DNA of 64,000 nt from a virus. Location of the stretch: positions 26,838 through 90,837 of IMG/VR virus record IMGVR_UViG_3300021067_000006. One strand, written 5' to 3'. The position numbers and the translations under genes are program-made. Positions 1-64,000 of this stretch are shown here, one piece after another; the stretch's first letter is position 1, and each line of letters starts with the position of its first letter. The notes beneath the pieces were generated by a model, which ran no database searches, was not told where the DNA came from, and was given only the letters and a program-made list of their open reading frames with translations.

Positions 1-797
1 TTGTCGCGCAGCACGGCGTTCTCGTTCTGCACGCGCTCAGCGAGCTGCCGAGCGCCATCGACGGTCGATTGCCAGAACTCGTCGCGCGCCTTCACCGCGG
101 CGAGGATTCGCGCGTCCAACGCCTCGAGCGCGTCGCAGAGCACGTGCACGCTCTCGCCCGCGGCGCCGTCGTTCCTGAACTTTTCACGGCAGAACGCGAT
201 CGCGGCGCGCACCTTCTCGTCGGTGTGCGGCTTCGCTCTGCTACCGCACCCGTACCACTTCTCGCGCGCCACCGTCGCGCGGTCGAACGCGGCCATGCAC
301 TCGAATAGGAATTCGCCGAGCACGAAGTCCGGCGTGTTGCTGTGCCGCTCGGCGCCGTTCCGGTTCACGACCTGAGCGAGCTCGCGCATGAACTGCTCGT
401 CGCGCTCGAGCTGCGCATCAGCCGCCGCGTGCAGCCCGGCGAGGTCGCGCTCGACACCGAACAGCGGCTCGACAGGCTCGACCATCGGCTGCGCTTCCGG
501 CTGCACCGGAGACTCCGCGCACAACCGCAGCGCCTCGCTCAATTCGTCAGCCATTTCTTCGAAGAATACTTGCGGGTTCGTGTACCCGTCCTCGCGCAAT
601 CCGCGAATCCTCTCTCGCCATGCCTCGTGTAACTTGTTGAGCGGCGCCAGCTTCGTCGACTCGCGTCGCTCGTCGAACCTGCCGAGGTCGTACACCGCGC
701 GCCGCCCGAGGTTGTCGAGATCATCTCGCCCCGACTGGTCGCGCAGGAAGCCGTTAGCGAATTCGCGTTTGAGGTCTTCGTCGGTTCGATTCGTCAT
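1..797 (-). CDS. phage protein of unknown function, C-terminus beyond window
   Basis: The gene reads off the left edge, so only 265 N-terminal residues are visible. The ATG follows AAAGGGGA, a good Shine-Dalgarno. The first 150 residues are charged and helical. From about residue 156 there is a stretch, DFVLGEFLFECMAAFDRA followed by REKWYGCG, that I recall from hypothetical proteins of many tailed phages, usually ahead of a variable C-terminal domain. No enzyme motif is visible and no function is proposed. Thirteen bases separate it from the small membrane-protein gene upstream. Confidence 0.85.
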   Translation of the reverse strand, partial: MTNRTDEDLKREFANGFLRDQSGRDDLDNLGRRAVYDLGRFDERRESTKLAPLNKLHEAWRERIRGLREDGYTNPQVFFEEMADELSEALRLCAESPVQPEAQPMVEPVEPLFGVERDLAGLHAAADAQLERDEQFMRELAQVVNRNGAERHSNTPDFVLGEFLFECMAAFDRATVAREKWYGCGSRAKPHTDEKVRAAIAFCREKFRNDGAAGESVHVLCDALEALDARILAAVKARDEFWQSTVDGARQLAERVQNENAVLRD

Positions 798-810
798 CGT
801 CAATCCCCTT

Positions 811-945
811 TCACGGCGCTCCGCGCAGCAGCAGCTCGCTCTCGACTTCATCCAGGTGCGCGAGGTACGCGACAAGTGATGCTGCCGCAACGCTCGCGGC
901 AAGCGCGACAAGCACGAGCAGCACGCGGAAGCGAGGCTCGCTCAC
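811..945 (-). CDS. 44-aa single-span membrane protein
   Basis: A GTG start overlaps the TGA of the upstream gene (GTGA). After a short basic N-terminus there is one long hydrophobic segment (residues 8-28, rich in V, L and A), then a short acidic tail. Size and shape fit a phage holin-like or accessory membrane peptide, but no family can be named. It sits at the end of a run of small overlapping genes. Confidence 0.65.
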   Translation of the reverse strand: MSEPRFRVLLVLVALAASVAAASLVAYLAHLDEVESELLLRGAP

Positions 946-1421
946 GACGCCTCGACGTAACACTTCGGGCGGCAGAGCTCGCAGCGCGTGCCCGCACGCA
1001 GCCACTCGTCGGAACCCTTGCGATAGCCCCACGCTGCGCCGGCGCGATGCGCGAGCTCGTTGGCGCAGCGCTCACACGCGACCGCCGCGATGAGCTGCGC
1101 CTCGCGCAAGCCGTGGCGCGGCGCGCGTAGGTAACCGCGGCAGAGCGAGCGCAGCCGCTCACGCAGCGTCGGCCTCACGAGCGCGAGCACGAGGCCCGGG
1201 CTGTACGTGGCCGTGCCGCGCATCAGCAGGCGCGTCTCGCTTTGCTCGCCGTCGGGGTCAGCTACGGCCGCGAGCTGATGCACCGTCTCGTGCATCGCGA
1301 CCTCGCGCACGCGCATGAAACAGAAGCCGTGCGGCGGGTCAACGAGCGAACCACCCTGCGGCGGAACCCAGCGGCGCCCTTCGTGGTCTTCGTACCAGAG
1401 AGTCGGGGGATGGCTTTGCAT
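942..1421 (-). CDS. hypothetical protein with two cysteine pairs, 159 aa
   Basis: The ATG at 1421 lacks a Shine-Dalgarno and is preceded at exactly five bases by GCATCATCG. The N-terminus (HPPTLWYEDHEGRRWVPPQGG) is polar. The C-terminal third holds CERC and CELC pairs about 29 residues apart and a further cysteine near the end, which looks like a zinc ribbon. MHETVHQ near residue 43 resembles an HExxH-like helix but lacks the second histidine in register. Function unknown. Confidence 0.75.
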   Translation of the reverse strand: MQSHPPTLWYEDHEGRRWVPPQGGSLVDPPHGFCFMRVREVAMHETVHQLAAVADPDGEQSETRLLMRGTATYSPGLVLALVRPTLRERLRSLCRGYLRAPRHGLREAQLIAAVACERCANELAHRAGAAWGYRKGSDEWLRAGTRCELCRPKCYVEAS

Positions 1422-1426
1422 ACCCC

Positions 1427-1435
1427 CGATGATGC
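1427..1435 (-). promoter_or_regulatory. start-associated box GCATCATCG
   Basis: This is the type copy of a nine-base box that lies five bases before a start codon (here ATG 1421) where a ribosome binding site would be expected. It directly follows the TGA of the gene at 1436. The internal CATCAT has the A and T expected of a -10 hexamer, seven bases before the start codon. Confidence 0.55.
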
Positions 1436-1702
1436 TCACCGAGGCAACGAGCCGCGCACGTACACCCGCTCCTGCGTCGCGACGCATGGTTGCTGCACGA
1501 GCCTGATCTCACCGAGCTCGACCATCCGATCAAGGCACGCGAGCATCAGGTACGAATCACCAGTCGACGTCATCAGCGCTTCGACCACACGCACAGCGCC
1601 AGCAACCGCGAGCAGCTCACGCACCCGATCGCGAATCTGAAGAAACATCACCTGCCCGTCATCGGTGAACAGGCGCGACTTCTCTTTGGCGTAGTCGTAC
1701 AT
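1436..1702 (-). CDS. small phage protein, winged-helix-like, 88 aa
   Basis: The ATG at 1702 is preceded by GCATCATCG plus five bases. The pattern KSRLFTDDGQVMFLQIRDRV, then STGDSYLMLACLDRMVELGEI, is one I recognise from a widespread phage and plasmid hypothetical family. The second half reads as a helix-turn-helix/winged-helix fold (MLACLDRMVELGEIRLV followed by a strand). A DNA-binding role is plausible but not shown. It lies between two other short overlapping genes. Confidence 0.75.
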   Translation of the reverse strand: MYDYAKEKSRLFTDDGQVMFLQIRDRVRELLAVAGAVRVVEALMTSTGDSYLMLACLDRMVELGEIRLVQQPCVATQERVYVRGSLPR

Positions 1703-1716
1703 GAGACCGATGATGC

Positions 1717-1929
1717 TCACCGCATCAGGGCATCGCGGCGCAGGCACGCGACGTCGTCGCCGTAGCCCGTGCTCGCAAGGTTCTGCACGGGCACGCCCTC
1801 GCGGCGGATGCACTCGAGCGCGCGCTCGAATCGCTGCTCGCGCTCACGGCTGCACGTCGACCCCATCAGCGCAGTCGACGTGCCGACGACCGAGCTGATG
1901 AGCAGGCAATGCCAAACCTTCACGGTCAC
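1717..1929 (-). CDS. small N-terminally anchored protein, 70 aa
   Basis: The GTG start at 1929 overlaps the upstream TGA. Residues 5-23 are hydrophobic and end in a cysteine (TALMGSTC), giving either a signal anchor or a non-canonical lipobox. The rest is short, charged and contains one more cysteine pair candidate. Position among small overlapping genes and topology would suit a membrane or envelope accessory peptide; no homologue recognised. Confidence 0.6.
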   Translation of the reverse strand: MTVKVWHCLLISSVVGTSTALMGSTCSREREQRFERALECIRREGVPVQNLASTGYGDDVACLRRDALMR

Positions 1930-2159
1930 GGCAGGCCCTTCTCGGCAGCCCACCATCCTTCAACGACGAGCGTCCCCTCGGCGTGCTCGCCGGCGTCGAA
2001 CACCTCGCTGTCGTCGTGCACCAGGCTCTTTGGGATCCACCGCTCGACGCGATCGAGCTCGTCGTCCGTCGGCTGCAGCTCAATCAACAACGCGCGGTCC
2101 GTCTCCCGCAGGCAGCGCGCGCGGCAGTGGTAGAGCTCGGCCTCGTCGTCGCGGCTCAC
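1926..2159 (-). CDS. conserved small phage protein, 77 aa
   Basis: The GTG start at 2159 overlaps the upstream TGA. The ALLIEL...RWIPKSLVHDDSEV...EGTLVVEGWWAAEKGL pattern is a common phage and plasmid family of unknown function. The fold is probably small and mostly beta. Its neighbours on both sides are also short unknowns. Confidence 0.8.
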   Translation of the reverse strand: MSRDDEAELYHCRARCLRETDRALLIELQPTDDELDRVERWIPKSLVHDDSEVFDAGEHAEGTLVVEGWWAAEKGLP

Positions 2160-2623
2160 AGCGACCGCCACTTCTGCGAGAAGCGCCGTCGGAGCTCGGC
2201 GAGACTCTCGGCGCGCTCGCCCGGCCACGCCTCACGCGGCGTCGTCGCAGCGTCCACGCCCGCGGGCAGCTCGCCGAACACGCGCGAGAACAGCTCCTCG
2301 GCGAGGCCCGCAAGCGCCGCGGTCGGAGGCGCAACGAGCGAGCCGTCGAGCAGCGCGCAGAGCACCTCGGCGTCGGTCGCCGGGCGCGTGTCCTCGCCGC
2401 GCTGCACGCGCTCGATGAGCTCGCAGCAGTGCGCCCGGTACGTGCTGAGCGCCTTGCCGAGCAGCGGCCGCGTCGGCTGCAAAAGCGCGAACGTCGCGCG
2501 CTGCTCTCCCGTCTCGGCGAGCACCGTCTCGGCCACGGCCATGCACTCGAACGTGAAGCGCACGGCCTCGCAGGCGCTCGCGCCGAGATGGGCGAACAGC
2601 GCGTCGAGCACCACGCCACGCAT
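2156..2623 (-). CDS. hypothetical alpha-helical protein, 155 aa
   Basis: ATG at 2623; the first gene after the palindromic repeat at 2642-2663. The protein is almost entirely helical, alanine- and leucine-rich, with two cysteines in the central part. No motif is recognised. No clear Shine-Dalgarno precedes the ATG (GACCGGGGC), and the nearest promoter-like element is the palindrome itself, whose TCGCGC core would need a -10 that I do not see. Confidence 0.7.
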   Translation of the reverse strand: MRGVVLDALFAHLGASACEAVRFTFECMAVAETVLAETGEQRATFALLQPTRPLLGKALSTYRAHCCELIERVQRGEDTRPATDAEVLCALLDGSLVAPPTAALAGLAEELFSRVFGELPAGVDAATTPREAWPGERAESLAELRRRFSQKWRSL

Positions 2624-2641
2624 GCCCCGGTCGGGGCGGGA

Positions 2642-2663
2642 TATGCAATCGCGCGATTCCAAA
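2642..2663. repeat. 22-bp palindromic element, copy 1
   Basis: The core AATCGCGCGATT is perfect. The outer arms are TATGC on one side and CCAAA on the other, i.e. the two arm types seen across the family. It lies in the gap between the stop at 2674 and the ATG at 2623. Confidence 0.85.
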
Positions 2664-2673
2664 GACCGGGTTG

Positions 2674-2937
2674 TCACGGCGTCGTCCCTTCCTCATCGGC
2701 CACTTCACACGCGCGTAGAACGCTGGCTTTCCACTGCTCCATCGCGAACAGCAGCACGGGCAGGTCCTGCGAACCGCCCCGCTGCCAGTACGTTCGGCGG
2801 CCACCGTCGGCGAGCACAACCACCGAGTGAAACTTGCCGGCCTTCGCCTCGGCGAGCGCGCTCTCGAGCACGCTCACGACCTCAGCCACGATGGCCGGCG
2901 GTACCGCCGGCGCGAGCTGTATCGGCTTCTCGCTCAC
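2674..2937 (-). CDS. hypothetical protein, 87 aa
   Basis: The GTG at 2937 overlaps the TGA of the ComM-like gene. The protein begins with a helix rich in valine and alanine, then GKFHSVVVLADGGRRTYWQ (a strand-turn-strand) and a final helix. It is probably co-translated with the ComM-like protein. Function unknown. Confidence 0.7.
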   Translation of the reverse strand: MSEKPIQLAPAVPPAIVAEVVSVLESALAEAKAGKFHSVVVLADGGRRTYWQRGGSQDLPVLLFAMEQWKASVLRACEVADEEGTTP

Positions 2938-4118
2938 GGCAGGCTCACCGTCTTCAGCTTGAGCAGCTGCGCGTGCTTCGTCACGCGCGCACGGAAGGCG
3001 TCGACGTGCTCCGCCTTGCACGTACAGCGACCCTCGGGCGAGCCGAGCCGACCGCACGGGCACGGCAGCGTCGACGCGATGATGCGCGCCGGGCGCGCCG
3101 GCAGCCGCACCTCGACGCCGTCGGCACGCCGATACTTGACGTGCCCCTGCTCGAGCACGCGCGCCATTGCCTCGATCGACGACGTTCGCCAGTCGCCGAG
3201 CTCATCGAGCACGAGCACGCCGTGCGTCGCCATCGACACCTCACCGAACGACCAGATCGTCGGCGTCAGCTCGAACCCGATGAGCCCCCGCTCGCTCACC
3301 GAGCAGTGTGGCGCGCGCGCCGGCCGCACCGCGCCCGCCGGCGCCATCCCGATTCCAGCGGCCGAGCGGATGGCGAGCACCTCGAGCGCCTGCAACGGCC
3401 CGAGCGCGCCGAGCTCGTACAGCGCCGCGCGCGCCACCGAGCTCACGCGGTACTCGTTCGACACGTAGCTCGGGCTGATGAGCAGCACGTCGCCCGTGCG
3501 CGGCACCTGCTCGGGCAGCACAGGCACCGGCATCGTCGACCACTGCCGCTCGTTGTCGAGCTCGGGTGTGAGGGTCGTGCGTGCGCCCAACGTGAGCCCG
3601 TGTCCCGGCCGCCCCGTGCGCGCGAACTCGAGCACGGGCCTGAGATGCCGCGCGCCGTAGACCGTGACGTTCTCGGCGAGGCTCGCCTCGGGCAAGTCCT
3701 CATCGCACACCACGACTGTGCGGCAGGCGCCCGTGTCGGCGATGGCCTTCACGCGGGCAAGGCAACCGCGTACCGGCCGGAGCTCGCCGCCGAGCCCGAG
3801 CGACGCGACGCAACCGATCTCGAGCATCGCGCTCGCATCGTCGAACGTGGCATCCGCCACTGCGAGCGCGAGGTCAAAGCCGTAATCGAGACCTTTCACG
3901 TCGAACGCGACCGGCGGCTTGCCGAGCACGGCGGTATCGCTCGCGACTAGCGCCGCGCTCACACGAACCGTCGCCTCGCGCACGCGCATCGAATCGCCGC
4001 CGTAGTTGGGGAACGCGTACCGATTGAGCAGCAGAGCGTCATTCGCGGCAGCGCTCGCGGTGATGGTGAGATGCTCGCCTTCGACGCCAACGAGCCGCGC
4101 GGTGTGAACGAGAGTCAT
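2934..4118 (-). CDS. ComM/YifB-like AAA+ (Mg-chelatase family) protein with degenerate P-loop
   Basis: 394 aa. Residues 1-165 match the N-terminal domain of ComM/YifB proteins (LGLGGELRPVRGCL, then VVVCDEDLPEASL and VTVYGARHLRPVLEF). The second half keeps Mg-chelatase ATPase hallmarks: RPARAPHCSVS, FGEVSMATHGVLVLDELGDW with a Walker B at 301-306, and TLPCPCG. The Walker A position (211-222) reads VLLISPSYVSNE with no GKT/S, so ATP binding is doubtful. The family C-terminal lid is missing. Bacterial ComM is a branch-migration helicase acting in transformation; here a structural or decoy role is possible. The ATG at 4118 follows GCATCCTCC plus five bases. Confidence 0.8.
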   Translation of the reverse strand: MTLVHTARLVGVEGEHLTITASAAANDALLLNRYAFPNYGGDSMRVREATVRVSAALVASDTAVLGKPPVAFDVKGLDYGFDLALAVADATFDDASAMLEIGCVASLGLGGELRPVRGCLARVKAIADTGACRTVVVCDEDLPEASLAENVTVYGARHLRPVLEFARTGRPGHGLTLGARTTLTPELDNERQWSTMPVPVLPEQVPRTGDVLLISPSYVSNEYRVSSVARAALYELGALGPLQALEVLAIRSAAGIGMAPAGAVRPARAPHCSVSERGLIGFELTPTIWSFGEVSMATHGVLVLDELGDWRTSSIEAMARVLEQGHVKYRRADGVEVRLPARPARIIASTLPCPCGRLGSPEGRCTCKAEHVDAFRARVTKHAQLLKLKTVSLP

Positions 4119-4150
4119 GGTTCGGAGGATGCCGCACGCGCAGCGGCAGC

Positions 4151-4243
4151 TCATCGCCAACCTAAGTCGACCGCGATGTCGTTAGCTACAACCCAAGCAA
4201 CGAAAACGCACAGCAGGCAATCGATTAGATCGATAACGTTCAC
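4151..4243 (-). CDS. 30-aa membrane microprotein B
   Basis: GTG at 4243 follows GAGAGGTGG, a good Shine-Dalgarno. It encodes a 30-residue, single hydrophobic span peptide containing CVFVAWVVANDIA and ending in GWR. It is clearly related to the peptide encoded immediately upstream (4254-4346): both share C-V-x-VAWVV, an Asp/Asn shortly after, and a terminal GWR. Function unknown. Confidence 0.65.
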   Translation of the reverse strand: MNVIDLIDCLLCVFVAWVVANDIAVDLGWR

Positions 4244-4253
4244 GAGCCACCTC

Positions 4254-4346
4254 TCATCCGCGCCACCCGCAGAACGTCGCCACGACATCGGTCACGACCC
4301 ACGCGACGCTGACGCAGACCATGACCTCAAACAACCCGCCCATCAC
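4254..4346 (-). CDS. 30-aa membrane microprotein A
   Basis: GTG at 4346 overlaps the TGA of the upstream gene. It encodes a 30-residue hydrophobic peptide with CVSVAWVVTDVVA and a terminal GWRG. It is the paralogue of the peptide at 4151-4243. The shared VAWVV core, equal length and tandem arrangement argue that both are real genes despite their size. Confidence 0.65.
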   Translation of the reverse strand: MMGGLFEVMVCVSVAWVVTDVVATFCGWRG

Positions 4347-4561
4347 GGCGCGCGCTTCCTCGCGAGCTGCCGCGCAATGTCGCCGGCCGGCGTCAGCTCA
4401 GCCGGCGCTGTCGCGCTGTAACGCAACAGCGCCCGGTCGATGAGCAGCCCGAGCGTGCGCGTGACGTGCCGCGAATATCGCCGTAGCCCGAACGGCGAGC
4501 GGCCCTCGGCGATGCAGTCGAGCACTTCGCACTGAAACGCGGTCAGCGGCTTCTCGCTCAC
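4343..4561 (-). CDS. small winged-helix-like protein, 72 aa
   Basis: GTG at 4561 overlaps the upstream TGA. LTAFQCEVLDCIAEG then RHVTRTLGLLIDRALLRYS followed by ELTPAGDIA has the helix-helix-recognition helix-wing rhythm of a small winged-helix protein (compare the frequent LTPAG in MarR/PadR-type wings). DNA binding is an inference. Confidence 0.7.
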   Translation of the reverse strand: MSEKPLTAFQCEVLDCIAEGRSPFGLRRYSRHVTRTLGLLIDRALLRYSATAPAELTPAGDIARQLARKRAP

Positions 4562-4743
4562 GACTTCACCAGCACGAGCCCGATGATTCGCTCGCCGTCC
4601 ATGAGCTCGGGTGTCCCGTGCGCGCTGTGTTCAGCGTAGAAAGCCCGCATCTCTTTCGCCGTGACGAGCGGATCGTCGCTCGCACGCACCGCAAGTGTCG
4701 CGCCGCACGTCGAGCATCGCAGGCCTGTGAGTCTCACGCTCAT
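4558..4743 (-). CDS. small CxxC protein, 61 aa
   Basis: ATG at 4743 overlaps the upstream TGA (ATGA). One CSTC pair lies near the N-terminus; a second pair is absent, so metal binding would need dimerisation. The C-terminal half (ERIIGLVLVKS) is beta-rich. Function unknown. Confidence 0.7.
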   Translation of the reverse strand: MSVRLTGLRCSTCGATLAVRASDDPLVTAKEMRAFYAEHSAHGTPELMDGERIIGLVLVKS

Positions 4744-6563
4744 GACTTTTCCACCACGGCCCGACGGAGCAGCACACGCGACTCCTCAGGCCCTTTCCAG
4801 AAAGGCTGAATCCAGATCGTTTTGCGCAGGCTGCGCCGCGGCCCGTGCACCTGCTGTCGCCAGTGCCCGCGCACCAGGAACTGCACCTTCGGGCTTCCGC
4901 CGCCCGCGCCGCGCCGGCGCCCCGATAGGTGCTCGGTGAGCTCACTGCGCAGGTCGAGCTCGAGCGGCTTGCTCAAGACGAACCGCGCCTGCTCGAGCTC
5001 GGGCGGACCTGAGCGCCCCTTCGCCGAGCGGCTCGTTCCCTCGCTCGCGCCGCGCTCGCGCCGGAACTCGTCGGGCTCACTGAGCGCGAGGCAGCAGCCG
5101 CGCACGAGCGCGCGGATCGTCGGCAAGAGGCGACCGCCGTAAGCACCGACCGCATCGGTCACATCGTCGATGTGCAGCACGGTGCCTTGCTCGAGCACGA
5201 GCGCGACCGGCTCGGCGCCGACGCACCACACGCGGCGTGTCGTGTTGCGCCCGAGCTCGGGGGTATCAAGCAGCCCGTCCGGCAGCGTGAGCGACCACGC
5301 CTTCCATGGCGCGCCGACCTCGACCGTATCGGGCACGTCCGTGAGCGCGAGCGCGGCAGCGAGCCGGTGCCCGACCTCGAGCCGCGCGAAGCTGCTGTCG
5401 AGCCACAGCTCGACGAAGTCGAGCATCGCAGTGACGGCCTTGGGTGCGAGCTCGATGTCGGGCTCGCCGTAGAAGAGCACCTTGCCAAGATGCCTGAGCT
5501 TCGCGAGCGCGGGTGAGCGGTTCGCCTCGCGCTCGAGCACACGCTGCAGGAGCTCGTGCCCGCCCTCGCCGAGCTCTTTCTCGAGGCGCCACAGCGGCCG
5601 GAACACGTACGCCGTCGCCATCGCCGTCGCCTCGACGTTGCTCGGCGTCTTCGCGTTCGGCGGGATCGGCGCGCGTGCCGCGGCCTGCCGCGCGTTGGCC
5701 ATCGCCTCGGCGATGCGCGCGAGCATCGCCGGATGCTCGCGCTCGAGCTCACGAAGTTTGCCGATCGACGGCCGGAGCTCGCCAAACTCGGCCTCGATGA
5801 GCACCTCATCGAGCAGCAGGTCGACGATGCGATCGAACGTGTTCGCGAGATCCATCGCGACGCGATCGAGAGGCGGCAGCTTCGCGCGCACGCGCCTGAG
5901 GATCTCTTTCCTCAGCGCGACTGTGTGGTCGACCGACGTGCGGCCACGCACGGGCCTGAGCTTCGGCATCTCCTCGAGCACCTCGAGCGTCGACTCGCGC
6001 ACGGCTTCGACGATGTCGCGCTCGACGTCGGCAGCGAACGCGTCGGCGATCTGCTCGGGCTTGCCGGCGGAGCCTGGCTGCATCGTCGCCGCCATGGTGA
6101 CCGCGGCACCGATGCGCACATCTTCGCTCTGCATCGCCGGCTGCTTGGCGATGAGCTCGTCGATGGCGTCGCTGTGCAGCGCCGGCTGCTCGGCGACGAT
6201 CGCCTCGAGGTCATCGGTGCGCAGCGTGAGCGCGGCGTGTCCGCTTCGCGTGAGCGCGACGTTGAGAGGGTCCGGCGCGCGCTCGGCCTGGTACCCGTCG
6301 CGCTGCAGCTTCCCCGCCATGTACGCCTGCGACATCGTGCGGCTGCCCGGGGGCGCATCCGCATGCGCAAGCGCGCGATAGCGGCTCGTGGCCTTGGTGA
6401 TGGTGCGAGGCGTGGCCGTGCTCAGCGTCGCCGCCGTCGCCGTCGAGTAGGGAATCGCTGCCGCTGCGGCGCCTCGCTCCGCGTTCGCCCGCTCTGCCTT
6501 CACCGCCTCGCCCGACCGCTCCGCTGCAGCGAGCCGGCGCCGCAGCCTCTTGCCCTTGCTCAT
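4740..6563 (-). CDS. large protein of unknown function, 607 aa
   Basis: ATG at 6563 is preceded by GCATCATCG plus five bases, a box that is itself coding for the end of the upstream gene. The N-terminus is basic and low-complexity (MSKGKRLRRRLAAAERSGEA, then T/A/S-rich). The middle is long helical. The C-terminus has VQFLVRGHWRQQVHGPRR followed by TIWIQPFWKGPEE, a pattern I recall from the ends of actinobacterial and phage hypothetical proteins. No catalytic motif is evident. This is the largest product of the left-hand small-gene region. Confidence 0.8.
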   Translation of the reverse strand: MSKGKRLRRRLAAAERSGEAVKAERANAERGAAAAAIPYSTATAATLSTATPRTITKATSRYRALAHADAPPGSRTMSQAYMAGKLQRDGYQAERAPDPLNVALTRSGHAALTLRTDDLEAIVAEQPALHSDAIDELIAKQPAMQSEDVRIGAAVTMAATMQPGSAGKPEQIADAFAADVERDIVEAVRESTLEVLEEMPKLRPVRGRTSVDHTVALRKEILRRVRAKLPPLDRVAMDLANTFDRIVDLLLDEVLIEAEFGELRPSIGKLRELEREHPAMLARIAEAMANARQAAARAPIPPNAKTPSNVEATAMATAYVFRPLWRLEKELGEGGHELLQRVLEREANRSPALAKLRHLGKVLFYGEPDIELAPKAVTAMLDFVELWLDSSFARLEVGHRLAAALALTDVPDTVEVGAPWKAWSLTLPDGLLDTPELGRNTTRRVWCVGAEPVALVLEQGTVLHIDDVTDAVGAYGGRLLPTIRALVRGCCLALSEPDEFRRERGASEGTSRSAKGRSGPPELEQARFVLSKPLELDLRSELTEHLSGRRRGAGGGSPKVQFLVRGHWRQQVHGPRRSLRKTIWIQPFWKGPEESRVLLRRAVVEKS

Positions 6564-7087
6564 GTCCCCGATGATGCGCGCCAACGGAGCGAGCGCACCT
6601 CGGGAAGCCGGATGTCTTCGGGCACGCGCCACAGGCCGAGCTGTCCCCTGCACGGCACTGGCTCGGGCAGCGGCGCGTAATCGAGCACCGAGTAACCGTG
6701 CTGCCCGGCGATGCGCCATCGGTCCTGCGGGCCACGCACGACGCCGTCGTACACGCCGAGGGGTATGCCGAACCGCAGCAGCCCGACGATCGAACCGTAC
6801 GGCGGAGCGACGCGGCCCTTGATCAACGCGCCGCAGTCGTACTCGGGCACAAGCTCGGTAGGCACGCCCGCGCGCGCCGCGAGCTCGCAGTACGCCTTGA
6901 ACGCAGCGCGCGATGGGCGCTGCGAGACGTGCATCCAAACGACTCGATGCTCGAGCGGCAGCGCGCGCTTGCGGTTCTCCACAAGCTTCAGGTGCTCGGG
7001 CGGCAGCGCCGCCATGAACAGCGGCACAGGCCACTGAAACGACAGCGCCCTCGTCGCCGAGCGAAACCAATCCTTCGACAGGGTCAT
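6560..7087 (-). CDS. ASCH-domain-like protein, 175 aa
   Basis: TRALSFQWPVPLFMAA at the start, VENRKRALPLEHRVVWMHVS in the middle and LPEPVPCRGQLGLWRVP near the end match the ASCH (PUA-like beta-barrel) pattern. ASCH domains bind RNA or modified nucleosides; in phages the substrate is usually unknown. The ATG at 7087 is preceded at five bases by GCATCGTGT, a variant start-associated box, and by a palindromic repeat that supplies a -35-like CCGCGC. Confidence 0.75.
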   Translation of the reverse strand: MTLSKDWFRSATRALSFQWPVPLFMAALPPEHLKLVENRKRALPLEHRVVWMHVSQRPSRAAFKAYCELAARAGVPTELVPEYDCGALIKGRVAPPYGSIVGLLRFGIPLGVYDGVVRGPQDRWRIAGQHGYSVLDYAPLPEPVPCRGQLGLWRVPEDIRLPEVRSLRWRASSGT

Positions 7088-7344
7088 CGGCGACACGATG
7101 CCGCCGGTTTGGAATCGCGCGGTTCCAAACCGCGGTGAAGCACGACGAACCAATCGCGCGGACAAAGCGTCATGCCCGAGGGAAGCATCGCGAAGTGCGC
7201 GATGCGCGCGCCCTGCAGCTCAGCGAGCGGCCCGCGGTAGTCGGTGAAGCTCACGATCGTGTCGCGCCCCGGCGCCCACCACACGCGCAGCACGTCGCCG
7301 ACGCGCAGGTCTTCGGACCATACGTGCTCACCGTCGTCGCTCAC
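7084..7344 (-). CDS. conserved phage protein, 86 aa, palindrome encoded at C-terminus
   Basis: GTG at 7344 overlaps the upstream TGA. LRVGDVLRVWWAPGRDTIVS, YRGPL, then ARIAHFAMLPSGMTL is a pattern common to small hypothetical proteins of phages of high-GC bacteria. The last residues (GLEPRDSKPAA) are encoded by the palindromic repeat at 7108-7129, so the element forms a C-terminal tail on this protein. Confidence 0.75.
   Translation of the reverse strand: MSDDGEHVWSEDLRVGDVLRVWWAPGRDTIVSFTDYRGPLAELQGARIAHFAMLPSGMTLCPRDWFVVLHRGLEPRDSKPAASCRR
7095..7122 (-). promoter_or_regulatory. putative leaderless promoter inside palindrome
   Basis: CCGCGC inside the palindrome, a 16-base spacer and CATCGT seven bases before ATG 7087. 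It is weaker than the equivalent sites at 20242 and 45203 because both hexamers deviate. Confidence 0.35.
7108..7129. repeat. 22-bp palindromic element, copy 2
   Basis: TTTGGAA and TTCCAAA arms flank TCGCGCGG; the symmetric match extends to GG/CC outside the 22 bp. It is coding for the tail of the 86-aa protein and lies just upstream of the ASCH-like gene. Confidence 0.85.
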
Positions 7345-7829
7345 CCGACCATCCCAGGCAGCAAGAGCCGCGGCGTCTTGCCGGTCCGGTAACTCTCTTC
7401 GAGAGAGTCGGCGACGAGCAAGTGCACCGGACGCCCGTCGGGCAGCAGGATGTCGGCGAGGAATTCGCGCTCGACCGTCGTGATGCCGTCGGCGATGGCC
7501 TCGAGCTTCGCCGTCACGAGCAGGAGCAGGCGCCGCCACGACTGCCGCTCGAGCTGCGCGAGCCGCTCGCGGCGCCACTGCTCGCGCGACTTCCCGCGCC
7601 GGCGGTGTGGCACCTCGATGTCCTGCGGCACGCGCACCTCGAACCGGATCATCCGCTCCTGCAGCCGGCACTGCACCGCGGCAAGGCCGGTCTTGTCGTC
7701 GACGTAGGTCGCCCGCTCGCTCGCGCCGTGCTTCGCGAGCAGCGCGTCGAGCTGCGCCCGCGTGCGCTCGACCGGCACGCTCGTCGTTTCGGCAAACCGT
7801 CGCGGCTTCGGCGCCTTGGCTTTCGTCAT
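7341..7829 (-). CDS. conserved phage/plasmid protein, 162 aa
   Basis: VPVERTRAQLDALLAKHGAS, RRRGKSREQWRRERLAQLER, then AKLEAIADGITTVEREFLAD and LLPDGRPV form a pattern found in many phage and plasmid hypothetical proteins. The ATG at 7829 follows GCATCATCG plus five bases. Function unknown; helical, basic centre. Confidence 0.8.
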   Translation of the reverse strand: MTKAKAPKPRRFAETTSVPVERTRAQLDALLAKHGASERATYVDDKTGLAAVQCRLQERMIRFEVRVPQDIEVPHRRRGKSREQWRRERLAQLERQSWRRLLLLVTAKLEAIADGITTVEREFLADILLPDGRPVHLLVADSLEESYRTGKTPRLLLPGMVG

Positions 7830-8068
7830 CGACTCGATGATGCCGATGCGCCCTTGCACTCCACGCAGAACGGCTGCCGGCTCATCTCGGCGAACCCAAG
7901 GTCAGCCGCCACGGTGCGCGGCGAGCGACGCGCGGCAATGAGCAGCCGCGGCCTCTCGAGCTCGACACCGCAGCACGTCGACGAATGCGATCCGTAGCTC
8001 GCCTTGACGCGGTGCCAGGCGCCGCCCTGCTCGGCGACCCACACGGTCAGCCTCACGAGCTCAGGCAT
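7826..8068 (-). CDS. small cysteine-rich protein, 80 aa
   Basis: ATG at 8068 overlaps the upstream stop (TGATG). STCCGVE and CVECKG give four cysteines that could form a zinc site. The end of the gene (ASASSSR) is encoded by the start-associated box of the next gene. Confidence 0.65.
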   Translation of the reverse strand: MPELVRLTVWVAEQGGAWHRVKASYGSHSSTCCGVELERPRLLIAARRSPRTVAADLGFAEMSRQPFCVECKGASASSSR

Positions 8069-8604
8069 CAGGCGTCGTCGCCTTCCCAGCGCAGCGCGAA
8101 CCGCTCGTACACGCTCGGCCGGTTCAGCCCGAGCTCGACCCACGCGGTCCCGCGCGCCTCGCCCCACGTCGGCGCGAACACGTGACACGTCGACTCCGCC
8201 CGGTCGGTGCCGATGGGCGCCAGCCAGAACCGATACCAGCGCCGGCCCGCGATGTGCGGGAAGCGCGCGAGCGCGAGACGCAAGCTCGACGGCAGCGCCT
8301 GCAAATTGAACTCATCGGGCACGCATGTGTCCGGCCCTCGAGCCTCGTGCTCTTCGTCGGAGCGCGGCATCCTGACGTCGGTCGGCAACACCTCGAACAT
8401 GGGCCTACCGCCGTGCTCGAAAGGCACGCGGTGAGCGCACACCCGCCGCGCATTGAAAGGGTCGGCGAGGTCGACGCTATCGGAGCGCTGCGCGACCACG
8501 CGCCGGACCTGCCCGGCGCAAAGCGAGTAGTCGATCGTGAGCTGCTTGATGACGACGCGCGCGCCGATGAGAGAGCGGCGGCGCGGTCCTACGAAGCGCT
8601 TCAT
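8068..8604 (-). CDS. hypothetical protein, 178 aa
   Basis: ATG at 8604 overlaps the upstream TGA. The N-terminal part is beta-rich and mentions no known motif; WYRFWLAPIGTDRAESTCHVF lies in the C-terminal third. No function recognised. Third-position G/C bias and the ATGA junctions support it as a gene. Confidence 0.7.
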   Translation of the reverse strand: MKRFVGPRRRSLIGARVVIKQLTIDYSLCAGQVRRVVAQRSDSVDLADPFNARRVCAHRVPFEHGGRPMFEVLPTDVRMPRSDEEHEARGPDTCVPDEFNLQALPSSLRLALARFPHIAGRRWYRFWLAPIGTDRAESTCHVFAPTWGEARGTAWVELGLNRPSVYERFALRWEGDDA

Positions 8605-8792
8605 TCGGCAGCCTCGCTCGCTCGGTGCCTGAGTTTTGGGTTCTGCCGCTCGGCGTCGCAGGCCTTGCAGCGGCTCTGCCTGCCCGTCCAGTGCCCGCGG
8701 TCGGCGAAGAACTGGTCGAGGGGCTTGATGGTGTCGCAGCGGTAGCAGAGCTTGAGCCCAGGCCCGGGCTCGGGGTTTCGTCGGCGGCTCAT
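8601..8792 (-). CDS. zinc-ribbon protein, 63 aa
   Basis: CYRCDTIKPLDQFF, then RQSRCKACDAER: a four-cysteine ribbon of the type often found fused to, or next to, HNH endonucleases in phages and bacteria. The HNH part is absent here. Probably nucleic-acid binding. GTGA/ATGA coupling to both neighbours. Confidence 0.75.
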   Translation of the reverse strand: MSRRRNPEPGPGLKLCYRCDTIKPLDQFFADRGHWTGRQSRCKACDAERQNPKLRHRASEAAE

Positions 8793-9391
8793 GGGGGGAG
8801 CTTCCCTTCCGCCTTGCAGTCGTCGCAGACGCCTTGGTAGTTGGCTCCGACCTTTACGTCGCAGCCCGGCGCCGCACAGGGCCAGCCGCCGTCGTTGGCG
8901 TCGAACACGTCCTCGGCGTTGCAGCGCGGGCAGCGCGGGAATGCTTCACCGGCAGGGATGACCTGCCGCCAAACGTTGTCGCAGCCGGAGCAGACGAGCC
9001 GGAAGGTCGGCGGTAGCGGGGGAGCTTCGGGCGGGGGCTGCGCGATGCGCGGCCCTCCGAAGTAGAGGTCGGCCGCGTCGCGTACTGCCCGCTTGAGCTC
9101 GCGCACGATACGCACCGCGTGCTCGGCGTTCGGCTTGGCGAAGTCGACGCCGATGAACGCATCAGGCTCGAACTTCTCGCACCCCTGATGCTCGAACGTG
9201 AGCAGGCCGGCGCGATGGCTCGCAGGGTTCGAGCACACGAGCCAGTCGGCACCGAGCTCACCCGCGAGCGGCAGCGCGAACCGGCAGCCGTGCGAGCAGT
9301 CGGGGATGGTGCGCTCGCGCGTGCCGTAGGGCGCGAAGTCCTCAGGCAGGTTCTTGACGAGCTCGAGCAGGGCTTGGCGCCGTTCGCTCAT
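8789..9391 (-). CDS. phage protein with conserved N-domain and C-terminal zinc ribbons, 200 aa
   Basis: The N-terminal part (IPDCSHGCRFALPLAGELGA, DWLVCSNPASHRAGLLTFEH) is a widespread phage/plasmid domain of unknown function. The C-terminal part adds CSGCDNVW, CPRCNAEDVF, a CAAPGC element and CDDC, i.e. two probable zinc ribbons. The combination suggests nucleic-acid or protein binding. ATG at 9391 overlaps the upstream TGA. Confidence 0.8.
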   Translation of the reverse strand: MSERRQALLELVKNLPEDFAPYGTRERTIPDCSHGCRFALPLAGELGADWLVCSNPASHRAGLLTFEHQGCEKFEPDAFIGVDFAKPNAEHAVRIVRELKRAVRDAADLYFGGPRIAQPPPEAPPLPPTFRLVCSGCDNVWRQVIPAGEAFPRCPRCNAEDVFDANDGGWPCAAPGCDVKVGANYQGVCDDCKAEGKLPP

Positions 9392-9807
9392 TCGCGTGCC
9401 CCTCGAGCTGAAGCCCGCGCAGCAGCACACGCAGCGCGAGCCGCAGCGCACGCGGCGCGCGCGTCGGCGTTGCCCTCGAGCGCACGCCGGCAAAGCTCAA
9501 CCTGCTCAACGTCGCTCGCCTCGGCAGCTTCGGCCGACAGCGCCGCGATCTGCTCGTCGGTGATGTCCTCGGCGTCGGCGCTCTCGGCGCCCAGCACCGT
9601 CGCGCAGAGCGCCTCGAGCTCGAGCCGGTACGTGCGCCAGCCCATCGGGCCAACCGGGCTCACCGTCACGAGCACCGCGGCGCCCGCGACCGCCACCTCG
9701 ACGCGGCGCCCGTCCTCGCAGGTCGCCTCACCGAGCACCTCGCGCAGCGCGAGCTCGCCCTCACGCACCGTCGCCGGCACGTGCAGCACCACCTCGCGCG
9801 CGCTCAC
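9388..9807 (-). CDS. hypothetical protein with alanine-rich tail, 139 aa
   Basis: GTG at 9807 overlaps the upstream TGA. The first half is beta-rich (VVLHVPATVREGELALREVL). The C-terminal 35 residues are an alanine/arginine repeat (AACAAARAACAAARASARGA). Function unknown. Confidence 0.7.
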   Translation of the reverse strand: MSAREVVLHVPATVREGELALREVLGEATCEDGRRVEVAVAGAAVLVTVSPVGPMGWRTYRLELEALCATVLGAESADAEDITDEQIAALSAEAAEASDVEQVELCRRALEGNADARAACAAARAACAAARASARGARE

Positions 9808-10082
9808 CGCCGCACCGGGCCGCAGCAGCGCGCGCCACCGGGGAGAGGACTCGACGGGTAGTGGTCGACGCAGTGCTCGGGCAGCTCCGCAGGATCGCTC
9901 GAGCAGCTGAAACCGTACGGCCGCTCGGGGTCGTTGAGCGCGCAGTAGTCGTCGAGCGCCTCAGTGCGCGCGCACTCGGGCGCGAACGGCTCGGGCTCGG
10001 CGTACTCGACGCCGTCGACGGCGCAAGCCTGCGACACGAGCACGAGGAACAGGGCAACAGCGGAACGGGTGTAGCGGAACAT
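9804..10082 (-). CDS. probable secreted or lipid-anchored Cys-rich protein, 92 aa
   Basis: The N-terminus MFRYTRSAVALFLVLVSQAC is a short basic segment plus a hydrophobic core ending in Ala-Cys, like a bacterial lipoprotein signal, though the lipobox (SQAC) is imperfect. The mature part has eight more cysteines spaced for disulfides (CARTEALDDYC, FSCSSD, HCVDHYP, RCCGP). A phage-encoded envelope lipoprotein could act in superinfection exclusion or lysis; that is inference. Confidence 0.7.
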   Translation of the reverse strand: MFRYTRSAVALFLVLVSQACAVDGVEYAEPEPFAPECARTEALDDYCALNDPERPYGFSCSSDPAELPEHCVDHYPSSPLPGGARCCGPVRR

Positions 10083-10387
10083 CAGAGATTCACTTTCAGC
10101 TCGTGGAAATTATGCGGACGGGCCTCGAGCCAAGTAGTCCCGTCCTCGCAGACGTAACGGACAAGGCGCCCGCCGTCGGAGTCGACAGGGCAGGGCACCA
10201 CACAGTGCGTGACGAGCGAGCCGGAGGGCCCGCGCATCGGGTAATCGGTGAGAGGCATCCGCCTCGGGAATGACGGCCGGAAGGCCTCGACGCTGTAGAG
10301 CTCGCGCCAAGCGCGGATGCGCGCCGCGCGCGACTCGTCCATACGGGCACGAATCGCGGCGGCGCGAGCAGCGCGGTCGTCGCTCAT
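10082..10387 (-). CDS. hypothetical protein, 101 aa
   Basis: ATG at 10387 overlaps the stop of the 54-aa gene (ATGA). A helical N-terminus is followed by RYVCEDGTTWLEARPH. No motif recognised. It is the second gene of the transcript that begins at the hairpin-leader promoter near 10615. Confidence 0.7.
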   Translation of the reverse strand: MSDDRAARAAAIRARMDESRAARIRAWRELYSVEAFRPSFPRRMPLTDYPMRGPSGSLVTHCVVPCPVDSDGGRLVRYVCEDGTTWLEARPHNFHELKVNL

Positions 10388-10548
10388 TGCTGCTTGAGCC
10401 CGGAGAAAGCCGGCAGACCCGAGCGATCGACGAAGCCGACGCGCAGCGCGTTCGCCGCTTCTTCCATGATGTTCGCCGCGTCGAACTGGCCGTCGGCGCG
10501 GAGGTTACGGGCCGTCGTCTCGAGAAACGTGATGTGCTTCGTGGTCAT
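10384..10548 (-). CDS. 54-aa protein, first gene after hairpin leader
   Basis: ATG at 10548 follows GGTAGGAG, a clear Shine-Dalgarno, and is the first start downstream of the promoter and two hairpins at 10563-10643. The peptide (MTTKHITFLETTARNLRADG...) is helical and ends at an ATGA overlap with the next gene. Function unknown. Confidence 0.75.
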   Translation of the reverse strand: MTTKHITFLETTARNLRADGQFDAANIMEEAANALRVGFVDRSGLPAFSGLKQQ

Positions 10549-10562
10549 CTTTCGAACTCCTA

Positions 10563-10643
10563 CCGGCTCAGCGCCGGGGTTACCGCCGCCGGCTCAGCGC
10601 CAGCGACAGAAGAGAGCATGGTCTATCTTGCGCTAGCGCGCAA
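10563..10643 (-). promoter_or_regulatory. promoter P1 with two GCTGA-loop hairpins
   Basis: Read on the minus strand: -35 TTGCGC (10638-10643), 17-base spacer, -10 CATGCT (10615-10620). The leader then carries two hairpins, at 10589-10603 (CTGGC-GCTGA-GCCGG) and 10563-10577 (CCGGC-GCTGA-GCCGG), before the Shine-Dalgarno of the 54-aa gene. It starts just after the stop of the gene at 10669. Confidence 0.7.
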
Positions 10644-10668
10644 CCGAAAAGCGAACACCGGTCACGGG

Positions 10669-10959
10669 TCAACCTGAAACCCGCTCGGTTTGCTCCTGCA
10701 ACGCGGCGCGTGCCTCGGCCCGCGAACCGTAGCGGCGAGCGCTGTCCGGCTCGGTGCCTCGGTACACGAGCCAAACGGCACCCGTCGACTCGATAATCGC
10801 GAGCCGGTCCGATGGTTCGTGCTCCGAACCGTCCGACCAGTCCCAGGCGCCGCGCCGGTCGAGCAGGTCGGCCAGCGCGCGCGAGGGGTCTTCGTCTTCG
10901 TCGAACTGGTCGAGGATGGCGTCGACCGCGTTGCGATCTAGGGCGCGTGCCATCGTCAC
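10669..10959 (-). CDS. hypothetical protein, 96 aa
   Basis: GTG at 10959 overlaps the upstream TGA; an ATG two codons in is an alternative. The first half is acidic (ILDQFDEDEDPS), followed by WLVYRGTEPDSARRYGSRAEA. No family recognised. Confidence 0.65.
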   Translation of the reverse strand: MTMARALDRNAVDAILDQFDEDEDPSRALADLLDRRGAWDWSDGSEHEPSDRLAIIESTGAVWLVYRGTEPDSARRYGSRAEARAALQEQTERVSG

Positions 10960-11249
10960 TCCGCCGCCTTTCGCCCGGCCGACACGAGCTCACGGCACGC
11001 GCGGCGGAAGTCGGCATCGCTGAGCCGGTGCAGCTCGGCGAGCAGAGCGCCGGTCATCCAGTAGTCGGGCGAGCCTCCCCACGAATCGAGCACGCCGTCC
11101 GCCTCGCGCGGCACGAGCGTTATCTCGCCGTCGATGCTGCGCTCACCGAGCCGCACCGTCACGTCGATGTCGACCGCGCCCTCGATGTCGATGCAGCTGC
11201 TCGGCGTCACCGCGCTCGCGTCGACCTCGATCACGAACTCGGCGTCCAT
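10956..11249 (-). CDS. hypothetical protein, 97 aa
   Basis: ATG at 11249 overlaps the upstream stop (TGATG). The N-terminal 60 residues read as a small beta-sandwich (FVIEVDAS...IDIEGAVDIDVTVRL), followed by a helical C-terminus. Unknown function. Translationally coupled to the 183-aa gene. Confidence 0.65.
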   Translation of the reverse strand: MDAEFVIEVDASAVTPSSCIDIEGAVDIDVTVRLGERSIDGEITLVPREADGVLDSWGGSPDYWMTGALLAELHRLSDADFRRACRELVSAGRKAAE

Positions 11250-11800
11250 CACGCGCTCCGCTTCTGCGACGCAGCCGCGTTCGCCCGGTATGCATCGAGG
11301 AACTGCGAGACGAGCAGGTCGCCGAACACGACGCTCGGCAGCATCGTCATCGAGTAGTCGTCGCCGTGCTGACCGCAGCGACCGATCCACAGCACGCGCC
11401 CCTTGTAATCCGGGAACGCCTTCGACAGCTCGGCCGCGAGCTTCAAGCCCTCATCGCTCGCAGGCAGCGTCACGAAACGGCGCGTATCGATGCCGCGGCA
11501 TTCGCTGTACCGGCCGCCGATCGCCTTCACCTTGCGCGCCCAGCCCTTGCGGGTGAAGTCGGGCGAGCCGTCGAGATGCAGCTCGACCTGCAGCGGACGC
11601 TCAGCGAGCTGCGCGCGCGTGCGCTCGAGCTCGCGACGCTTGCGCGCGTGCCGAAACACGTCGGCGCTGTGCTGCAACAGCATCGCGTCGATCCGCTCGA
11701 TGAAGCTGCCGACATACAGGCCGGCGTTCGCACGCTGCTGCAGCATCGCGCGCAGGTGTTGGGCGTCACGGTGGTCGAACGAGATGTACGAGGTAGGCAT
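11249..11800 (-). CDS. hypothetical protein, 183 aa, first gene of P2 transcript
   Basis: ATG at 11800 follows CGGAAAGG. The protein starts MPTSYISFDHRDAQHLRAML, with a basic helical middle and a mixed C-terminus. No motif recognised. It is the first gene after the second GCTGA-hairpin leader. Confidence 0.75.
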   Translation of the reverse strand: MPTSYISFDHRDAQHLRAMLQQRANAGLYVGSFIERIDAMLLQHSADVFRHARKRRELERTRAQLAERPLQVELHLDGSPDFTRKGWARKVKAIGGRYSECRGIDTRRFVTLPASDEGLKLAAELSKAFPDYKGRVLWIGRCGQHGDDYSMTMLPSVVFGDLLVSQFLDAYRANAAASQKRSA

Positions 11801-11816
11801 CAAGGGAACCTTTCCG

Positions 11817-11896
11817 CCGGCTCAGCGCCAGGCAACGTCGACCGGCTCAGCACCAGCGACGAAAGAGAGCATGGTTCATCATGCGTCAGCACGCAA
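11817..11896 (-). promoter_or_regulatory. promoter P2 with two GCTGA-loop hairpins
   Basis: -35 TTGCGT (11891-11896), 17-base spacer, -10 CATGCT (11868-11873). Hairpins at 11842-11856 (CTGGT-GCTGA-GCCGG, using G-U pairs) and 11817-11831 (CTGGC-GCTGA-GCCGG). The -35 lies inside the 3' end of the DnaA-like gene. Confidence 0.7.
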
Positions 11897-12397
11897 CCGA
11901 AAAGCGACAGCCCATTCGTCTGCAGCCTCTTTCGACTCGAACACGAGCAGGGTAGCCTTGAGCCGACCGGCCCGGGCGTCGATGAGCAGGCGCTCGAGCA
12001 TCACGACCGGCTCGGCCGGCACAGACCCCGGCACGGTCGACGCGGGCAGCGCGGCGCTCGGCACCGATATGCATCCGCGCGATTCCAAACTTGCCCGTGC
12101 ACGCGCCTCGGCCGCCTCGAGGTGCGCGCGCAGCTCGGGCTCGACCGCCACGCGGTTCGCGACGCGGCGCTCGGCCGATGCCACCGACGAATGGTCGCGC
12201 AGCATCTGCCGCCCCGTCTCCGATTGCGACAGCCCGAGCCTGCGGCAGAGATAGATCGCAAACGCGCGCGCGTTGAACAGCGCCGGAGAACGCGCGAGCG
12301 GCGAGTTGTGCGGCACGATGACAGCGCTCGTGACACCGAGCGCGGCGAGCACCGCGTCGCGCACCGCGCTCGGTTCGAGCCCTAGCTGAGCAGCCAT
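11879..12397 (-). CDS. DnaA domain IV-like DNA-binding protein, 172 aa
   Basis: Residues 45-85 (FAIYLCRRLGLSQSETGRQM, DHSSVASAERRV) match the helix-turn-helix of DnaA domain IV (compare the bacterial YLCRE...IG..F..RDHTTV signature). Domains I-III are absent, so this is not an initiator ATPase but could bind DnaA-box-like sites. The C-terminal half contains the palindromic repeat as in-frame codons (LESRGC). ATG at 12397 overlaps the upstream gene by 16 bases. Confidence 0.7.
   Translation of the reverse strand: MAAQLGLEPSAVRDAVLAALGVTSAVIVPHNSPLARSPALFNARAFAIYLCRRLGLSQSETGRQMLRDHSSVASAERRVANRVAVEPELRAHLEAAEARARASLESRGCISVPSAALPASTVPGSVPAEPVVMLERLLIDARAGRLKATLLVFESKEAADEWAVAFRLRADA
12068..12089. 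repeat. 22-bp palindromic element, copy 3
   Basis: TATGCA arm, CCGCGCGATT core and CCAAA arm; two mismatches to symmetry. Entirely inside the DnaA domain IV-like gene. Confidence 0.75.
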
Positions 12398-12594
12398 CGC
12401 GGCTCCCCCATGAACGGCCGCGGCATCGGCGCGAACACGAATAGCTCGAGCTCGGTAGAGACGAACACGTCTTCGCTCAGCAGCAGCAACGCACACGCGG
12501 CGCAGCAAGGCAGGTCGCCGAAGGCGAGCGCGACCGCCGGGTCGCCGCACTCGCCGTCGGTGTCGACGTCGACGATCATCTCGCAGGTGCGCAT
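12382..12594 (-). CDS. small protein, 70 aa
   Basis: ATG at 12594 overlaps the upstream stop; GTG at 12597 is an alternative. A short acidic N-terminus, a CCAAC cysteine cluster near the middle, then a hydrophobic/acidic C-terminal half. No family recognised. Confidence 0.65.
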   Translation of the reverse strand: MRTCEMIVDVDTDGECGDPAVALAFGDLPCCAACALLLLSEDVFVSTELELFVFAPMPRPFMGEPRWLLS

Positions 12595-12818
12595 CACGGA
12601 TCGAGCCTCACATCGACGGACCCCGGCACCACGCGCGCGCCGAACCGACCGACTAGCTCGCGCGCGACTTCGTCATAGATCCACGGCGCACCCGGCGACC
12701 AGCGCACCAGGCGCCGCGTGCCGCTCTGCCCGTGCAGCCGGAACGAGATGACGTGCCGATACCAGGGCACTCCCTCAACGATCTGGTACGGCCGGCGCGT
12801 GCGGCGAACGCGTGTCAC
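12594..12818 (-). CDS. small basic protein, 74 aa
   Basis: GTG at 12818 overlaps the upstream TGA. Basic N-terminus followed by VPWYRHVISFRLHGQSGTRR and RWSPGAPWIYDEVARELV. Predominantly beta then helical; unknown. Confidence 0.65.
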   Translation of the reverse strand: MTRVRRTRRPYQIVEGVPWYRHVISFRLHGQSGTRRLVRWSPGAPWIYDEVARELVGRFGARVVPGSVDVRLDP

Positions 12819-13051
12819 GCGCACACCTCGTCGACGGTTCCAAGCGCGGGCTCGCAGCGCGAGCGCGCCGTGCGCGCGAACACGAAGCCCGCGGCGTCGA
12901 CCTCGAGGCAGACCTCGCACGCGGGCGGCGGCCGGTCATTCACCTCGAACGCATCGGCGCGCTCGTGAACGAACGCGCCGCGCCCCGACCGCGCCGCGGC
13001 GTGCGCCTCGCCGATCGCGAGTCTCAGAGCCTCAAGCGCCATGCCCCTCAT
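12815..13051 (-). CDS. hypothetical protein, 78 aa
   Basis: ATG at 13051 overlaps the upstream TGA (ATGA); a second ATG at 13042 sits five bases after GCATCATGA and could be the true start. Contains PACEVCLEVDAAGFVFA. Unknown. Confidence 0.6.
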   Translation of the reverse strand: MRGMALEALRLAIGEAHAAARSGRGAFVHERADAFEVNDRPPPACEVCLEVDAAGFVFARTARSRCEPALGTVDEVCA

Positions 13052-13383
13052 GATGCGTCCCTCACGATCGCAGCTAGCAGCCGACGTTCGCTCTCGAGCG
13101 CGGCACTCGCCTCGGGCGGCGGCGGCAGCGTCGGCGCCTCGCGGTCGCGGTACGTGTCGAGCCGCGCGCGCAGCACCGACGACAGCCGCTGCAGCCGGTC
13201 GCGCCGCGTCTTCGCAGCAGCCATCTCGATCGAGCCGGGCAGCGCATGGATCACGCCCTGCAGCACGCCGACCCGTGCGCGTTGTACCTGAGCGTAAACG
13301 GCCGTCACGACCTCGCGGTCATCGAGCTCGAGCGCGAGCGCTGCCTCGTTCTCGAGCATGATGACGTCTTCGAAGCGCCTCAC
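13048..13383 (-). CDS. hypothetical helical protein, 111 aa
   Basis: GTG at 13383 overlaps the upstream TGA. The protein is helical and charged throughout, with a proline-rich linker (TLPPPPEA) before the last helix. No motif recognised. Confidence 0.7.
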   Translation of the reverse strand: MRRFEDVIMLENEAALALELDDREVVTAVYAQVQRARVGVLQGVIHALPGSIEMAAAKTRRDRLQRLSSVLRARLDTYRDREAPTLPPPPEASAALESERRLLAAIVRDAS

Positions 13384-13787
13384 GACAGACCCCCGAAAAC
13401 GCGCGGGTTGCTCTCAACCTCGCGCCGCGCGTTGGCGACAGCTTCCTCGACGGTCGCACCGCTGCCGATGACCGTGTCCTCGAACCACACCGCGAACGGC
13501 TGCACCGTGTCGTCGTCCTCGACGTGCAGCTCGCAGCCGGGAAGGAACGACAGGTCGGGCGAGAGCGCCGGCCAATAGAAGAACGCCGTGCGGTCAGGGC
13601 CGACCGTGCACGCGAACGAGTACGCGGCGGGGAGGCTCTGTTGATAGGCGAGCAGCATCGCGCGCGCGACGTGCATCGGATCGGTGATGCGGATACACGG
13701 CGCCGCCGTGCGGTTGTCCATCACCTGCCACTGCGCCGCGAGCCCTGCCTGCTCGAGCAGCGCGAACAGCTGCTGCGCCGGACTCAC
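13380..13787 (-). CDS. hypothetical protein, 135 aa
   Basis: GTG at 13787 overlaps the stop of the 67-aa gene. It starts with a helix, then alternates strands (AYSFACTVGPDRTAFFYW, GCELHVEDDDT) and ends with a helix. Cytoplasmic, unknown function; second gene of the P3 transcript. Confidence 0.7.
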   Translation of the reverse strand: MSPAQQLFALLEQAGLAAQWQVMDNRTAAPCIRITDPMHVARAMLLAYQQSLPAAYSFACTVGPDRTAFFYWPALSPDLSFLPGCELHVEDDDTVQPFAVWFEDTVIGSGATVEEAVANARREVESNPRVFGGLS

Positions 13788-13987
13788 AGCGCACCCCGGC
13801 CGGAGTAGCGGACGCCCTCGGTGAGGAGCCAGCACACGTACGAGTCGTACGTGAGCACGTCGTTGCGACGCAGCTCGGCGTCGACATACGCGGCGTACTG
13901 CGTGTTGATCGCGGGCGCGGCATCAGCCGGCGCCGGAACCGTGACGAAAGATTGGGTCGTCGTCGGCGCGGGAATCGTGGTGAACAT
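13784..13987 (-). CDS. 67-aa protein, first gene of P3 transcript
   Basis: ATG at 13987 follows GGGGAGGAGA, the strongest Shine-Dalgarno in this region, behind two leader hairpins. The N-terminal 30 residues are Thr/Pro/Ala-rich; the rest (YAAYVDAELRRNDVLTYDSY) is helical. Unknown. Confidence 0.75.
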   Translation of the reverse strand: MFTTIPAPTTTQSFVTVPAPADAAPAINTQYAAYVDAELRRNDVLTYDSYVCWLLTEGVRYSGRGAL

Positions 13988-14003
13988 CGGGCAATCTCCT
14001 CCC

Positions 14004-14081
14004 CCGGCTCAGCGCCGGGCTCGTCGTCGGCTCAGCGCCGTCGACACAACTGAGCATGCAGCATCATGCGCCGACGCGCAA
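14004..14081 (-). promoter_or_regulatory. promoter P3 with two GCTGA-loop hairpins
   Basis: -35 TTGCGC (14076-14081), 17-base spacer, -10 CATGCT (14053-14058). Hairpins at 14028-14040 (CGGC-GCTGA-GCCG, extendable outward past one A-A mismatch) and 14004-14018 (CCGGC-GCTGA-GCCGG). Confidence 0.7.
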
Positions 14082-14429
14082 CTAAAAAGTGTGCGGCGCG
14101 CGCGACCCCTCGAAAAGACGTGCGCACAACGCACACACCCACACTTCGGCCGCCGGGTCCCGCCGACCATCCGAGCAGCGCGACTCGAACAGCGGCTCGG
14201 CCGGCACCGCAGCGACCATCACGCGCCGGCACGGCGCACAGAACACGGGACCGCCGTGCGGCACGAGCCATCCGACGATGAGGCACGAGCGCCCACCGAA
14301 CACGCGGCCCGCCTCGACAGCCGACAGCCCACCGCCCGTGTTCGGTGACACCGGGCCAAAGCAGTCGACCTTGCTCGGTTGCCAGGCGAACAGGTCGAGC
14401 TGCCGATCGGACACCACGCGGCGCGACAT
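14082..14429 (-). CDS. protein with two CxxC motifs, 115 aa
   Basis: ATG at 14429 overlaps the upstream stop (TGATG). FCAPCRR in the middle and VCALCARLF near the end could bind zinc. The N-terminal 40 residues (RQLDLFAWQPSKVDCFGP) look like a short interaction segment. Function unknown. The -35 of P3 begins just beyond its TAG. Confidence 0.7.
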   Translation of the reverse strand: MSRRVVSDRQLDLFAWQPSKVDCFGPVSPNTGGGLSAVEAGRVFGGRSCLIVGWLVPHGGPVFCAPCRRVMVAAVPAEPLFESRCSDGRRDPAAEVWVCALCARLFEGSRAPHTF

Positions 14430-14995
14430 CACTCCCGCAGCAGCACCGCCACCGCGCGCAGGCGCTCGGCGCGCCGCTCGAGTTGCTCTGCGCGCCGGTT
14501 GCCCGAGCCCTTGAGCTGCTGCTCGATGAGCTCAGCGAGCCGCTCGGCAAGCTGCGACGGGGCGAGCACAGCCGCAGCTTCGACGTCACCGATCACGCTC
14601 TCGACCACCCGCGCTTTCGTGACCCACTGGTCGGGCTTTTCGGGGTCGTCGTGCCAAACACCGCTTCGTGCGATCGACGCGAAGCGCCCATCGTCGAGCA
14701 GGTAGAGACGCTCGCCACCGAGCGAACCGCTGTCGTCGCCGGGCCCCTCGGTAAACCCATCTTCGAGCAGCACGCCGCGCGGCTCACGCGGATCAGCGTA
14801 CATCCGTTCCTCTTGCCCACGAGCTCGCCGCATGCCCGCGACTTGAATCGCCGAGCAGAGCGCGGGCAGCGCCGGACGCACCGCCTCGACGATCGCGCGC
14901 ATCGCGTCGCCCGCCGCACGCTCGGCCTCGGCACCCGCGGCGAGCTTCCGATCGTGCTGCGCCGCGAGCTCTTCGACTTGTCTCTTGCTGGTCAT
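14429..14995 (-). CDS. hypothetical coiled-coil protein, 188 aa
   Basis: ATG at 14995 follows CAGGATGCACGACG (AGGA Shine-Dalgarno). Helical ends (AAQHDRKLAAGAEAERAAGD and AERLAELIEQQLKGSG) flank a central beta segment (GGERLYLLDDGRFASIAR). Function unknown. Confidence 0.7.
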   Translation of the reverse strand: MTSKRQVEELAAQHDRKLAAGAEAERAAGDAMRAIVEAVRPALPALCSAIQVAGMRRARGQEERMYADPREPRGVLLEDGFTEGPGDDSGSLGGERLYLLDDGRFASIARSGVWHDDPEKPDQWVTKARVVESVIGDVEAAAVLAPSQLAERLAELIEQQLKGSGNRRAEQLERRAERLRAVAVLLRE

Positions 14996-15033
14996 CGTCG
15001 TGCATCCTGAGTCGTGGTCGTCGCGCGCGCCGC

Positions 15034-15330
15034 TCACCCTGGCCTCGTCGGCTCGTCTTCGGACATGAGCGCCTGAGCGCGCGCATCCTGCAGCGACGTG
15101 AGCGAGCGACCGCTGCGCACGCAAACGCCGTCGACGTAGAAGCTCGCGACGTAAACGCCGTTGCGCTTCGACGTGCGCACGCACGCCGTATCGCCGTGCT
15201 GGTCGAGCCATTCCATCTCGCGCCTGCAGGTCTCTGCGTTGCGCTCTGCGACCATGCGATGCACGCGCTCCTGCACACTCTCGATCGAAACCGGGGCGCC
15301 GTTCGCCGAACGCCGATAGTTGCCGTCCAT
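15034..15330 (-). CDS. 98-aa protein, first gene of P4 transcript
   Basis: ATG at 15330 follows GAAAGG behind two leader hairpins. The middle is basic and helical (VQERVHRMVAERNAETCRRE), then GVYVASFYVDGVCVRSGRS suggests a small beta-hairpin unit. Unknown. Confidence 0.75.
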   Translation of the reverse strand: MDGNYRRSANGAPVSIESVQERVHRMVAERNAETCRREMEWLDQHGDTACVRTSKRNGVYVASFYVDGVCVRSGRSLTSLQDARAQALMSEDEPTRPG

Positions 15331-15347
15331 TGGGGGGAACCTTTCAT

Positions 15348-15425
15348 GCCGCTCAGCGCGGCGTGTGAAACCGAGCTCAGCGCCCGGCGAGAGTCGACAC
15401 TAGCTCATGATGCTCCGACGCGCAA
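15348..15425 (-). promoter_or_regulatory. promoter P4 with two GCTGA-loop hairpins
   Basis: -35 TTGCGC (15420-15425), 17-base spacer, -10 TAGTGT (15397-15402). Hairpins at 15372-15386 (CGGGC-GCTGA-GCTCG, one G-U pair) and 15348-15362 (GCCGC-GCTGA-GCGGC). The second stem differs from the common CCGGC/GCCGG at two base pairs with both partners changed, which is good evidence for a selected RNA hairpin. Confidence 0.75.
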
Positions 15426-15426
15426 G

Positions 15427-16002
15427 CTATTCGCTCTCACCGGGCGGAAGCGCGGGCATAGCCGCCGGTGCTTCCGCCACCTCGACGCCTGCAGCGTCGA
15501 CCACACCCGGGTCGGGCATGCGCACAAGCATCAGCCGCACGCGGTCGAGCAGCCCAGTGCCCGGCACCCGCGCTTTCTCGAGCGCGGTCTGCGCCTCGAT
15601 CGCTTCCGTCATCAGCCGCGTCGCAGCTTCAGCCTGCCGCTGCGCGACGGGCATGTCGCCCGACAGCGCACGCACGGCGCGCATGAACGCCGTCACGACG
15701 ATGCCCTCGAGCTGCGTGACACGCTTGCCTAACAACGCATTCCGCTCTTCTAGCTGCTGAAGTTTCCGAGCTTCCTGCCACGCGTTCCGTGAACGCTCGA
15801 CGTCACCGCGTTGCTTGGCCTCGAGCAAATTGAGCGCACGCGCCGCGAAGCTGAGCTCGACACGCGCAGCCTCCGAAGTTCCAGCGACGAGCGGGCGCGC
15901 GCGTTCTTCGAGCTCGAGCAGCTCACGACGCAAACGCTCGAGCTCGGAGCTCGGCTCGATGATCGCGTTCGTCGGCGGCAGTAGTTTCGGCACGTCCGCC
16001 AT
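15427..16002 (-). CDS. coiled-coil protein downstream of terminase, 191 aa
   Basis: ATG at 16002 (a GTG at 15993, five bases after GCATCATGG, is an alternative). Residues 20-150 form a long heptad-like helix region (LERLRRELLELEERARPLV, LQQLEERNALLGKRVTQLEG); the tail is Pro/Ala-rich. It directly follows the terminase nuclease gene, so a packaging or scaffold role is possible. No motif confirms this. Confidence 0.7.
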   Translation of the reverse strand: MADVPKLLPPTNAIIEPSSELERLRRELLELEERARPLVAGTSEAARVELSFAARALNLLEAKQRGDVERSRNAWQEARKLQQLEERNALLGKRVTQLEGIVVTAFMRAVRALSGDMPVAQRQAEAATRLMTEAIEAQTALEKARVPGTGLLDRVRLMLVRMPDPGVVDAAGVEVAEAPAAMPALPPGESE

Positions 16003-16009
16003 GATGCCG

Positions 16010-16861
16010 TCACCGCTCTGCGATCTGCGCGGCGATGCTCTCCGCCGCACTCGTCCCGTAGTAATCGCGCCCGGCGCGCAGCATGCCGCTCGCGCGTGCC
16101 TGCTCGCGCGCCATCCATGCAGCCATCAACGTGTCGCCCGTGTGCGCGTTCGGTGTGTACGCGAGCAGGTCGTCGACGAACGTCTGCACGCCCGGCGCGC
16201 AGCGCCCGCGCTCGTCCGCGGGGATGAGCCATGCACCGTTCTCGAGCTCAACGAGCAGCGACTCGACGCCGAACAGCGGGTTGCGCTTGTTGCGTGCAGA
16301 CGTCTCGTGCGAGCGCACGCGCAGCGTCGCGTCGAGCTCGAGCGACCACTGCCTGAGGTAGTCCTGGAACGCGTTCGTCTCGATGCGCACGATCGACTCA
16401 AACCGATCGTGATGCGACCGCACGAGCTCGATGAGCGCGCGACCGCCCATGCGCCCCGAGTTGACGTCGAGCACGAGGCGACGATTATCAGCGAGCACGG
16501 CGAACGTGAACACCGAGCAAAGGTCCGACCCCTTCCGGCGCGACGCGGCGAGGTCGACGCCGGTGAACGCACCGCCCCGTTCCCATCGCGCCTGCGGTCG
16601 GTCGTAGTCGAGCTCGCGCGCGCGTGCTTTCGCCGCTCGGATCCATTCGTCTTTGACGCGCGCGCTCGTGTCGTCGCGCGTCCGGTTGCCGTACGCACGC
16701 GCGAACTCCGAGCCGCCGCCCATCATCGTGCGGATCTCAACGAGCTTCTCGCGCGGGAACTTGCCCGGCCAAAGCGGCACGATGTCGTGCGCGTCGACCC
16801 AGCCAGCGCTCTCCGACGCCACAAGCGCCGCATCGCTCGGCGACAGCGCCGCTGGTTTCAC
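16010..16861 (-). CDS. large terminase, separate nuclease subunit
   Basis: 283 aa. The core is an RNase H-fold nuclease of the TerL type: FTGVDLAASRRKGSDLCSVF (first catalytic Asp at GVD), then SIVRIETNAFQDYLRQW with the second acid, and TFVDDLLAY plus HTGDTLMA for the remaining acid(s). The ATPase half is absent and is encoded by the gene just upstream, whose TGA overlaps this GTG (GTGA). Together the two equal an ordinary one-gene TerL. Confidence 0.8.
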   Translation of the reverse strand: MKPAALSPSDAALVASESAGWVDAHDIVPLWPGKFPREKLVEIRTMMGGGSEFARAYGNRTRDDTSARVKDEWIRAAKARARELDYDRPQARWERGGAFTGVDLAASRRKGSDLCSVFTFAVLADNRRLVLDVNSGRMGGRALIELVRSHHDRFESIVRIETNAFQDYLRQWSLELDATLRVRSHETSARNKRNPLFGVESLLVELENGAWLIPADERGRCAPGVQTFVDDLLAYTPNAHTGDTLMAAWMAREQARASGMLRAGRDYYGTSAAESIAAQIAER

Positions 16862-17805
16862 AGCGCCCCCGCGCGCATCTCTTCGGCGGCTTGCTCGATG
16901 AGCTCACGCCGATCATTCGCGACGAGTCGATGCACTCCCGAGTCGCCGCCGATGAGCGACGGTCGAATGTCGGGCGAATCGAAGTCGTCGGCGTTCTTGA
17001 AAAAGACGTTGCCCCACGCGTCCATGCTGCAGCTCGGCCATCCGATTTTCTCGAGCTCGTACGTGACATCCTCCGGATGCCATGGCGTGTTCGTCACGCA
17101 GCAGCGCGCGCCCTTCTCGCCGAGCCGCGTGACCACCGTCGAAAGTACCCACTTGTTTACCTTGCGACGCTGCTCCGCGGTGCTCGTGTTCTGCTCATCG
17201 AGGATGTCGTCGACGTTCGCCCAGTTCAGGCGCGAGCCCGGTAGGCGCTTGCTATCGAGCCCGAGCGCGACGCACGATGGATCGCGAATGCCGTACGGTC
17301 GATCGATCGTGATGGCCGTCTGCGTCCACGGCTCTCCGTCGCGCTGCGTCGGCAGAAGCTGCGGGTAAACGAGCCGGAGCTCCGGGCTATCCTCGATGTA
17401 CGAACGCACGGCGAGCAGCGGCTTGCTCGCCTGATCTTCGCTGCTCGAGATGAACGCGCCGCGCGTCGTCTTGCTTTTCCCGAGCTGCCACAACGTGAGC
17501 CCAGTCATGCAGAACGACTTAGAAAACCCGACGGGCAAACGCAGCACCGTAAACGGGTAGTGCCGCACGAAGTCGAACAGCACGCGCTGATGCGGCAGCG
17601 TCACGATACGCACGCGCGTTGTCTCCTCGCGCATCACGTACCCAAAAAAGTGCTTTGGGCTCTCACGCGCGAGCGCGACGCGCCGCATGTTCCACTCGAC
17701 TAGCAGCCGCTCCTCATCCGACAGCGCGGCGAGCCGCGAGAACGGCGCGCCGCGCGGCGGGTTGTGAATGCTGTCGAGGTACTGCTCGGGGCTCGGCTGT
17801 GCCAT
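16858..17805 (-). CDS. large terminase, separate ATPase subunit
   Basis: 315 aa. PKHFFGYVMREE and IVTLPHQRVLFDFVRH lead into an atypical Walker A (LPVGFSKSFCMT, where GFSKS replaces the usual GxGKS/T), an adenine/arm region (GAFISSSEDQASKP) and a Walker B WANVDDILDEQN followed by a coupling motif (CCVTNTPWHPEDV). It ends where the nuclease domain would begin. ATG at 17805 follows GAAAGGAA. It powers DNA packaging with the nuclease subunit. Confidence 0.85.
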   Translation of the reverse strand: MAQPSPEQYLDSIHNPPRGAPFSRLAALSDEERLLVEWNMRRVALARESPKHFFGYVMREETTRVRIVTLPHQRVLFDFVRHYPFTVLRLPVGFSKSFCMTGLTLWQLGKSKTTRGAFISSSEDQASKPLLAVRSYIEDSPELRLVYPQLLPTQRDGEPWTQTAITIDRPYGIRDPSCVALGLDSKRLPGSRLNWANVDDILDEQNTSTAEQRRKVNKWVLSTVVTRLGEKGARCCVTNTPWHPEDVTYELEKIGWPSCSMDAWGNVFFKNADDFDSPDIRPSLIGGDSGVHRLVANDRRELIEQAAEEMRAGAL

Positions 17806-17880
17806 CGGTCCGGTGCGCTGTTCCTTTCGGACGGCGCGCCCGGGGATAGCGCAGGAGAGGGGGCTCCCGAGTCGCTGAGC

Positions 17881-18453
17881 TTAGCTCGACTCTGGACGCC
17901 ACGCGCGTAGCTGCGCGAGGACACGCAGATACGTCGCCCGCCGAGCGCCGACGTCGCGCAGGCTACCCGAGCAGCCGCGCCCGCCGTACGCCGAGAAGAC
18001 ACGGTCGATCCACTGCTCGCCGCCGTGCGCCTCGAACGAGCGGCAGAGCCACCGCGCTCGCGTGATCGCCCGCACCGCGGCGCCCGCGGCAACGCTCGTC
18101 GGCTGCAGGCCTGCACCGACGAGCGCGTCGAACACCTCGTCGGAAACGACAGCGCCGCGTTGCAGCTGCCAAGGGCTTCGCGCCCGGCCGCGGTCGCACT
18201 CCCACGGCTTGCACTGCCCCTCGTGAATCCTCAGCGAGAAGCGCGATTCCGAGTCGCCGATGGTGATCGCGAACGCGGCTAGCTGCTCACGCGGCCACGG
18301 CCAGCGAGGCTCAGCCTGCACCGCGACGGCGAGCGCATCGGCGACGACCGCGAGCTGCGCACGCTTGAGCTCGTGGTGCTCGCGATCTTCGTGGAACACA
18401 GGTCGGGCGAGGAGCGCGGCGAGGATCGCGCCGGCTGCGATGGTGCTGGACAT
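17881..18453 (-). CDS. endolysin-like lytic transglycosylase, 190 aa
   Basis: IGDSESRFSLRIHEGQC then ECDRGRARSPWQLQRG and FSAYGGRGCSG follow the pattern of SLT-type transglycosylases, with Glu69 as the likely catalytic acid. A weak hydrophobic N-terminus (IAAGAILAALLARPVF) could act as a signal anchor. It would cut host peptidoglycan at lysis. A 75-base gap separates it from the terminase ATPase gene, and ten bases from the gene upstream. Confidence 0.7.
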   Translation of the reverse strand: MSSTIAAGAILAALLARPVFHEDREHHELKRAQLAVVADALAVAVQAEPRWPWPREQLAAFAITIGDSESRFSLRIHEGQCKPWECDRGRARSPWQLQRGAVVSDEVFDALVGAGLQPTSVAAGAAVRAITRARWLCRSFEAHGGEQWIDRVFSAYGGRGCSGSLRDVGARRATYLRVLAQLRAWRPESS

Positions 18454-18462
18454 GCCCGGGGT

Positions 18463-19035
18463 CTACTCCGCTTCGGCCGCCTGCGGGGGTTGACCGTCGT
18501 ACAGCACATCCGGCTGCGACGCGCGCTGCCCGCTCGACACGAGCGTCGTCGTGGAAGTCGGCTGCTCCGCCGCCGCTGTCGCCCGCGAACCACGACGAGC
18601 GCGCTCGCGCACGAACTCCGGCGCCGCCGGGATCTCCCTTCCGTTCTTCGCTGCACGCACCGCGCGACGTGTCCACGCGAGCACCTCGGCCCTCTGACTC
18701 TGAGACCACGCCCGGATCGTAGAGATGGACGGCGGTCGCTCGAGCACTTCAGAAAGCCTCTGCTTAAGCAGAATGGGTTCGTCGATGGTGGCCTCGACAC
18801 CATCGACACGAGCCGCCGTCACACGCGTCTCGGTTGCAGGCGTCGCATTGAGTTGCTGCGCCGAGAACTTGAGCAGCGCTCCGTTCTCGGCGAACACCAC
18901 TTCGGCGTCGAGCGGTTGCGCCCTAAGGTGCTCGGGAATCATGTCGAGCGTGCGCGCACCCGCGATGATCGCATCGGTCAATTCGGCCATCGAAAGCACG
19001 ATCGCATCGCGCAATACAGGATTACGTTCGGTCAT
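18463..19035 (-). CDS. hypothetical protein upstream of endolysin, 190 aa
   Basis: ATG at 19035 is preceded by GCATCATCG plus five bases. The N-terminal half is helical; residues 95-135 (LERPPSISTIRAWSQSQRAE) resemble a helix-turn-helix; the C-terminal 50 residues are low-complexity. It could be a packaging or DNA-binding accessory, given its place between the candidate small terminase and the endolysin. Confidence 0.7.
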   Translation of the reverse strand: MTERNPVLRDAIVLSMAELTDAIIAGARTLDMIPEHLRAQPLDAEVVFAENGALLKFSAQQLNATPATETRVTAARVDGVEATIDEPILLKQRLSEVLERPPSISTIRAWSQSQRAEVLAWTRRAVRAAKNGREIPAAPEFVRERARRGSRATAAAEQPTSTTTLVSSGQRASQPDVLYDGQPPQAAEAE

Positions 19036-19682
19036 GGCGTCGATGATGCCACGACACCCGGCACATCGATCACGTCACGGCCTGCCGCACGCATCAGCTC
19101 GCGCTGCTCGATGATGGCGCGCTCGCGCTCTTCTGCAGTCATGCCCGCGAGCACGGAAACGAGCGACGCAGCGAGACCCTCATCGCCGGTGAGATGCACG
19201 CGCCTCGGTGCGATCGTCCCGGTGATATCGGCGAGCAGCCGCTCGTGCTGATTCACGCTCGACCACGGCACCTTCGCCGAACTGCGCATGCGCAGCAGGT
19301 CGTTCTGCAAACGCTCGACCTGCTCCGCTGCGATCGTCGCGCGCCGGTCTTTGTACTCGGCATGCAGGTCCGCACGGATCTCCTGCATGCGCAGCTGCAC
19401 GGTGCGCAGCGACAACCGATGCCGAACGAACGCGAGCTCGGCCGCGCAGTGCGGGCACTGCGTGACGTCGACCGGAACCCGTCGACCACACGAGCCGACG
19501 CAATCGCGCGTGTTGACGATCTCGGCAACGCGCGTCGACGGCGCGCCCGACAGCATCAGGCTCGCAACGAGCAGCCGAACCGCTTCGGTCGACTCCTCAC
19601 CCTCGGCGCCGCCCGTGCCGCCCGTGCCGCGTGAGTTAGCCGGCGGAAGGGACTTCGGGGCCGGTGCTCGCGGTACTCGCAT
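19032..19682 (-). CDS. candidate small terminase or DNA-binding protein, 216 aa
   Basis: An N-terminal disordered stretch, then VASLMLSGAPSTRVAEIVNT (HTH-like), a CVGSC...CPHC zinc site, a long helix, and HERLLADITGTIAPRRVHLTG, a motif reminiscent of small terminase/HTH proteins of the 'ellaxxlGxxAPxrVevsG' kind. ATG 19682 sits after TACCCT plus six bases; GTG 19700 is an alternative. The assignment as TerS is inference from motif and from proximity to TerL. Confidence 0.5.
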   Translation of the reverse strand: MRVPRAPAPKSLPPANSRGTGGTGGAEGEESTEAVRLLVASLMLSGAPSTRVAEIVNTRDCVGSCGRRVPVDVTQCPHCAAELAFVRHRLSLRTVQLRMQEIRADLHAEYKDRRATIAAEQVERLQNDLLRMRSSAKVPWSSVNQHERLLADITGTIAPRRVHLTGDEGLAASLVSVLAGMTAEERERAIIEQRELMRAAGRDVIDVPGVVASSTP

Positions 19683-19959
19683 CCTGCGAGGGTAGCTCAC
19701 GATTCAAGATGCGCAGCAGCTCACGTTTCTGCTCACCGCCCGGCAGCGCCGCAGCAGCGCCGCGAATCGCCTCGAGCCAGTCGGTGCGCACGAGCTCGAG
19801 CGCGACCATCTCGCGGCCACTATTCGGCTCGCCGTGCAGAAACTCGTAACCGATCTCGACCATCTGAACGGTGCCGTCGACGAACGGCACCGTCATCGAC
19901 AGCCGCCCCCGCCTCACGACGAGGCCGAGCCCGGCGTTCCAATCGAGAAACGCCGTCAC
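19636..19959 (-). CDS. hypothetical protein, 107 aa
   Basis: GTG at 19959 overlaps the upstream TGA. WNAGLGLVVRRGRLSMTVPFV, VEIGYEFLHGEP: beta-rich first half; helical second half. It overlaps the start of the next gene by 47 bases. Unknown. Confidence 0.65.
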   Translation of the reverse strand: MTAFLDWNAGLGLVVRRGRLSMTVPFVDGTVQMVEIGYEFLHGEPNSGREMVALELVRTDWLEAIRGAAAALPGGEQKRELLRILNRELPSQDASTASTGPEVPSAG

Positions 19960-20234
19960 GTCGCAGCCTCGAGCATCCCGATCGCGCTGTCGAGCGACGC
20001 TCGGAGCCAACGCGCCTCGTCCAGGTCGAGCGTGATCCGCCCGACGAGCTCCGATTCGAGCGGCCGCCCGCTGCCGTCAACGCCCGTCTCGACCAGCTCG
20101 ATGACACCCGCAAAGCTGCCCGTCTGCAACCTCACGAACAGCCGCGCAGGGTGATGCGAGACGGGCCTTGTCGCGCGTGTCCACTCGTGCGCCCCGAGCT
20201 CGTCGCAGTATCGCGGTTCGGTCTGCTCTTGCAT
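19956..20234 (-). CDS. hypothetical protein, 92 aa
   Basis: ATG at 20234 lies five bases after GCATCATCG, behind the palindrome at 20256-20277. Beta-rich middle (ARLFVRLQTGSFAGVIELVE) and helical end. It is the first gene of a putative leaderless transcript leading toward the candidate small terminase and TerL. Confidence 0.7.
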   Translation of the reverse strand: MQEQTEPRYCDELGAHEWTRATRPVSHHPARLFVRLQTGSFAGVIELVETGVDGSGRPLESELVGRITLDLDEARWLRASLDSAIGMLEAAT

Positions 20235-20241
20235 CAAGTCG

Positions 20242-20270
20242 ATGATGCCGGGCCGTTTGGAATCGCGCGA
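20242..20270 (-). promoter_or_regulatory. leaderless promoter overlapping palindrome
   Basis: -35 TCGCGC (20265-20270, the centre of the palindrome), exactly 17 bases, -10 CATCAT (20242-20247), then seven bases to ATG 20234. The geometry is identical to 45203-45231. Confidence 0.6.
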
Positions 20271-20277
20271 TTGCATA
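20256..20277. repeat. 22-bp palindromic element, copy 4
   Basis: Perfect AATCGCGCGATT core with TTTGG and GCATA arms; opposite orientation to copies 1 and 7. Between the stop at 20288 and ATG 20234. Confidence 0.85.
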
Positions 20278-20287
20278 CGGGCCGTGG

Positions 20288-20764
20288 TCAAAGACCGTAC
20301 GCGGAAACCCTCACGCGAATCGTTCCCGGTGTGCCGACCGCGCCGACCTCGGCCTTGAGGAGCCGAAACAGCCGCGCACCCGCGGGCACGCGGAAGTCGG
20401 TCGCGAGCGCGTGCTCCGCCGCGCCGACGACCGGGCCGAGCACCTGCTCGGCGTACGCCTTGCGCGTCGCGTACGGCTCCGCCGCAACGACGCTGCCCTC
20501 GCTCGTCATCGAGCTAAACCCGAGCGCCGACTCATCGAATCCCCACTGCGGCCGCAGCGTGTAACTCCCGCCGGCGGCGCCGCCCGTGTAGTTGATCCCA
20601 ACGAGCACGAATCGCGCGCCGAGCGGCAGCTCGAGCCAATCGGGGTCATCGAACGCGCCGGCCGCAGGCAGCGCTGCGCTCGGATAGAGCTCGACCAGGG
20701 TCGAGCTCGGCTGGTCGAGCGTGAGCCTGCGGTCGGTGAACCCGGGAATACGCCTTGTCGCCAC
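20288..20764 (-). CDS. hypothetical protein, possibly structural, 158 aa
   Basis: GTG at 20764 follows TAGGCT plus six bases with TCGCGC 17 bases further up, i.e. a leaderless promoter. The protein is beta-rich (LELPLGARFVLVGINYTGG, GSYTLRPQWGF), as in virion decoration proteins. No family assigned. Confidence 0.7.
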   Translation of the reverse strand: MATRRIPGFTDRRLTLDQPSSTLVELYPSAALPAAGAFDDPDWLELPLGARFVLVGINYTGGAAGGSYTLRPQWGFDESALGFSSMTSEGSVVAAEPYATRKAYAEQVLGPVVGAAEHALATDFRVPAGARLFRLLKAEVGAVGTPGTIRVRVSAYGL

Positions 20765-20770
20765 GCGACC

Positions 20771-20799
20771 AGCCTATCAGGCGTTGAAGTTTTGCGCGA
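20771..20799 (-). promoter_or_regulatory. leaderless promoter without palindrome
   Basis: -35 TCGCGC (20794-20799), 17-base spacer, -10 TAGGCT (20771-20776), six bases to GTG 20764. It shows that the -35 found in the palindromes also occurs alone. Confidence 0.6.
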
Positions 20800-21208
20800 C
20801 GCCCGTGCCCAACGTCAGCTTGCGCGCGGGAAAGCAGTAACCGACCTCCTGCGGCAACTCACGGCGCAGCACCAGGTCGACCGCGTCGAGCAGGTTGAAG
20901 TCGTGCTGACGCTGATTCTGCCACCGCACGTAACAGCCAAGGCACCACACGCCGACGTCGATGAGCCGCGGCGCCTCGCGTACCAAGCGCGGCCCTCGCC
21001 GGCACTGCCTCACCCTGCGCAGCGGCAACGCCTCGGCGTCGTACAACTCGACCTCGACGCAGGTCTGCCCGTCAATCTCGGAACGCTGCGCTTGAATGAG
21101 ATACCGCGAACAGATCGCCGGCGCCTGCCTCGGCACCTCGAGCAACAGCGTCCCGTGCCGACCGACCACACGGTATATCGGCACGGCGTCGATCACGGCG
21201 TACCCCAT
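20777..21208 (-). CDS. hypothetical protein with HNH-like cysteine pair, 143 aa
   Basis: ATG at 21208 overlaps the upstream 59-aa gene by 16 bases. N-terminal half beta-rich (AVPIYRVVGRHGTLLLEVP), then VWCLGCYVRWQNQRQHDFN, a CxxC with a following His that could bind metal. Unknown. Confidence 0.65.
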   Translation of the reverse strand: MGYAVIDAVPIYRVVGRHGTLLLEVPRQAPAICSRYLIQAQRSEIDGQTCVEVELYDAEALPLRRVRQCRRGPRLVREAPRLIDVGVWCLGCYVRWQNQRQHDFNLLDAVDLVLRRELPQEVGYCFPARKLTLGTGVAQNFNA

Positions 21209-21372
21209 GCGCGAGCACGCAACGCGAGCACCGAACCGAGCGCATGCACTTCGATGCGAACGAACGCCACGACGCGACCGCGTCGCATGGCATACGCGCC
21301 ACACGCGACGCAGCGTGCGACGCGCGCTGCTGTAAGCGGCCTCGAGCAGTACGGGCACAGGGTCGTCGGCAT
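21193..21372 (-). CDS. zinc-ribbon microprotein, 59 aa
   Basis: MPTTLCPYCSRPLTAARVAR then CVACGAYAMRRGRVVAF: a compact four-cysteine ribbon. ATG at 21372. A 79-base gap to the DinG-like stop holds no recognisable gene. Confidence 0.7.
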   Translation of the reverse strand: MPTTLCPYCSRPLTAARVARCVACGAYAMRRGRVVAFVRIEVHALGSVLALRARAWGTP

Positions 21373-21451
21373 TCCGGCGCATCTTGCCCGACAGCGCGAA
21401 CGCGCATCAAGAGCAGAAACGCAACGCGCTGGAAAATTGGGGGTGTAAGTC

Positions 21452-23530
21452 CTACCGGAACCGGTCGAGGAACGGCTCGACCGCAGCAATCGAACGCGCC
21501 CGCGGCATGTGCGGCAACGCCTCGATGAACTTCGCGCCGTAGGGCTTCGTCACCATCCGCCGATCGCACACCACCACGACGCCGTAATCGCTCACCGAAC
21601 GGATCAACCGGCCGACCCCCTGCCGCATGCGCAGCACCGCGCGCGGCAGGTAATAGTTCCGGAACCACCGCGAGTCGACGGCCTTGCGCGCATCGAGCAC
21701 CGGGTCGGATACAGGATCGAACGGCAGCCGGTCAATGAGCAGCGCGGTCAGCGACTCACCCGGCACGTCGACGCCTTCCCAAAGGGACTCGGTGCCGAGC
21801 AGCACGCTGTCACGCTCGCGCCGGAACTGATCGACCAACTGCGTGCGCGGCGCATCGCCCTGGCACAGCACGGGATAGGGGAGCCCCGCCCGCATCAACC
21901 GATCGCGCACCGCGTTCAACACGCGATAGCTCGTGAACAACCCGAGCGTGCGGCCGCGCGCGACTTCAACGAGCTCGACCAGCGCGCCGCTTACCTCGGC
22001 CGCGAACGCTTGGTTGTTCGGGTCGCAGAGCGGCGGGGTCACGAGCAGGCATCGCGAGTAATCGAAAGGGCTCTCGACAGCGAGCCACGCGAAATCATCG
22101 ACGCCGAGCTCAGCCGCAACGAACTCGAACCCGTCTTCGCCCGGGCCATCAGCGAGCGTCGCCGACACGAGCGCCGCACGCTTCGGCGATTCCTTCGACT
22201 CCCACAGCCCACGCCGCAGAAACCCCGCGGCGGTCATTGGCTCGGCAACGAGCGACACCATCGTGCCGCCGGGGCGTGTCTCGTTCTCGACGAAGTAGAC
22301 CCATTCCTCGCCATCGAGCAGCTCACGCGCTGCCGCGATGAGGCCCGCGTGCCGCAGGCAGAGGTCGCGCCGCTGCCTCAGAAACTCGCGGCCCGCCGCC
22401 GGCGTGCCGCCGTTCTCGGATGCATCACCAAGCCTCGTCGCCGCGAGGCGCATCAGGCGCTCGAGCTCGGAGCCGTCGAACATGCGCTCGCAGTCGAGCC
22501 GCGCCTCGTACCGCTTCGACATCTCGAGCTGCGCGAGCTCATAAAAAAAGGCGTCGGCTGCGCCGAGCACCTCGTTACGCAGGTCGGGGTCGATGTTGCG
22601 CGGTACGCCGAGCCGCTCGGCTCGTTTGGTACCACCGACGAGCAGGTCGACCGCGGTGCGCGCGCCGCCCGGCGAAAGCCTGCGGGCGAAGTATTGGCGC
22701 GCGATGTCACCCGCACGGTGCGCCTCATCGAATACCAAGTTGCTGTGCAACGGAAGCACGCCGCGCGCACCTCCCATTCGCAGCTCAAGATCGATGAAAT
22801 ACAGGTGATAATTCGTGACGACGATGTCGACCTGCTCGAGCTGCTTGCGCGCCACGCGCGGGAAGCACGAGCCGTCGTTGTAGTGCATGCACTTTTTGCC
22901 GAGGCAGTCCTCGCTCGACACCGTCACCGCGCGGCGCACGCTCGGCATGAGCTCGAACGGCAGCTCGGAAATGTCGCCGAGCTCGCTGCCCTCCGCCCAC
23001 TCGATCACGCGCTCGAGTTGCTGCTGCTCACGCAGCACCGGCAGGCGCTTGCCGATCAGCCGCTCGTTCTGCGCGACGTCGAGCGCCTCACGGCAAGCGT
23101 AGTTCTGGAACCCTTTGGCGATCGCAAACGTGAAGCCAACCCCCTCGACGCCGAACGCGCGCTGCAGCATCGGCAGGTCTTTCCCGACGAGCTGTTCCTG
23201 CAGCGCGATGTTCGCGGTCGCGACGATCGTACGCTCGTGCCGCGCGAGCGCCGCGCGCACTGCCGGCACGAGGTACGCGACCGACTTGCCGACGCCCGTC
23301 GGTCCCTCGGCGAGCAGCGTACGCTGCCCGTCGAGCTCGCCCGAGAAGATGCGGTCGACCGCCGACGAGAGCAGCACCTGCCCCTCGCGTTTCCGGTAAC
23401 CACTCACCTCAGCAGCAAGGGGCCCGCCTTCTGCGAACATCGCCTCGACGTCGAAGTCGTGCACCTCGCGCGTGAGCGACGGGGACAACTCCACGTCGTC
23501 GGGGTCGATGTCTTCGGCTGATAAGGTCAC
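21452..23530 (-). CDS. DinG/XPD-family SF2 helicase, 692 aa
   Basis: Walker A EGPTGVGKS at 75-83, DEAH at 268-271, and RMRQGVGRLIRS near the C-terminus (motif VI). Cysteines 146, 209, 214 and 222 lie where DinG/XPD enzymes hold a 4Fe-4S cluster. Such enzymes unwind DNA 5' to 3' and remove R-loops or other obstacles. GTG at 23530 overlaps the receiver-domain gene and is preceded by CATTCT plus six bases. Full length for the family. Confidence 0.9.
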   Translation of the reverse strand: MTLSAEDIDPDDVELSPSLTREVHDFDVEAMFAEGGPLAAEVSGYRKREGQVLLSSAVDRIFSGELDGQRTLLAEGPTGVGKSVAYLVPAVRAALARHERTIVATANIALQEQLVGKDLPMLQRAFGVEGVGFTFAIAKGFQNYACREALDVAQNERLIGKRLPVLREQQQLERVIEWAEGSELGDISELPFELMPSVRRAVTVSSEDCLGKKCMHYNDGSCFPRVARKQLEQVDIVVTNYHLYFIDLELRMGGARGVLPLHSNLVFDEAHRAGDIARQYFARRLSPGGARTAVDLLVGGTKRAERLGVPRNIDPDLRNEVLGAADAFFYELAQLEMSKRYEARLDCERMFDGSELERLMRLAATRLGDASENGGTPAAGREFLRQRRDLCLRHAGLIAAARELLDGEEWVYFVENETRPGGTMVSLVAEPMTAAGFLRRGLWESKESPKRAALVSATLADGPGEDGFEFVAAELGVDDFAWLAVESPFDYSRCLLVTPPLCDPNNQAFAAEVSGALVELVEVARGRTLGLFTSYRVLNAVRDRLMRAGLPYPVLCQGDAPRTQLVDQFRRERDSVLLGTESLWEGVDVPGESLTALLIDRLPFDPVSDPVLDARKAVDSRWFRNYYLPRAVLRMRQGVGRLIRSVSDYGVVVVCDRRMVTKPYGAKFIEALPHMPRARSIAAVEPFLDRFR

Positions 23531-23925
23531 GGCTCGAGAATGCCGCGACGCCTGCGAAGCTCAAGGGCCTGCTCGACTGCTGCGCTCAAGTCTTCGACCA
23601 GAAACGGTTTGTAAAGCACGACGCAGCCGATCTGCTTTAGAAACGCCTCTTGATGGATCCGGTTCAAGCCTGAGATAACGACGACCGCGACGTCGCTGTA
23701 CTCGGAACGAACGCGGCGCACGAGCTCGAGCCCGCCGTACGGCATGACCCAATCGGTCACGAGCACATCGACGTCGTCGCGCGCAGCAAGACGCTCGAGA
23801 ACCTCGAGCCCGTCGACGGCTTTCTCGATCTGAAAAGCGTGCGCGAGCACGCGCTCGAGCGCTCGCAACACAAGCGGCTCATCATCGGCGACGAGTAGCA
23901 CGCGCAAAGGGTGGGAAGCGGACAC
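23527..23925 (-). CDS. stand-alone response-regulator receiver domain, 132 aa
   Basis: A complete CheY-like receiver with no output domain: acidic pair D14/D15 (VADDEP), phosphoacceptor D58 (VTDWVMP), S85 (VVISGL) and K106 (LYKPF) are all present, so it should be phosphorylatable. It most likely intercepts or redirects a host two-component or chemotaxis signal. GTG at 23925 follows TACGAT plus seven bases. Upstream ORF extension has no receiver homology and was excluded. Confidence 0.88.
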   Translation of the reverse strand: MSASHPLRVLLVADDEPLVLRALERVLAHAFQIEKAVDGLEVLERLAARDDVDVLVTDWVMPYGGLELVRRVRSEYSDVAVVVISGLNRIHQEAFLKQIGCVVLYKPFLVEDLSAAVEQALELRRRRGILEP

Positions 23926-23938
23926 CCGGCCAATCGTA

Positions 23939-24166
23939 TCAGCGCGGCTCGAATGGGTCCCGATGCGCGTGCTGCGCAGCGAACTGGCGGATGCGCGCCC
24001 GCACCCGCCCGGACATGCAGAGCCCCTGCCACGTCGCGCCGCAAACCGTGCATTCGCACCAGTACCGCTGCCCGTCCGACTCACCCGAGGCCGGGTCGAT
24101 TACCCGCTGCTCGTGCCGCCCGCGCACGTGAGGGAACCCAAGCGGGCTCCACTCAACGACGGCCAC
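23939..24166 (-). CDS. small CxC..C protein, 75 aa
   Basis: GTG at 24166 (or 24160). YWCECTVCGATWQGLCMSGRV gives a cluster of four cysteines; the C-terminus is basic and helical. Likely a metal-binding nucleic-acid protein. Overlaps the upstream stop by 14 bases. Confidence 0.6.
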   Translation of the reverse strand: MAVVEWSPLGFPHVRGRHEQRVIDPASGESDGQRYWCECTVCGATWQGLCMSGRVRARIRQFAAQHAHRDPFEPR

Positions 24167-24425
24167 CGGGGAAGGCCTCGCGATAGACGCGCTCGAGATT
24201 GACGCGAGCGCCAGCCGACTCGACGTCATCGGCGCTGAGGAACTTCCCGAGCGCGTCGAGCACCGCGTCGACGCGCTGGCGATCATGGTTCATCCTGGCG
24301 AAAGCTTCGGCGAGATCCTGCTCGCGGCGCGTCGCCTCGGCCAACGCGGCCGAGTAGAAGTCGACCGCCGCGACGAGCGCGTTGCTGCCGCGCAGCTCGA
24401 GCGCCATTGGACCGCGCCCGGTCAC
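24153..24425 (-). CDS. hypothetical coiled protein, 90 aa
   Basis: GTG at 24425 overlaps the upstream TGA. Helical throughout (AAVDFYSAALAEATRREQDL, then LDALGKFLSADDVESAG). No motif. Confidence 0.65.
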   Translation of the reverse strand: MTGRGPMALELRGSNALVAAVDFYSAALAEATRREQDLAEAFARMNHDRQRVDAVLDALGKFLSADDVESAGARVNLERVYREAFPGGRR

Positions 24426-24832
24426 CGCCGCACCTCGCGCACCACGCGAACACCGCCGCGCTCGAGCGCGTGCTCGACCTCGGCAGCCTCGCGCACGGTC
24501 ATCCCGCCGCCGGCCGGCGCGCTCCAAAAGTCGGGCATCAGATCGGTCACGCTCCAATCATGCTGCGCCTGCTCGGCGAGCAGCTCGGGCTCCGTCGCCG
24601 GCCCCGGCCAATCGCGCTCGAGCCACTCATACCCGCGCGCGAAGCCCTGCTCGTACGAGCCCTCGGCCAGCGCGACCGCGAACGCCTCCCACTCGTCGGC
24701 GGTAGCATCGGGGCGGTACCGCCGAAACATCAGCACCTCGTCGCGCAACCGGCGCGGCGCACGCGGTCCCTCGTGATAGCGGCTGATGAATCGCTCGAGC
24801 AGATGCAGCAGCCAACGGCCGGCGCGCGTCAC
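24422..24832 (-). CDS. hypothetical protein, 136 aa
   Basis: GTG at 24832 overlaps the stop of the ParB-like gene. Basic helical N-terminus (LLHLLERFISRYHEGPRAP), acidic aromatic middle (DEWEAFAVALAEGSYEQGF). Unknown; probably co-translated with the ParB-like protein. Confidence 0.65.
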   Translation of the reverse strand: MTRAGRWLLHLLERFISRYHEGPRAPRRLRDEVLMFRRYRPDATADEWEAFAVALAEGSYEQGFARGYEWLERDWPGPATEPELLAEQAQHDWSVTDLMPDFWSAPAGGGMTVREAAEVEHALERGGVRVVREVRR

Positions 24833-25512
24833 TTGATCGCAGCTGCAGCGTCGAGCACCGCGCGCTCGACGATGTCTGTGACGCTCTCCGCCGAACGCTC
24901 AGCACCGAGCCGGCGCACGGCCTCGAGAAACCGCTCGTGCCGTTCGGCGGTGAAGTACAAAGGGACCGTCTTCGTGTGCTGATTCTGCGACACGAGCGGC
25001 GCCGGAGGCGAGCTCGGCCGCGCGACGTCGAACGCCATCATCTTCGTGAGCGCGTCCTCGGTGATGCCGAGCTCGAGACTTACGGTCGGGAAGTCTTCGA
25101 CGCCGAGACTCTGCACGAGCTGCGCGGCGGCCGTCGGATCGAACTTGCCGTGCTTGGTGTCGAGCTCGAACGTGAGCGCGCGCGCATCGCGCTCGGTGAG
25201 CCGGCTAAGAAAGACGACCGGCCCACGCTCGAACCCGAGCTCAGTCGCGACCGTCCATCGCTGCTCGCCGTCGATGATGACGTCGCGCCGACGGCCCTTC
25301 TCGTCGGTGCCCCACACGAGCAGCGCCTGACTCGTGATCCATCCCTTCGTTCGAAAGCCGTGCGCGAGCGCACGACGCTCGAACTGCGTCATGCGATTGG
25401 GGTTCCACTCATTCGGCTTCAGCTTGGCAAGCTCGTACAGCACGACCGCGCCGACGACGAAACCACCGGCGAGCCTCGCGCCTGAGCGTTCGTTTCGCGC
25501 TGCTGCCTTCAT
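24829..25512 (-). CDS. ParB/Srx-fold protein, 227 aa
   Basis: LKPNEWNPNRMTQFERRAL then DVIIDGEQRWTVATELGF follows the ParB N-terminal pattern (N-P box and GE-R motif). A C-terminal segment (YFTAERHERFLEAVRRLGAE) looks like a small helical dimer or DNA-binding unit. In chromosomes and plasmids ParB/CTP proteins load at palindromic parS sites; phage versions may act as nucleases or regulators. No ParA is encoded in the window. ATG 25512 lies after TAACTT plus eight bases. Confidence 0.75.
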   Translation of the reverse strand: MKAAARNERSGARLAGGFVVGAVVLYELAKLKPNEWNPNRMTQFERRALAHGFRTKGWITSQALLVWGTDEKGRRRDVIIDGEQRWTVATELGFERGPVVFLSRLTERDARALTFELDTKHGKFDPTAAAQLVQSLGVEDFPTVSLELGITEDALTKMMAFDVARPSSPPAPLVSQNQHTKTVPLYFTAERHERFLEAVRRLGAERSAESVTDIVERAVLDAAAAIK

Positions 25513-25523
25513 CCGTCGGGAAG

Positions 25524-26108
25524 TTACCACGGCTTTTTACCGACGCGCCTGAGCAGCACCGACGGCGCAATCTGCACGAGCTGCGACGCGAGCAGCACGT
25601 GCAGATCGACACCGTGCACGACGAGCTCACCGACCATCGACGGTCCGATGCGCAGCCCGCGCAGCAGCGCCGCCTCGATGATGACGTGCCACGACATCCG
25701 GTTGCCGCGGAAGAACAGCAACGGCTTGAGCCCATCGAAGCGCGCGGCCGCTTCGCACTGACGCCACCATCGCAGGACGGGCGAGCGCGGATCGCCGGCG
25801 AGGAACAGCTCGTACGACCACGCGCCCGCGCGCCGCACTCTGAACGGCTTGCCGTTGATCTTTTCTCGCACGGTCATCGCCTGCCGACGGAACTTCACCT
25901 CGACCGAAAACGGGAACAGCGTGCACGTCTCGGGGTCGACCATCACATCGCCACGCGCCTTGAACCCCGCCGTTTTCGAACTCGCCCACCCGCCCGATCG
26001 CGGCGTTCGAACGAACGTCGCATCGGGCTCGAGCTGCCGCCACCACGGCTCAAGAATCCTCACGACCTCGAGCTCACCGAACGCGCCCTTTTTGATCAGC
26101 GTCGCCAT
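25524..26108 (-). CDS. PD-(D/E)XK endonuclease, resolvase-like, 194 aa
   Basis: KKGAFGELEVVRIL gives the N-terminal Glu; RTPRSGGW, then KARGDVMV and FSVEVKFRR supply the D...ExK core, as in Hjc-like Holliday junction resolvases and related phage recombination nucleases. It follows the SbcC-like gene (TGATG overlap), which fits a recombination role. Confidence 0.7.
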   Translation of the reverse strand: MATLIKKGAFGELEVVRILEPWWRQLEPDATFVRTPRSGGWASSKTAGFKARGDVMVDPETCTLFPFSVEVKFRRQAMTVREKINGKPFRVRRAGAWSYELFLAGDPRSPVLRWWRQCEAAARFDGLKPLLFFRGNRMSWHVIIEAALLRGLRIGPSMVGELVVHGVDLHVLLASQLVQIAPSVLLRRVGKKPW

Positions 26109-28024
26109 CACGCGACCTCGACGCGCGACCACGGCCCCGACGCACGCACGACAATGCGCCTCGGCACGCTCTCGAGGAACGCCCGATCGTGCGCCGACAC
26201 GATGGCCTGCTCGAACGTGCCGAGCAGCATGCGCTGTATCGCCGCCGACACCGACGCGCGGTGCGCACGATCCATCTGCGCGAGCGGTTCGTCGAGCGCG
26301 GCCACCGACCACCGCGCCGAGCGCCGCGCGCGCAGCCACCGGAACGCGGCGGTGCGCAGCGCGAGCCCGCCCAGGTCGGCGGCCGCGCCGTCGCTCTGAT
26401 GCGACAGCCGGAACCGCACGCGGTTCGACACCTTGGGCCCGCGCGTCGCACCGCAGCGCGCGCACTGCCTCACCCGCGTCGACGCGGGGAACGGCGAGCC
26501 GCAGCCCGAGCAGCGGACGGCGAGCTCTTTCGTCTCCCGTCCCCAGCTGAGCGAGACCGCCAAGTCGACCCCCGCCTCGGCGAGCACGCCGTTCGCCGCC
26601 CGCACGACGCCGCCCACGGCCTGCTCGGCCGCGGCACGCTGCGCTCCCTCCGGCCCGAGAATAGCCAACGCCGCGCGCCGGGCGGCCAGAGAACGCGCGA
26701 GCTCGGCGAGCCGGGCGTCGGCGTCGGCGACGCGGGCGAGCGCAGCCTCGGCCTCACCGAGCGCCGCCCGCGCGCGTTCGACGGCCGACCGATCCACAAG
26801 CGGCGGCTGCTCGACCGGGGGCAGCACGTCGGGCAGCTGCTCGGAATCGATCCACGCCAGCCGCGCCGCGGCTTCCACAGCCGCATCGAGCCGCGCGCTG
26901 GCCTGGTCAAGCCGGCGCTGCTGCGCCCGCGCTTCATCGAACGAACACTCAACCAGCCCGCCCCGCGTCTCGGCTTCTTTCCGTGCGGCTTCCGCCTTCG
27001 CGAGCGCGGCACGGTTCTCCGCGGTGCGCGCGTTGATCTGCTCCCGCGCCGGACAGTCGATACCGGCCACGGGACAACGCCCATCGAACTGCCCGCTCAC
27101 CAGCTTGCGCGCGCGCTCAACCTCACGCCGCGCCTCGTCGCGCGCGTGCAGCTCCCGCTCGCGCTTCGCGACAATCGCCTCGACGTCGGGAACCGGAACG
27201 GCCTTGAGCTCGGCGACCTCACCGGCGAGCGCTTCGACCTGCTCGAGCAGACGCCGCCGCTCGTCGCGAGTTTTCAGCTTGAGCGCGAGCTCGGCATGAG
27301 CGCGCAGCTTCTCGCTCGCCGAGTTTGCCGCAGCGTGGTCAGCCTCGAATCGCGCCTGCGCCGCAACGAGCTCAGCACGACGCCGCTCGACCTCAGCCTC
27401 GGTGCCGCCCGCCTCGAGCCCAGCGACGCGCGCCGCGATGCAGCGACCGTGTTCGGTCATCAGCTCGTTGAGCTCGTCGCTCACGGCATCCGCCGCCTCG
27501 GCCAGCTTGCCCGTCTGCAGCCATCGCTCAAACGCTTCAGTCGACGCCGTGCTACCCGCCGACACGAGCCCCGGCAGCGCGCGCTGCTCGGCGATGCAGG
27601 TGTCGAGCATCTCGACCACCTCGAACCCAAGGTAACCAGGCAGCGCACGCTCAGCCTCATCGCCGCGCAGCACCGTGCCGTCGGGCAGCGCGAACTCGAG
27701 TGATTCGCTCGCGCCGAGCGGCTTCAGTCGCGAGATGAACGCGCCGTCGCTGAGCTCGATGTCGACACCGACCTGCTCGCTACGCACGCCCGTCGCACGG
27801 TCGTACGAAACAAGGTCCTCGACGGAGTCGACAGTGCGCGGTCGCTTGCCGTCGAGCGCCCAGCGAATCGCGCGCAGCAAGCTCGTCTTGCCGAGGTAGT
27901 TGCTGCGCGCCGCGTCCTGCTCGTCCTCGGCTGTGAGCGCGTACACGCCCGGGCCGAGCTCGAGCTCGTGCACGCCGCGGAACCGCTGCCAGTCGATGAG
28001 CCGCAGCCCGACGATGTGCGTCAC
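26108..28024 (-). CDS. SbcC/Rad50/gp46-like ATPase, 638 aa
   Basis: N-terminal IDWQRFRGVHELEL and a Walker A SNYLGKTS (41-48) begin the split ABC head; a long coiled coil follows with a CPVAGIDCP zinc-hook-like centre. The C-terminal head has DLGGLALRTA (signature), ALDEPLAQMD (Walker B/D-loop) and SAHD. An extra ribbon CSGCGSP...CARCG lies before the head. With the SbcD-like nuclease it forms a DNA end-processing complex. Confidence 0.88.
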   Translation of the reverse strand: MTHIVGLRLIDWQRFRGVHELELGPGVYALTAEDEQDAARSNYLGKTSLLRAIRWALDGKRPRTVDSVEDLVSYDRATGVRSEQVGVDIELSDGAFISRLKPLGASESLEFALPDGTVLRGDEAERALPGYLGFEVVEMLDTCIAEQRALPGLVSAGSTASTEAFERWLQTGKLAEAADAVSDELNELMTEHGRCIAARVAGLEAGGTEAEVERRRAELVAAQARFEADHAAANSASEKLRAHAELALKLKTRDERRRLLEQVEALAGEVAELKAVPVPDVEAIVAKRERELHARDEARREVERARKLVSGQFDGRCPVAGIDCPAREQINARTAENRAALAKAEAARKEAETRGGLVECSFDEARAQQRRLDQASARLDAAVEAAARLAWIDSEQLPDVLPPVEQPPLVDRSAVERARAALGEAEAALARVADADARLAELARSLAARRAALAILGPEGAQRAAAEQAVGGVVRAANGVLAEAGVDLAVSLSWGRETKELAVRCSGCGSPFPASTRVRQCARCGATRGPKVSNRVRFRLSHQSDGAAADLGGLALRTAAFRWLRARRSARWSVAALDEPLAQMDRAHRASVSAAIQRMLLGTFEQAIVSAHDRAFLESVPRRIVVRASGPWSRVEVA

Positions 28025-28137
28025 TCGCCGCGCCTCTTTCGCGTCAACAGGTTGATCGCAATCACGCAGCCGAGAATGCCGCCGACAACGATCGCGATGT
28101 AGACCCACGCCGCGACAGTCTCGGCCTGCGATGCCAT
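28021..28137 (-). CDS. 38-aa single-span membrane microprotein
   Basis: ATG 28137 lies six bases after TATGAT, the best match to a consensus -10 in the window, with no Shine-Dalgarno. The peptide has a 20-residue hydrophobic span (VYIAIVVGGILGCVIAINLL) and a basic RKRRGE tail overlapping the SbcC start. Holin-like size, but its position in the recombination genes makes the role unclear. Confidence 0.65.
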   Translation of the reverse strand: MASQAETVAAWVYIAIVVGGILGCVIAINLLTRKRRGE

Positions 28138-28144
28138 GCGCCGA

Positions 28145-28591
28145 TCATAGGCCAGCGCCAGCGAGCGCGTGCTCGATGACACGCTCGACCTCATGCCAGT
28201 CCACGTCGACGGCGCTGCGCTCGCGCGCTCGAGCGAGCAGGTCGGCGACCACGCCGCGCAAATCGAGCGCGGCCTCAACGTCCACAGCGCCCGCCACACG
28301 CTCCACGTCGCGCTCGGGAAGCTCAGCAGCGCCAGCCTCGGGCGGTAAGTCCTGCACGCGCACAGCGCCCGCAGCACGGGCCTGCCGCTTCCATTCGGCA
28401 ACCGCTGCCGCCTCGGTGCCCGCCGGCGGCCGAACCCAAACAATCGCGCCGTCGAGCGAATCGAGGCTTTCCACAGGCTTGTGGAATTCCTGCGCGGAAA
28501 CGACCACCAACCGGCGCGCCTCGAGCGGCTCGAACCTCACCGGTTTGGAATCGCGCCGTTCCATACCGGCCTTGCTTCTCGGCACTCGCAT
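28145..28591 (-). CDS. hypothetical protein, 148 aa
   Basis: ATG 28591 overlaps the SbcD-like stop (TGATG). If this start is used, codons 10-18 (MERRDSKPV) are the palindromic repeat; a GTG directly after the repeat is the alternative. The body is helical with acidic stretches. Unknown. Confidence 0.65.
   Translation of the reverse strand: MRVPRSKAGMERRDSKPVRFEPLEARRLVVVSAQEFHKPVESLDSLDGAIVWVRPPAGTEAAAVAEWKRQARAAGAVRVQDLPPEAGAAELPERDVERVAGAVDVEAALDLRGVVADLLARARERSAVDVDWHEVERVIEHALAGAGL
28544..28565. repeat. 22-bp palindromic element, copy 5
   Basis: TTTGGAATCGCGC, then CGTTCCATA: one mismatch in the core. Coding for the N-terminus of the 148-aa protein, or in its leader if the downstream GTG is used. 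Confidence 0.8.
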
Positions 28592-29322
28592 CAGCCCCCC
28601 CGCTCGGTGTCGACTTCCAAGATGCCCGGGACATTCTCGCACTCGTCGCGCGTAAACCTGCAGACGCTTCCCGGGATCTCGACGCCGCGATACGTCTGCC
28701 GCCGATGGTAATGCGCGTTGAACAGCAGCGCGTTCGGAAACAACCGACGCACCGTGTCGATGGGAAAGAACACGTCGCGCCCGCGCGCCATATCCTTCGT
28801 TTCCGAACCCGTTGCGATGCCCTCGAGCATCAGATGCCCGGCCACCGCAGCGACCTTTGCACCGAGCCCGACGCGCGTGAGCTCCGCCGCTAGCTCGCAC
28901 ACCTCAGCCTTGGGGTCGTACGCGTGCGACGTCGGAACGTACGGCAGCAGCACGACAGCCTCGCCCGCGCCGACCTGGACATAGCGCGGCCGCTTCACGA
29001 GCGTGACGCCCGCAACGAACGCGAGCGGATCGAGCGTCGTCGTCCCGTACCCATCTTCGAGCACGTCGTGATTGCCGGGAATCGCGATCGTGTCGATGCC
29101 CTCGACGTCGAGCTTGCTTGCGAACTCGGCGAACAGCGTAATGCACCGCACAAGGTTCTCGCTCTCCGGATCGGCAAGGTCGCCGAGGAACAGAACCTCA
29201 TCGACCCGTCGCTTGAGCGCACGTTCGAACACGAGCTCAAGCGCGCGCGCGACATCGTCGAACCGCGAGAAACCCGCAGTCGACTTGTCCGGATGCAGGT
29301 CGCCGACGATCAACGACTTCAC
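28591..29322 (-). CDS. SbcD/Mre11/gp47-like metallophosphoesterase, 243 aa
   Basis: VGDLHPD, LGDLADP, PGNHDV, AGHLMLEG and NAHYHRRQ are the five phosphoesterase motifs in order. The capping C-terminal domain of long SbcD is absent. GTG 29322 overlaps the RecA-like stop. It is separated from its SbcC-like partner by two small genes. Confidence 0.88.
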   Translation of the reverse strand: MKSLIVGDLHPDKSTAGFSRFDDVARALELVFERALKRRVDEVLFLGDLADPESENLVRCITLFAEFASKLDVEGIDTIAIPGNHDVLEDGYGTTTLDPLAFVAGVTLVKRPRYVQVGAGEAVVLLPYVPTSHAYDPKAEVCELAAELTRVGLGAKVAAVAGHLMLEGIATGSETKDMARGRDVFFPIDTVRRLFPNALLFNAHYHRRQTYRGVEIPGSVCRFTRDECENVPGILEVDTERGG

Positions 29323-30503
29323 TTCGCACCCGCGCGGCATTCGGCTTCGACTCGCGCGAGCAGCTCAACGTCGGCACGCAGCTTCCGCAGCGCCGCACGT
29401 TCGCCCTGCCCGAGCTTCGCGCCGCTCGCGCTGTAATGCGAACCGTTCTGCTTGGCGACTCCGAGCTCGAGCGCAAGCTCGAGCACGTCGCGCGCACGAT
29501 CGAAACCTTCGGGCGCATCGACGCCGTTGCTCGTGTGAAACCACGCAAGCGGAGTAATCTCGCGCTTGCCCGCGATCTTCGTTTTCAGCACGCCGACGCG
29601 ATGCCGCTCGCCGATGAACACGCGCTCGCCATCCTCCGTATCTTCGACGATCGACGAACGCTCGACGCGCAGCCGTAGCGACGGGCCGAACTTCATATTT
29701 TCCCCGCCCATGAGCTCGACCACGTCGCGCGAGTACAGCCCTTCCCCCTTCGTCACTTTCTCGCGGCCGATGAGCACCGCCGCCGTGCGCGTGCGCGCGA
29801 GCAACGGCAGCAGCTCATCGATCCACGCCGCATTGTAAGCGGCCTTGAGCTGCGCGAGTCGACGGCCTGCACCGTCCTCTTTCTTCGGCGGCGCACGTCG
29901 ACCGCGTTTCTTCGCTTCCTCAGCGTCGGCCTGCTCTTGCGCCTTCGCAGCCTTCGCGGCCTTCACCATCTCATCGAAGGCGTCTTTCGGTACGAGCGCG
30001 CGGATGCTGTCGATCACGACGATGCCCGTCGTGTCGGGCGGGATGCGCCCCTTGTCGCGCGCAGTACCGATTCGGTTCGCCCAATCTTTCACACCCTCGC
30101 GCGTCGCTTCGTAGTCGGTCACCGGTATCGCCGAGAACGACGGGTAATCGTACGCCTCGCCGACGAGCAGACGCGCGTACGGCTCAGGCGTGCTGTGCTC
30201 GGCGTCGGCGAACGCGGCGAAGTGACCGCGCTCGAGAAACGAACGCAGCAGGCCGAGCTGCAGCGTCGACTTACCTTCGTTGCTCGGGCCGTGGATCACG
30301 GTCAGCCGCGCGATGGGAAAGCCGCCAACCCCGATGCGATGGTCGAGCTGCGGGAATATCGTCGGCACGGCTTGAACGCGGCCGATGACTTCGCGCGCGG
30401 GACGAAACGCCGAGAACTCGCCGGCCACTGCCGACAACGCTTCGATGCGCTCACGATTACTCGCAGCTTGCGCCGCGATGCTCGCACGGGGTTGGCGGCT
30501 CAT
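29319..30503 (-). CDS. RecA-like recombinase, 394 aa
   Basis: Walker A GPSNEGKST at 72-80, Walker B IVVIDSI at 161-167, and a central basic/Ala-Lys insertion (KAAKAAKAQEQADAEEAKKR). The overall plan matches phage RecA/UvsX-type recombinases that pair ssDNA with duplex DNA. ATG 30503, three bases after the upstream stop. Confidence 0.88.
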   Translation of the reverse strand: MSRQPRASIAAQAASNRERIEALSAVAGEFSAFRPAREVIGRVQAVPTIFPQLDHRIGVGGFPIARLTVIHGPSNEGKSTLQLGLLRSFLERGHFAAFADAEHSTPEPYARLLVGEAYDYPSFSAIPVTDYEATREGVKDWANRIGTARDKGRIPPDTTGIVVIDSIRALVPKDAFDEMVKAAKAAKAQEQADAEEAKKRGRRAPPKKEDGAGRRLAQLKAAYNAAWIDELLPLLARTRTAAVLIGREKVTKGEGLYSRDVVELMGGENMKFGPSLRLRVERSSIVEDTEDGERVFIGERHRVGVLKTKIAGKREITPLAWFHTSNGVDAPEGFDRARDVLELALELGVAKQNGSHYSASGAKLGQGERAALRKLRADVELLARVEAECRAGAK

Positions 30504-30506
30504 GAC

Positions 30507-30749
30507 TCAGTCCGGAACCTTCGCGACGTTCTGCTGTTGCCACTGCTCGATCTCGTCGGCGTAGCGCATAGCGCGCTCCGCCTTCTCGACCGTCGCCTCG
30601 TTTCCCTCACCCTCGCGCGATGCGTCCAGCGCCGCGCTCGCCCAGAACCGGATGGTCGCCGGCGCAAGCCGGTCTTGCCCGCGCAGCACGAAGATGGGTT
30701 CGTCGTCGCGCGCGTTCTGCAGGCACTTGCTCTCGTGTTTGGTGCTCAC
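30507..30749 (-). CDS. conserved small phage protein, 80 aa
   Basis: GTG 30749 follows GGTGAGGAG (good Shine-Dalgarno). CLQNARDDEPIFVLRGQD followed by FWASAALDA is a family seen near replication genes of many phages; function unknown. Confidence 0.8.
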   Translation of the reverse strand: MSTKHESKCLQNARDDEPIFVLRGQDRLAPATIRFWASAALDASREGEGNEATVEKAERAMRYADEIEQWQQQNVAKVPD

Positions 30750-30761
30750 TTCGAATTCTCC

Positions 30762-30832
30762 TCACCATGGCAGGTCGTCATCGCCGAACAGCTCGGCGGC
30801 TGTTCGGCGGGCCTTGAACGTTTCGAGCTCGA
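30762..30832 (-). other. possible out-of-frame C-terminal tip of ssDNA-binding gene
   Basis: Between the TAG at 30833 and the next gene the -1 frame is open and ends in AAELFGDDDLPW, which looks like the acidic-aromatic tip of ssDNA-binding proteins. There is no start codon for it. It could be reached by frameshifting, or be a remnant. No slippery heptamer is visible. Confidence 0.3.
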
Positions 30833-32116
30833 CTAGTCGCCTCCCTTCGCAGCTTCGCGCTCGCGCTGCCGACGAGACACTCGCGCGTCGACACGCCGCG
30901 TTTCCGGTTTTGGCTCGGGCTTCGGCTTGAGTTTGTACGTGCCGTTGTTCGCGTCGTACTCGTACTCGGCGCCGCAGTGCGGGCACGTCAATGCATCGGC
31001 CGCCATGGGCTTTTTGCACGAGTCGCACTCGACTTCCTCGTCGTCCTCGCCCTCGTCGTCGTCCTCGTCGTCCTCGCCCTCGTCGTCTTCGTCGTCGTCT
31101 TCGTCGTTGTCGCTGGCGTTGGCACCGTGATCGAACGACTCGGGCAGATCGAGCAGCGAAGGGTTTTCCTTTTTCAGGAACTTCGTAATCGGCTCGAACA
31201 GCTCAGCCCACGGCGGGTCGACCGTCTCGTGACACCAATGGGTTTCGAACAGCTGTCGAAGCACCGCGACGTTCGACGGTCCGATGAGCTCATCGATCGC
31301 CGGCGGCTCGGCGTCGAACACGCGTTTGATCTCGTCGCTGAGCTTGATGCTGGTGATCACTTTCGCGTCGTACTTGTTCGAGAACTCCTCGCTTTCGTCG
31401 TACCGCCAGCGGAAGCACACCGGATGCTTTCGCGGATCGCCCTCGTCTTTGCCGAGGTCTTCGCGCCGATCGTTGATCAGCTTTTTCATCTTGTCGCCGA
31501 GCGTCTGCGACTCGATCGCAATCACGCAGCCGTCGCCGGGCTCGTCGTTCTGCACGACACGAAACACGTACTGCAGCCGCGCCGTCGAGTTTTCCATGAA
31601 CGCCTCGTCGCGCCGGATGCCTGCTCGTCTGAGCTCGCGCTTCTCGGCTTCGGTCATATCCTTTTTCCCGAAGATGCCGGTGAAGCCGCCAGCGTGAATC
31701 ACCTGGTCATCGTCGCCGCCCGCTTCAAACCGAAAGATGGGATCGCACCATCCGATCTTTCGGTCGGCGATCTGCTCGCGTACCCACTCGAGAGTCAGCG
31801 AGAACGGGCACACCTCCGGCGGATACTCGCGCGTGCCGTCGTTGTTCCTGAAGCGCTGCTTGCGCAGCACCGACTCGCGCTCGTACGAGTTGAAGCGGAT
31901 GCGACGCACCTTGAGCACGTAGTCGTTTGTCTTCTCGTCTTTCATCCGCACGACGCGCGCGAATCCATGAGCCCACAGCGCGGCCATGCCCGTCGCCGGA
32001 TGCAACCAGATGTCGACCTGCCCGTCCTTTTTCCAGTTCTTGAGGTAGCCCGCACCGCCGCTCGAGCCGCTGTGCGTGAGCCATTCGTCCATGTCCATTT
32101 CGCGCGATGACACCAT
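30833..32116 (-). CDS. putative ssDNA-binding protein with acidic tail, 427 aa
   Basis: GGAGYLKNWKKDGQVDIWLH then MAALWAHGFARVV and EVCPFSLTLEWVREQI is a pattern I associate with a phage replication-linked protein family. An Asp/Glu-rich stretch (about residues 335-365), a zinc ribbon (CDSCKKP...CPHCGAEY) and a basic tail follow. ssDNA binding is inferred from context (between pol/coiled-coil and RecA) and the acidic tail. ATG 32116 with GGAG ten bases upstream. Confidence 0.6.
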   Translation of the reverse strand: MVSSREMDMDEWLTHSGSSGGAGYLKNWKKDGQVDIWLHPATGMAALWAHGFARVVRMKDEKTNDYVLKVRRIRFNSYERESVLRKQRFRNNDGTREYPPEVCPFSLTLEWVREQIADRKIGWCDPIFRFEAGGDDDQVIHAGGFTGIFGKKDMTEAEKRELRRAGIRRDEAFMENSTARLQYVFRVVQNDEPGDGCVIAIESQTLGDKMKKLINDRREDLGKDEGDPRKHPVCFRWRYDESEEFSNKYDAKVITSIKLSDEIKRVFDAEPPAIDELIGPSNVAVLRQLFETHWCHETVDPPWAELFEPITKFLKKENPSLLDLPESFDHGANASDNDEDDDEDDEGEDDEDDDEGEDDEEVECDSCKKPMAADALTCPHCGAEYEYDANNGTYKLKPKPEPKPETRRVDARVSRRQREREAAKGGD

Positions 32117-32156
32117 CGGTTCTGTTCTCCGTTCTTCGTTCGGTTTCCGTGCAGAG

Positions 32157-32174
32157 CGAGCTCGGCCGAGCTCG
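32157..32174. repeat. 18-bp perfect palindrome after stop codon
   Basis: CGAGCTCGGCCGAGCTCG begins two bases after the TGA of the gene at 32176 and precedes the Shine-Dalgarno of the next. As RNA it would need a loop inside the palindrome. No T-tract follows, so intrinsic termination is unlikely. Confidence 0.6.
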
Positions 32175-32175
32175 T

Positions 32176-33033
32176 TCAATCTGAGCGCTGTCGCGCCACC
32201 ATCTGCCGCAAGTCCCGTGCTCGCTCGATGGTACGAGCCTCGAGCGACTCGAGCGCAGCAATCATGCGGCGTGCCTTGCCTCTGCGCATCTCGAGGTCGC
32301 GCCACTCGCGCGGGTACTTCTCAGCGAGCGCGGCGTCGATGTCCGCTTCCGTGATCTGCTTGCTGCGCCCGACCGGTTCATCCGTCTTCGCTTTCTTCGC
32401 AGCTTCGGCTGCAGCCTTGTGGCGTGCTCGTTCGACTTCGAGGTCGGCGATCACGCCCGCGCGCAGCGCTGCAACGATCGTCTTCGCGTCGAGCTCGTAA
32501 GCGTCGTGAGCGACCTTCGCGTTCACAAGCAACAGCGTCGCGCGGTACGCGATGTCCTCGGCGTGGTCGAGCGCGTCAACGAGGTCGCCGTAAGCCAAGC
32601 CGCTCGCGGCGCGGCGCGCGCCGAACGACAGCGCTTCGCGAATCTCACGGTACTCGGCATCCGGTTCGGCCAGGTCGTAGAGATGATCGACGATACGGTC
32701 GTACCCCGCGCCCATCGAAAGGTCCGAAGCCTCTTTGCCAGCGAGCTCGCGCTGTCGCGCAGCAGTGCGTTCTTCGACCTCGCGCTGCGACAGCTCGACC
32801 TCACGTTCGAGCTGCGCAGGTGGCCGCTCAAAAGCCTCTCTCACTTCTCTCTCAGCGTTCGACGTATCGCGATCGTCCGGTCGAACATCGCCGCTTGTCA
32901 CACGCGCTTGTCCTGCCTGCGCCTCTTTCGGCGCACTGGCTTCGGCTCGTCCGGCTTCGGCTTGTCCGGCGGCGGGTTCATCGGTTCGCTTCCTCGGCTG
33001 TACCTGGGTTCGGCTTCTCACGCCGCCCATCAT
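32176..33033 (-). CDS. coiled-coil protein between polymerase and ssDNA-binding genes, 285 aa
   Basis: ATG 33033 (or the GTG five bases after GCATGATGG). A disordered N-terminus is followed by helical regions, ending in EMRRGKARRMIAALESLEAR. The C-terminal part resembles phage proteins found between polymerase and recombination genes; a mediator role is a guess. Confidence 0.7.
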   Translation of the reverse strand: MMGGVRSRTQVQPRKRTDEPAAGQAEAGRAEASAPKEAQAGQARVTSGDVRPDDRDTSNAEREVREAFERPPAQLEREVELSQREVEERTAARQRELAGKEASDLSMGAGYDRIVDHLYDLAEPDAEYREIREALSFGARRAASGLAYGDLVDALDHAEDIAYRATLLLVNAKVAHDAYELDAKTIVAALRAGVIADLEVERARHKAAAEAAKKAKTDEPVGRSKQITEADIDAALAEKYPREWRDLEMRRGKARRMIAALESLEARTIERARDLRQMVARQRSD

Positions 33034-33040
33034 GCCGCCG

Positions 33041-35482
33041 TCAGAAGCCAAACCCCATCTGCTCGCGCGGCACCGGTCGTCCACGTTCACGCGGGCGAGA
33101 GCGTCCGAAGCTGCGATGCCAGTCGTAGTCGGGGAAGCACACCTCGAGCACGCGCTCGGTGGGCGGCCACACCAGCGTCTCCCAGAGGTAGTGCCGATCT
33201 TCGGTGCCGGGTTCGAACTCGAACAGCCCAACGACCTTCTGCGGCGAGCGCGCACCGTCCACGACCACGTACTCGATGCGCACGCCTTGGCTCACGTCCA
33301 TGCCGAGCTCGCGCATGCGGCGCGCGAGCTCGACGTGCACGGCCTGCGATGCCCACTCATCGCCGTGCTTTTTCTTACGGCGCGCGTAGCCCTCGATCTC
33401 GCGGCTAAGCTGCTTGCTCAGCACGAAGTCGTCGCGCTCGAGCCGACCCTTGAGCACGCGCGCGCGCCATCGATCGGCAAGCTCGCAGAAGTCGCGATGC
33501 GTGTACGGCAGCACAGCCGGCGCTTCCGGCCGGTCCATGCACAGCAGGACCCTGACGGCTTCCTCTTGCATCTCGCGAGCGAGTCGCGCGGAGTCGCCGC
33601 GCTTGAACTCGAGCCCCTTGATCTCGGGGCGCGACAGCTCATTCGCGCGCTTGCCGTCGAAGTGCTCGAACCGTCCGGCGTAGCGTTTCTTTTTGACGTA
33701 AACGAGAATCGAGAATCGCTTCTCGTAAGCGAGCTTGACGCCGAACGGCGGACGACAGCCGCAGCTCGCGAGCAACTTCGGATACAGCTCACGGTTGCAC
33801 GCTTCGACGAACGTACGGAACCGCTGTTCTTCGACGCCCGCGGCGAACACCGAGTCGGTGTCGACTGCGATCGTCTCGATGCCGTGCTGCTCGCGACCGT
33901 ACGCAATCGTCGACTTGATCAGCCACACGCCGGCCTGCGCCACCGACTCGGCGATCTGCCGGCGAAAAAACCTCGAGAACGGCGACCCGACGACGCCGTA
34001 AAACGAGTTGTTGATCTGCTTGTATGCCGTGCTCCGACGGTCCGCGTCTTTCCACTCGTCAGTGCCTGGAACCGCTGCAGCTTTCGCGCGCTTCCACTGC
34101 TCGCGCAACCGCGCGATCTCTTCGACTGCGACGACGAGCAGCCCTTTCGGTTCGGTGCGGAACACCTCGCCCGTCATCGGCACGCGGCAGTAGCCCGGCG
34201 GCGGAGGCACGAGCTCGACACGAGGGTCAACGTTGGGCGCGATGAGACGCTGCGCAGCCTCGGGAACATGCGTCTCGAGCGACATGTTCCACGCGACGAT
34301 GTTGCGCGGGTACATCGCCGCGAAGTCGGCAACGTCGACACCGCGAAGCACACCCTTGTGCTTCGGCTCCATGACGTAAGCGCCGGCGAATGGGTCGGCT
34401 TCGCCCGGCGTTTGGAAGCGCGATGGGAAGTGACCGCCGCCGCGCTCGCGCGCGAGCCGCAGGATGAACGACTCCACGAAGCTCGTCGCCCGCATACCGC
34501 GCGCATCGGGGAACGTGCCGCACACGAGGCACAACTCGATCATCAGCTCGATGAAGCCGGTGCGCTTCTCAATGCGCCACGCGAGCTCAGTGTCGACGAC
34601 GTTGTAATCGCTGAGCAGCGCGCGCTGCTCGCCACCGGCGGCCCAGTAATCCCAGGACTTGCGCGCTTCAACGGAAAGCTTCGCGACGTCGGCCTCGCCG
34701 TGCAGCACACGCGCTGCCACGCGGCCGAGCGCCATGCTCTGCTTCTCCTCGCCGCTCTCGGATGCCGAGATGTTTCCCTTGCGAAAGATGGCGAGGTGAT
34801 CGGCCGTGAGCCAGCGCCTCAGGTTCACGCGGATACCGAGCCGCGCGACGCGCGCGCCAAGCACCGGGAAGTCGAAGCCGTGCTCGTCATCCTCCCAATC
34901 GTCGCCGCCGTACCACGCGAGCACGAGGTCGACCGACATGAGCTCGTCGAATAGGTCCTCGAGCAGCAGCGTCTCGGCCTCGTCGGTGTCGTGCTCGAGC
35001 ACGCCTCTGACCTTCTCGCCGTCCTCGAACGTGAGCGACCAGCACAGCACGCGCGCCTCGCTCTTCTGCGACATCGGCACACGCGAATCCGTCTCGATGT
35101 CGAGGATCGCCCAACGCGGGCGCTGCACCGAGAACCCGCGCTCGACCATCACGCGGCGCACCGGGTTCAGGTCGCCTTCATACGTGGCGATGCCGCGCTG
35201 CTCGAAGTAGCCGCCGCGCCCACAGAACGACCGCGCGACGTCGTAGCTCGCCCAGCGCAGCCGAACCCAATCGCCCTCGATCGCGTAGCCGCGCACCGCG
35301 CGCGATCGCTTCGCCTGCGCTTCGATGTCCGCGGCGAAGTCCTCGCGTCGGATGTGGCACGCGTACTCGGCGGGGAACAGATGCTTGCTGACAGAGCCGT
35401 CCTGCTCACGGCGCAGCAGCACCACGCGGTCGCCAGCGACGAACCCGTTGACGAAAAATTGAGGCGGACCCGACCCGTTCAT
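33041..35482 (-). CDS. family B DNA polymerase with 3'-5' exonuclease, 813 aa
   Basis: Exo I DIETD (128-132), Exo II around HGFDFPVL, Exo III SDYNVVD (291-297); polymerase motif A DFAAMYP (386-392), motif B around KQINNSFYG (488-496), motif C DTDS (541-544), and KKKRYAG. All catalytic acids are present, so a proofreading replicative polymerase. The ATG at 35482 overlaps the stop of a 25-codon leader ORF and sits in a strong inverted repeat. Confidence 0.95.
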   Translation of the reverse strand: MNGSGPPQFFVNGFVAGDRVVLLRREQDGSVSKHLFPAEYACHIRREDFAADIEAQAKRSRAVRGYAIEGDWVRLRWASYDVARSFCGRGGYFEQRGIATYEGDLNPVRRVMVERGFSVQRPRWAILDIETDSRVPMSQKSEARVLCWSLTFEDGEKVRGVLEHDTDEAETLLLEDLFDELMSVDLVLAWYGGDDWEDDEHGFDFPVLGARVARLGIRVNLRRWLTADHLAIFRKGNISASESGEEKQSMALGRVAARVLHGEADVAKLSVEARKSWDYWAAGGEQRALLSDYNVVDTELAWRIEKRTGFIELMIELCLVCGTFPDARGMRATSFVESFILRLARERGGGHFPSRFQTPGEADPFAGAYVMEPKHKGVLRGVDVADFAAMYPRNIVAWNMSLETHVPEAAQRLIAPNVDPRVELVPPPPGYCRVPMTGEVFRTEPKGLLVVAVEEIARLREQWKRAKAAAVPGTDEWKDADRRSTAYKQINNSFYGVVGSPFSRFFRRQIAESVAQAGVWLIKSTIAYGREQHGIETIAVDTDSVFAAGVEEQRFRTFVEACNRELYPKLLASCGCRPPFGVKLAYEKRFSILVYVKKKRYAGRFEHFDGKRANELSRPEIKGLEFKRGDSARLAREMQEEAVRVLLCMDRPEAPAVLPYTHRDFCELADRWRARVLKGRLERDDFVLSKQLSREIEGYARRKKKHGDEWASQAVHVELARRMRELGMDVSQGVRIEYVVVDGARSPQKVVGLFEFEPGTEDRHYLWETLVWPPTERVLEVCFPDYDWHRSFGRSRPRERGRPVPREQMGFGF

Positions 35483-35554
35483 GCAGACGGGAGCGCCGGG
35501 GAAGGGAAGCCCGGCGCCGGAGGTTGGTGGGGTCGTCGGGTTCGGGTCCGCCTC
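35461..35554 (-). promoter_or_regulatory. stem enclosing the polymerase start codon
   Basis: 35537-35554 pairs with 35461-35477 over about 17 bp with one bulged base, so the first polymerase codons pair with the leader. Inside lies a second hairpin, 35493-35500 with 35510-35517 (GCGCCGGG/CCCGGCGC). The ATG would sit at the base of the inner region. Confidence 0.55.
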
Positions 35555-35556
35555 AC
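35479..35556 (-). CDS. 25-aa leader peptide upstream of DNA polymerase
   Basis: GTG 35556 lies five bases after GCATCATAG and opens a 25-codon frame (MRRTRTRRPHQPPAP...) whose TGA overlaps the polymerase ATG (ATGA). It is Arg/Pro-rich and may be a leader whose translation opens the hairpin rather than a functional protein. Confidence 0.4.
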   Translation of the reverse strand: MRRTRTRRPHQPPAPGFPSPALPSA

Positions 35557-35561
35557 AAGTC

Positions 35562-36875
35562 CTATGATGCCGCGTCGACCTTTCGGTGCTCGATGATCAA
35601 CACGAGCCCGCGGCCCTCGACGTTGACCAGCCGATAGTGCGTCTCGGTTCCGTTGATCGCAACGTCGAGCCCGTGCGGATCGTCGTCGACCGACGTCGCC
35701 GCGCGCGGCGTCCCGTCGACGTTGGGGTTGCGCGCGTACAGCGCGATCTCGCGACGCTGGCTCGAGTGCACGAGCACGATCTCGTCCTCGGAAACGATAC
35801 GCGGTCGGGACGCAGGCGCGCCGCCCGTACCCGTGCTCGGCTTGTCTGCACTCGGCTGCTGCACGTTCGCCGCGCTCGCCGCGCCGTTCGCTTCCGATGG
35901 CTCTGCCTTGCGCGTGCCGTCGAACGGCGTGCCCGTGCGCGCCGTTCCGAAGCCACCGCGCGAGCTCGGCTGCACGACAGGATCGCGCGTCGCGCCGGGA
36001 TGTTCCTGCTGCACTCGCTGCTCGAGCTCACGACTGCTCAGCACCCCGGCTTTCTCGAGCAGCTTCGCGCGTGCTTCCTCTGGCACTCGCACGAGCACCT
36101 TCAGCTTGGTGATCCCAAACTTCCTGACGTCGGCTTCCTCGAACGCCGTCGCGACCGCCATCACGTCGCGCGCGAGCTGCGGCGACATGTTGAGCTCGGC
36201 TGTGCAGAACGCCGCCCATGACTTGTACAGCGGCTGCCCCTTCGCATCGACGCGAAACTTGTACAGACCACGATCGTAGTTGTCGAACAGGGCACGGCCT
36301 AGCTGCCAGTACGTTCCGACCGCGTCGCCCTGCAGCGTCTTGATGCGCTTGACCGATGCGTCGAGCTCTTTCGCTGCGCCCTTCATCGCCGCCGCGTTCG
36401 ACGTCGCGAGCGGCAGCGCCGGCGCCTTCTCAGTCGCAGCCGGTTTCGATGCAGCAGCGGGCTTCGACACACCTGCCGGCTTCGCCTTCGTCGCAGCAGG
36501 CTTCGCCTTCGTCGCAGCAGGCTTCGCCTTCGACGCAGCAGGCTTCGCCTTCGCTTCATCAGCGGCAGCCTTCACCTGCACACCCGACGCCGCAGGCGAG
36601 TCTGCGGTCGGCGCGGTCTCACCGGTTCCGCAGTACGGACACACCGGCAGCGAGAGCAGCGACGGCCCGCCGCAGCTGCGGCAGTCGCCGAGCTTTTTCT
36701 CGTCCTTTTCCTTCAGGACTATATCGGCATATTCGCGCACACGTTTTTCGACGGAGTCTTTCGCCGTGAACTTGAGGCCGGCCTGCTTCGCGTATTCGTT
36801 GAGGGTCGTGAGATTCACCTTCGCGAGGTCGACACCACGCACCAACTTCGGAACGTTCGCTACTGCTTGAGTCAT
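35562..36875 (-). CDS. zinc-ribbon and KPA-repeat protein, 437 aa
   Basis: Residues 1-60 helical; a CRSCGGP...CPYCG ribbon (65-82); a histone H1-like Lys/Ala/Pro segment (KPAATKAKPAATKAKPA); then a conserved helical domain (GTYWQLGRALFDNYDRGLY, MSPQLARDVMAVATAFEE) and a beta C-terminus. Nucleic-acid binding is likely. ATG overlaps the sigma-factor stop. Not recognised beyond that. Confidence 0.75.
   Translation of the reverse strand: MTQAVANVPKLVRGVDLAKVNLTTLNEYAKQAGLKFTAKDSVEKRVREYADIVLKEKDEKKLGDCRSCGGPSLLSLPVCPYCGTGETAPTADSPAASGVQVKAAADEAKAKPAASKAKPAATKAKPAATKAKPAGVSKPAAASKPAATEKAPALPLATSNAAAMKGAAKELDASVKRIKTLQGDAVGTYWQLGRALFDNYDRGLYKFRVDAKGQPLYKSWAAFCTAELNMSPQLARDVMAVATAFEEADVRKFGITKLKVLVRVPEEARAKLLEKAGVLSSRELEQRVQQEHPGATRDPVVQPSSRGGFGTARTGTPFDGTRKAEPSEANGAASAANVQQPSADKPSTGTGGAPASRPRIVSEDEIVLVHSSQRREIALYARNPNVDGTPRAATSVDDDPHGLDVAINGTETHYRLVNVEGRGLVLIIEHRKVDAAS
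36480..36554. repeat. 21-bp tandem repeat, about 3.5 units, coding
   Basis: Successive 21-bp units (starting CTTCGCCTTCGTCGCAGCAG) encode the KPAATKA heptads of the 437-aa protein. The last unit is truncated and diverged. Confidence 0.8.
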
Positions 36876-37519
36876 GAGAGAGGGCTTTCACTGGATTGAG
36901 AGAGGGTAGCTTTGAGCACACGGCGCACTGCGCGCTCAGCGTGCTCGGGTTCGATGTTGAATGCGAGATGCAGCATGCTGTTCCGCCGCACTGTTTCGAC
37001 CGTCTGCCGGAGGTCACCGGTGCGAGCCAGCACGCCGAGCACGTACCGCTGCAAGCTCTCCTGCGCTCGCTCTGCGAGCAACGCAAGCGTCTCGCGACGC
37101 TCGCACTGCTCGTGCATCTCGACCGTCTCGTCGACGTCGGCAGACGCCTTTTCGACGAGACGCTGCTCGGCCGTGCCGTCGATAGCTAAACACGCGAACG
37201 GCAACGGGTAACGGGACTTGCTTTTGCCGTCGCGGCGGAACGCACAGCGCTCGCGATGCAGCCACTTGACCGCCTTGTCACACGCGTTCCAAACGACGAA
37301 ATCTTCGAGCGACCGCCCCCGTTCCGGATCCCAACGCGGCACCCGTCGGTGGACGTCGGCGAGCATCACCTGCACGACATCCTCGATGTCGACCGAAGGC
37401 GGTAGGCGCCAGCGTCGAATCAGCGACGACGCGAGGGAAAACCATTCCTTTCGGGTGATGGCGTAGAAGCGGGCAAAGGTGATGCGCCCGCAGTGATAAG
37501 CGCGCAACTCGTTTTTCAT
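36872..37519 (-). CDS. phage RNA polymerase sigma factor, 215 aa
   Basis: Residues 12-88 (FYAITRKEWFSLASSLIRRW, VDIEDVVQVMLADVHRRVPRW, FVVWNACDKAVKWLHRER) follow sigma-70 region 2 closely. Region 4 is not obvious; the C-terminal 60 residues are helical (LLAERAQESLQRYVLGVLAR and QTVETVRRNSMLHLAF, an HTH-like candidate). It could direct host RNA polymerase to the TTGCGC/TCGCGC promoters of this phage. Preceded by a leader ORF and a 16-bp stem. Confidence 0.75.
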   Translation of the reverse strand: MKNELRAYHCGRITFARFYAITRKEWFSLASSLIRRWRLPPSVDIEDVVQVMLADVHRRVPRWDPERGRSLEDFVVWNACDKAVKWLHRERCAFRRDGKSKSRYPLPFACLAIDGTAEQRLVEKASADVDETVEMHEQCERRETLALLAERAQESLQRYVLGVLARTGDLRQTVETVRRNSMLHLAFNIEPEHAERAVRRVLKATLSQSSESPLS

Positions 37520-37599
37520 GACGGCGACTTCCGTGCGAAAGTGAGGCGCTGCGGCTCGCCAACCCTCGAGAGGGGAGGGAAGGCGAGCCGCAGCGCCAT
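37516..37599 (-). CDS. 27-aa leader peptide upstream of sigma factor
   Basis: ATG 37599 follows GAGGGG. The 27-codon frame (MALRLAFPPLSRVGEPQ...) runs through the whole hairpin and its TGA overlaps the sigma-factor ATG (ATGA). Possibly a regulatory leader; it could equally be chance, since the hairpin constrains the codons. Confidence 0.35.
   Translation of the reverse strand: MALRLAFPPLSRVGEPQRLTFARKSPS
37545..37597 (-). promoter_or_regulatory. 16-bp stem-loop before sigma factor
   Basis: GGCGCTGCGGCTCGCC pairs perfectly with 37582-37597; the 21-nt loop itself holds CCCTC/GAGGG. It lies between the DUF932-like stop and the sigma start. There is no T-tract, so it is a terminator-like or attenuation element rather than a classical intrinsic terminator. 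Confidence 0.65.
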
Positions 37600-37607
37600 C
37601 GGGCCCC

Positions 37608-39176
37608 TCAGATAGTGATCGCCTCGAACGGCAGAGCGCGGCGCTTCTGGTCGAGCAACAGGCGACCGGCAGCAGCCTGCACCTCATCCTCGAGCCACGG
37701 GTCCGTGTTGACCTCGTGAGCCCAGCGCGTGAAAGCGTTGACGACCGCGGCGCGGGTCACGCCGCGCGCGGGGTCGGGGCGCCCGTCAACGAGCGAGCTG
37801 CGCGTCGCGCTGCTCACGTCGCGGTCGTACATCGACAGCAGCTGTCGCACGACCTCGGGGCGCTTGCCTCGCACCGGCACGAGCTCGCGCTCGATGCAGC
37901 CGTTGAACGCAGCCGCGAGCACCTCGCGCGCCGGCCGGGACATCAGCTCTTCGTCGGCGGCGCTGAGCACGTTCTCGTGCGTGGCCAGGTTCCAGGCCCG
38001 CACGAAGTGATCGATCTTGCCGAGCGCCGCAGCGAACTCATCGTCGAACCGTTCGGCGAGCGCCTCGACGCTGCCGACGTGACGGATGCGAGCGACCTCC
38101 TGCGAGGCCTCATCGAGGATGATGAGGTTTAGGCAGAGGTTCTGCCAAACAACCGCGCTCACGACGATCGAGCCCGAGCCATCGTCGCGCGTGCGCACCG
38201 TGACGCCCGCTTTAAAAAACTCGCCGGCGACGTAGTTCTCGGGCTGCACGTCGCTGTGAAACAGCGCCTCGATGCGCGTGCGCACGCCGTCGTACACGAC
38301 CCCGCCGCGCGCGCCGTCGGCGTAGCCGAGCGTGTTGAGCGAGCGCCGTACCGCCGCAGCGACGCGATCCGAGTCGAACGTCGCGTACTTCGGACCAACG
38401 ACGCCGAACACCTCGGGCTTGTCCTCGGGCCCGCGCAGGCGCAGCTTCGCGTCGCCCCGCTGAGCCTGTGCACCATCGTCGCCCGCGAGCCAGTGGTTGA
38501 CGTTCGTCGCGCGCAGCCGCGGCGTGCAGCGCTCGAGGTACTCACGGCCTCCGATGCCCGAGCGCGTCAGCAGACCGCCGAACCCGACCACCGAAGGGAA
38601 CCCGACGAGCCGGTGCACGTCACCCTCGGTGCGAACGAACGCGCCATCGCTGCGCATGCGCAGCTCGCCGAGCGGCATGTCGAGGTCGCGCCGGTTCTCG
38701 TCGACGATGCGCCGCTCGAACGCGACACAGCTGTCGACCGTGCGATCCATGGCCGACCACTCGAGACGCGACGTGCGCGCGTTCTCGACGCCGACATCGA
38801 TCACGCGCGAGCCCCGAGCGTAAACCGTCTGCTTCGGCGCAAAGCCATTCGCTTCCGCTGCCGCCTTGTCAGCGAGAGACCGGGCACGGCCTTCCTCGCT
38901 GATGCCGCCTTCCTGCCGCGACACCCGCGGCACGCGGCCAGCCGGCGGCGCGATGACAATGGGAGCAGTCGAGCCATCGCCAAGCGCGTGCGGCGCCGGC
39001 TGTGCAGCGGGCGCCGGTATGGCGCCGCGCGGTTGCATATCGTTCGAAGCGACCGGGGTCACCTTTGGAACGCCACCACCCGCGAGCTTCACGAGCTCGT
39101 CGCACGTCGCGAACGTCTGCTCGGCCGATACGATCCGCTTCTCATTCCCCAGGGTCACGATGTACTGCTGTTGCAT
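37608..39176 (-). CDS. DUF932-like phage/plasmid protein, 522 aa
   Basis: After a variable N-terminal 110 residues, segments such as FGVVGPKYATFDSDRVAAAV, EALFHSDVQPENY and SAVVWQNLCLNLI have the order and character of DUF932 proteins, which occur near replication/recombination genes of plasmids and phages, function unknown. ATG 39176 is the only gene directly behind promoter P5. The degenerate palindrome at 39018 lies in its codons MQPRGAIP. Confidence 0.6.
   Translation of the reverse strand: MQQQYIVTLGNEKRIVSAEQTFATCDELVKLAGGGVPKVTPVASNDMQPRGAIPAPAAQPAPHALGDGSTAPIVIAPPAGRVPRVSRQEGGISEEGRARSLADKAAAEANGFAPKQTVYARGSRVIDVGVENARTSRLEWSAMDRTVDSCVAFERRIVDENRRDLDMPLGELRMRSDGAFVRTEGDVHRLVGFPSVVGFGGLLTRSGIGGREYLERCTPRLRATNVNHWLAGDDGAQAQRGDAKLRLRGPEDKPEVFGVVGPKYATFDSDRVAAAVRRSLNTLGYADGARGGVVYDGVRTRIEALFHSDVQPENYVAGEFFKAGVTVRTRDDGSGSIVVSAVVWQNLCLNLIILDEASQEVARIRHVGSVEALAERFDDEFAAALGKIDHFVRAWNLATHENVLSAADEELMSRPAREVLAAAFNGCIERELVPVRGKRPEVVRQLLSMYDRDVSSATRSSLVDGRPDPARGVTRAAVVNAFTRWAHEVNTDPWLEDEVQAAAGRLLLDQKRRALPFEAITI
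39018..39039. repeat. 22-bp palindromic element, degenerate copy
   Basis: TATGG and GCATA arms flank CGCCGCGCGGTT: same arms and spacing as the other copies but a changed core. In the 5' part of the DUF932-like gene. Confidence 0.45.
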
Positions 39177-39194
39177 CTCTTGCGTCTGCTTTCT

Positions 39195-39253
39195 CCGGCT
39201 CAGCGCCGGGCACCAACAAGAGACACCCTAGAGCATCTTGCGTCGTCGCGCAA
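39195..39253 (-). promoter_or_regulatory. promoter P5 with one GCTGA-loop hairpin
   Basis: -35 TTGCGC (39248-39253), 17-base spacer, -10 TAGGGT (39225-39230), then one hairpin CCGGC-GCTGA-GCCGG (39195-39209) that abuts the Shine-Dalgarno region GGAGAAAG. The A-rich stretch upstream of the -35 could act as an UP element. Confidence 0.7.
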
Positions 39254-39274
39254 CTACTTTTTTTCGGCGGCCCC

Positions 39275-39670
39275 TCAGGCCGCCCGGGAAGGGCGCGGGT
39301 CTTTGAACCCGGCCTCCCGCAGCGCGTCGATCCAACGAGCCACCGAGCTCGGCTGCACGCCGAGGGCCTCTGCGACTTTGTTCTGCTGCCCGAGCTCGGC
39401 GAACAGGGTTACGAGCCGAGCGTGCACGGCCTCCGGCTGGGAATCGATGAGCAGCGAGAACGTCGCGACGCCGGCCTCGATGCGGGGGTCGGTGTAGCCC
39501 TCGGCCCCGAGCCGAGAGATCCACCGCGTCACCGTCGACGGCGCAACGCCGAGCGCACGCGCGACCGCGTGCAGCCCACGCTGCCGCTTGAAGCTCGAGA
39601 CGAGCTTCGCGTGCGCACGCGCGGGGTCGGTCGTAACGAGCGCGCCTAGGGGGTCGTGACGGAATGACAT
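39275..39670 (-). CDS. duplicated helix-turn-helix regulator, 131 aa
   Basis: Two tandem HTH units: GLHAVARALGVAPSTVTRWI and NKVAEALGVQPSSVARWI, each followed by a short wing-like GAEGYTDPR/EAGFKDPR. The spacing suggests a duplication within one gene. A DNA-binding regulator, well placed to act on its own promoter region or on the 22-bp palindromes. ATG 39670 after CATAAT and 12 bases. Confidence 0.8.
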   Translation of the reverse strand: MSFRHDPLGALVTTDPARAHAKLVSSFKRQRGLHAVARALGVAPSTVTRWISRLGAEGYTDPRIEAGVATFSLLIDSQPEAVHARLVTLFAELGQQNKVAEALGVQPSSVARWIDALREAGFKDPRPSRAA

Positions 39671-39683
39671 TGCCGTGTCGCGA

Positions 39684-39833
39684 TTATGCCGCAGACGCCT
39701 CAGCTAGGGTGGAGAAGTAACGCGCGAGCGCGTCGATGTCCTCGATGGCTTCGGCGTGGGTCGACGCGCGAATCTCATCCGCGATCTCATCGACCGTCTT
39801 ACCGGCGCACGCTGCTCTGATGCTGTCGATCAC
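39684..39833 (-). CDS. 49-aa acidic helical protein
   Basis: GTG 39833 overlaps the Fis-like stop. IDSIRAACAGKTVDEIADEI then LARYFSTLAEASAA; acidic helices. Could be a partner or antagonist of the neighbouring HTH proteins; unproven. Confidence 0.6.
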   Translation of the reverse strand: MIDSIRAACAGKTVDEIADEIRASTHAEAIEDIDALARYFSTLAEASAA

Positions 39834-40069
39834 TTCTTCCACGGCGTCTCTCTCCGGCGACGTCGCTCAGCACGCAGCGCGTCGACCTGCTCCCAAAGCT
39901 TGACACGAGATAGCACGCGGTAAAGGTGACGACGGCTCACGCACAGATCGTGGGCTGCCGCGCGCACGTTGCCCCCTCGGCGCTCGAGCGCCTGCAGCAG
40001 CAAGGCGCGGCCCTGCTCGATGTCCTCGGACACCACGCGGAACACGTGCGGGCGCTTCGTGTCAGCCAA
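39830..40069 (-). CDS. Fis-like HTH protein, 79 aa
   Basis: LLQALERRGGNVRAAAHDLC then VSRRHLYRVLSRVKLWE is the Fis/NtrC C-terminal HTH pattern. The N-terminal dimerisation part is short. TTG start 40069 overlaps the primase stop by eight bases. Confidence 0.75.
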   Translation of the reverse strand: MADTKRPHVFRVVSEDIEQGRALLLQALERRGGNVRAAAHDLCVSRRHLYRVLSRVKLWEQVDALRAERRRRRETPWKK

Positions 40070-41018
40070 CGCTCACCAGCCTTGCCAGTTCAGCCGGCTC
40101 GAGCGCATCGCAGTCGACGCCTTCGGGCAACAGCACACGAGCCACGACAGCGTGCCGCGCGAGCACGTCGTGCAACATGGTGAATGCCTTCCGCCCAGCG
40201 TCATCCTGGTCAGTTGCCACGACGACGCGGGCGAACGACGCGAGCTTCGACACCTGACTCGGATGCAGCGACGAGCCCATGAGCGCGGCGATCGCGACGT
40301 CGGGCAGAGCGCGCTCGACGGCGAGCGCGTTGAACGCGCCTTCGGTGACGACCACGGTGCTGCGCTCGCTCGGCCACCACTCCTCACCGAACACCGCCGC
40401 GGGCGAGGGCCGCTCGCGCGCCGCGGGCTCGCGGTACTTCCGTTTCGCGCGAACGATGGCGCGCGCCGTGTACGAGAGCAGCCTGCCGTTCCCATCTCGC
40501 ACGGGAATCACCACGCGCGGGATTCCCTCGAGCTCACCGTCTTCGTACGCCAAACCCTCAGGCGCGAAGCCGAGGCCCCATCTCACGACCTGCGAAGCCG
40601 TGAGCTTCCGAACGTCGAGCACGTAGCTGCGCGCGTCGTCAGGCCATGCGTCGAGCGTGGCGAACTCCACGACGTCCGGCATCACCAGCCCGGCGAACCG
40701 CTCGCGCAGCTCGAGCTCGACCGCGTGCGGCACAGGGCGCGCCGTGGGCGGCATCTCTTTGAGCCAGTCGATCGCTTCCTTCGGGGTGATGTCGAGCACG
40801 ATCGCAACGAGCTTCATCGGCCCGCCGTGAAAGCCGCACGAGAGGCACGAATGGCAAGCGTGGTACGGATGGCCCGGCTCATCGCGGATGAACCACGGTG
40901 TGCCTGAGCGCGTGATGTGATCGGGGTTCGGACACGATGCCTCGAACTTCCGAGCGCCAACACGCTTCGCTCGAATCTGCAGGCGCTCGAGTAGCAGCTC
41001 GACGTCGACGCGGAACAT
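40062..41018 (-). CDS. DNA primase (zinc finger plus Toprim), 318 aa
   Basis: CPNPDH...CHSCLSCGFHGG is a CHC2-type zinc site; VVVTEGAFNALAVER and VATDQDDAG are Toprim motifs. It is shorter than DnaG and may need the DnaB-type helicase next door. ATG 41018 follows GCATCATCA plus five bases. Confidence 0.88.
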   Translation of the reverse strand: MFRVDVELLLERLQIRAKRVGARKFEASCPNPDHITRSGTPWFIRDEPGHPYHACHSCLSCGFHGGPMKLVAIVLDITPKEAIDWLKEMPPTARPVPHAVELELRERFAGLVMPDVVEFATLDAWPDDARSYVLDVRKLTASQVVRWGLGFAPEGLAYEDGELEGIPRVVIPVRDGNGRLLSYTARAIVRAKRKYREPAARERPSPAAVFGEEWWPSERSTVVVTEGAFNALAVERALPDVAIAALMGSSLHPSQVSKLASFARVVVATDQDDAGRKAFTMLHDVLARHAVVARVLLPEGVDCDALEPAELARLVSVG

Positions 41019-41032
41019 CACCGTGATGATGC

Positions 41033-42559
41033 TCAGCCACGGCCCGCGAACGATCGTCGCTTGCCGTTCGAGCGCGGCGGTTGCACGTCGCCACCGAGGA
41101 ACGAGTCCATCTCGCTGAGCTCGCCGGGGCGCGCGACGTCGATCGTCCTACCGTTCTCGAACGTCGCAAACTCCGGGTCCCAGTCGAACTCCACGCACTG
41201 CGGCGCGACACCGAAACGTTGCTTGAGGATCAGGATCTCGGCCTTGTCGTCCGGCACCGAGCGGTAGAGGAACGGACGGTAGATGCCGAGCATCGCGTCG
41301 GCGATGTCGACCCAAGCGCTATTCCCCTTCACCGCCTCGAGCGTCGGCCTCTTGTCCTCGCGCGTCTCGACGTCTTTGAGCCTGAGCTGCTGCACGAGCA
41401 CGAGATGCGCACGCGTCTCCTGCCCGATCGCCTGAATGCGGTAGAGCGCCGATTCTTCCTGGTCGGGCTGCGTCTCCACGAGCGAACGGCGAAACAGATC
41501 GAGCACGGCCACGTCGCAGCCGCTGCCCGCGATGTGCCCCTCGATGAGGTCGAGGTGCCGGTCGTTCATCCGCCCGCGCTCCCAGCGCTCCTCGCTGCGC
41601 ACGCGCCCGAAGGGCAGCTCGAAAAAGCGGATCATCGCCCCGAGCTCTTCCATTCGCTCGAGCAAGATGTCCTGCTCCTCAGCGTCGAACTCGCCTACCA
41701 TCATGTCGGTGCGCGACCATCCGAGATCCATCGTTGCAAGCAGCTCGAGCGACGGCCCGGGCATCTGCTCCCACGCGCCCCACAGCACCTTCCGCCCACT
41801 GCGAACCCAGTGCAGCACCTTGCGCGCCGTGCTCGTCGTCTTACCCGAGCGCGACACGCCGACGACGACCGTCACTTTCCCAGGCGACGCGCCCGGTATC
41901 ATCCGCGGTTCTCCCTCGAGGCACTTTCGATAGGTCTTGCCGTGTTCGTCTTTGCGTTCGGCGAAGTCATGCGGCCCGTAGAAGTCGAGCCCGTCGAGCC
42001 CGTAGGTAAACGTCGCGTGCCCCGTACGCCGGCGCGTGAGCTCGACCGCGTGCTCGCGCACAACCGCGCCCGAGTCGCGCAAGTAACGCAGATCGCCAAG
42101 CCCCTCGAACGGCACTGCGACCTGCTTGGCGAGCGCGCGCACGCGGTCAGGTTCTGCAGTCGGATCGCGAATGGCTTCGACGAACGAAGCTAGCGGACCT
42201 TTCGCGCATTCGATGCGCGCGCGATCCCAGCGCACCGACTCGACGTGCTGTTTCAGATTCGCGGCTGAGCTCGGCTGCGACGTGCGTGCGTACTCTTCGA
42301 GCACACGAACGTCGACGCGCTCGCCTGCGATCGACTGCACCGTAGCCGCGTCCGGCGTGAGCCCGCGCCGATCGATCTCCTGCAGCGCGCGCCACATCTC
42401 CTCATGGCCAGCGGCGAAGAACGACTCGGCGGGGAGCGCGCGCAGATAGCGCTTGCGCGCTGACTCGTCGGTGTACACGGCCGCGATGACCGCGACCTCG
42501 TTCACGGAGTCGGCAACGATCTTCGCGACCTCGCGCTTCGACTCGGTGCGCTTTTTCAT
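41033..42559 (-). CDS. DnaB-type replicative helicase, 508 aa
   Basis: N-terminal helical domain (about 1-110), linker, then Walker A GVSRSGKTT (234-242), Walker B-like CDVAVLDLF and a loop VLVQQLRLKD typical of RecA-fold DnaB helicases. ATG 42559 follows GCATCATCG plus seven bases. With the primase it forms the replisome helicase-primase. Confidence 0.88.
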   Translation of the reverse strand: MKKRTESKREVAKIVADSVNEVAVIAAVYTDESARKRYLRALPAESFFAAGHEEMWRALQEIDRRGLTPDAATVQSIAGERVDVRVLEEYARTSQPSSAANLKQHVESVRWDRARIECAKGPLASFVEAIRDPTAEPDRVRALAKQVAVPFEGLGDLRYLRDSGAVVREHAVELTRRRTGHATFTYGLDGLDFYGPHDFAERKDEHGKTYRKCLEGEPRMIPGASPGKVTVVVGVSRSGKTTSTARKVLHWVRSGRKVLWGAWEQMPGPSLELLATMDLGWSRTDMMVGEFDAEEQDILLERMEELGAMIRFFELPFGRVRSEERWERGRMNDRHLDLIEGHIAGSGCDVAVLDLFRRSLVETQPDQEESALYRIQAIGQETRAHLVLVQQLRLKDVETREDKRPTLEAVKGNSAWVDIADAMLGIYRPFLYRSVPDDKAEILILKQRFGVAPQCVEFDWDPEFATFENGRTIDVARPGELSEMDSFLGGDVQPPRSNGKRRSFAGRG

Positions 42560-42576
42560 CGCCCGCCGATGATGCG

Positions 42577-43113
42577 TCAGCGCCTGCGCGCGCTTGCCGT
42601 GCGGTAATCAACGAGCAGCGATCGGTGCGCGAACTGCAGACGCCAGCCGAGTCGACGCCCGTCGGTCTTTCCCTCGGCGCGGCGCACGCGCTCGGCCTTG
42701 TTCTCTCGCGCCCAGCACCACTGCACGAAGTGCACGGCCGCGACCACGGCGTCGCCGAACTCTTTCCGCAAGAGCGCGCGTGCGCTCGACGTCGCAGCGA
42801 GAAACTCTTTCTCGAGCTCTTGAGCGTCGACGCCGTACACGTGCCGATGCGACAGCGCATAGAGCCCGACAAGCGTGCGCGCGTCAGCACCATCCCACGC
42901 GCGCTCCCCCTCGTGACGTCGCGCGATGCGCGCCTCGGCGTCGGCGATGTGCCGCGCGAGAGACTTGCGCAGATCGCTTGCTCCTCGGCGTCGCTTCAGA
43001 TTCCTCGGCTTCACGCTGTCGGCCGCTTCCTCGAACGACATCTCGCGCGACGCTGGCGTGTTCGACTCGCGCATGAGCGCGCGCAACTTGTCTGCCGTCA
43101 TCGGTCGACGCAT
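42577..43113 (-). CDS. hypothetical basic protein, 178 aa
   Basis: ATG 43113 overlaps the upstream stop. Basic N-terminus, helical C-terminus (RALLRKEFGDAVVAAVHFVQ, WRLQFAHRSLLVDYR). Next to DnaB, so a helicase loader is conceivable, but no AAA motif exists. Confidence 0.75.
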   Translation of the reverse strand: MRRPMTADKLRALMRESNTPASREMSFEEAADSVKPRNLKRRRGASDLRKSLARHIADAEARIARRHEGERAWDGADARTLVGLYALSHRHVYGVDAQELEKEFLAATSSARALLRKEFGDAVVAAVHFVQWCWARENKAERVRRAEGKTDGRRLGWRLQFAHRSLLVDYRTASARRR

Positions 43114-43409
43114 CAGCTCGCCTTCGGATCTTCGCAGCACTCGAGATGGTTGAAAAACTGAACGCGGCGTAGCTCGAACTCCGCTTCGAACATCGTCGCC
43201 GCAACCGTGCGAGCTCGCACGTACGCGTCGCGCGCGCTCTCACCCGTGCCTACCGTGATCGCAACGGAGATAGGACCGACCTCGAACCCGTTATGCTTCA
43301 CCGGCCAGAACACCTCTTTGCCGATCGTCACGGTGATCGTCGCGCCCGCGCCGAGCTCGGTGCTCTCGATTCGTTCGAGATGCTTGTCCGCGCTGATGCC
43401 CTTCGACAT
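43113..43409 (-). CDS. conserved phage protein, 98 aa
   Basis: ATG 43409 (MSKGISADKHLERIES). FWPVKHNGFEVGPISVAITV then ARDAYVRARTVAATMFEAEF matches a beta-then-helix phage family of unknown role. A longer frame to 43589 exists but overlaps the helicase gene by 89 bases and runs through the palindrome; I consider it a shadow. Confidence 0.7.
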   Translation of the reverse strand: MSKGISADKHLERIESTELGAGATITVTIGKEVFWPVKHNGFEVGPISVAITVGTGESARDAYVRARTVAATMFEAEFELRRVQFFNHLECCEDPKAS

Positions 43410-43466
43410 CTTCGCGCTCTTGACGCCGGCCTCCGCCGGCGCTGCCGACGTCGGCGCGTTCTGCGG

Positions 43467-43488
43467 TTTGGAATCGCACGATTCCAAA
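43467..43488. repeat. 22-bp palindromic element, copy 6
   Basis: Outer arms TTTGGAA/TTCCAAA are perfect and extend to CGG on one side; the core has one change (CGCACG). In the gap between the helicase stop and the 98-aa gene. Confidence 0.85.
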
Positions 43489-43500
43489 CCGGCGCTGCGA

Positions 43501-45195
43501 TCAGCGGCGCCAGCCTGCGAAGAGCCCGTCGCCGTCGTCGCCTGCGTCGTCGTCCTCGGCCCGCCTACTTCGCTTCGTTTCCTGACCATCTCGCTTCCTC
43601 GCCTTCAGGTATTCACGCGCGCTCACCCACTCGTCGCCGCTCAGCACGCGCACGTCGCTGAGCCACCGAGCTAGCAGCCGCACAGCCTCGTCGCCGTACA
43701 CGAGCGAGTCGTGAAGCATGTACACGATGCCGCGCCGCTTACCCTCGGCAGCACGAGCGAACCTGCCGAGGTACTGCCGCAGCTGCATCTCGCTCTCGTC
43801 GCGATGCACGACCGTCGACGCGATGCACCCGCGCGCGAGCGCGCGGTGCGACTCGAACCCGACGCCGACTTTCTTGAACGTGCCTACCGCGAGACGAAAC
43901 TCACCGCTCGCAAACCGATCGCGGTTCGATTCGAAGAGCGCGTCGTCTTCGTCGCCCGACAATCGGCAGCAGGGCGCAAGCGCGTTGAGCCGCGACTCGA
44001 GCAGCGTGCAATGCTCGACGCGCTCGGTGAGCACGAGCATCTGCTCGCCGTCGGCGATCGCTTGCTGCGCGCACCACGCGACGAGCTCGTTGCGCTGCTC
44101 ATCGTTCGCCATCTTCGCGATGAGCTGCGGGCGCTGCTCGAACTTCTGCTGCGCGATGAGCTTCGCGCGATGCCTTGCGGCGCGCGCGCGATCGACGCTG
44201 TCGAGAATCGCTCGGTCTTTGAGGCGCAGCTTCGATTCGTCGAGCGTCGTGTACCAAGGCGCGGCGAACGACGTCGGCACCACACGCACCGCGACCTCGA
44301 CGATCGCACCCGACGCGATGAGCTCGTCGCGCGAGACGCGCTCGCTCTGCTCGCCGAACATGTCGTATGTCAGAAACTCGCGCTCGTCCGCGCGACGCTC
44401 GTCGTCCGACACGCCGAGCCGATAGCGCGCCGGGAACGCATCAACCGTCTCCTGCACCGTGCGCGCTGCAGCTTGCTGCACTTCGTCGAACGCGACGAAC
44501 CCGAAATACGGCGCAACTTCCTCGGCGCACTTCCACAGCGTCTGCTGCATCGCGATCGTCACGCGGCCGATGTTCCGCACGCCACCGCGAATCACGCCCG
44601 CCTCGATGCCGAGGAACTTCCGTGTCGCGAGCAGCCACTGGTCGAAGATGGCGGACGTCGGCGCGACGACGAGCGTCGGCACGCCAAGCCGCGCGGCAGC
44701 GCCAAGCACGGCGACCGTCTTGCCGCTCGCGGTCGGCGACCGCCACAGAAGCTGCTCGTGCCGCTCGAGCGCGCTCACGAGCCGCAGCTGATGCGGCCTG
44801 AGCTGCTGCCCGTCGGCGAGCTCGCCGAGCGGCCCCGGCTCGACCCGAAGCCGGCTCTCGCCGAGCGTGCGCCGGTCGAGCACGTCCGGCGCGATGCCGT
44901 GCGCCGCGAGCCGGTCGAGCACCCGCTTGAGCCCGCCGCGCGGGAACGTGAGCCAGTTGCCGGCGAGCGCGCCCATGTCGAGCTCAACCCACTTCTCGCG
45001 GCGCCACGTCGCAACGAACGACCGCGGCTCGTACCCACGCCGGAACCTGAGCCACGTCGCGTGCTCGGGGTTCGGGTGAATGAACTTCCCGCAAAGCTCG
45101 TCGGCAGCCACGCGCGGCAAGTCGTCGGCCGCGACGCGCACGCGGTTGTCGATGAGCACTCGCGCGGTGTTGGGTCGAGCGATGTTGGGCCTCAC
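43501..45195 (-). CDS. SF2 DNA helicase (RecG/UvsW-like core), 564 aa
   Basis: LRPHQLRLVSALERH (Q-like), Walker A SPTASGKT (153-160), DEVQ (237-240), GVSDD, a helicase C half with VLTERVEHCTLLESRL and motif VI QYLGRFARA. An N-terminal segment of about 120 residues is unassigned. GTG 45195 follows GCATCATCG plus five bases and a palindrome-borne -35. Confidence 0.88.
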   Translation of the reverse strand: MRPNIARPNTARVLIDNRVRVAADDLPRVAADELCGKFIHPNPEHATWLRFRRGYEPRSFVATWRREKWVELDMGALAGNWLTFPRGGLKRVLDRLAAHGIAPDVLDRRTLGESRLRVEPGPLGELADGQQLRPHQLRLVSALERHEQLLWRSPTASGKTVAVLGAAARLGVPTLVVAPTSAIFDQWLLATRKFLGIEAGVIRGGVRNIGRVTIAMQQTLWKCAEEVAPYFGFVAFDEVQQAAARTVQETVDAFPARYRLGVSDDERRADEREFLTYDMFGEQSERVSRDELIASGAIVEVAVRVVPTSFAAPWYTTLDESKLRLKDRAILDSVDRARAARHRAKLIAQQKFEQRPQLIAKMANDEQRNELVAWCAQQAIADGEQMLVLTERVEHCTLLESRLNALAPCCRLSGDEDDALFESNRDRFASGEFRLAVGTFKKVGVGFESHRALARGCIASTVVHRDESEMQLRQYLGRFARAAEGKRRGIVYMLHDSLVYGDEAVRLLARWLSDVRVLSGDEWVSAREYLKARKRDGQETKRSRRAEDDDAGDDGDGLFAGWRR

Positions 45196-45202
45196 GTCGC
45201 CG

Positions 45203-45231
45203 ATGATGCCCGCCCGTATGCAATCGCGCGA
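45203..45231 (-). promoter_or_regulatory. leaderless promoter overlapping palindrome
   Basis: -35 TCGCGC (45226-45231, palindrome centre), 17-base spacer, -10 CATCAT (45203-45208), seven bases to GTG 45195. Confidence 0.6.
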
Positions 45232-45238
45232 TTCCAAA
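45217..45238. repeat. 22-bp palindromic element, copy 7
   Basis: Perfect AATCGCGCGATT core with TATGC and CCAAA arms, identical over 22 bp to copy 1. Confidence 0.85.
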
Positions 45239-45546
45239 CCGCGCGGCCCCGGGTTTCGGTTTGTACGTGGACACGGGGAGTGTCTACGACCCCGCGTCGA
45301 TGGGGGAAGGATCGACTGCACGCTGCGGCGCCGCAGGCGTCGCGTGCACGTTTTCGAGCAACGACGCGTTACGAGGCGAGCGAAGCGAGCCGAGTAACCG
45401 TTCGTTGCTCGAAAACGTGCTCACCAAGTCCATCGGTGAAGGTCACTCGCTTCGCTCGCTCCCTCACCTTTCCCGCCCGACCGCCCCGGTAGGTTACGAC
45501 AGAAGCCCGTCGAGTTGCAACATACAAAACGCGCGATGATAACCGC
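45239..45546 (-). other. structured non-coding region between tail and replication genes
   Basis: No credible gene. From upstream: a possible promoter TTGCAA (45515-45520), 18 bases, TAACCT (45491-45496); a stem near 45440-45470; a 75-nt inverted repeat 45346-45420 with 19-bp perfect arms; and a 14-bp palindrome CTGCGGCGCCGCAG (45323-45336). It may be a terminator/leader or a small RNA ahead of the replication genes. Confidence 0.6.
45346..45420. repeat. 75-nt inverted repeat with 19-bp arms
   Basis: Arms start GCACGTTTTCGAGCAACGA and its exact complement; inner bases add GTTAC/GTAAC and a GGC/GCC pair around a GAGCGAAGCGA loop. It would fold into one long hairpin or cruciform. Confidence 0.85.
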
Positions 45547-46218
45547 TTACGGTTTCGCGGACTTCGGCGCGAGCTCATCGAACTCGGGGAGCTCGAGCGG
45601 CTTCGGCGGCGCGAGCGGTACCGGCGGCGGTAGGTTCGGACCCGTCGGCGCAGCTGTAGGATCGCGCCGCTTCGTCGGCAGCTGCGCCGCTTCCTCGCGT
45701 GCCTGCTCCTCTTCGTGCTGTCGCAGCTTCGCGAGGTCGCGCGAGAGCGCAGCGAGCTCGCGGCTCTTCTGCTCGACGGCTGCGCTCAGCTGCTCGTAAC
45801 CGGCGCGGTTGCGCGGGTCGACCGGCGGCGGCTTGTTCTCGGCGCGCACGGCGACGATGAGACCGGTCACCGCGATGATGACCGCCGGCACGGACGGCAG
45901 CAGACGCACGATCCACGGGTCGCGCGGTGCGGGCAGCGAGCTCTTCTTGTCGACGGCTTCGACCTGTGCCTTGAGCTCGAGCATCTGCTGCTCGAGCGAG
46001 CGCACGCGCTCGCGCTCGGCGTCGCGCTGCCGCTCGAGCACGATGTTCTCGGCGATGAGCTCGCGCTGTCGCTGCTCGGCAAGCTCTTCGGCGTGCAGAC
46101 GGTCGAGGTCGTCGCTGCTCTGCCGCCGTGGGTTGCGGCTCAAAGCAGCGGCGCGCGCAGCCGGGTCGCGCTCGCGCGCGAGGTCACGGCGCGGAGGGGG
46201 CGCCTTCGGATCTGGCAT
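45547..46218 (-). CDS. coiled-coil membrane protein, 223 aa
   Basis: ATG 46218. Helical coiled coil (residues 40-90, LEQQMLELKAQVEAV), one transmembrane span (LPSVPAVIIAVTGLIVAV), a second short coiled coil (ALSRDLAKLRQHEEEQARE) and a proline-rich C-terminus. Topology resembles spanin or tail-associated envelope proteins; last gene of the tail block. Confidence 0.7.
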   Translation of the reverse strand: MPDPKAPPPRRDLARERDPAARAAALSRNPRRQSSDDLDRLHAEELAEQRQRELIAENIVLERQRDAERERVRSLEQQMLELKAQVEAVDKKSSLPAPRDPWIVRLLPSVPAVIIAVTGLIVAVRAENKPPPVDPRNRAGYEQLSAAVEQKSRELAALSRDLAKLRQHEEEQAREEAAQLPTKRRDPTAAPTGPNLPPPVPLAPPKPLELPEFDELAPKSAKP

Positions 46219-46244
46219 GTTGCGCCGCGAAGCGTAGCAGCGGC

Positions 46245-47768
46245 TCACGTACAGTCGTCGCGCTCGATGTACAGGTCGAACGACACGCCGCCGCCCTTTA
46301 CGCGTGCGAGAGCCGACCACACCGCCGCGTATACCTCGCCGCTCGCCACGCTCTCGCCGTCGAAGAACGCGTCGTGATCGAGCGCGTTCACGTCGAGCGC
46401 CGAGCCCTGCTGATCGACAGGCATCTCGGGCACGCCGATCAGAAAGAAGCCGCGAAACTCGAGGTAATCGAGCAGCAGTTTCCACCGGTGCGGCTGTTCG
46501 TCCGGCATGTCGAACGCGAATGACCGCGCCGGGTCACCTGCCGGATCGACGTCGAAGTACAGACCGGGGAGCTTCGCGGTGCCCGGCTCGCGCAGACACG
46601 CGGCGAACCCGAGCGGCGCGAGCACCCGGTTCGCTGCGCGCAGCAGCGCGTTCGGTGACACGACGTCGTCGCTCGCCGCGAGCCGCTCGCGGTACGTGTC
46701 GTCCGGCTCTGCCGTCGCGCGCGGCAACATCATCCCGATGCCGAGCTCATCGAGCACGCCGAGCCGGCCGCCCGCTGGGCTCGATGGGTTCGTGACCGCG
46801 ACGCCGAGCTCGACCCACGACAGCACGCGCCACGTGACTGCTGAGCTCGCCGGCAGCGTCGAACCGATCTCGACCTGGTAAGGCCCGGTTGCACCGCTTA
46901 CCAAGCCGGTGAGCGTGCCCGTCGGCGCTTGCCCCGAGCGCACCGCCACCGCCAAGCGCGTCGCCGACGCCCACAGCACGAGGCCCTCGCCGCCCGTCCA
47001 GGTCACCACCTCGCCCGCCTCGAACGTGCCCGTTACGGCTCCTGTAGCGCGCAGCACGGCGTCCGTGTCCAGGCGGACGACCAGACCGTCGACGCTCACG
47101 ACGCGGCGCACCTGACGAAAAGCTGGCGAGGTCGACTCGAGCAGCACGTACTGCCCGCGCTGCGCCGTCGTGAGTACGTCCGGCTCGGGCGCGAGCTCGA
47201 GCACGTTCGTCGAAAGGTCGCTCACGATCGCCGAGCTCGCGGCGCCGCCGCTCGAGAGCGTCTCACCAGGCTGAGACAACCGGGTAAGCGTCCCCGGCAG
47301 GGGGAAGTTGTACGAGGGGCCCGGCTTGTCGGCGACGAACATCGCGAGCTCGGGTCCCATCTGCCCCGGCCCAATCACGAGCGACTCAGCAGCGGCGTAG
47401 CGCAGCCCGTCGTCGACGCTCACCGGGCCGTCGCCGCCAAAGTCGACAGCATCGTGCTCCACGACCAGGCCGTCGAGCACGATCGGCTGCAGCGCGTCGA
47501 CGACCGCCGTCGGCGCGCGCGTCGCCTCGAGCAGCACCACAGCGCGCTGCTCCCCAGCCGCAGGCTCGTCCGTCTGCCCCGACCACGGCAGCAGAAACAG
47601 CTGCTGCGTCGACCGGTCGATCGAGAGCGAAACCCGCGCGTGCTGCGCTAGCCCCTGCTGAATGACCGCGGCGCTCACCTCGTCGGCGAGCAGCGGCTCG
47701 GCGTAGCCGGCATCGACGGCCGACTGCCACAGCGCAAGCAGCTCGGCCTCGGTGAGCGGCCCCGGCAT
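46245..47768 (-). CDS. baseplate wedge-like protein, 507 aa
   Basis: Its C-terminal third has GRLGVLDELGIGMMLPRA, DTYRERLAAS and SPNALLRAANRVLAPLGF, which follow the pattern of contractile-tail baseplate proteins located after gpJ. Large beta-rich middle. ATG overlaps the baseplate J stop. Confidence 0.65.
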   Translation of the reverse strand: MPGPLTEAELLALWQSAVDAGYAEPLLADEVSAAVIQQGLAQHARVSLSIDRSTQQLFLLPWSGQTDEPAAGEQRAVVLLEATRAPTAVVDALQPIVLDGLVVEHDAVDFGGDGPVSVDDGLRYAAAESLVIGPGQMGPELAMFVADKPGPSYNFPLPGTLTRLSQPGETLSSGGAASSAIVSDLSTNVLELAPEPDVLTTAQRGQYVLLESTSPAFRQVRRVVSVDGLVVRLDTDAVLRATGAVTGTFEAGEVVTWTGGEGLVLWASATRLAVAVRSGQAPTGTLTGLVSGATGPYQVEIGSTLPASSAVTWRVLSWVELGVAVTNPSSPAGGRLGVLDELGIGMMLPRATAEPDDTYRERLAASDDVVSPNALLRAANRVLAPLGFAACLREPGTAKLPGLYFDVDPAGDPARSFAFDMPDEQPHRWKLLLDYLEFRGFFLIGVPEMPVDQQGSALDVNALDHDAFFDGESVASGEVYAAVWSALARVKGGGVSFDLYIERDDCT

Positions 47769-48895
47769 CAGACGAACACCACGCGCTCGAGCGTCGTGCG
47801 CAGCGTGCGGCCCGCCGCCGGCACGATGTCACCGATCGGCTGCTCGAGCGTGCCGTCGACCGGCACGAGGCCTTCAGCGCGGAAGCGCGCGAACACCGCG
47901 CCGACGTCGTTGCGCAAGAGCGGCTGCCCCGCGCCCAGGCTGTTGACGAATGACACGAGCGCGGCGCGCACGCGCTCGCGCAGCGCCGGCGCATCGATGC
48001 CCGCGAGGAACGTCGGGCGCACGACGAGGTCGACCATCTGCGGCACCGACAGATCGATCACGACCGCGATGCCGCCGCAGCGGTATTCGAGCAGCTTCAC
48101 GCGCACGCGCTCGGCGAGCACGCGCGACGCGACGCCCGAGGAGTCGGCGATCAGCAGGCGCACCACGCGCGCCGGCGTCGCATCCTGCTCAACTTCCTCG
48201 ATCGCGAGCGCGCTCTCAACGCCCGGCACCGCGCGCGCGCCCGTCTCGATCGCCGCGAGAATCCCGCGCCGGCGCGCCAAGTGCCCCGCGCGAAGCCGCT
48301 CACGAAACACGTCGCGCGTCTCAGCGTCCTCGCCGCCCGCCGCCGGCTCGGGGTTGTTGACCTCGATCGTGGGGTCGAACAGCAGGTCGGGCCGAGCGAA
48401 CCGTCGGATCGCGTTCGCGCCGACTTGCTGGTCTTTGCCGGCCTGCGCCGAGCGCGCTTCGACCGTCGCGATGAGGTCGGATGCCGAACCGTTCGCGGTG
48501 AGCGCCGCCGTCTGCAGCGTGAAATACTCGATGCCCCCGATCGTCGTGAGCTTCGTCCCTGCCGTGATCGAACCCGCGCCTGCCGCGTTCGAGCGCCGCG
48601 TGAACACGACCGGCACGAGCGCTGGTGACGCGCCCTTGCGCGGCAGCTCGCCGCCGAACCGATCGAACGCCCAGCGGTCGAGGTCGTCGTCGCTCTCGCA
48701 GCCGTCCAGGAACTGCGCCGCCATGCGATCGGCGAGCTGCCGCGACACCGCGGCAGCAACGAAACTCTGCGATCCGATGAACAGGTTGATGTCGCTGCCC
48801 TCGACGTCGACCTTCGCGGGATCGATGCGCCGCGCTCGAGCGAGCACGTACTGCCTGCCGATCTCGTACAGCGCGAGCCTGGAGAGGATCTCCAT
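47768..48895 (-). CDS. baseplate J-like protein, 375 aa
   Basis: TAGTKLTTIGGIEYFTLQ, ETRDVFRERLRAG, IETGARAVPGVESALAIEEV are baseplate J hallmarks (compare phage P2 gpJ and Mu gp47). It forms part of the wedge of a contractile tail. ATG 48895 follows TACGCT plus seven bases. Confidence 0.85.
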   Translation of the reverse strand: MEILSRLALYEIGRQYVLARARRIDPAKVDVEGSDINLFIGSQSFVAAAVSRQLADRMAAQFLDGCESDDDLDRWAFDRFGGELPRKGASPALVPVVFTRRSNAAGAGSITAGTKLTTIGGIEYFTLQTAALTANGSASDLIATVEARSAQAGKDQQVGANAIRRFARPDLLFDPTIEVNNPEPAAGGEDAETRDVFRERLRAGHLARRRGILAAIETGARAVPGVESALAIEEVEQDATPARVVRLLIADSSGVASRVLAERVRVKLLEYRCGGIAVVIDLSVPQMVDLVVRPTFLAGIDAPALRERVRAALVSFVNSLGAGQPLLRNDVGAVFARFRAEGLVPVDGTLEQPIGDIVPAAGRTLRTTLERVVFV

Positions 48896-48910
48896 GCCCG
48901 GCAGCGTAGC

Positions 48911-49771
48911 TCAGCGCGCCGGCGGGGAAGGCGCGGCGAGAGCCACGTCACGGCCCCCGGACGTCGTTGCGCGCACGACAAACACGATCATCTCGCCGCG
49001 GCGCTCGGCCGTGACCGTGGCGCGCAGCGTGTCGGGCTCGAGCCGCACCTGTTGCTCGGCGTCGCTCGCGAGCCGCGCGAGCTCGCTCTCGCGCGCGAGG
49101 CCTTTCACCGACTCGACCAGAAGCACGCCGTAACCAGGCAGATGCGCGTACCGCCCGCGCGGCGTCGACAGCCGGCGCAGCACGCGCTTCTCGTAGCTCG
49201 CGAGGCCCTGGTCGAACGCGAGGTCGCCGCCCTCGTCCACCACGTAAGAGCCGAGCACCACGGCGCCCGGCACGTCGGTACGCTGCTGCGGGTTGGCGAC
49301 GTCACGCGAGAGCACAGCGAGCTCGGGCAGCGGCGCCTGCCGCGGCGCCCGCACGCCGTCGAACTCGCGCACCATGAGCGGGATCGGGTCGCCCGATTCG
49401 AGGTCAACGAGCCCCGTCGCCGACACCACGTAACGCGACGGGTAGCTGCTGAGCGAGCGGTCGAGGTACACGTCGACGAGTCGGCCATCGCTGTCGTCGG
49501 CGACCACGGCGCGCGCCGCCGCCACCGCTCGCGCCGGCTCACCCCGCGCGTCAACGCTGCCCGCCACCGGTGAGAGCGCGTACCGCCCGCGCCACGACGC
49601 ATCACCTGGGTCGAGTACGTTCGACATGTAGACCGGCGCGGAAAACTCGAGCCGCACGACGTTCTCGCGCACAGCGAGCGCGCGGATGAGGAACGTCTCG
49701 GCGAACACGCCGAACGCCGAGCCCGCAGGCATCGAGCCAAACGGCCCGACGCCAGCGCCGCCCATCGTCAC
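48911..49771 (-). CDS. gp25/W-like baseplate protein with beta N-domain, 286 aa
   Basis: N-terminal half: Ig-like beta domain (VRLEFSAPVYMSNVLDPGD). C-terminal: DQGLASYEKRVLRRLSTPRG then YGVLLVESVKGLARESELAR, typical of the T4 gp25/lysozyme-like baseplate family. GTG overlaps the upstream TGA. Confidence 0.75.
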   Translation of the reverse strand: MTMGGAGVGPFGSMPAGSAFGVFAETFLIRALAVRENVVRLEFSAPVYMSNVLDPGDASWRGRYALSPVAGSVDARGEPARAVAAARAVVADDSDGRLVDVYLDRSLSSYPSRYVVSATGLVDLESGDPIPLMVREFDGVRAPRQAPLPELAVLSRDVANPQQRTDVPGAVVLGSYVVDEGGDLAFDQGLASYEKRVLRRLSTPRGRYAHLPGYGVLLVESVKGLARESELARLASDAEQQVRLEPDTLRATVTAERRGEMIVFVVRATTSGGRDVALAAPSPPAR

Positions 49772-50484
49772 GCGACGAGGCCCCCGGGATCGTCGCTCGG
49801 CGGAGTCTCGCGCAACAGCTCGTCGAGCGAGAACTGCGCGGCGAGCGCGCGCTCGAACAGGCGCTCGAGCTCGGGGTCGCGCAGCTGCTGCACCGGCGTC
49901 GCGCCTGCGATGCGGCGCTCGAATTCGGCCTGCAGCGACACGACCGCTTTGAGGTACTTGTTGCGATCCGCCGTGAAGTAGCCCGCGCTCGCGAGCGCTC
50001 CGATGAACACGGCAGCGTCGCCGCTCGCGAGCGCTATCCAGCTCGCGCGATAGCGCTTCAAGTTGCTGAGCAGATCGAAGTATTGATAAACGCCGTCGTA
50101 CGCGTTAGCGAACGCGCGAAACCTCGACTGCGGATTGCCGGGCGGAACCGTCGGCGGCGGGAACCGAGCATCGGGGAGGCCGAGCGGGTCTTTCGGGTTG
50201 TGCGGCGTGTCGGGTCTGAACACGATGCGCTTGCCTTGGATGATCTCGTCGCACGTGAAACACGTGAACTGACCGCCCATCGTCGGCGTGCACTTCTGGT
50301 TTCCGAGGTTGAAGCGGTGCACCTTCACGAAGCGAGCTGTTTCCAGCGCCATCTTCGCGAGCACGAGCGCACGCACCTTGTCGCGCGCGCCCGGGATGTA
50401 GGCCGGCAGCACGTCGCCGACGATCCGCAACATGTCGTCGACGGGCACCGGCGTGAGTTTGTCTTCGACGTAGGTTGCGATCAT
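49768..50484 (-). CDS. glucosaminidase-like tail peptidoglycan hydrolase, 238 aa
   Basis: LAKMALETARFVKVHRFNLG (Glu48 catalytic candidate) with KCTPTMGGQFTCFTCDEI, RFRAFANAYDGVYQYF and AGYFTADRNKYLKAV follows FlgJ/glucosaminidase proteins. In the baseplate block it would open the cell wall at infection. ATGA overlap with the upstream structural gene. Confidence 0.8.
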   Translation of the reverse strand: MIATYVEDKLTPVPVDDMLRIVGDVLPAYIPGARDKVRALVLAKMALETARFVKVHRFNLGNQKCTPTMGGQFTCFTCDEIIQGKRIVFRPDTPHNPKDPLGLPDARFPPPTVPPGNPQSRFRAFANAYDGVYQYFDLLSNLKRYRASWIALASGDAAVFIGALASAGYFTADRNKYLKAVVSLQAEFERRIAGATPVQQLRDPELERLFERALAAQFSLDELLRETPPSDDPGGLVA

Positions 50485-52121
50485 CCGAGCTTCCATCCGT
50501 GAACGGACATGAACGAAGTGCCGAGCCCCGTCGCGCTGTTGAACAGAGCCTGCAGACGGATCGACGAGCGGCTGTTCGCGAGATGACCGTTGCGTGAGCG
50601 TAACGGCACGACGAACATCGGTGTCTGCACGGAGTTGCCCGACGAGTAAACCCAATGCGATGTCTGCATCAGCGCGGCCACCGTGATCGTCGATGACGCC
50701 GCGTCCATGAGATGCGCCGAGATTGCCATCGGCTGATCGGAAGCAGCAGTTACGGTGAGAGCTGAGATGCTCACGATGATCTCGCTCGCGGCGACCGGAA
50801 CGATGACGCCGTCGGGCAGCGTGAACGTGAGCGAAGCCGTCGTTTGCGCCGACGGCGCGAGGTTCAGATCGCTTGGTACTTGGTGCCCGTTGTAGTGCCA
50901 GCGACCATTCGCAATACCCGGTCGGAACGCCGCCGTCTCGATGCTTTGGATTCCGAGCGCGACGCCGCGATGCCCACCGGTAAACCCGCACATCGCAGGT
51001 GCCGGCACGCCGTCGTAGTAGCCGCCGGCGAACGGCGTTTGCCGCGTGACCGTCAGGATCCCACGCGGCCCGCGCGGTGTGCGCACGCCGAACGCGGGGT
51101 TGACGACCTGCCCGTATCGAACCCAGCGAGGCAGCCCGTGCGGGAACAGCGCCGCGATGTAATAGACGGACTTCGCACCCGGGAAAGTGAAGCCGTCGGC
51201 TTGATTCTGCACGGAGTTGACGTGCAGCAGAGACTCGCCGCCGTCGGGCCCCGCCGACGATCCGAACGCCGCGAGCGAGCTCGCGCTTGAACGCAGCAAG
51301 TCGCCGCCGGCGAAGTAGCCGTTGAAAGTCGCATCGCTGTAGCCCTGCAGAAAGCGGTTCGCGCCGGTGCCTTCCATCACCGAGTATTCGCAGCGATCGA
51401 TCCGAGCTTCCTGGTCGAGGAAATCCTCGGTCGTGAATGGGTCGGTGCGCGGCATCCGTTCGTCGACCAGCGGACGCACATCCCAGAAGTCGCACTGCGA
51501 GAAGTTGGAAGCGCCGACCTGCACGCAGCACACCGCGAGCGGCAGCCAGCCCGACACGACACCGGGGAAACCACCGCCCGACGTGCCGACGCGGATGCGA
51601 AATTCAAGCGTCGTGGACTTCACCTTGTCCACGAGTGCCGGCGCGAAGAGCCCGGTCGAGGTGTCGAAGATGTTGCGGTTGCCGCTCTCCGTTACCGTGT
51701 CGAGCGGCCGGCACTCGATGACGTCGAGCCGCGTGCCACCGCCCGCGTTCGCGGTGAACGTGAGCACGCCGAGCGTCGGCAGCCCCGGCGACACGCAGAG
51801 CGCATACGGGGAATCCTCAGCGCCGAGCGGGCCCGCGCCAGTACCGCGCCAGAACGCGACGACGCCCGGGTCGATCGTGAGGCTCGTCGCATTGTCGGGT
51901 CGCACCATCAGCCCAGCGAACACGTCCGCCGCGATGGGCGTTTCGACAGCGCCGCGGATCGACGAGAACCCGGGGGCGCGGTGAAAGCCCCATCGCTGAT
52001 CGTTGTACAGCGCTCGCAGCAGGCTGTCGCGGTCGCCCGCGAGCAGCGTCTGCAAGCGGTTGAAGTCCGGGCTGAGCAGCTGCTCGCGTGTCGAAAAGTG
52101 GATCCGGCGGGAGGCGGTCAC
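50481..52121 (-). CDS. tail-associated structural protein, 546 aa
   Basis: N-terminus FSTREQLLSPDFNRLQTLLA is a motif of phage tail proteins; the rest is beta-rich with Gly/Ser segments and many tryptophans. Probably a fibre or baseplate-appended protein. GTG 52121. Confidence 0.6.
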   Translation of the reverse strand: MTASRRIHFSTREQLLSPDFNRLQTLLAGDRDSLLRALYNDQRWGFHRAPGFSSIRGAVETPIAADVFAGLMVRPDNATSLTIDPGVVAFWRGTGAGPLGAEDSPYALCVSPGLPTLGVLTFTANAGGGTRLDVIECRPLDTVTESGNRNIFDTSTGLFAPALVDKVKSTTLEFRIRVGTSGGGFPGVVSGWLPLAVCCVQVGASNFSQCDFWDVRPLVDERMPRTDPFTTEDFLDQEARIDRCEYSVMEGTGANRFLQGYSDATFNGYFAGGDLLRSSASSLAAFGSSAGPDGGESLLHVNSVQNQADGFTFPGAKSVYYIAALFPHGLPRWVRYGQVVNPAFGVRTPRGPRGILTVTRQTPFAGGYYDGVPAPAMCGFTGGHRGVALGIQSIETAAFRPGIANGRWHYNGHQVPSDLNLAPSAQTTASLTFTLPDGVIVPVAASEIIVSISALTVTAASDQPMAISAHLMDAASSTITVAALMQTSHWVYSSGNSVQTPMFVVPLRSRNGHLANSRSSIRLQALFNSATGLGTSFMSVHGWKLG

Positions 52122-52164
52122 GGCGGTTACTTAACACGCGCGCGACCGCCCCCGCCGGCAGAGC

Positions 52165-52536
52165 TCACGGCAGGCCGTAATCCGGGGACGCGAGGTCGTA
52201 GAACCACGCGTCGTCGATGTCGGCGTCGGCCTGGAAGAACAGCAGGAGCTCGCCCTGCTCGGCGACGGTCAGCGTCGAGTTGTCGCCCGAGATGACGCTC
52301 GCCCGGACCTGCTCGACCAGCGCGGCCCCGCGGTTGTTGCCGGCGATGCCGCCTGCCCCGACCGGGGTACCGTACAGCGCCGGCGTCGTCGGCTCGCCTT
52401 CCTCGTCCATGCGGAACCTCACCGCCGTGAACAGGTCAACGCCCGGCTGGAACATGCCGAACCCCTTGTTGATGAGCGAGAAGCATCGCTCGACCTGCGC
52501 CTGATTCGCGCTGCGAAACCACCTATAGACTCCCAT
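52165..52536 (-). CDS. small structural protein, 123 aa
   Basis: ATG 52536 after GAAAGGTAGG. LFTAVRFRMDEEGEPTTPAL, RASVISGDNSTLTVAEQGEL: beta-rich, no motif. Between two fibre-type genes. Confidence 0.65.
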   Translation of the reverse strand: MGVYRWFRSANQAQVERCFSLINKGFGMFQPGVDLFTAVRFRMDEEGEPTTPALYGTPVGAGGIAGNNRGAALVEQVRASVISGDNSTLTVAEQGELLLFFQADADIDDAWFYDLASPDYGLP

Positions 52537-52557
52537 GACTGACCTACCTTTCAGAGC

Positions 52558-53457
52558 TTAGGAAACGCCAAAATGCGCCGCAGTGTAAGCCCTATATGCA
52601 GTAATCTCCGTCACGGGGTTGTACGAAAGGACGACCTTCTCACAGATGCGCGGCGTACCGAACGAAGCCGCGGTGTTGAGAGCACCGAGCGCGAGCGCAC
52701 CGGCAGTGATGGCAGCCGAATTGATCGCGATTCCTGAGAGGACGCTCGCGCCGACTTTGATGTAATCGCTCGCCGCGTTGTTCGAGGCAAATATCTCGTA
52801 CTCATAGAAGACGCCGGGAGTCATCAGCGACTCGGTGCCGACGAGGTTCGCGAATCTCACGGTGTTCGCTGCCGTGCCCGTGTTGAGCGAATGCCGCGTG
52901 CTCGTGTTACCGCCCCAAAAGACACGGCCGGCGACGTGCGAGGCACGCGCCATCACCCCGCAGTAGAACCGCGGCGCGCTGCTCGTGATGGGGAAAGCGA
53001 GCGTCGTACCCGGCGTAGTCATCAGATCGTCGCTGCCGTCGAAGTTGATCGAAGGCTTACCGCCCGCGCCGCCCGTCGCATCGTAAGCAGGCTGCGAGCT
53101 CGGCCCGCTCTGTGAGAACACGTTCGCACCGGGCTCCTGCCCGACCCACTGCGAGACGAACCCGCCCGCGTGCGTGACCCCGAGGTCAGCGCGCAGCCAG
53201 AGGTTCACGGTGCCGCTCACGAAGATGGTCAGCGGCGTTGCCGGTCCGGACGGCGGGCGTCGGCGCGCCCACATGCGAGTCGACCACGGACCGAACGGCG
53301 GCGGCCCCCACGCTTCGCGCCGTATGTGCTCGATTCGCTCGAGCTCGGCGAGCGCTTCAACGAATCGCTGCTCACGCGCGAAGCGCCGCGCGCGCTCTTC
53401 GCGCAGGAATCGCTCGGCAGGATCCACGAGCGCGACGAGTCGCGTGCTCTCGAACAT
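52558..53457 (-). CDS. concanavalin/LamG-like tail fibre protein, 299 aa
   Basis: Helical basic N-terminus, then VNLWLRADLGVTHAGG, WVGQ, FSQSG, SSQPAYDATGGAGGKP and INFDGSDDLMTTPG, the classic LamG/ConA-like lectin start. Probable receptor- or glycan-binding. ATG 53457 overlaps the upstream stop. Confidence 0.75.
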   Translation of the reverse strand: MFESTRLVALVDPAERFLREERARRFAREQRFVEALAELERIEHIRREAWGPPPFGPWSTRMWARRRPPSGPATPLTIFVSGTVNLWLRADLGVTHAGGFVSQWVGQEPGANVFSQSGPSSQPAYDATGGAGGKPSINFDGSDDLMTTPGTTLAFPITSSAPRFYCGVMARASHVAGRVFWGGNTSTRHSLNTGTAANTVRFANLVGTESLMTPGVFYEYEIFASNNAASDYIKVGASVLSGIAINSAAITAGALALGALNTAASFGTPRICEKVVLSYNPVTEITAYRAYTAAHFGVS

Positions 53458-54695
53458 CACGGCTTGTCCAACACGATCGCGCCGACGACACCGTTAATCA
53501 GTGCCGTCGAACCGCTCGAATTGGTGATCGTGAACCGCACATCGGTGCCCGATACAGACGGCACGACTGAGAAGCCTGCGCCGAATTCATCGACGGTCGA
53601 GCTCAACACGATGATCGGCGTGCCCGAGATGTTGTGCGCGCGCACCGTCACCGCCTTGATGAACAAGCACGCGCCTGCACCATCATCGACCCAAACGTCG
53701 GCCGTGACCGTGTACCGTTTGCCGACGACCGAGAGCGAGTAGTCGGCCGTGAGCGTGCCGCCGTTGACGACGCTCTGCCGCACCTGCACCGGCGGCCACA
53801 GATCGACTTCGACGTTCTCCTGCCCGCGCGCGGCAAGCCGCGTCGGCATCGGATGCACGTGGTCGGCGCGCGACGCGGTCGACGAAACGCCCGGCGCAGC
53901 CGTCTCTGCCGGCGCCACCGGGTTGACGTTCGACACCGCGGCCGCGTTCGCGGCGACGCCGTCGAGCTTCGTTTTGTCCGCGGCCGACATGAACCCCGCG
54001 GTCGAGGTCGTCGCAGCCAAGTGCTGCGAGCCGCCGCCGAGGTTGCCGTGGTCGTGCGTGTGGTCGCTCGGCGCTGCCGTCGTCGCAACGCCGACGGTCG
54101 CGCCCGAGCTCACGATCGCCGCGGGCGTTCCGCTCTGCGCGTTCGCGCTCGCGTTCGCAGCTACGCCGTTCAGCTTGTTTTTGTCCGTGCCCGTCATGAA
54201 GCCGGCGTCGCCGCCAGCTACGACCACCGCGTGCAACGAACCGCCCGGCAGGTCGCCGTGCGCGTGCACGTGGTCGCCGCGCGCAGCCGTGACGTCGACA
54301 CCGGCCGAGCCGGACGTGGCCACCGCGTTCGGCGTGTCGTTGTCCAGCGCCGGCCCGCCCCCGCCCCCGCCGCTCGGCGGCTCTGCCCACGCGCCGTCAG
54401 CACGCAGGAAATTGGAAGTGCCGCCACCGCTCGCCGGCACGACGCCCTGCAGCAGGTCGGTGAACACCGACAAAAACGCCGTGACCGTCGCCGAGTTACC
54501 TTCCTCGACCACGCCCGCGCCCGAGCTGAAACGCCCGAGCACGCGACCCGACGCGCTCACCGTGCGGTGTAGAAGCGAGTCGGCGATGTCGAGGAACAGA
54601 GATCCGACGAGCGTCGCGGTGTTCGACGCGTTGGTCGTCGCGTCGCGAATCTGCGCGGCGCGCGTTTGCAGGTTGACCAGGGTCTGCAGCGACAT
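53457..54695 (-). CDS. repeat-containing tail fibre protein, 412 aa
   Basis: Helical N-terminus, then two to three copies of a repeat (GDHVHAHGDLPGGSLHA..GGDAGFMTGTDKNKLNGVAA and SDHTHDHGNLGGGSQHL..TAGFMSAADKTKLDGVAA) typical of trimeric phage fibre shafts, then a beta C-terminal domain. ATG 54695 lies six bases after TAGGCT. Confidence 0.85.
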   Translation of the reverse strand: MSLQTLVNLQTRAAQIRDATTNASNTATLVGSLFLDIADSLLHRTVSASGRVLGRFSSGAGVVEEGNSATVTAFLSVFTDLLQGVVPASGGGTSNFLRADGAWAEPPSGGGGGGPALDNDTPNAVATSGSAGVDVTAARGDHVHAHGDLPGGSLHAVVVAGGDAGFMTGTDKNKLNGVAANASANAQSGTPAAIVSSGATVGVATTAAPSDHTHDHGNLGGGSQHLAATTSTAGFMSAADKTKLDGVAANAAAVSNVNPVAPAETAAPGVSSTASRADHVHPMPTRLAARGQENVEVDLWPPVQVRQSVVNGGTLTADYSLSVVGKRYTVTADVWVDDGAGACLFIKAVTVRAHNISGTPIIVLSSTVDEFGAGFSVVPSVSGTDVRFTITNSSGSTALINGVVGAIVLDKP

Positions 54696-54699
54696 GCTG

Positions 54700-55902
54700 T
54701 TAGCCTACCCTGCCGAAGAGTCGGCCGAGCGTCGCGTTGCGATCGGCGAGGATCTTGGCGGCGCTGTGCGCCGTGTTCGAAATGCGAACCTGACTAATCA
54801 TACTTATCGGGACTTGATTGCTGATGAAATTTAGCCAACCGTTAGCGCCGCCGGTCGGTGCGGCTAACGGTGCAGATGGTGCTCCGCACGGCAAACCGTC
54901 TAGATAAAGCTGAACTACCTGCCCGGCCGTGCGTGTGGCTGCCACGTGCGTCACGCCCCAACCGGGCAAAAACCCGTTGACCGTATACGTGACATCTACA
55001 GTGGTTCCGTTCTGCTGTTTCCAAACGAAGTCGTTCGTAGTTAAATGGAACTGCAGTTCCCACTGTATATTGTTTGCCGCCGCACCCGTGACATTCGTAC
55101 CGAAGTAAAGAATCCTCGGCGAAGTTAACGAAGCGTTGTCGTATCGATGATAGAGGAATTCGACCGTCAATTCCCCAGGCATGACCAGTGCGGGCGTCGC
55201 GCCGACCGTTGTACGCACCACGTCGATTCCGCCGCTCGCACGAATACGGTCCAGCCCCCACAGGCCGGGCGCCATCGGCGAATACCGCGCCATGCCCACG
55301 GTCGCAACGGCGTGATACGCGTTCGGACCGAGGTCGACGAGCGAACGATCGAGCGGATAAAACGCGACCGTGTCGGCTTCGACGCCGAACCGACCGATCG
55401 AGCTGCCGACGTTGTTCGCCATCTCGGCCCACGCTCGCCACCAACCTGCATACGCGACTGCGTTCAGGTTCGCGTCAACGAAGTCGGTCGCGTTGTTGAT
55501 CGAGTCGGCGACGTTCTGATTGAGCAGCGACGCGAGCGGGTCGGCGAGCTCGTTGAGCGCGGGGATGATGAGCCCGTTCGGCGTTCGCACGACGAACACG
55601 CGCTGCTCACGCCGCTCCGTCGAGCGCCCTTCATCCTCGATGAGCTCGATGAGGTACGAGCCGTAACGCGCAGCGGTCGGTGAGAACGTCCACACCTTCG
55701 GGTCGCCCGTCGCGACGAGCGACACCACGGCCGTTGTGTCGCCGGGCGGAACCCACAGCAGGCGAAAGAGCGTCGTGCTGCCGCTGCCCGTGTTCCTCAG
55801 GGTGACGAGCGCGCCCGTCGCCAAACCGTCGGTGCGTGATCGACCGGGCGTGCCTGCGGCCAGGCCTGCCTGATCGATCCGCAACTGCATGGGCTGAGCC
55901 AC
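54700..55902 (-). CDS. tail fibre protein with N-terminal adaptor and LamG domain, 400 aa
   Basis: Residues 1-135 (LRIDQAGLAAGTPGRSRTDG, PKVWTFSPTAARYGSYLIEL) are a conserved adaptor. The C-terminal half begins VEADTVAFYPLDRSLVDLGP and is a ConA-like lectin domain (ELTVEFLYHRYDNASLTSP, GQVVQLYLDGL). The DNA for the lectin half (about 54780-55160) is much richer in A+T than its surroundings. GTG 55902. Confidence 0.8.
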   Translation of the reverse strand: MAQPMQLRIDQAGLAAGTPGRSRTDGLATGALVTLRNTGSGSTTLFRLLWVPPGDTTAVVSLVATGDPKVWTFSPTAARYGSYLIELIEDEGRSTERREQRVFVVRTPNGLIIPALNELADPLASLLNQNVADSINNATDFVDANLNAVAYAGWWRAWAEMANNVGSSIGRFGVEADTVAFYPLDRSLVDLGPNAYHAVATVGMARYSPMAPGLWGLDRIRASGGIDVVRTTVGATPALVMPGELTVEFLYHRYDNASLTSPRILYFGTNVTGAAANNIQWELQFHLTTNDFVWKQQNGTTVDVTYTVNGFLPGWGVTHVAATRTAGQVVQLYLDGLPCGAPSAPLAAPTGGANGWLNFISNQVPISMISQVRISNTAHSAAKILADRNATLGRLFGRVG

Positions 55903-55917
55903 GCATGCGAGGGTAGC

Positions 55918-56214
55918 TCAGTCGGAGTCGAACGGGTCGACGGGGTCGACGTTCGAGACGCGCCCGCCGCCGAACGACGCGCTCGCGGCGAACGGTTGCG
56001 ACAGGTCGCAGCGCAGCGCGAGGCCGAGCGAGAGCTGCGGCGGGAAGCCCGCCGGCGGGAACTGGAATGAGGGCAGACGCAGCGACAGCGCGAAGAACGG
56101 AACGCCGAACCCGCAAAGCAACGGCCCCGAAGGGCTCGGCTCGAACGACGCCTCGAGCGCGGCTTCGCCCTGCGCCTCTGGCGCGGGGTAATCGATCGGC
56201 GGCGCGGTGCCCAT
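55918..56214 (-). CDS. proline-rich small baseplate-region protein, 98 aa
   Basis: ATG 56214 lies six bases after TAAGCT. Proline, phenylalanine and leucine-rich (LCGFGVPFFALSLRLPSFQF), no typical transmembrane span. Probably a small structural part. Confidence 0.65.
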   Translation of the reverse strand: MGTAPPIDYPAPEAQGEAALEASFEPSPSGPLLCGFGVPFFALSLRLPSFQFPPAGFPPQLSLGLALRCDLSQPFAASASFGGGRVSNVDPVDPFDSD

Positions 56215-56223
56215 GCCCCGAGC

Positions 56224-57288
56224 TTAGCCGGTCTTGAAGTGCACCGCGCCGAGCCCCGGCGTGAGCTGCACGCCCGTCGGCGATGGCGGCGGCTTCGGCA
56301 GCCGCGCAGCGAGCGGAAGCCCCGCAGCGAGCGACGTCGCGGCCAACGGCGTGAGCGTGGTCGACACCGTGCCGCCACTTGCGACCGTCGCGAGCCACGC
56401 AGCGATGCCCGTACCGATGTGCGCGGCGGTAACCGGAAGCGCGGCGGCAGCGACGCCGATCTGCGTGAGGATGTTGGTGAGCGCGCCGACGACAAACTCC
56501 GTCGTCGCGACGTGCTCGACCGGCACGTTGTTGCCGATCGCGATGGTCACCGCGCCGGGCACCGCCACGTACAGCTCGCCGGCGAACGACGGTGCGCCTG
56601 AGCCGTTGAGCAGGATCTGCGCGTCGTCGATCTGCAGCACGCCGCGGCTCTCGGTGTAGTTGATCTGCAGCAGGTACCGCGGCGGTGACTCCGGCGTGCT
56701 CGGCCCCTGCACGCTGAATGCGTCCGGGCTCATCTGCAGCGCCGCGTTCTCGCCGTCTTTGATCGTCACGCTGCCGTCGTCGGCGAGCATGAACAGCGCG
56801 CCGCTCGCCGCGCTCCGGAACACGACCGGGCCGGCGAGCTCCTGCACGAAAGGGGTCCGCTGCCTGCGGAACGCGAAGCTGTTCGTCTTCGGGTCCTGCC
56901 CCGCGACGCTCTCCATCGGCAGCCGGTCGAGCGCGTTGTTGAGCCGGCCGACGATGACGGCGCCGCTGTCCTCGCGCCCGCTCGGCAAGAGCAGCACGAC
57001 CTCGTCGCCGTCGACGAACGGGTTGTACTCGCCCTCGCCGGCTCCCGCGATCGACGCGGCGATGCGCGCGAACACGGGCACCTTGCTCGGCTCGAGCCGA
57101 ACGCGAACGTAAACCTGCCCCTCGTCCTCGTTGAACTCGACCGGCGGATCGCCGTCGCCCGCAACGATGCCGTACGAGCACCACGTGCGCGTGTCGCGCC
57201 CGGGCCCGGAGAACGCTTCGGCCGCGCTCGATGCATCGAACGCGCGCATGCCGCCGAACGAACGACGCCGCGTTCGCGTGACGCTCAC
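56224..57288 (-). CDS. baseplate spike (gpV/gp5 OB-fold) protein, 354 aa
   Basis: SYGIVAGDGDP, DEGQVYVRVRLEPSKVPVFA and YNPFVDGDEVVLLLPSGRED form the OB-fold of baseplate assembly protein V/VgrG. The C-terminal beta region fits a spike shaft. GTG 57288 overlaps the hub stop. Confidence 0.8.
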   Translation of the reverse strand: MSVTRTRRRSFGGMRAFDASSAAEAFSGPGRDTRTWCSYGIVAGDGDPPVEFNEDEGQVYVRVRLEPSKVPVFARIAASIAGAGEGEYNPFVDGDEVVLLLPSGREDSGAVIVGRLNNALDRLPMESVAGQDPKTNSFAFRRQRTPFVQELAGPVVFRSAASGALFMLADDGSVTIKDGENAALQMSPDAFSVQGPSTPESPPRYLLQINYTESRGVLQIDDAQILLNGSGAPSFAGELYVAVPGAVTIAIGNNVPVEHVATTEFVVGALTNILTQIGVAAAALPVTAAHIGTGIAAWLATVASGGTVSTTLTPLAATSLAAGLPLAARLPKPPPSPTGVQLTPGLGAVHFKTG

Positions 57289-59030
57289 CGGCGCACCTCG
57301 TCGGCGACCGTCGAGCGCGACGCTGCACCGCCCGAGCTCGTGACTTCCTCGCCTTCGGGCAGCTGTCGATCGCTGCGCGCCGCGATGTAGTTGGCGACCT
57401 CGAGGTCGAGGTCGATGCCATCGCTCGAGCTCCACCCGATGCGCAGCGTGCGCAGACGGAACACGTGCGGCAGCGCGACGCTGCTTGCGACCGACTGATA
57501 GCTCATCGCGAAGCGCTGCGAGTAGCCGAGCGCGCGCATCAAGTCGGCGGCGCGTGTCGCGATGGCAAGCTCCGTCTCCTGCGTCGTGTTGCCGAACTCG
57601 GTGTCACGCAGCACGCGGATCTCGACCGGGTCGCCCGGCAGCGCGTCGAGCAGGTCGGGGTCGAGGTTGCTGCCGCCGAACGAGCCGAGGTCTCTCGTCA
57701 CGACGCGACCGGTGATCTCGTTTCGGTTCCACTGCTCGTAAGCGCTTTGCGCGACGAGCCGCAGCACAGCCTCGTCGCGCACGCCGTGTACCGTGATGAC
57801 GCGCCACTTCTCCTCCGCTGCGTCACCCGGCTGCAGCTTGCGCACGCGCTCGCCCTTCTGCGGGTAGCGCGCGATCAACGTCTTCTTTCGCGCGGTGTCG
57901 TAGCAACGCACCTCGATGTTCACGCTCTGTCCGCCGGCGTACTTCCGACCCAAGCTCATCTGCAGCACGTTGCGACCGTACAGCATCAGGCGGCGCACCA
58001 CCTCGACACCGCCCGGCAGCACGCGCCCGTCGAACGGATCGTCGTCGCGCGTCGGCAGCCGATCGTCGAGCAGCGTGCGCGGGCGCTGCACGACGATCGT
58101 CGAACCGACGAGGCGCACGACGTGACCAACCGATCCAGCCACGTCGGTGAAGTAGTCCCACACCTTGAGCTTGCCGCCGCCGGCGCCGCCACTCGGCGAA
58201 GGCCCGAGCTTCGGCTGAAACTTGGTGCTCTGCAGCGCCTGCTTGAGCACCGGCGGTTCGACGCCCGCAGGCCTGTACTCGACCGACAGCCCGCGGAACT
58301 GCGGGAAATTGGAGAGGTACTCGGCGAACGCGCGGTGCAGTGGCTGATCGACGGGAACCGTGAGCCCCGCCGGCGCTTCCTGGTCGATGAGCAATCGCGT
58401 GTTGTCGGTGCACTCGAGCGACACCGTCGGCTCGCCGTTCTCAGGCCACTGCACTTCCCACTCGTCGACCCAGCCCTCGAACCTGAGGTTGGTACGCGGG
58501 CGTCCTCGCTCGTCGGTGTACTCGTCCGGCACGACGTTGCGCGCAACGAGCACGCCGCCGGAGCTCGGCGACACCGATCGCACCTCGCCGGACACGCCGC
58601 GCTGATAGTCCTCGGCCGACACGCAGCCGAGGAAGAATTGCACCGCGCACGCGCGCACCGTGCGCGGGTCGAGCGGTAGATCGGCGTAGTCGAGCTCGAG
58701 CTTGAGCGTGTCCGCCGTGCGCAGTCCGTTGAGCCCAAGGTCGGCCGAGCTCGGCACGATGCCGTCGAGCACGTGCGTCAGGCCATCGACCGAACCCTGC
58801 TGCGCCTGCGGCGAACCGAGCGACGTCGGATCGTCGCCGGGCCCGAGCAGGAGCAGCCTGCCCTCCGTTTCGACCACGCGCAGGCGCTCTTTCGACAGGC
58901 TCTTCTTTCCGCCGCGAGCTGTCGCCGGACGCGGCGGCGGTTCGGGCGCCGCGGCGCTGCCGAACTCTTCGAGCCGCACGATGAGCCGCACGCGCGCCGA
59001 TGGGTAGTAGCCGGAGGGAACGTCTGCCAT
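57285..59030 (-). CDS. baseplate hub (gpD/gp27-like) protein, 581 aa
   Basis: LRFEGWVDEWEVQWPENGEP, VSLECTDNTRLL and LMLYGRNVLQMSLGRKY, LPGDPVEIRVL belong to the late-control/hub family that links the tail tube to the spike. Position between LysM protein and spike supports this. ATG 59030. Confidence 0.75.
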   Translation of the reverse strand: MADVPSGYYPSARVRLIVRLEEFGSAAAPEPPPRPATARGGKKSLSKERLRVVETEGRLLLLGPGDDPTSLGSPQAQQGSVDGLTHVLDGIVPSSADLGLNGLRTADTLKLELDYADLPLDPRTVRACAVQFFLGCVSAEDYQRGVSGEVRSVSPSSGGVLVARNVVPDEYTDERGRPRTNLRFEGWVDEWEVQWPENGEPTVSLECTDNTRLLIDQEAPAGLTVPVDQPLHRAFAEYLSNFPQFRGLSVEYRPAGVEPPVLKQALQSTKFQPKLGPSPSGGAGGGKLKVWDYFTDVAGSVGHVVRLVGSTIVVQRPRTLLDDRLPTRDDDPFDGRVLPGGVEVVRRLMLYGRNVLQMSLGRKYAGGQSVNIEVRCYDTARKKTLIARYPQKGERVRKLQPGDAAEEKWRVITVHGVRDEAVLRLVAQSAYEQWNRNEITGRVVTRDLGSFGGSNLDPDLLDALPGDPVEIRVLRDTEFGNTTQETELAIATRAADLMRALGYSQRFAMSYQSVASSVALPHVFRLRTLRIGWSSSDGIDLDLEVANYIAARSDRQLPEGEEVTSSGGAASRSTVADEVRR

Positions 59031-59035
59031 GAGGG

Positions 59036-60268
59036 TTACGCCGTCGCCGCCGTGCGCTGCTCGAGCACCGTGCGCACCGGCACGATGATCGGGGTCCGCT
59101 CGGGCGGCAACACCGTGTACGCCGGCAGCCCGTTCGCGCGCGCGAGCTCGGCCGACAGATCGGTGCCGTAGTACCGCATCGCGATCTGCAGCAGCGTCTC
59201 ACCCTCGCGCGGCACGATGATCGCGAGCACGTCGTTCGGCCCTGCCTCGTTGCCCGTCGGCGTAGCCCCCGCAACGCGGCGCTGCCGTGCCTGCCTGGCA
59301 AGCGCGAGCGACGACGCCGACACGAGCTCAGCCTGTGTCTGCGCACGCCCGTAGTACGCCGCCGTGCGCGCGAGCACGGCCACGCGGCTCGTGTTCGCCA
59401 TCTGCTCGGGTCCGCGGCGTCCGGCCTCATCGACGAATTGGTTCGCCACCGACACCGCGTTCGTCGCGACGTCGAGCACGTGCCCGGCGATCGCCGCGGG
59501 CAGGTCGCGCACCTGCAGCACGAGGTCGCCAACGTGCTTCAGCCGATTCGTCACCTGCTGCGCAGAGCGGCCGAACGACTCGACGATCGCGAGCGGCGCA
59601 GTTGCCATCGACTCAAGCGAGCCGAGCGAAAACGTCGAGATGCTGTCGACCGTCCGGCGCTTTAGGAATTCCTCGACGAACACCGCGCGCACCGCGCCGT
59701 CGAGCGCGGCCATCGCGGTGCGCGCCGCGGCGATGAGGTCTTCGCCGCGGAACTCCAACGTCGGCGCGAGCGCGAGCCCGCGGCCCGACCACTCGAACGT
59801 CACCGACCACTGCACGTCGTCGAGCGTGCGGTAACGCGGCTCGAACTCTGTGATCCTGCCGACGCGCGTGATCCGCAGCTCATCGCGCGAGGAGATGCGA
59901 CCGGCACTGCTGAACCGCGTCGCGGTGTTGATCCACGTCACGCGCAGGAGCTGCCCGCCGAGTCGGATGGAATCAAGCGCCTCGGCGAGCTGATACGCGA
60001 GCGCAACCTCGTGCAGACCGCCGGAGTCGATGAACTCGCACGGCGCAACGACGAGACGATTCGTGTTCCATTCGCCCTGCCAATCGCTCGGCATCTCCTG
60101 CGGCGACAGCACGTGCTGCGTGGCGTCGGGGTTGCCCGGGTTCCAGCGCGTCGCAACGACCGTGCGTGACGCCCAACCCGCACCCTGCCGCGGCAGGCCA
60201 GAGCCCTTGAGCACGAGCCGACGTTTCTTGCCCGTGAGCTCTTCGATCGTCAGCGTCGACGCGGCCAC
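59036..60268 (-). CDS. LysM baseplate/tail protein, 410 aa
   Basis: C-terminal LysM: VPREGETLLQIAMRYYGTD, RANGLPAYTVLPPERTPIIV. The N-terminus (MAASTLTIEELTGKKRRLVL) resembles tail proteins that follow the tape measure. GTG 60268 lies six bases after TAGCCT, next to the palindrome. Confidence 0.75.
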   Translation of the reverse strand: MAASTLTIEELTGKKRRLVLKGSGLPRQGAGWASRTVVATRWNPGNPDATQHVLSPQEMPSDWQGEWNTNRLVVAPCEFIDSGGLHEVALAYQLAEALDSIRLGGQLLRVTWINTATRFSSAGRISSRDELRITRVGRITEFEPRYRTLDDVQWSVTFEWSGRGLALAPTLEFRGEDLIAAARTAMAALDGAVRAVFVEEFLKRRTVDSISTFSLGSLESMATAPLAIVESFGRSAQQVTNRLKHVGDLVLQVRDLPAAIAGHVLDVATNAVSVANQFVDEAGRRGPEQMANTSRVAVLARTAAYYGRAQTQAELVSASSLALARQARQRRVAGATPTGNEAGPNDVLAIIVPREGETLLQIAMRYYGTDLSAELARANGLPAYTVLPPERTPIIVPVRTVLEQRTAATA

Positions 60269-60290
60269 GCGCTCAGGCTAGCGCGCCCCG

Positions 60291-60312
60291 TATGGAACCG
60301 CGCGATTCCAAA
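60291..60312. repeat. 22-bp palindromic element, copy 8
   Basis: TATGGAACCGCGC, then GATTCCAAA: one core mismatch. In the gap between the acidic protein stop and the LysM gene; its TCGCGC lies 19 bases before TAGCCT. Confidence 0.8.
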
Positions 60313-60320
60313 CCCGAGGA

Positions 60321-60959
60321 TCAGAACCCGGCATCGAGCTTCGTGCGCTCTGCCCAGAGCTTCACCGCCGGCTCGTCGGCGGCGGTCGCTTCGTCGGTCG
60401 TCGTCGTCTCGGTGTACGGCTGCGCCTCTTGGATAAGAGCGCGCATCGCCCGCGCGAAGCGGTGCACGCGGAGTGCGGCCTCGGCGCACGCCTTCGCGTC
60501 CTCGCTCTTCGCCGCTGCAGCCGCCTCGTCGTCGGCTTCGACGGCCTGCTCGACCAGCTCGTCGGCGCGGTCGAGCAGCGCCTCGATGGCGTCGGGGTCA
60601 GCGCCACGCTCGGCTTCTGCCTCGGCCGTTGTGTGCATCTCAGCGAGCTGCTCGCGCGCGGCGTTGAGCGATTCGATGGCGCGCTCGCTCCACGTCGTGA
60701 TCGCCTCGAGCTCGCCCGCGTCGCCGAGCTCAGTCGCGCGCGCCTCGACTTCTTCGTCGCTGAGCTCGCCCTCCTCCTCGGCCTCGCCGTCGGTGTCGTC
60801 CTCGCCGCCCTCGACGGGGTCAGCGTCGGGGTCAGAGGAACCCGCGGCCTCAGCGACGAGCTCGGCGATCTGGTCGGGGGCGAGCGCGTCGAGTACGTCG
60901 GTCAGAGACCCGGCGGGAACGGCGGTGCCGGCGAGACCGGGGAGGATGGGCATCGTCAT
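60321..60959 (-). CDS. acidic protein between tape measure and LysM gene, 212 aa
   Basis: About 25% Asp/Glu, including GEDDTDGEAEEEGELSDEEV; otherwise helical. It may be a chaperone or tail-associated acidic protein. ATG 60959. Confidence 0.7.
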   Translation of the reverse strand: MTMPILPGLAGTAVPAGSLTDVLDALAPDQIAELVAEAAGSSDPDADPVEGGEDDTDGEAEEEGELSDEEVEARATELGDAGELEAITTWSERAIESLNAAREQLAEMHTTAEAEAERGADPDAIEALLDRADELVEQAVEADDEAAAAAKSEDAKACAEAALRVHRFARAMRALIQEAQPYTETTTTDEATAADEPAVKLWAERTKLDAGF

Positions 60960-60974
60960 CGCGCTAGGACTAGC

Positions 60975-62939
60975 TCAGAAGCCGAACGGTGACGACGTCG
61001 AAGCCTGCAGCCGACGCTCGGCGGACGACAGAATCCCACGCTGGAACAGCAACGCGATGCGATCGGGGTCCTCGTCGCGAAAGTCCTGCTGAACCTTGAA
61101 CGTCTGCCCGCCGTTGAACTGCACGAGCGGTTTGTCCGGCGCTGCTTTCCCTGCCGTGATTCCCGCCTTCTGCCGCAACTTGTCGGCGAAGTCCCCCGCC
61201 TTGTCGCCGACGAGCTCGGCGAGCGCGGTGAACGCGTCGGCCGTCATCACGCCCGACACCAAGAATGCGTCCTGCAACTGCTTCGACCCGACAAACAGCG
61301 ACGCCATATAGCGCTGCAGTCCGACGTTGTTCGACGCCGCTGCTTGCTGAAACATCGTGCCGAGCGAAGTGCCCGCAGCCATCGCCGCTGCGATGTCCTG
61401 CTCGGCCATGCTCAGGCTGCTCGAGCGCAGCCGCTCTGCCGTCTCTGCAGCTACCGCGCTGAGCTCGTTGGCGACGCTCTGCTGCTCGCGCAGTGAGCGC
61501 GCGAGAGCGGCGATGTTCTCGACGCTCTCGCCTTCCTTCGCTGCGAGCATCGTGGCCTCGCGTTCCATCCGCTCGATGAACTCGATCTGCTGCGCGCCCG
61601 TCGTGCGGTCGCCGAACTGCGGCCCCTCCGTTCCGATCTTCGCGAGCGCGGCTCGCTTCGCCTCGAGGTCGAGCTCGCGTTCGCTATCGAACGTGCGCGA
61701 CGCGCTCGCGTCTTTGAACGCCAGCACCGCCGCCGTCGCGCCGCCGAGCGCGAGCCCAAACGCGCCGAGCGCGGCGGCGCCGCCGGCGAACCCAGCGAGC
61801 TGCGCGGCGCCGACCGCGGTACCGCCGGCGCCCGCGCGCGCGACCGCGCCGACCACGCTGCCCGCGGCTTGGCCGAGCCCGCTGCGCGCGACCGCGTTGG
61901 CACCGAACGCGAGCGCGAGCTCTTCTTTGTGCGCGAGCGCGAACTGAATGACTTCGCGGCCCGTCTCGAACGCGGCGACGATGTCCTCGCGCAACTCAGC
62001 ACCGTGGTCGCGCAGGAACTTGAACCCGTTTTCGATCTCGTCGGCGGCTTGCTCGACCCACCTGCCGACGTCGACGGCCATCGTTTTCGCGAATTGCTCG
62101 ATCGCCATCTCGTTGTCACCGAGGAACGTGACGAGGCGCTGCAGCTGCGGCATCAGCGCCTCGATGAACGGCTCGCCAAGCTTCTCTTTGCTGATGTCGA
62201 CGATGTTCGCGAGCGACTGCCGCAGCTGATTGAACGTCGGCGGCGCCTTGCCGAGCTGCGTCGTCGCGCGCGTCAGGCCGTCGGTGAGGATTGCGAGGCG
62301 CTTCTCGTCGGTGAGCTCGGCCCAGCCCTTCGCGATGTTCTTCGTGTCGGCGCCGAACACGCCCGTCGACTGCAGCAGCTGGAACAGGCGACCGCGAGTC
62401 TTGAGCACGCCCTCGCTCATGAAGCCGAACTCCTGCGACACCGCCTCGAGCGGCAGCTTCATCTTGCCGGAGATGGCCGTCAGCTGATCGATCTGCATGC
62501 GCGCGTCGAACACGCCTTCTGCGGTCGCATCCTGAATCGCAAGCAGGCGACCGAACGCACCTTCGATCTGGTCGGTCGCAACACCGTGCCGCACCGACAA
62601 GCGATCGAGCTCGTCGGCGTAGCGGCCCGCTCGATCCATCGCTTCCTCGAACGGTATCTGCTGCACCGTCGAGATCATCGACGCGATGCTCGCGTCGAAC
62701 TCCTGCCCGCCCGACGCGGCGGTGATGAACGAGCTCGCGAAGTTGGTAGCCCCGCGAATCGCAGACGGGAAGTGAACGCCGGCGAGCGTCGAAAGCGAAT
62801 TCGACATGAAGCCGAGCCCGCGCTGCGCCGCTTGCCGCGTCCCTTCGAGCTGCGTGAAGCCGCCCTTGATGCGCTCCATCGTCGCCGTCGCGCCGTCGTC
62901 GAGCGTGAGCTTGGCTTTTACTTCTCGTTCTTCGGCCAT
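60975..62939 (-). CDS. tail tape measure protein, 654 aa
   Basis: AEEREVKAKLTLDDGATATM at the N-terminus, long helical body, and a glycine/alanine hydrophobic stretch (GQAAGSVVGAVARAGAGGTA and GFAGGAAALGAFGLALGGA) typical of tape measures. Its length sets the tail length. ATG 62939 lies six bases after TAGGCT. Confidence 0.88.
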   Translation of the reverse strand: MAEEREVKAKLTLDDGATATMERIKGGFTQLEGTRQAAQRGLGFMSNSLSTLAGVHFPSAIRGATNFASSFITAASGGQEFDASIASMISTVQQIPFEEAMDRAGRYADELDRLSVRHGVATDQIEGAFGRLLAIQDATAEGVFDARMQIDQLTAISGKMKLPLEAVSQEFGFMSEGVLKTRGRLFQLLQSTGVFGADTKNIAKGWAELTDEKRLAILTDGLTRATTQLGKAPPTFNQLRQSLANIVDISKEKLGEPFIEALMPQLQRLVTFLGDNEMAIEQFAKTMAVDVGRWVEQAADEIENGFKFLRDHGAELREDIVAAFETGREVIQFALAHKEELALAFGANAVARSGLGQAAGSVVGAVARAGAGGTAVGAAQLAGFAGGAAALGAFGLALGGATAAVLAFKDASASRTFDSERELDLEAKRAALAKIGTEGPQFGDRTTGAQQIEFIERMEREATMLAAKEGESVENIAALARSLREQQSVANELSAVAAETAERLRSSSLSMAEQDIAAAMAAGTSLGTMFQQAAASNNVGLQRYMASLFVGSKQLQDAFLVSGVMTADAFTALAELVGDKAGDFADKLRQKAGITAGKAAPDKPLVQFNGGQTFKVQQDFRDEDPDRIALLFQRGILSSAERRLQASTSSPFGF

Positions 62940-62948
62940 GAGCAGAGC

Positions 62949-63308
62949 CTAGCCCTCGTCGTCGGGCAGCGGCAGCGCGAGCACGTCGTTCGAGCGCTTC
63001 CCGTTCTCGGCCTCGATGAGCTCGACCATGAGCTCGACGAACCGCGTGTAACGCCACAGCGGCAGCTGCTCGAGCTCACCGATCGGCTGCCGCAGGTAGC
63101 GCGCGAGCCGAACTAGCCCACGGTCGATGATGAGGTCGAGCTCAGCCGCGTTGACGCGACCGCACTGCGCGACGAGCACGCTCGCGTCGCGCGCGTCGTA
63201 GTGAAAGCCGGTGAGTTTGCGTAGCCGCTCGCGCACGACCAGCGGGTCGAGCCGCCAACCGTCGCGGTCGTGGTCTATCCGGCGGTCCTGACAGCGACGC
63301 AATTGGAG
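62949..63308 (-). CDS. tail assembly chaperone, -1 frameshift extension (GT-type)
   Basis: This frame is open through the slippery site and yields 119 residues (LQLRRCQDRRIDHDRDGWRL, then helical, WRYTRFVELMVELIEAE). Fused to the first 230 residues of the upstream frame it makes a 349-aa product. A GTG at 63236 would give a 95-aa separate protein, which I consider less likely. Confidence 0.75.
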   Translation of the reverse strand, partial: LQLRRCQDRRIDHDRDGWRLDPLVVRERLRKLTGFHYDARDASVLVAQCGRVNAAELDLIIDRGLVRLARYLRQPIGELEQLPLWRYTRFVELMVELIEAENGKRSNDVLALPLPDDEG

Positions 63309-63997
63309 AAAAAATCGACGGTCTCCGCGTCGTTGAGCGTGTGCAGCTGCAGGTATATCTGCACGAGCATCACGCGGATCTTCTCGCCGACTTGTTGCCA
63401 GAACAGGTCGACGTTGCCCGCGGTCGAAGCGCCATCCCACGACACGAGCTGCCCGTCGATCGCACGAATCATCGACTTTGTGAGCTCTTCCAGCACGCGA
63501 CTGCCGTCGCCGATGGCGCGGCCGAGCGCGAGTTTCTTGTCGCCGACGCTGATCGGCCAGCAGATGATCTGCCGCTCGCCGAGCTCGGGCGCCGCCGTCC
63601 ACTCGGCTTTGAACTTCATGAACACGACCCGAGCACCGCGCGGAATCTTGAGCCCCGCCGGCATGCGAACCCAGTCGGGCGCGCCGCCGCGCTCGGGCGC
63701 CGGCAGCTGCTGCCTCGCCTGCTGACGCTGCATCTCTGCGGCGATGGGGTCCTGCCCGAGCAGCGGCGCCGGCACGGCAGTAGGCTGTCCTGCGTTCGCA
63801 GGCGTCGGCACGGCCGGCTGCACTACCTCGGGCGGAACGCCACCGGTCGGCGCTGCTCCGCCGCGCAGCTCATGCTCGGGGAGCAGCGTTCGGTGAAGCG
63901 GCGGACGATCGAGCCCGGGCTGTCGATGCGGCGGCGGGTCGTAGTCGTCGGAAACAGGCAGTGGCTGGGCAAAAGAGGGATGAGAGGTGTTTGCCAT
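63275..63997 (-). CDS. tail assembly chaperone, unshifted form (G-type), 240 aa
   Basis: A disordered Pro-rich N-terminal 95 residues, then WVRMPAGLKIPRGARVVFMK and a helical C-terminus ending VDFFSNCVAVRTAG. ATG 63997 overlaps the stop of an upstream gene that lies outside the window; GTG 64000 is an alternative. Located directly before the tape measure, as the chaperone pair is in many tailed phages. Confidence 0.75.
   Translation of the reverse strand: MANTSHPSFAQPLPVSDDYDPPPHRQPGLDRPPLHRTLLPEHELRGGAAPTGGVPPEVVQPAVPTPANAGQPTAVPAPLLGQDPIAAEMQRQQARQQLPAPERGGAPDWVRMPAGLKIPRGARVVFMKFKAEWTAAPELGERQIICWPISVGDKKLALGRAIGDGSRVLEELTKSMIRAIDGQLVSWDGASTAGNVDLFWQQVGEKIRVMLVQIYLQLHTLNDAETVDFFSNCVAVRTAG
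63308..63314 (-). promoter_or_regulatory. -1 ribosomal frameshift slippery site TTTTTTC
   Basis: In frame 0 this reads GA-T TTT TTC, a valid X-XXY-YYZ heptamer. Slipping back one base enters the 62949 frame at CTC, without any stop before 62951. Confidence 0.75.
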
Positions 63998-64000
63998 CAC

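Follow-up and report, generated by a model that had tools for sequence, protein, structure and literature searches.

Five minus-strand leaders in a 64,000-nt stretch of phage DNA (hereafter the window) carry hairpins with a GCTGA loop. The genes behind them, all on the minus strand, encode products of 54 aa (leader 1, 10384..10548), 183 aa (leader 2, 11249..11800), 67 aa (leader 3, 13784..13987) and 98 aa (leader 4, 15034..15330), for none of which a family was found, and a DUF932-like product of 522 aa (leader 5, 37608..39176). A sigma-70-region-2-like gene (36872-37519) lies downstream of the leader 5 gene, as does a DNA polymerase B gene.

Hairpins and promoter-like elements in the five leaders

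An earlier sequence-only reading had placed nine GCTGA-loop hairpins in these leaders, and all nine were located, two in each of leaders 1-4 and one in leader 5. In leader 1, hairpin 1 (10583..10609) has a stem of up to 11 bp, and hairpin 2, CCGGC[GCTGA]GCCGG (10563..10577), is followed on its 3' side by the Shine-Dalgarno sequence TAGGAG (10562-10557) and the ATG at 10548. Leader 2 contains CTGGT[GCTGA]GCCGG (11841..11857) and CTGGC[GCTGA]GCCGG (11817..11831), with AAAGG at 11813-11809 and the ATG at 11800. Hairpin 1 of leader 3, CGGC[GCTGA]GCCG (14028..14040), has only 4 bp (ACGGC/GCCGA), while hairpin 2, CCCGGC[GCTGA]GCCGGG (14003..14019), runs directly into GGAGGAG (14002-13996) ahead of the ATG at 13987. 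Leader 4 carries CGGGC[GCTGA]GCTCG (15370..15388) and GCCGC[GCTGA]GCGGC (15348..15362), then AAAGG (15344-15340) and the ATG at 15330. The single hairpin of leader 5, CCGGC[GCTGA]GCCGG (39195..39209), adjoins the start region (ATG at 39176). The stems were said to be uniformly 5 bp long, but their lengths range from 4 to 11 bp, with at least 5 bp in eight hairpins and 4 bp in one; the listed stems are indeed varied and paired, and the list had left out the hairpin at 14028-14040.

By itself, the pentamer GCTGA is no commoner than expected (184 occurrences in the window versus 195 expected). What stands out is its use as a hairpin loop in the leaders, nine times in all; when the five leaders were dinucleotide-shuffled 300 times, the recurrence of any one loop averaged 1.3 and never exceeded 2. 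Loop-to-loop distances are 23-26 nt, and hairpin 2 sits just 5' of the Shine-Dalgarno sequence, which lies outside the loop. Kissing between the two loops was ruled out, as they lack complementarity to each other. Rfam families at gathering thresholds gave no match within the window. When folded with 30 nt of the coding sequence attached, most whole leaders show no unusual stability, and the minimum-energy fold disrupts some of the hairpins.

Upstream of the hairpins, all five leaders have a promoter-like element, TTGCGY-17-CATGCT/TAGKGT, with a palindrome on the -35. Neither the element nor its palindrome figured in the sequence-only reading. On the minus strand, the element of leader 1 (10615..10643) consists of -35 TTGCGC (10643-10638), a 17-bp spacer and -10 CATGCT (10620-10615), and includes the palindrome TTGCGC-GCTA-GCGCAA. 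Those of leader 2 (11868..11896; TTGCGT-17-CATGCT, palindrome TGCGT-GCTG-ACGCA), leader 3 (14053..14081; TTGCGC-17-CATGCT, palindrome TGCGC-GTCG-GCGCA), leader 4 (15397..15425; TTGCGC-17-TAGTGT, palindrome with one mismatch) and leader 5 (39225..39253; TTGCGC-17-TAGGGT, palindrome TTGCG-N6-CGCAA) are built alike. Searched for blind to the hairpins, the promoter pattern occurs exactly five times in the 90.8-kb genome, and hairpins follow at all five sites. The predicted 5' UTRs are about 38-61 nt long, and hairpin 1 begins at most a few nucleotides from where transcription is predicted to start. The same expression cassette is present in all five leaders, and its hairpins and promoter-like element always occur together.

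Stem covariation

The sequence-only reading had described the stem changes as compensatory, and double changes are present at 4 of 6 pairs in the nine hairpins, with a covariation score of 0.417 versus 0.163 for shuffled alignments (0/500). The covariance model that it had called for finds exactly these nine, at 22.9-28 bits with the next match at 17.9 bits, in a 1.0-Mb search space made up of the window phage genome and ten relatives. Scores across the three phages that carry the module (see below) are higher still: 0.793 for hairpin 1 versus 0.277 shuffled (0/500) and at most 0.254 when slid, with double changes at 6 of 7 pairs, and 0.696 for hairpin 2 versus 0.145 shuffled (0/500). For hairpin 1, 94% of cells are paired, a percentage that is inflated because the alignment rows were picked partly for having stems. 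The proposal of an RNA-level recognition element with a constant loop and covarying stems is thus backed by the covariation scores. It had also hung on the changes being compensatory in relatives, and the stems compensate in both of the relatives that bear the module. Since the stems vary with compensation while the loop stays fixed, the evidence points to an RNA-level, start-associated element.

These observations also bear on whether the inverted repeats could instead be DNA operators, that is, sites of a dimeric DNA-binding protein. Several relatives do have perfect palindromes of at least 14 bp repeated 6-20 times, which the -35 palindromes here resemble. The hairpins, however, reverse the operator pattern, in that an asymmetric centre is fixed while the arms vary with compensation and G-U pairs, and their copies lie downstream of the -10. 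On these three grounds we rejected a duplex-DNA operator for the hairpins, and consider it very improbable overall.

Modules of the same layout in two distant relatives

Protein searches with the genes at 37608-39176, 11249-11800 and 33041-35482 returned no close relatives, and the ten relatives were reached through helicase alignment alone. Two of these distant relatives, G005 and G009, have the same layout with GAGGA or GCGGA as the loop, in 12 and 4 module leaders respectively, compared with 5 in the window phage. The promoter is followed by hairpin 1, which lies at the 5' end predicted for the transcript, and then by hairpin 2, with 19-23 nt from loop to loop; the two hairpins make up the whole predicted UTR. 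The loop of hairpin 2 (GAGGA) is itself the Shine-Dalgarno sequence, 4-10 nt from the start codon, and hairpin 1 has the same Shine-Dalgarno-like loop though it is away from the start. Across the three phages the loop consensus is G-N-N-G-A. A promoter-side pattern search in G005 found hairpins at 10 of 10 sites, and some G009 leaders have a CGAACGTTCG-like promoter inverted repeat. Led genes are mostly small and without known family, and none is structural where a family could be assigned.

The covariance model built for the module (R1) picks out the leaders of G005 and G009, among them one G009 leader outside the training set, and gives no convincing match in the remaining eight relatives or at 69 additional loci that carry a helicase. 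Orthologs of leader 5 in the other relatives have different hairpins with no common loop. Over IMG/VR, a GAGGA-module pattern found genuine modules in G005 and G009 only. Exact patterns for two GCTGA hairpins in tandem, and for the promoter joined to a hairpin, were run on the DNA of IMG/VR and GTDB genomes. Among the matches listed there was no genuine second copy, and those inspected were chance matches or low-complexity repeats.

Antitermination and translational control

The sequence-only reading had offered antitermination or translational control as the role of the hairpins. Under the first, the hairpins would act as lambda nut/boxB and HK022 put do, making RNA polymerase read through downstream terminators. 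They do lie immediately behind the promoter in leaders of operons and, as in lambda and P22 boxB, combine a stem of about 5 bp with a five-base loop that has G first and A last. P22 boxB (GACAA) adopts a GNRA-like form with the third base out (PMC12550061), and pentaloops of the G-N-(N)-G-A type could possibly fold in the same way. A lambdoid nut site differs, however, from these leaders with their two hairpins, the second tied to the start codon. The best match to boxA (GCTCTTTA, a consensus that may not be the host's) has at least 3 mismatches in 21 of 21 predicted UTRs, no better than in random sequence with the same composition. Membership in the nut/boxB class was rejected. Terminator-like sites, counted for the intrinsic type, number 6 versus 5.9 expected (window 3000-17500) and 5 versus 6.6 in G005, and many G005 units are short, each with its own promoter. 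An N-like protein had not been evident, and Pfam and PHROG gave no match either, which is weak evidence because N proteins diverge beyond family models. Antitermination is therefore not favoured: boxA is lacking, terminators are no more numerous than chance predicts, the search for an N-like protein was negative, the predicted 5' UTRs are short and hairpin 2 is at the ribosome-binding site. We regard it as improbable.

Translational control fits better, as hairpin 2 is tied to the ribosome-binding site. With the same layout, but another loop, placed around the ribosome-binding site in the relatives, the cassette has the look of an RNA switch serving a group of phage genes, and not of an antitermination site of the lambda type. 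We put at about even the chance that the leaders form a translational operator with two sites, recognised by an RNA-binding protein of the phage. In the cassette, the promoter with its palindromic site leads straight into a short predicted 5' UTR of G-N-N-G-A-loop hairpins, the second of which touches or contains the ribosome-binding site. A loop-specific, probably phage-encoded protein would bind the two hairpins together and would control, most likely repress, the translation of mostly small non-structural phage genes.

Could a host protein read the loops instead? Host CsrA would bind one loop on the Shine-Dalgarno sequence and one upstream, as in dual-site CsrA/RsmA leaders such as glgC, which resemble those of G005 and G009 in having two close loop sites, one of them on the Shine-Dalgarno sequence. 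CsrA is reported to bridge two sites 10-63 nt apart (PMC7652899). The window phage falls within this spacing with its Shine-Dalgarno sequence outside the loop, while G005 and G009, with GGA in the loops and 19-23 nt between the two sites, show both features. Yet the first base of the loop is always G, versus the A of ANGGA, the loops are five and not six nucleotides long, the stems of hairpin 1 are long, and the GCUGA loops of the window phage lack GGA. No match to the CsrA family was seen in the phage. No loop has the form ANGGA(N) (GCUGA in 9/9 here, GAGGA/GCGGA in the relatives). Membership in the CsrA/RsmA class was rejected, and we judge control by CsrA highly unlikely.

It is also conceivable, although rather unlikely, that the RNA structure is passive, with a 5'-terminal stem-loop protecting the mRNA and a small hairpin displaying or insulating the ribosome-binding site, without a dedicated protein. 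Such a role would suit the position of hairpin 1 near the predicted transcript start, and the all-hairpin UTRs of G005 and G009 with the Shine-Dalgarno sequence in loop 2. It leaves unexplained the invariant GCUGA in 9/9 hairpins, as well as the Shine-Dalgarno-like loop of hairpin 1 in G005 and G009, away from the start.

For the protein of the two-site operator, one candidate gene is that at 14429..15037 (minus strand, 202 aa), which comes second in the leader 4 operon. Among 11 genomes compared, homologs were detected in the three phages with the module and in no others; the G005 member is remote. The probability of this co-occurrence by chance is about 0.07, given 11 families that are each present in just 3 of the 11 genomes and 165 possible triples. 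The predicted structure of the product (mean pLDDT 73.5) has no significant fold match, the best E being 0.25 for PDB and 0.025 for BFVD. The co-occurrence weakly suggests that the product might be the RNA-binding partner. Among small proteins of the three phages, no known RNA-binding family appeared in the best 25 family rows.

Discussion

The closest known systems are the SAS/ESAS elements of Cluster K mycobacteriophages (TM4, Adephagia) and the SAS-like elements of Cluster EF Microbacterium phages (PMC3203893, PMC11373665, PMC7302621). These too occur in several genomic copies, each before non-structural genes, and the ESAS is an inverted-repeat promoter joined to a ribosome-binding-site element 3-7 bp before the start. 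Likewise, a ribosome-binding-site element is found at 5, 12 and 4 leaders in the three phages, with no structural family, and the -35 palindrome in 5/5 window leaders (one mismatch in one). The SAS, GGGATAGGAGCCC, has AGGAG between GGG and CCC, much as hairpin 2 of G005 and G009 holds GAGGA. In contrast, the SAS is a fixed 13-bp sequence whose departures from consensus in TM4 are not compensatory, whereas the module here is fixed in the loop only and its stems vary. A separate hairpin 1 of the same loop type after the promoter, and in the window phage a Shine-Dalgarno sequence outside the loop, are further features unlike the SAS.

With T4 RegA and T4 gp43 the proposed module shares a phage-encoded regulator that acts at the ribosome-binding sites of the phage's genes. 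The sites of RegA are AU-rich and lack structure, unlike the hairpins here. T4 gp43 uses an upstream hairpin plus the ribosome-binding site (PMC3014915), and it controls its own gene, whereas here one hairpin code serves 4-12 genes.

Fixed sequences leave DNA versus RNA action undecidable, and the compensating stems found here point to RNA. Although start-associated repeats of actinobacterial phages have been described since 2011, we know of no role for them. The coincidence of the loop with the Shine-Dalgarno sequence in two relatives yields a concrete, testable model. Tentatively, and with somewhat less than an even chance, we propose that a new phage protein reads paired G-N-N-G-A pentaloops and thereby switches the translation of 4-12 genes, that loop and protein specificity change together (GCUGA versus GAGGA), and that SAS-type elements in other phages may belong to the same class. 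Such a model would amount to a translational switch that acts phage-wide through a loop code, possibly one read by a new kind of small RNA-binding protein.

Nine hairpins in a cassette with a promoter-like element

All nine GCTGA-loop hairpins reported by the sequence-only reading were found at their positions in five minus-strand leaders of the window (leaders 1–5, before the ATGs at 10548, 11800, 13987, 15330 and 39176), two per leader (hairpins 1 and 2) and one in leader 5. The paired stems and constant loop stood, but the stems vary between 4 and 11 bp in length instead of having the uniform 5 bp proposed. The pentamer GCTGA alone is not enriched in the window; as a hairpin loop it has 9 copies in five leaders, whereas no loop exceeded 2 copies in any of 300 shuffles. 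Consistent with the compensatory changes claimed, both partners changed in 4 of 6 stem pairs, and covariation scored higher than in all 500 shuffles and every slid version. The suggested covariance model of the nine recovered the same nine and no other convincing match in 1.0 Mb (window phage genome plus ten relatives). No Rfam family matched.

The hairpins are part of a cassette. Each leader starts with TTGCGY, followed after 17 bp, a spacing typical of sigma-70-type promoters, by CATGCT or TAG(G/T)GT, and a palindrome covers the -35 and spacer (e.g. TTGCGC-GCTA-GCGCAA). Exactly five copies of TTGCG-N7-GCA-N2-AT are present in the entire window phage genome, and hairpins follow 5/5. The cassette begins directly past the upstream gene, or overlaps its end, and extends to the start codon; 5' UTRs are predicted at about 42–61 nt, with gene starts taken as predicted and transcription starts placed solely from the -10 position.

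Two nearby genes were also noted. One, 36872-37519 (minus strand, leader 5 operon), has homologs in 8/10 relatives, and its product matches sigma-70 region 2 (Pfam E 6.7e-7); this protein could serve one promoter class as a phage sigma factor. Directly upstream of leader 5, 39275-39670 (minus strand) encodes a small protein with two helix-turn-helix stretches, a candidate binder of the -35 palindrome.

The module in relatives

The window is 26838-90837 of the 90,837-bp source record, with 68% G+C and ~127 predicted genes, of which almost all lie on the minus strand. Its genes for a terminase-like protein, portal, major head protein and baseplate wedge, and for replication (family B DNA polymerase, DnaB-like helicase, primase), mark it as a tailed phage, probably with a contractile tail. 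Neither the phage collection nor single-protein searches of IMG/VR yielded a close relative; the phage belongs to a group of 84-98 kb phages that appears to be undescribed. Collections were searched by exact patterns or via one helicase family, and the results of some scans hold among the matches listed. Helicase alignment reached 79 loci. Of the ten best records, G001-G009 have gene order or many genes in common with the window phage (41-51 genes in G001-G008, 17 in G009), and G010 has few.

Eight of these ten relatives lack the module, and several have a perfect palindrome instead, in up to 20 copies, many in leaders. G006, G004, G007, G002 and G001 each carry one phage-specific palindrome (14-20 copies; for example GATGATCGATCATC and TTGGATCGATCCAA); these are likely DNA operators, comparable to inverted repeats that have been described for phages of Clusters O and EG.

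The module is present in G005 (12 leaders) and G009 (four leaders), where the loop is GAGGA, or GCGGA in three first hairpins of G005. Hairpin 1 begins a few nt or less from the predicted transcription start, while hairpin 2, N-C-G-[GAGGA]-C-G-N with a third pair of C-G, G-C or A-U, is itself the Shine-Dalgarno, 4-10 nt upstream of the start codon. In a search blind to hairpins, the G005 promoter-side repeat GAGACG-N4-6-GAGACG occurred ten times, with the module at 10/10.

In alignments covering the three phages, 94.4% of cells were paired for hairpin 1 (18 distinct rows) and 87.5% for hairpin 2 (16 rows), percentages inflated because rows were chosen partly for pairing; the promoter-defined sets (5/5 in the window phage, 10/10 in G005) provide the independent check. 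The hairpin 1 rows, which leave out the first hairpin of the G009 leader at 26559 (closing pair mismatched), had 34 double-changed cells and a covariation score of 0.793, versus 0.277 after shuffling and no more than 0.254 after sliding; hairpin 2 scored 0.696 versus 0.145 shuffled. G1, G4 and A5 of the loop are kept in every copy. Neither the GCUGA nor the GAGGA covariance model detects the other module, and thus lends no support to common descent.

A putative translational operator

Of the two uses proposed earlier for an RNA-protein element, antitermination is not favoured, because no boxA was found in 21 predicted UTRs of the three phages (the consensus may not be the host's), intrinsic terminator-like sites occur at chance level in window 3000-17500 and in G005, and hairpin 2 follows the start codon; no N-like protein was found among family-model matches, nor was one evident to the sequence-only reading. 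A duplex-DNA operator is likewise disfavoured, since an asymmetric centre stays constant while the arms vary with G-U pairs. Translational control fits better: a two-site translational operator would explain the constant loop, variable stems and narrow inter-hairpin spacing, as well as the Shine-Dalgarno overlap in G005 and G009. A protein acting on both sites would presumably repress translation. CsrA works by such a two-site operator (PMC7652899), but the module loops lack the ANGGA that it requires.

One protein family was detected in all three module phages and in none of the other eight genomes. Its members lie at 14429-15037 in the window (minus strand, second in the leader 4 operon), at 18176-18739 in G009 (blastp E 4e-9), where a module lies a few genes upstream, and at 57230-57730 in G005 (profile E 1.4e-6). 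The chance of such a match is ~0.07 (eleven families in exactly three genomes, 165 triples), and this family alone was also searched with the more sensitive profile method. The fold predicted for the window member combines a small beta sheet with a long N-terminal helix and with helices at the C-terminus, and a structure search with this model gave no significant match. We regard the family as a candidate partner, as a lead only. Separately, window 23527-23901 (minus strand) encodes a protein beginning MLLVADDEPLVLRALERVL, with a weak homolog in G009; a Response_reg match (E 4.7e-14) came from one of several small window proteins scanned together, and the 23527-23901 protein is probably a stand-alone receiver domain of the response-regulator type, here encoded by a phage.

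Relation to start-associated elements

Among described systems, the paired SAS and ESAS elements of Cluster K mycobacteriophages come nearest. SAS contains AGGAG between GGG and CCC immediately upstream of start codons, about half with an upstream inverted repeat containing a promoter (ESAS), and neither has an assigned role (PMC3203893; PMC11373665); similar elements are present in Cluster EF phages (PMC7302621). In TM4, a Cluster K member, inverted repeats before some SAS (near 1969, 18500, 22081 and 22671) are close to TGTTGA-N4-TCAACA in sequence; like the -35 palindrome of the window phage, they overlap a -35-like hexamer (TTGAC). Departures from the SAS consensus in TM4 are not compensatory, so covariation is absent there, in contrast to the module of the window phage, G005 and G009. 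The module can be placed among start-associated phage elements, as one for which RNA structure has support.
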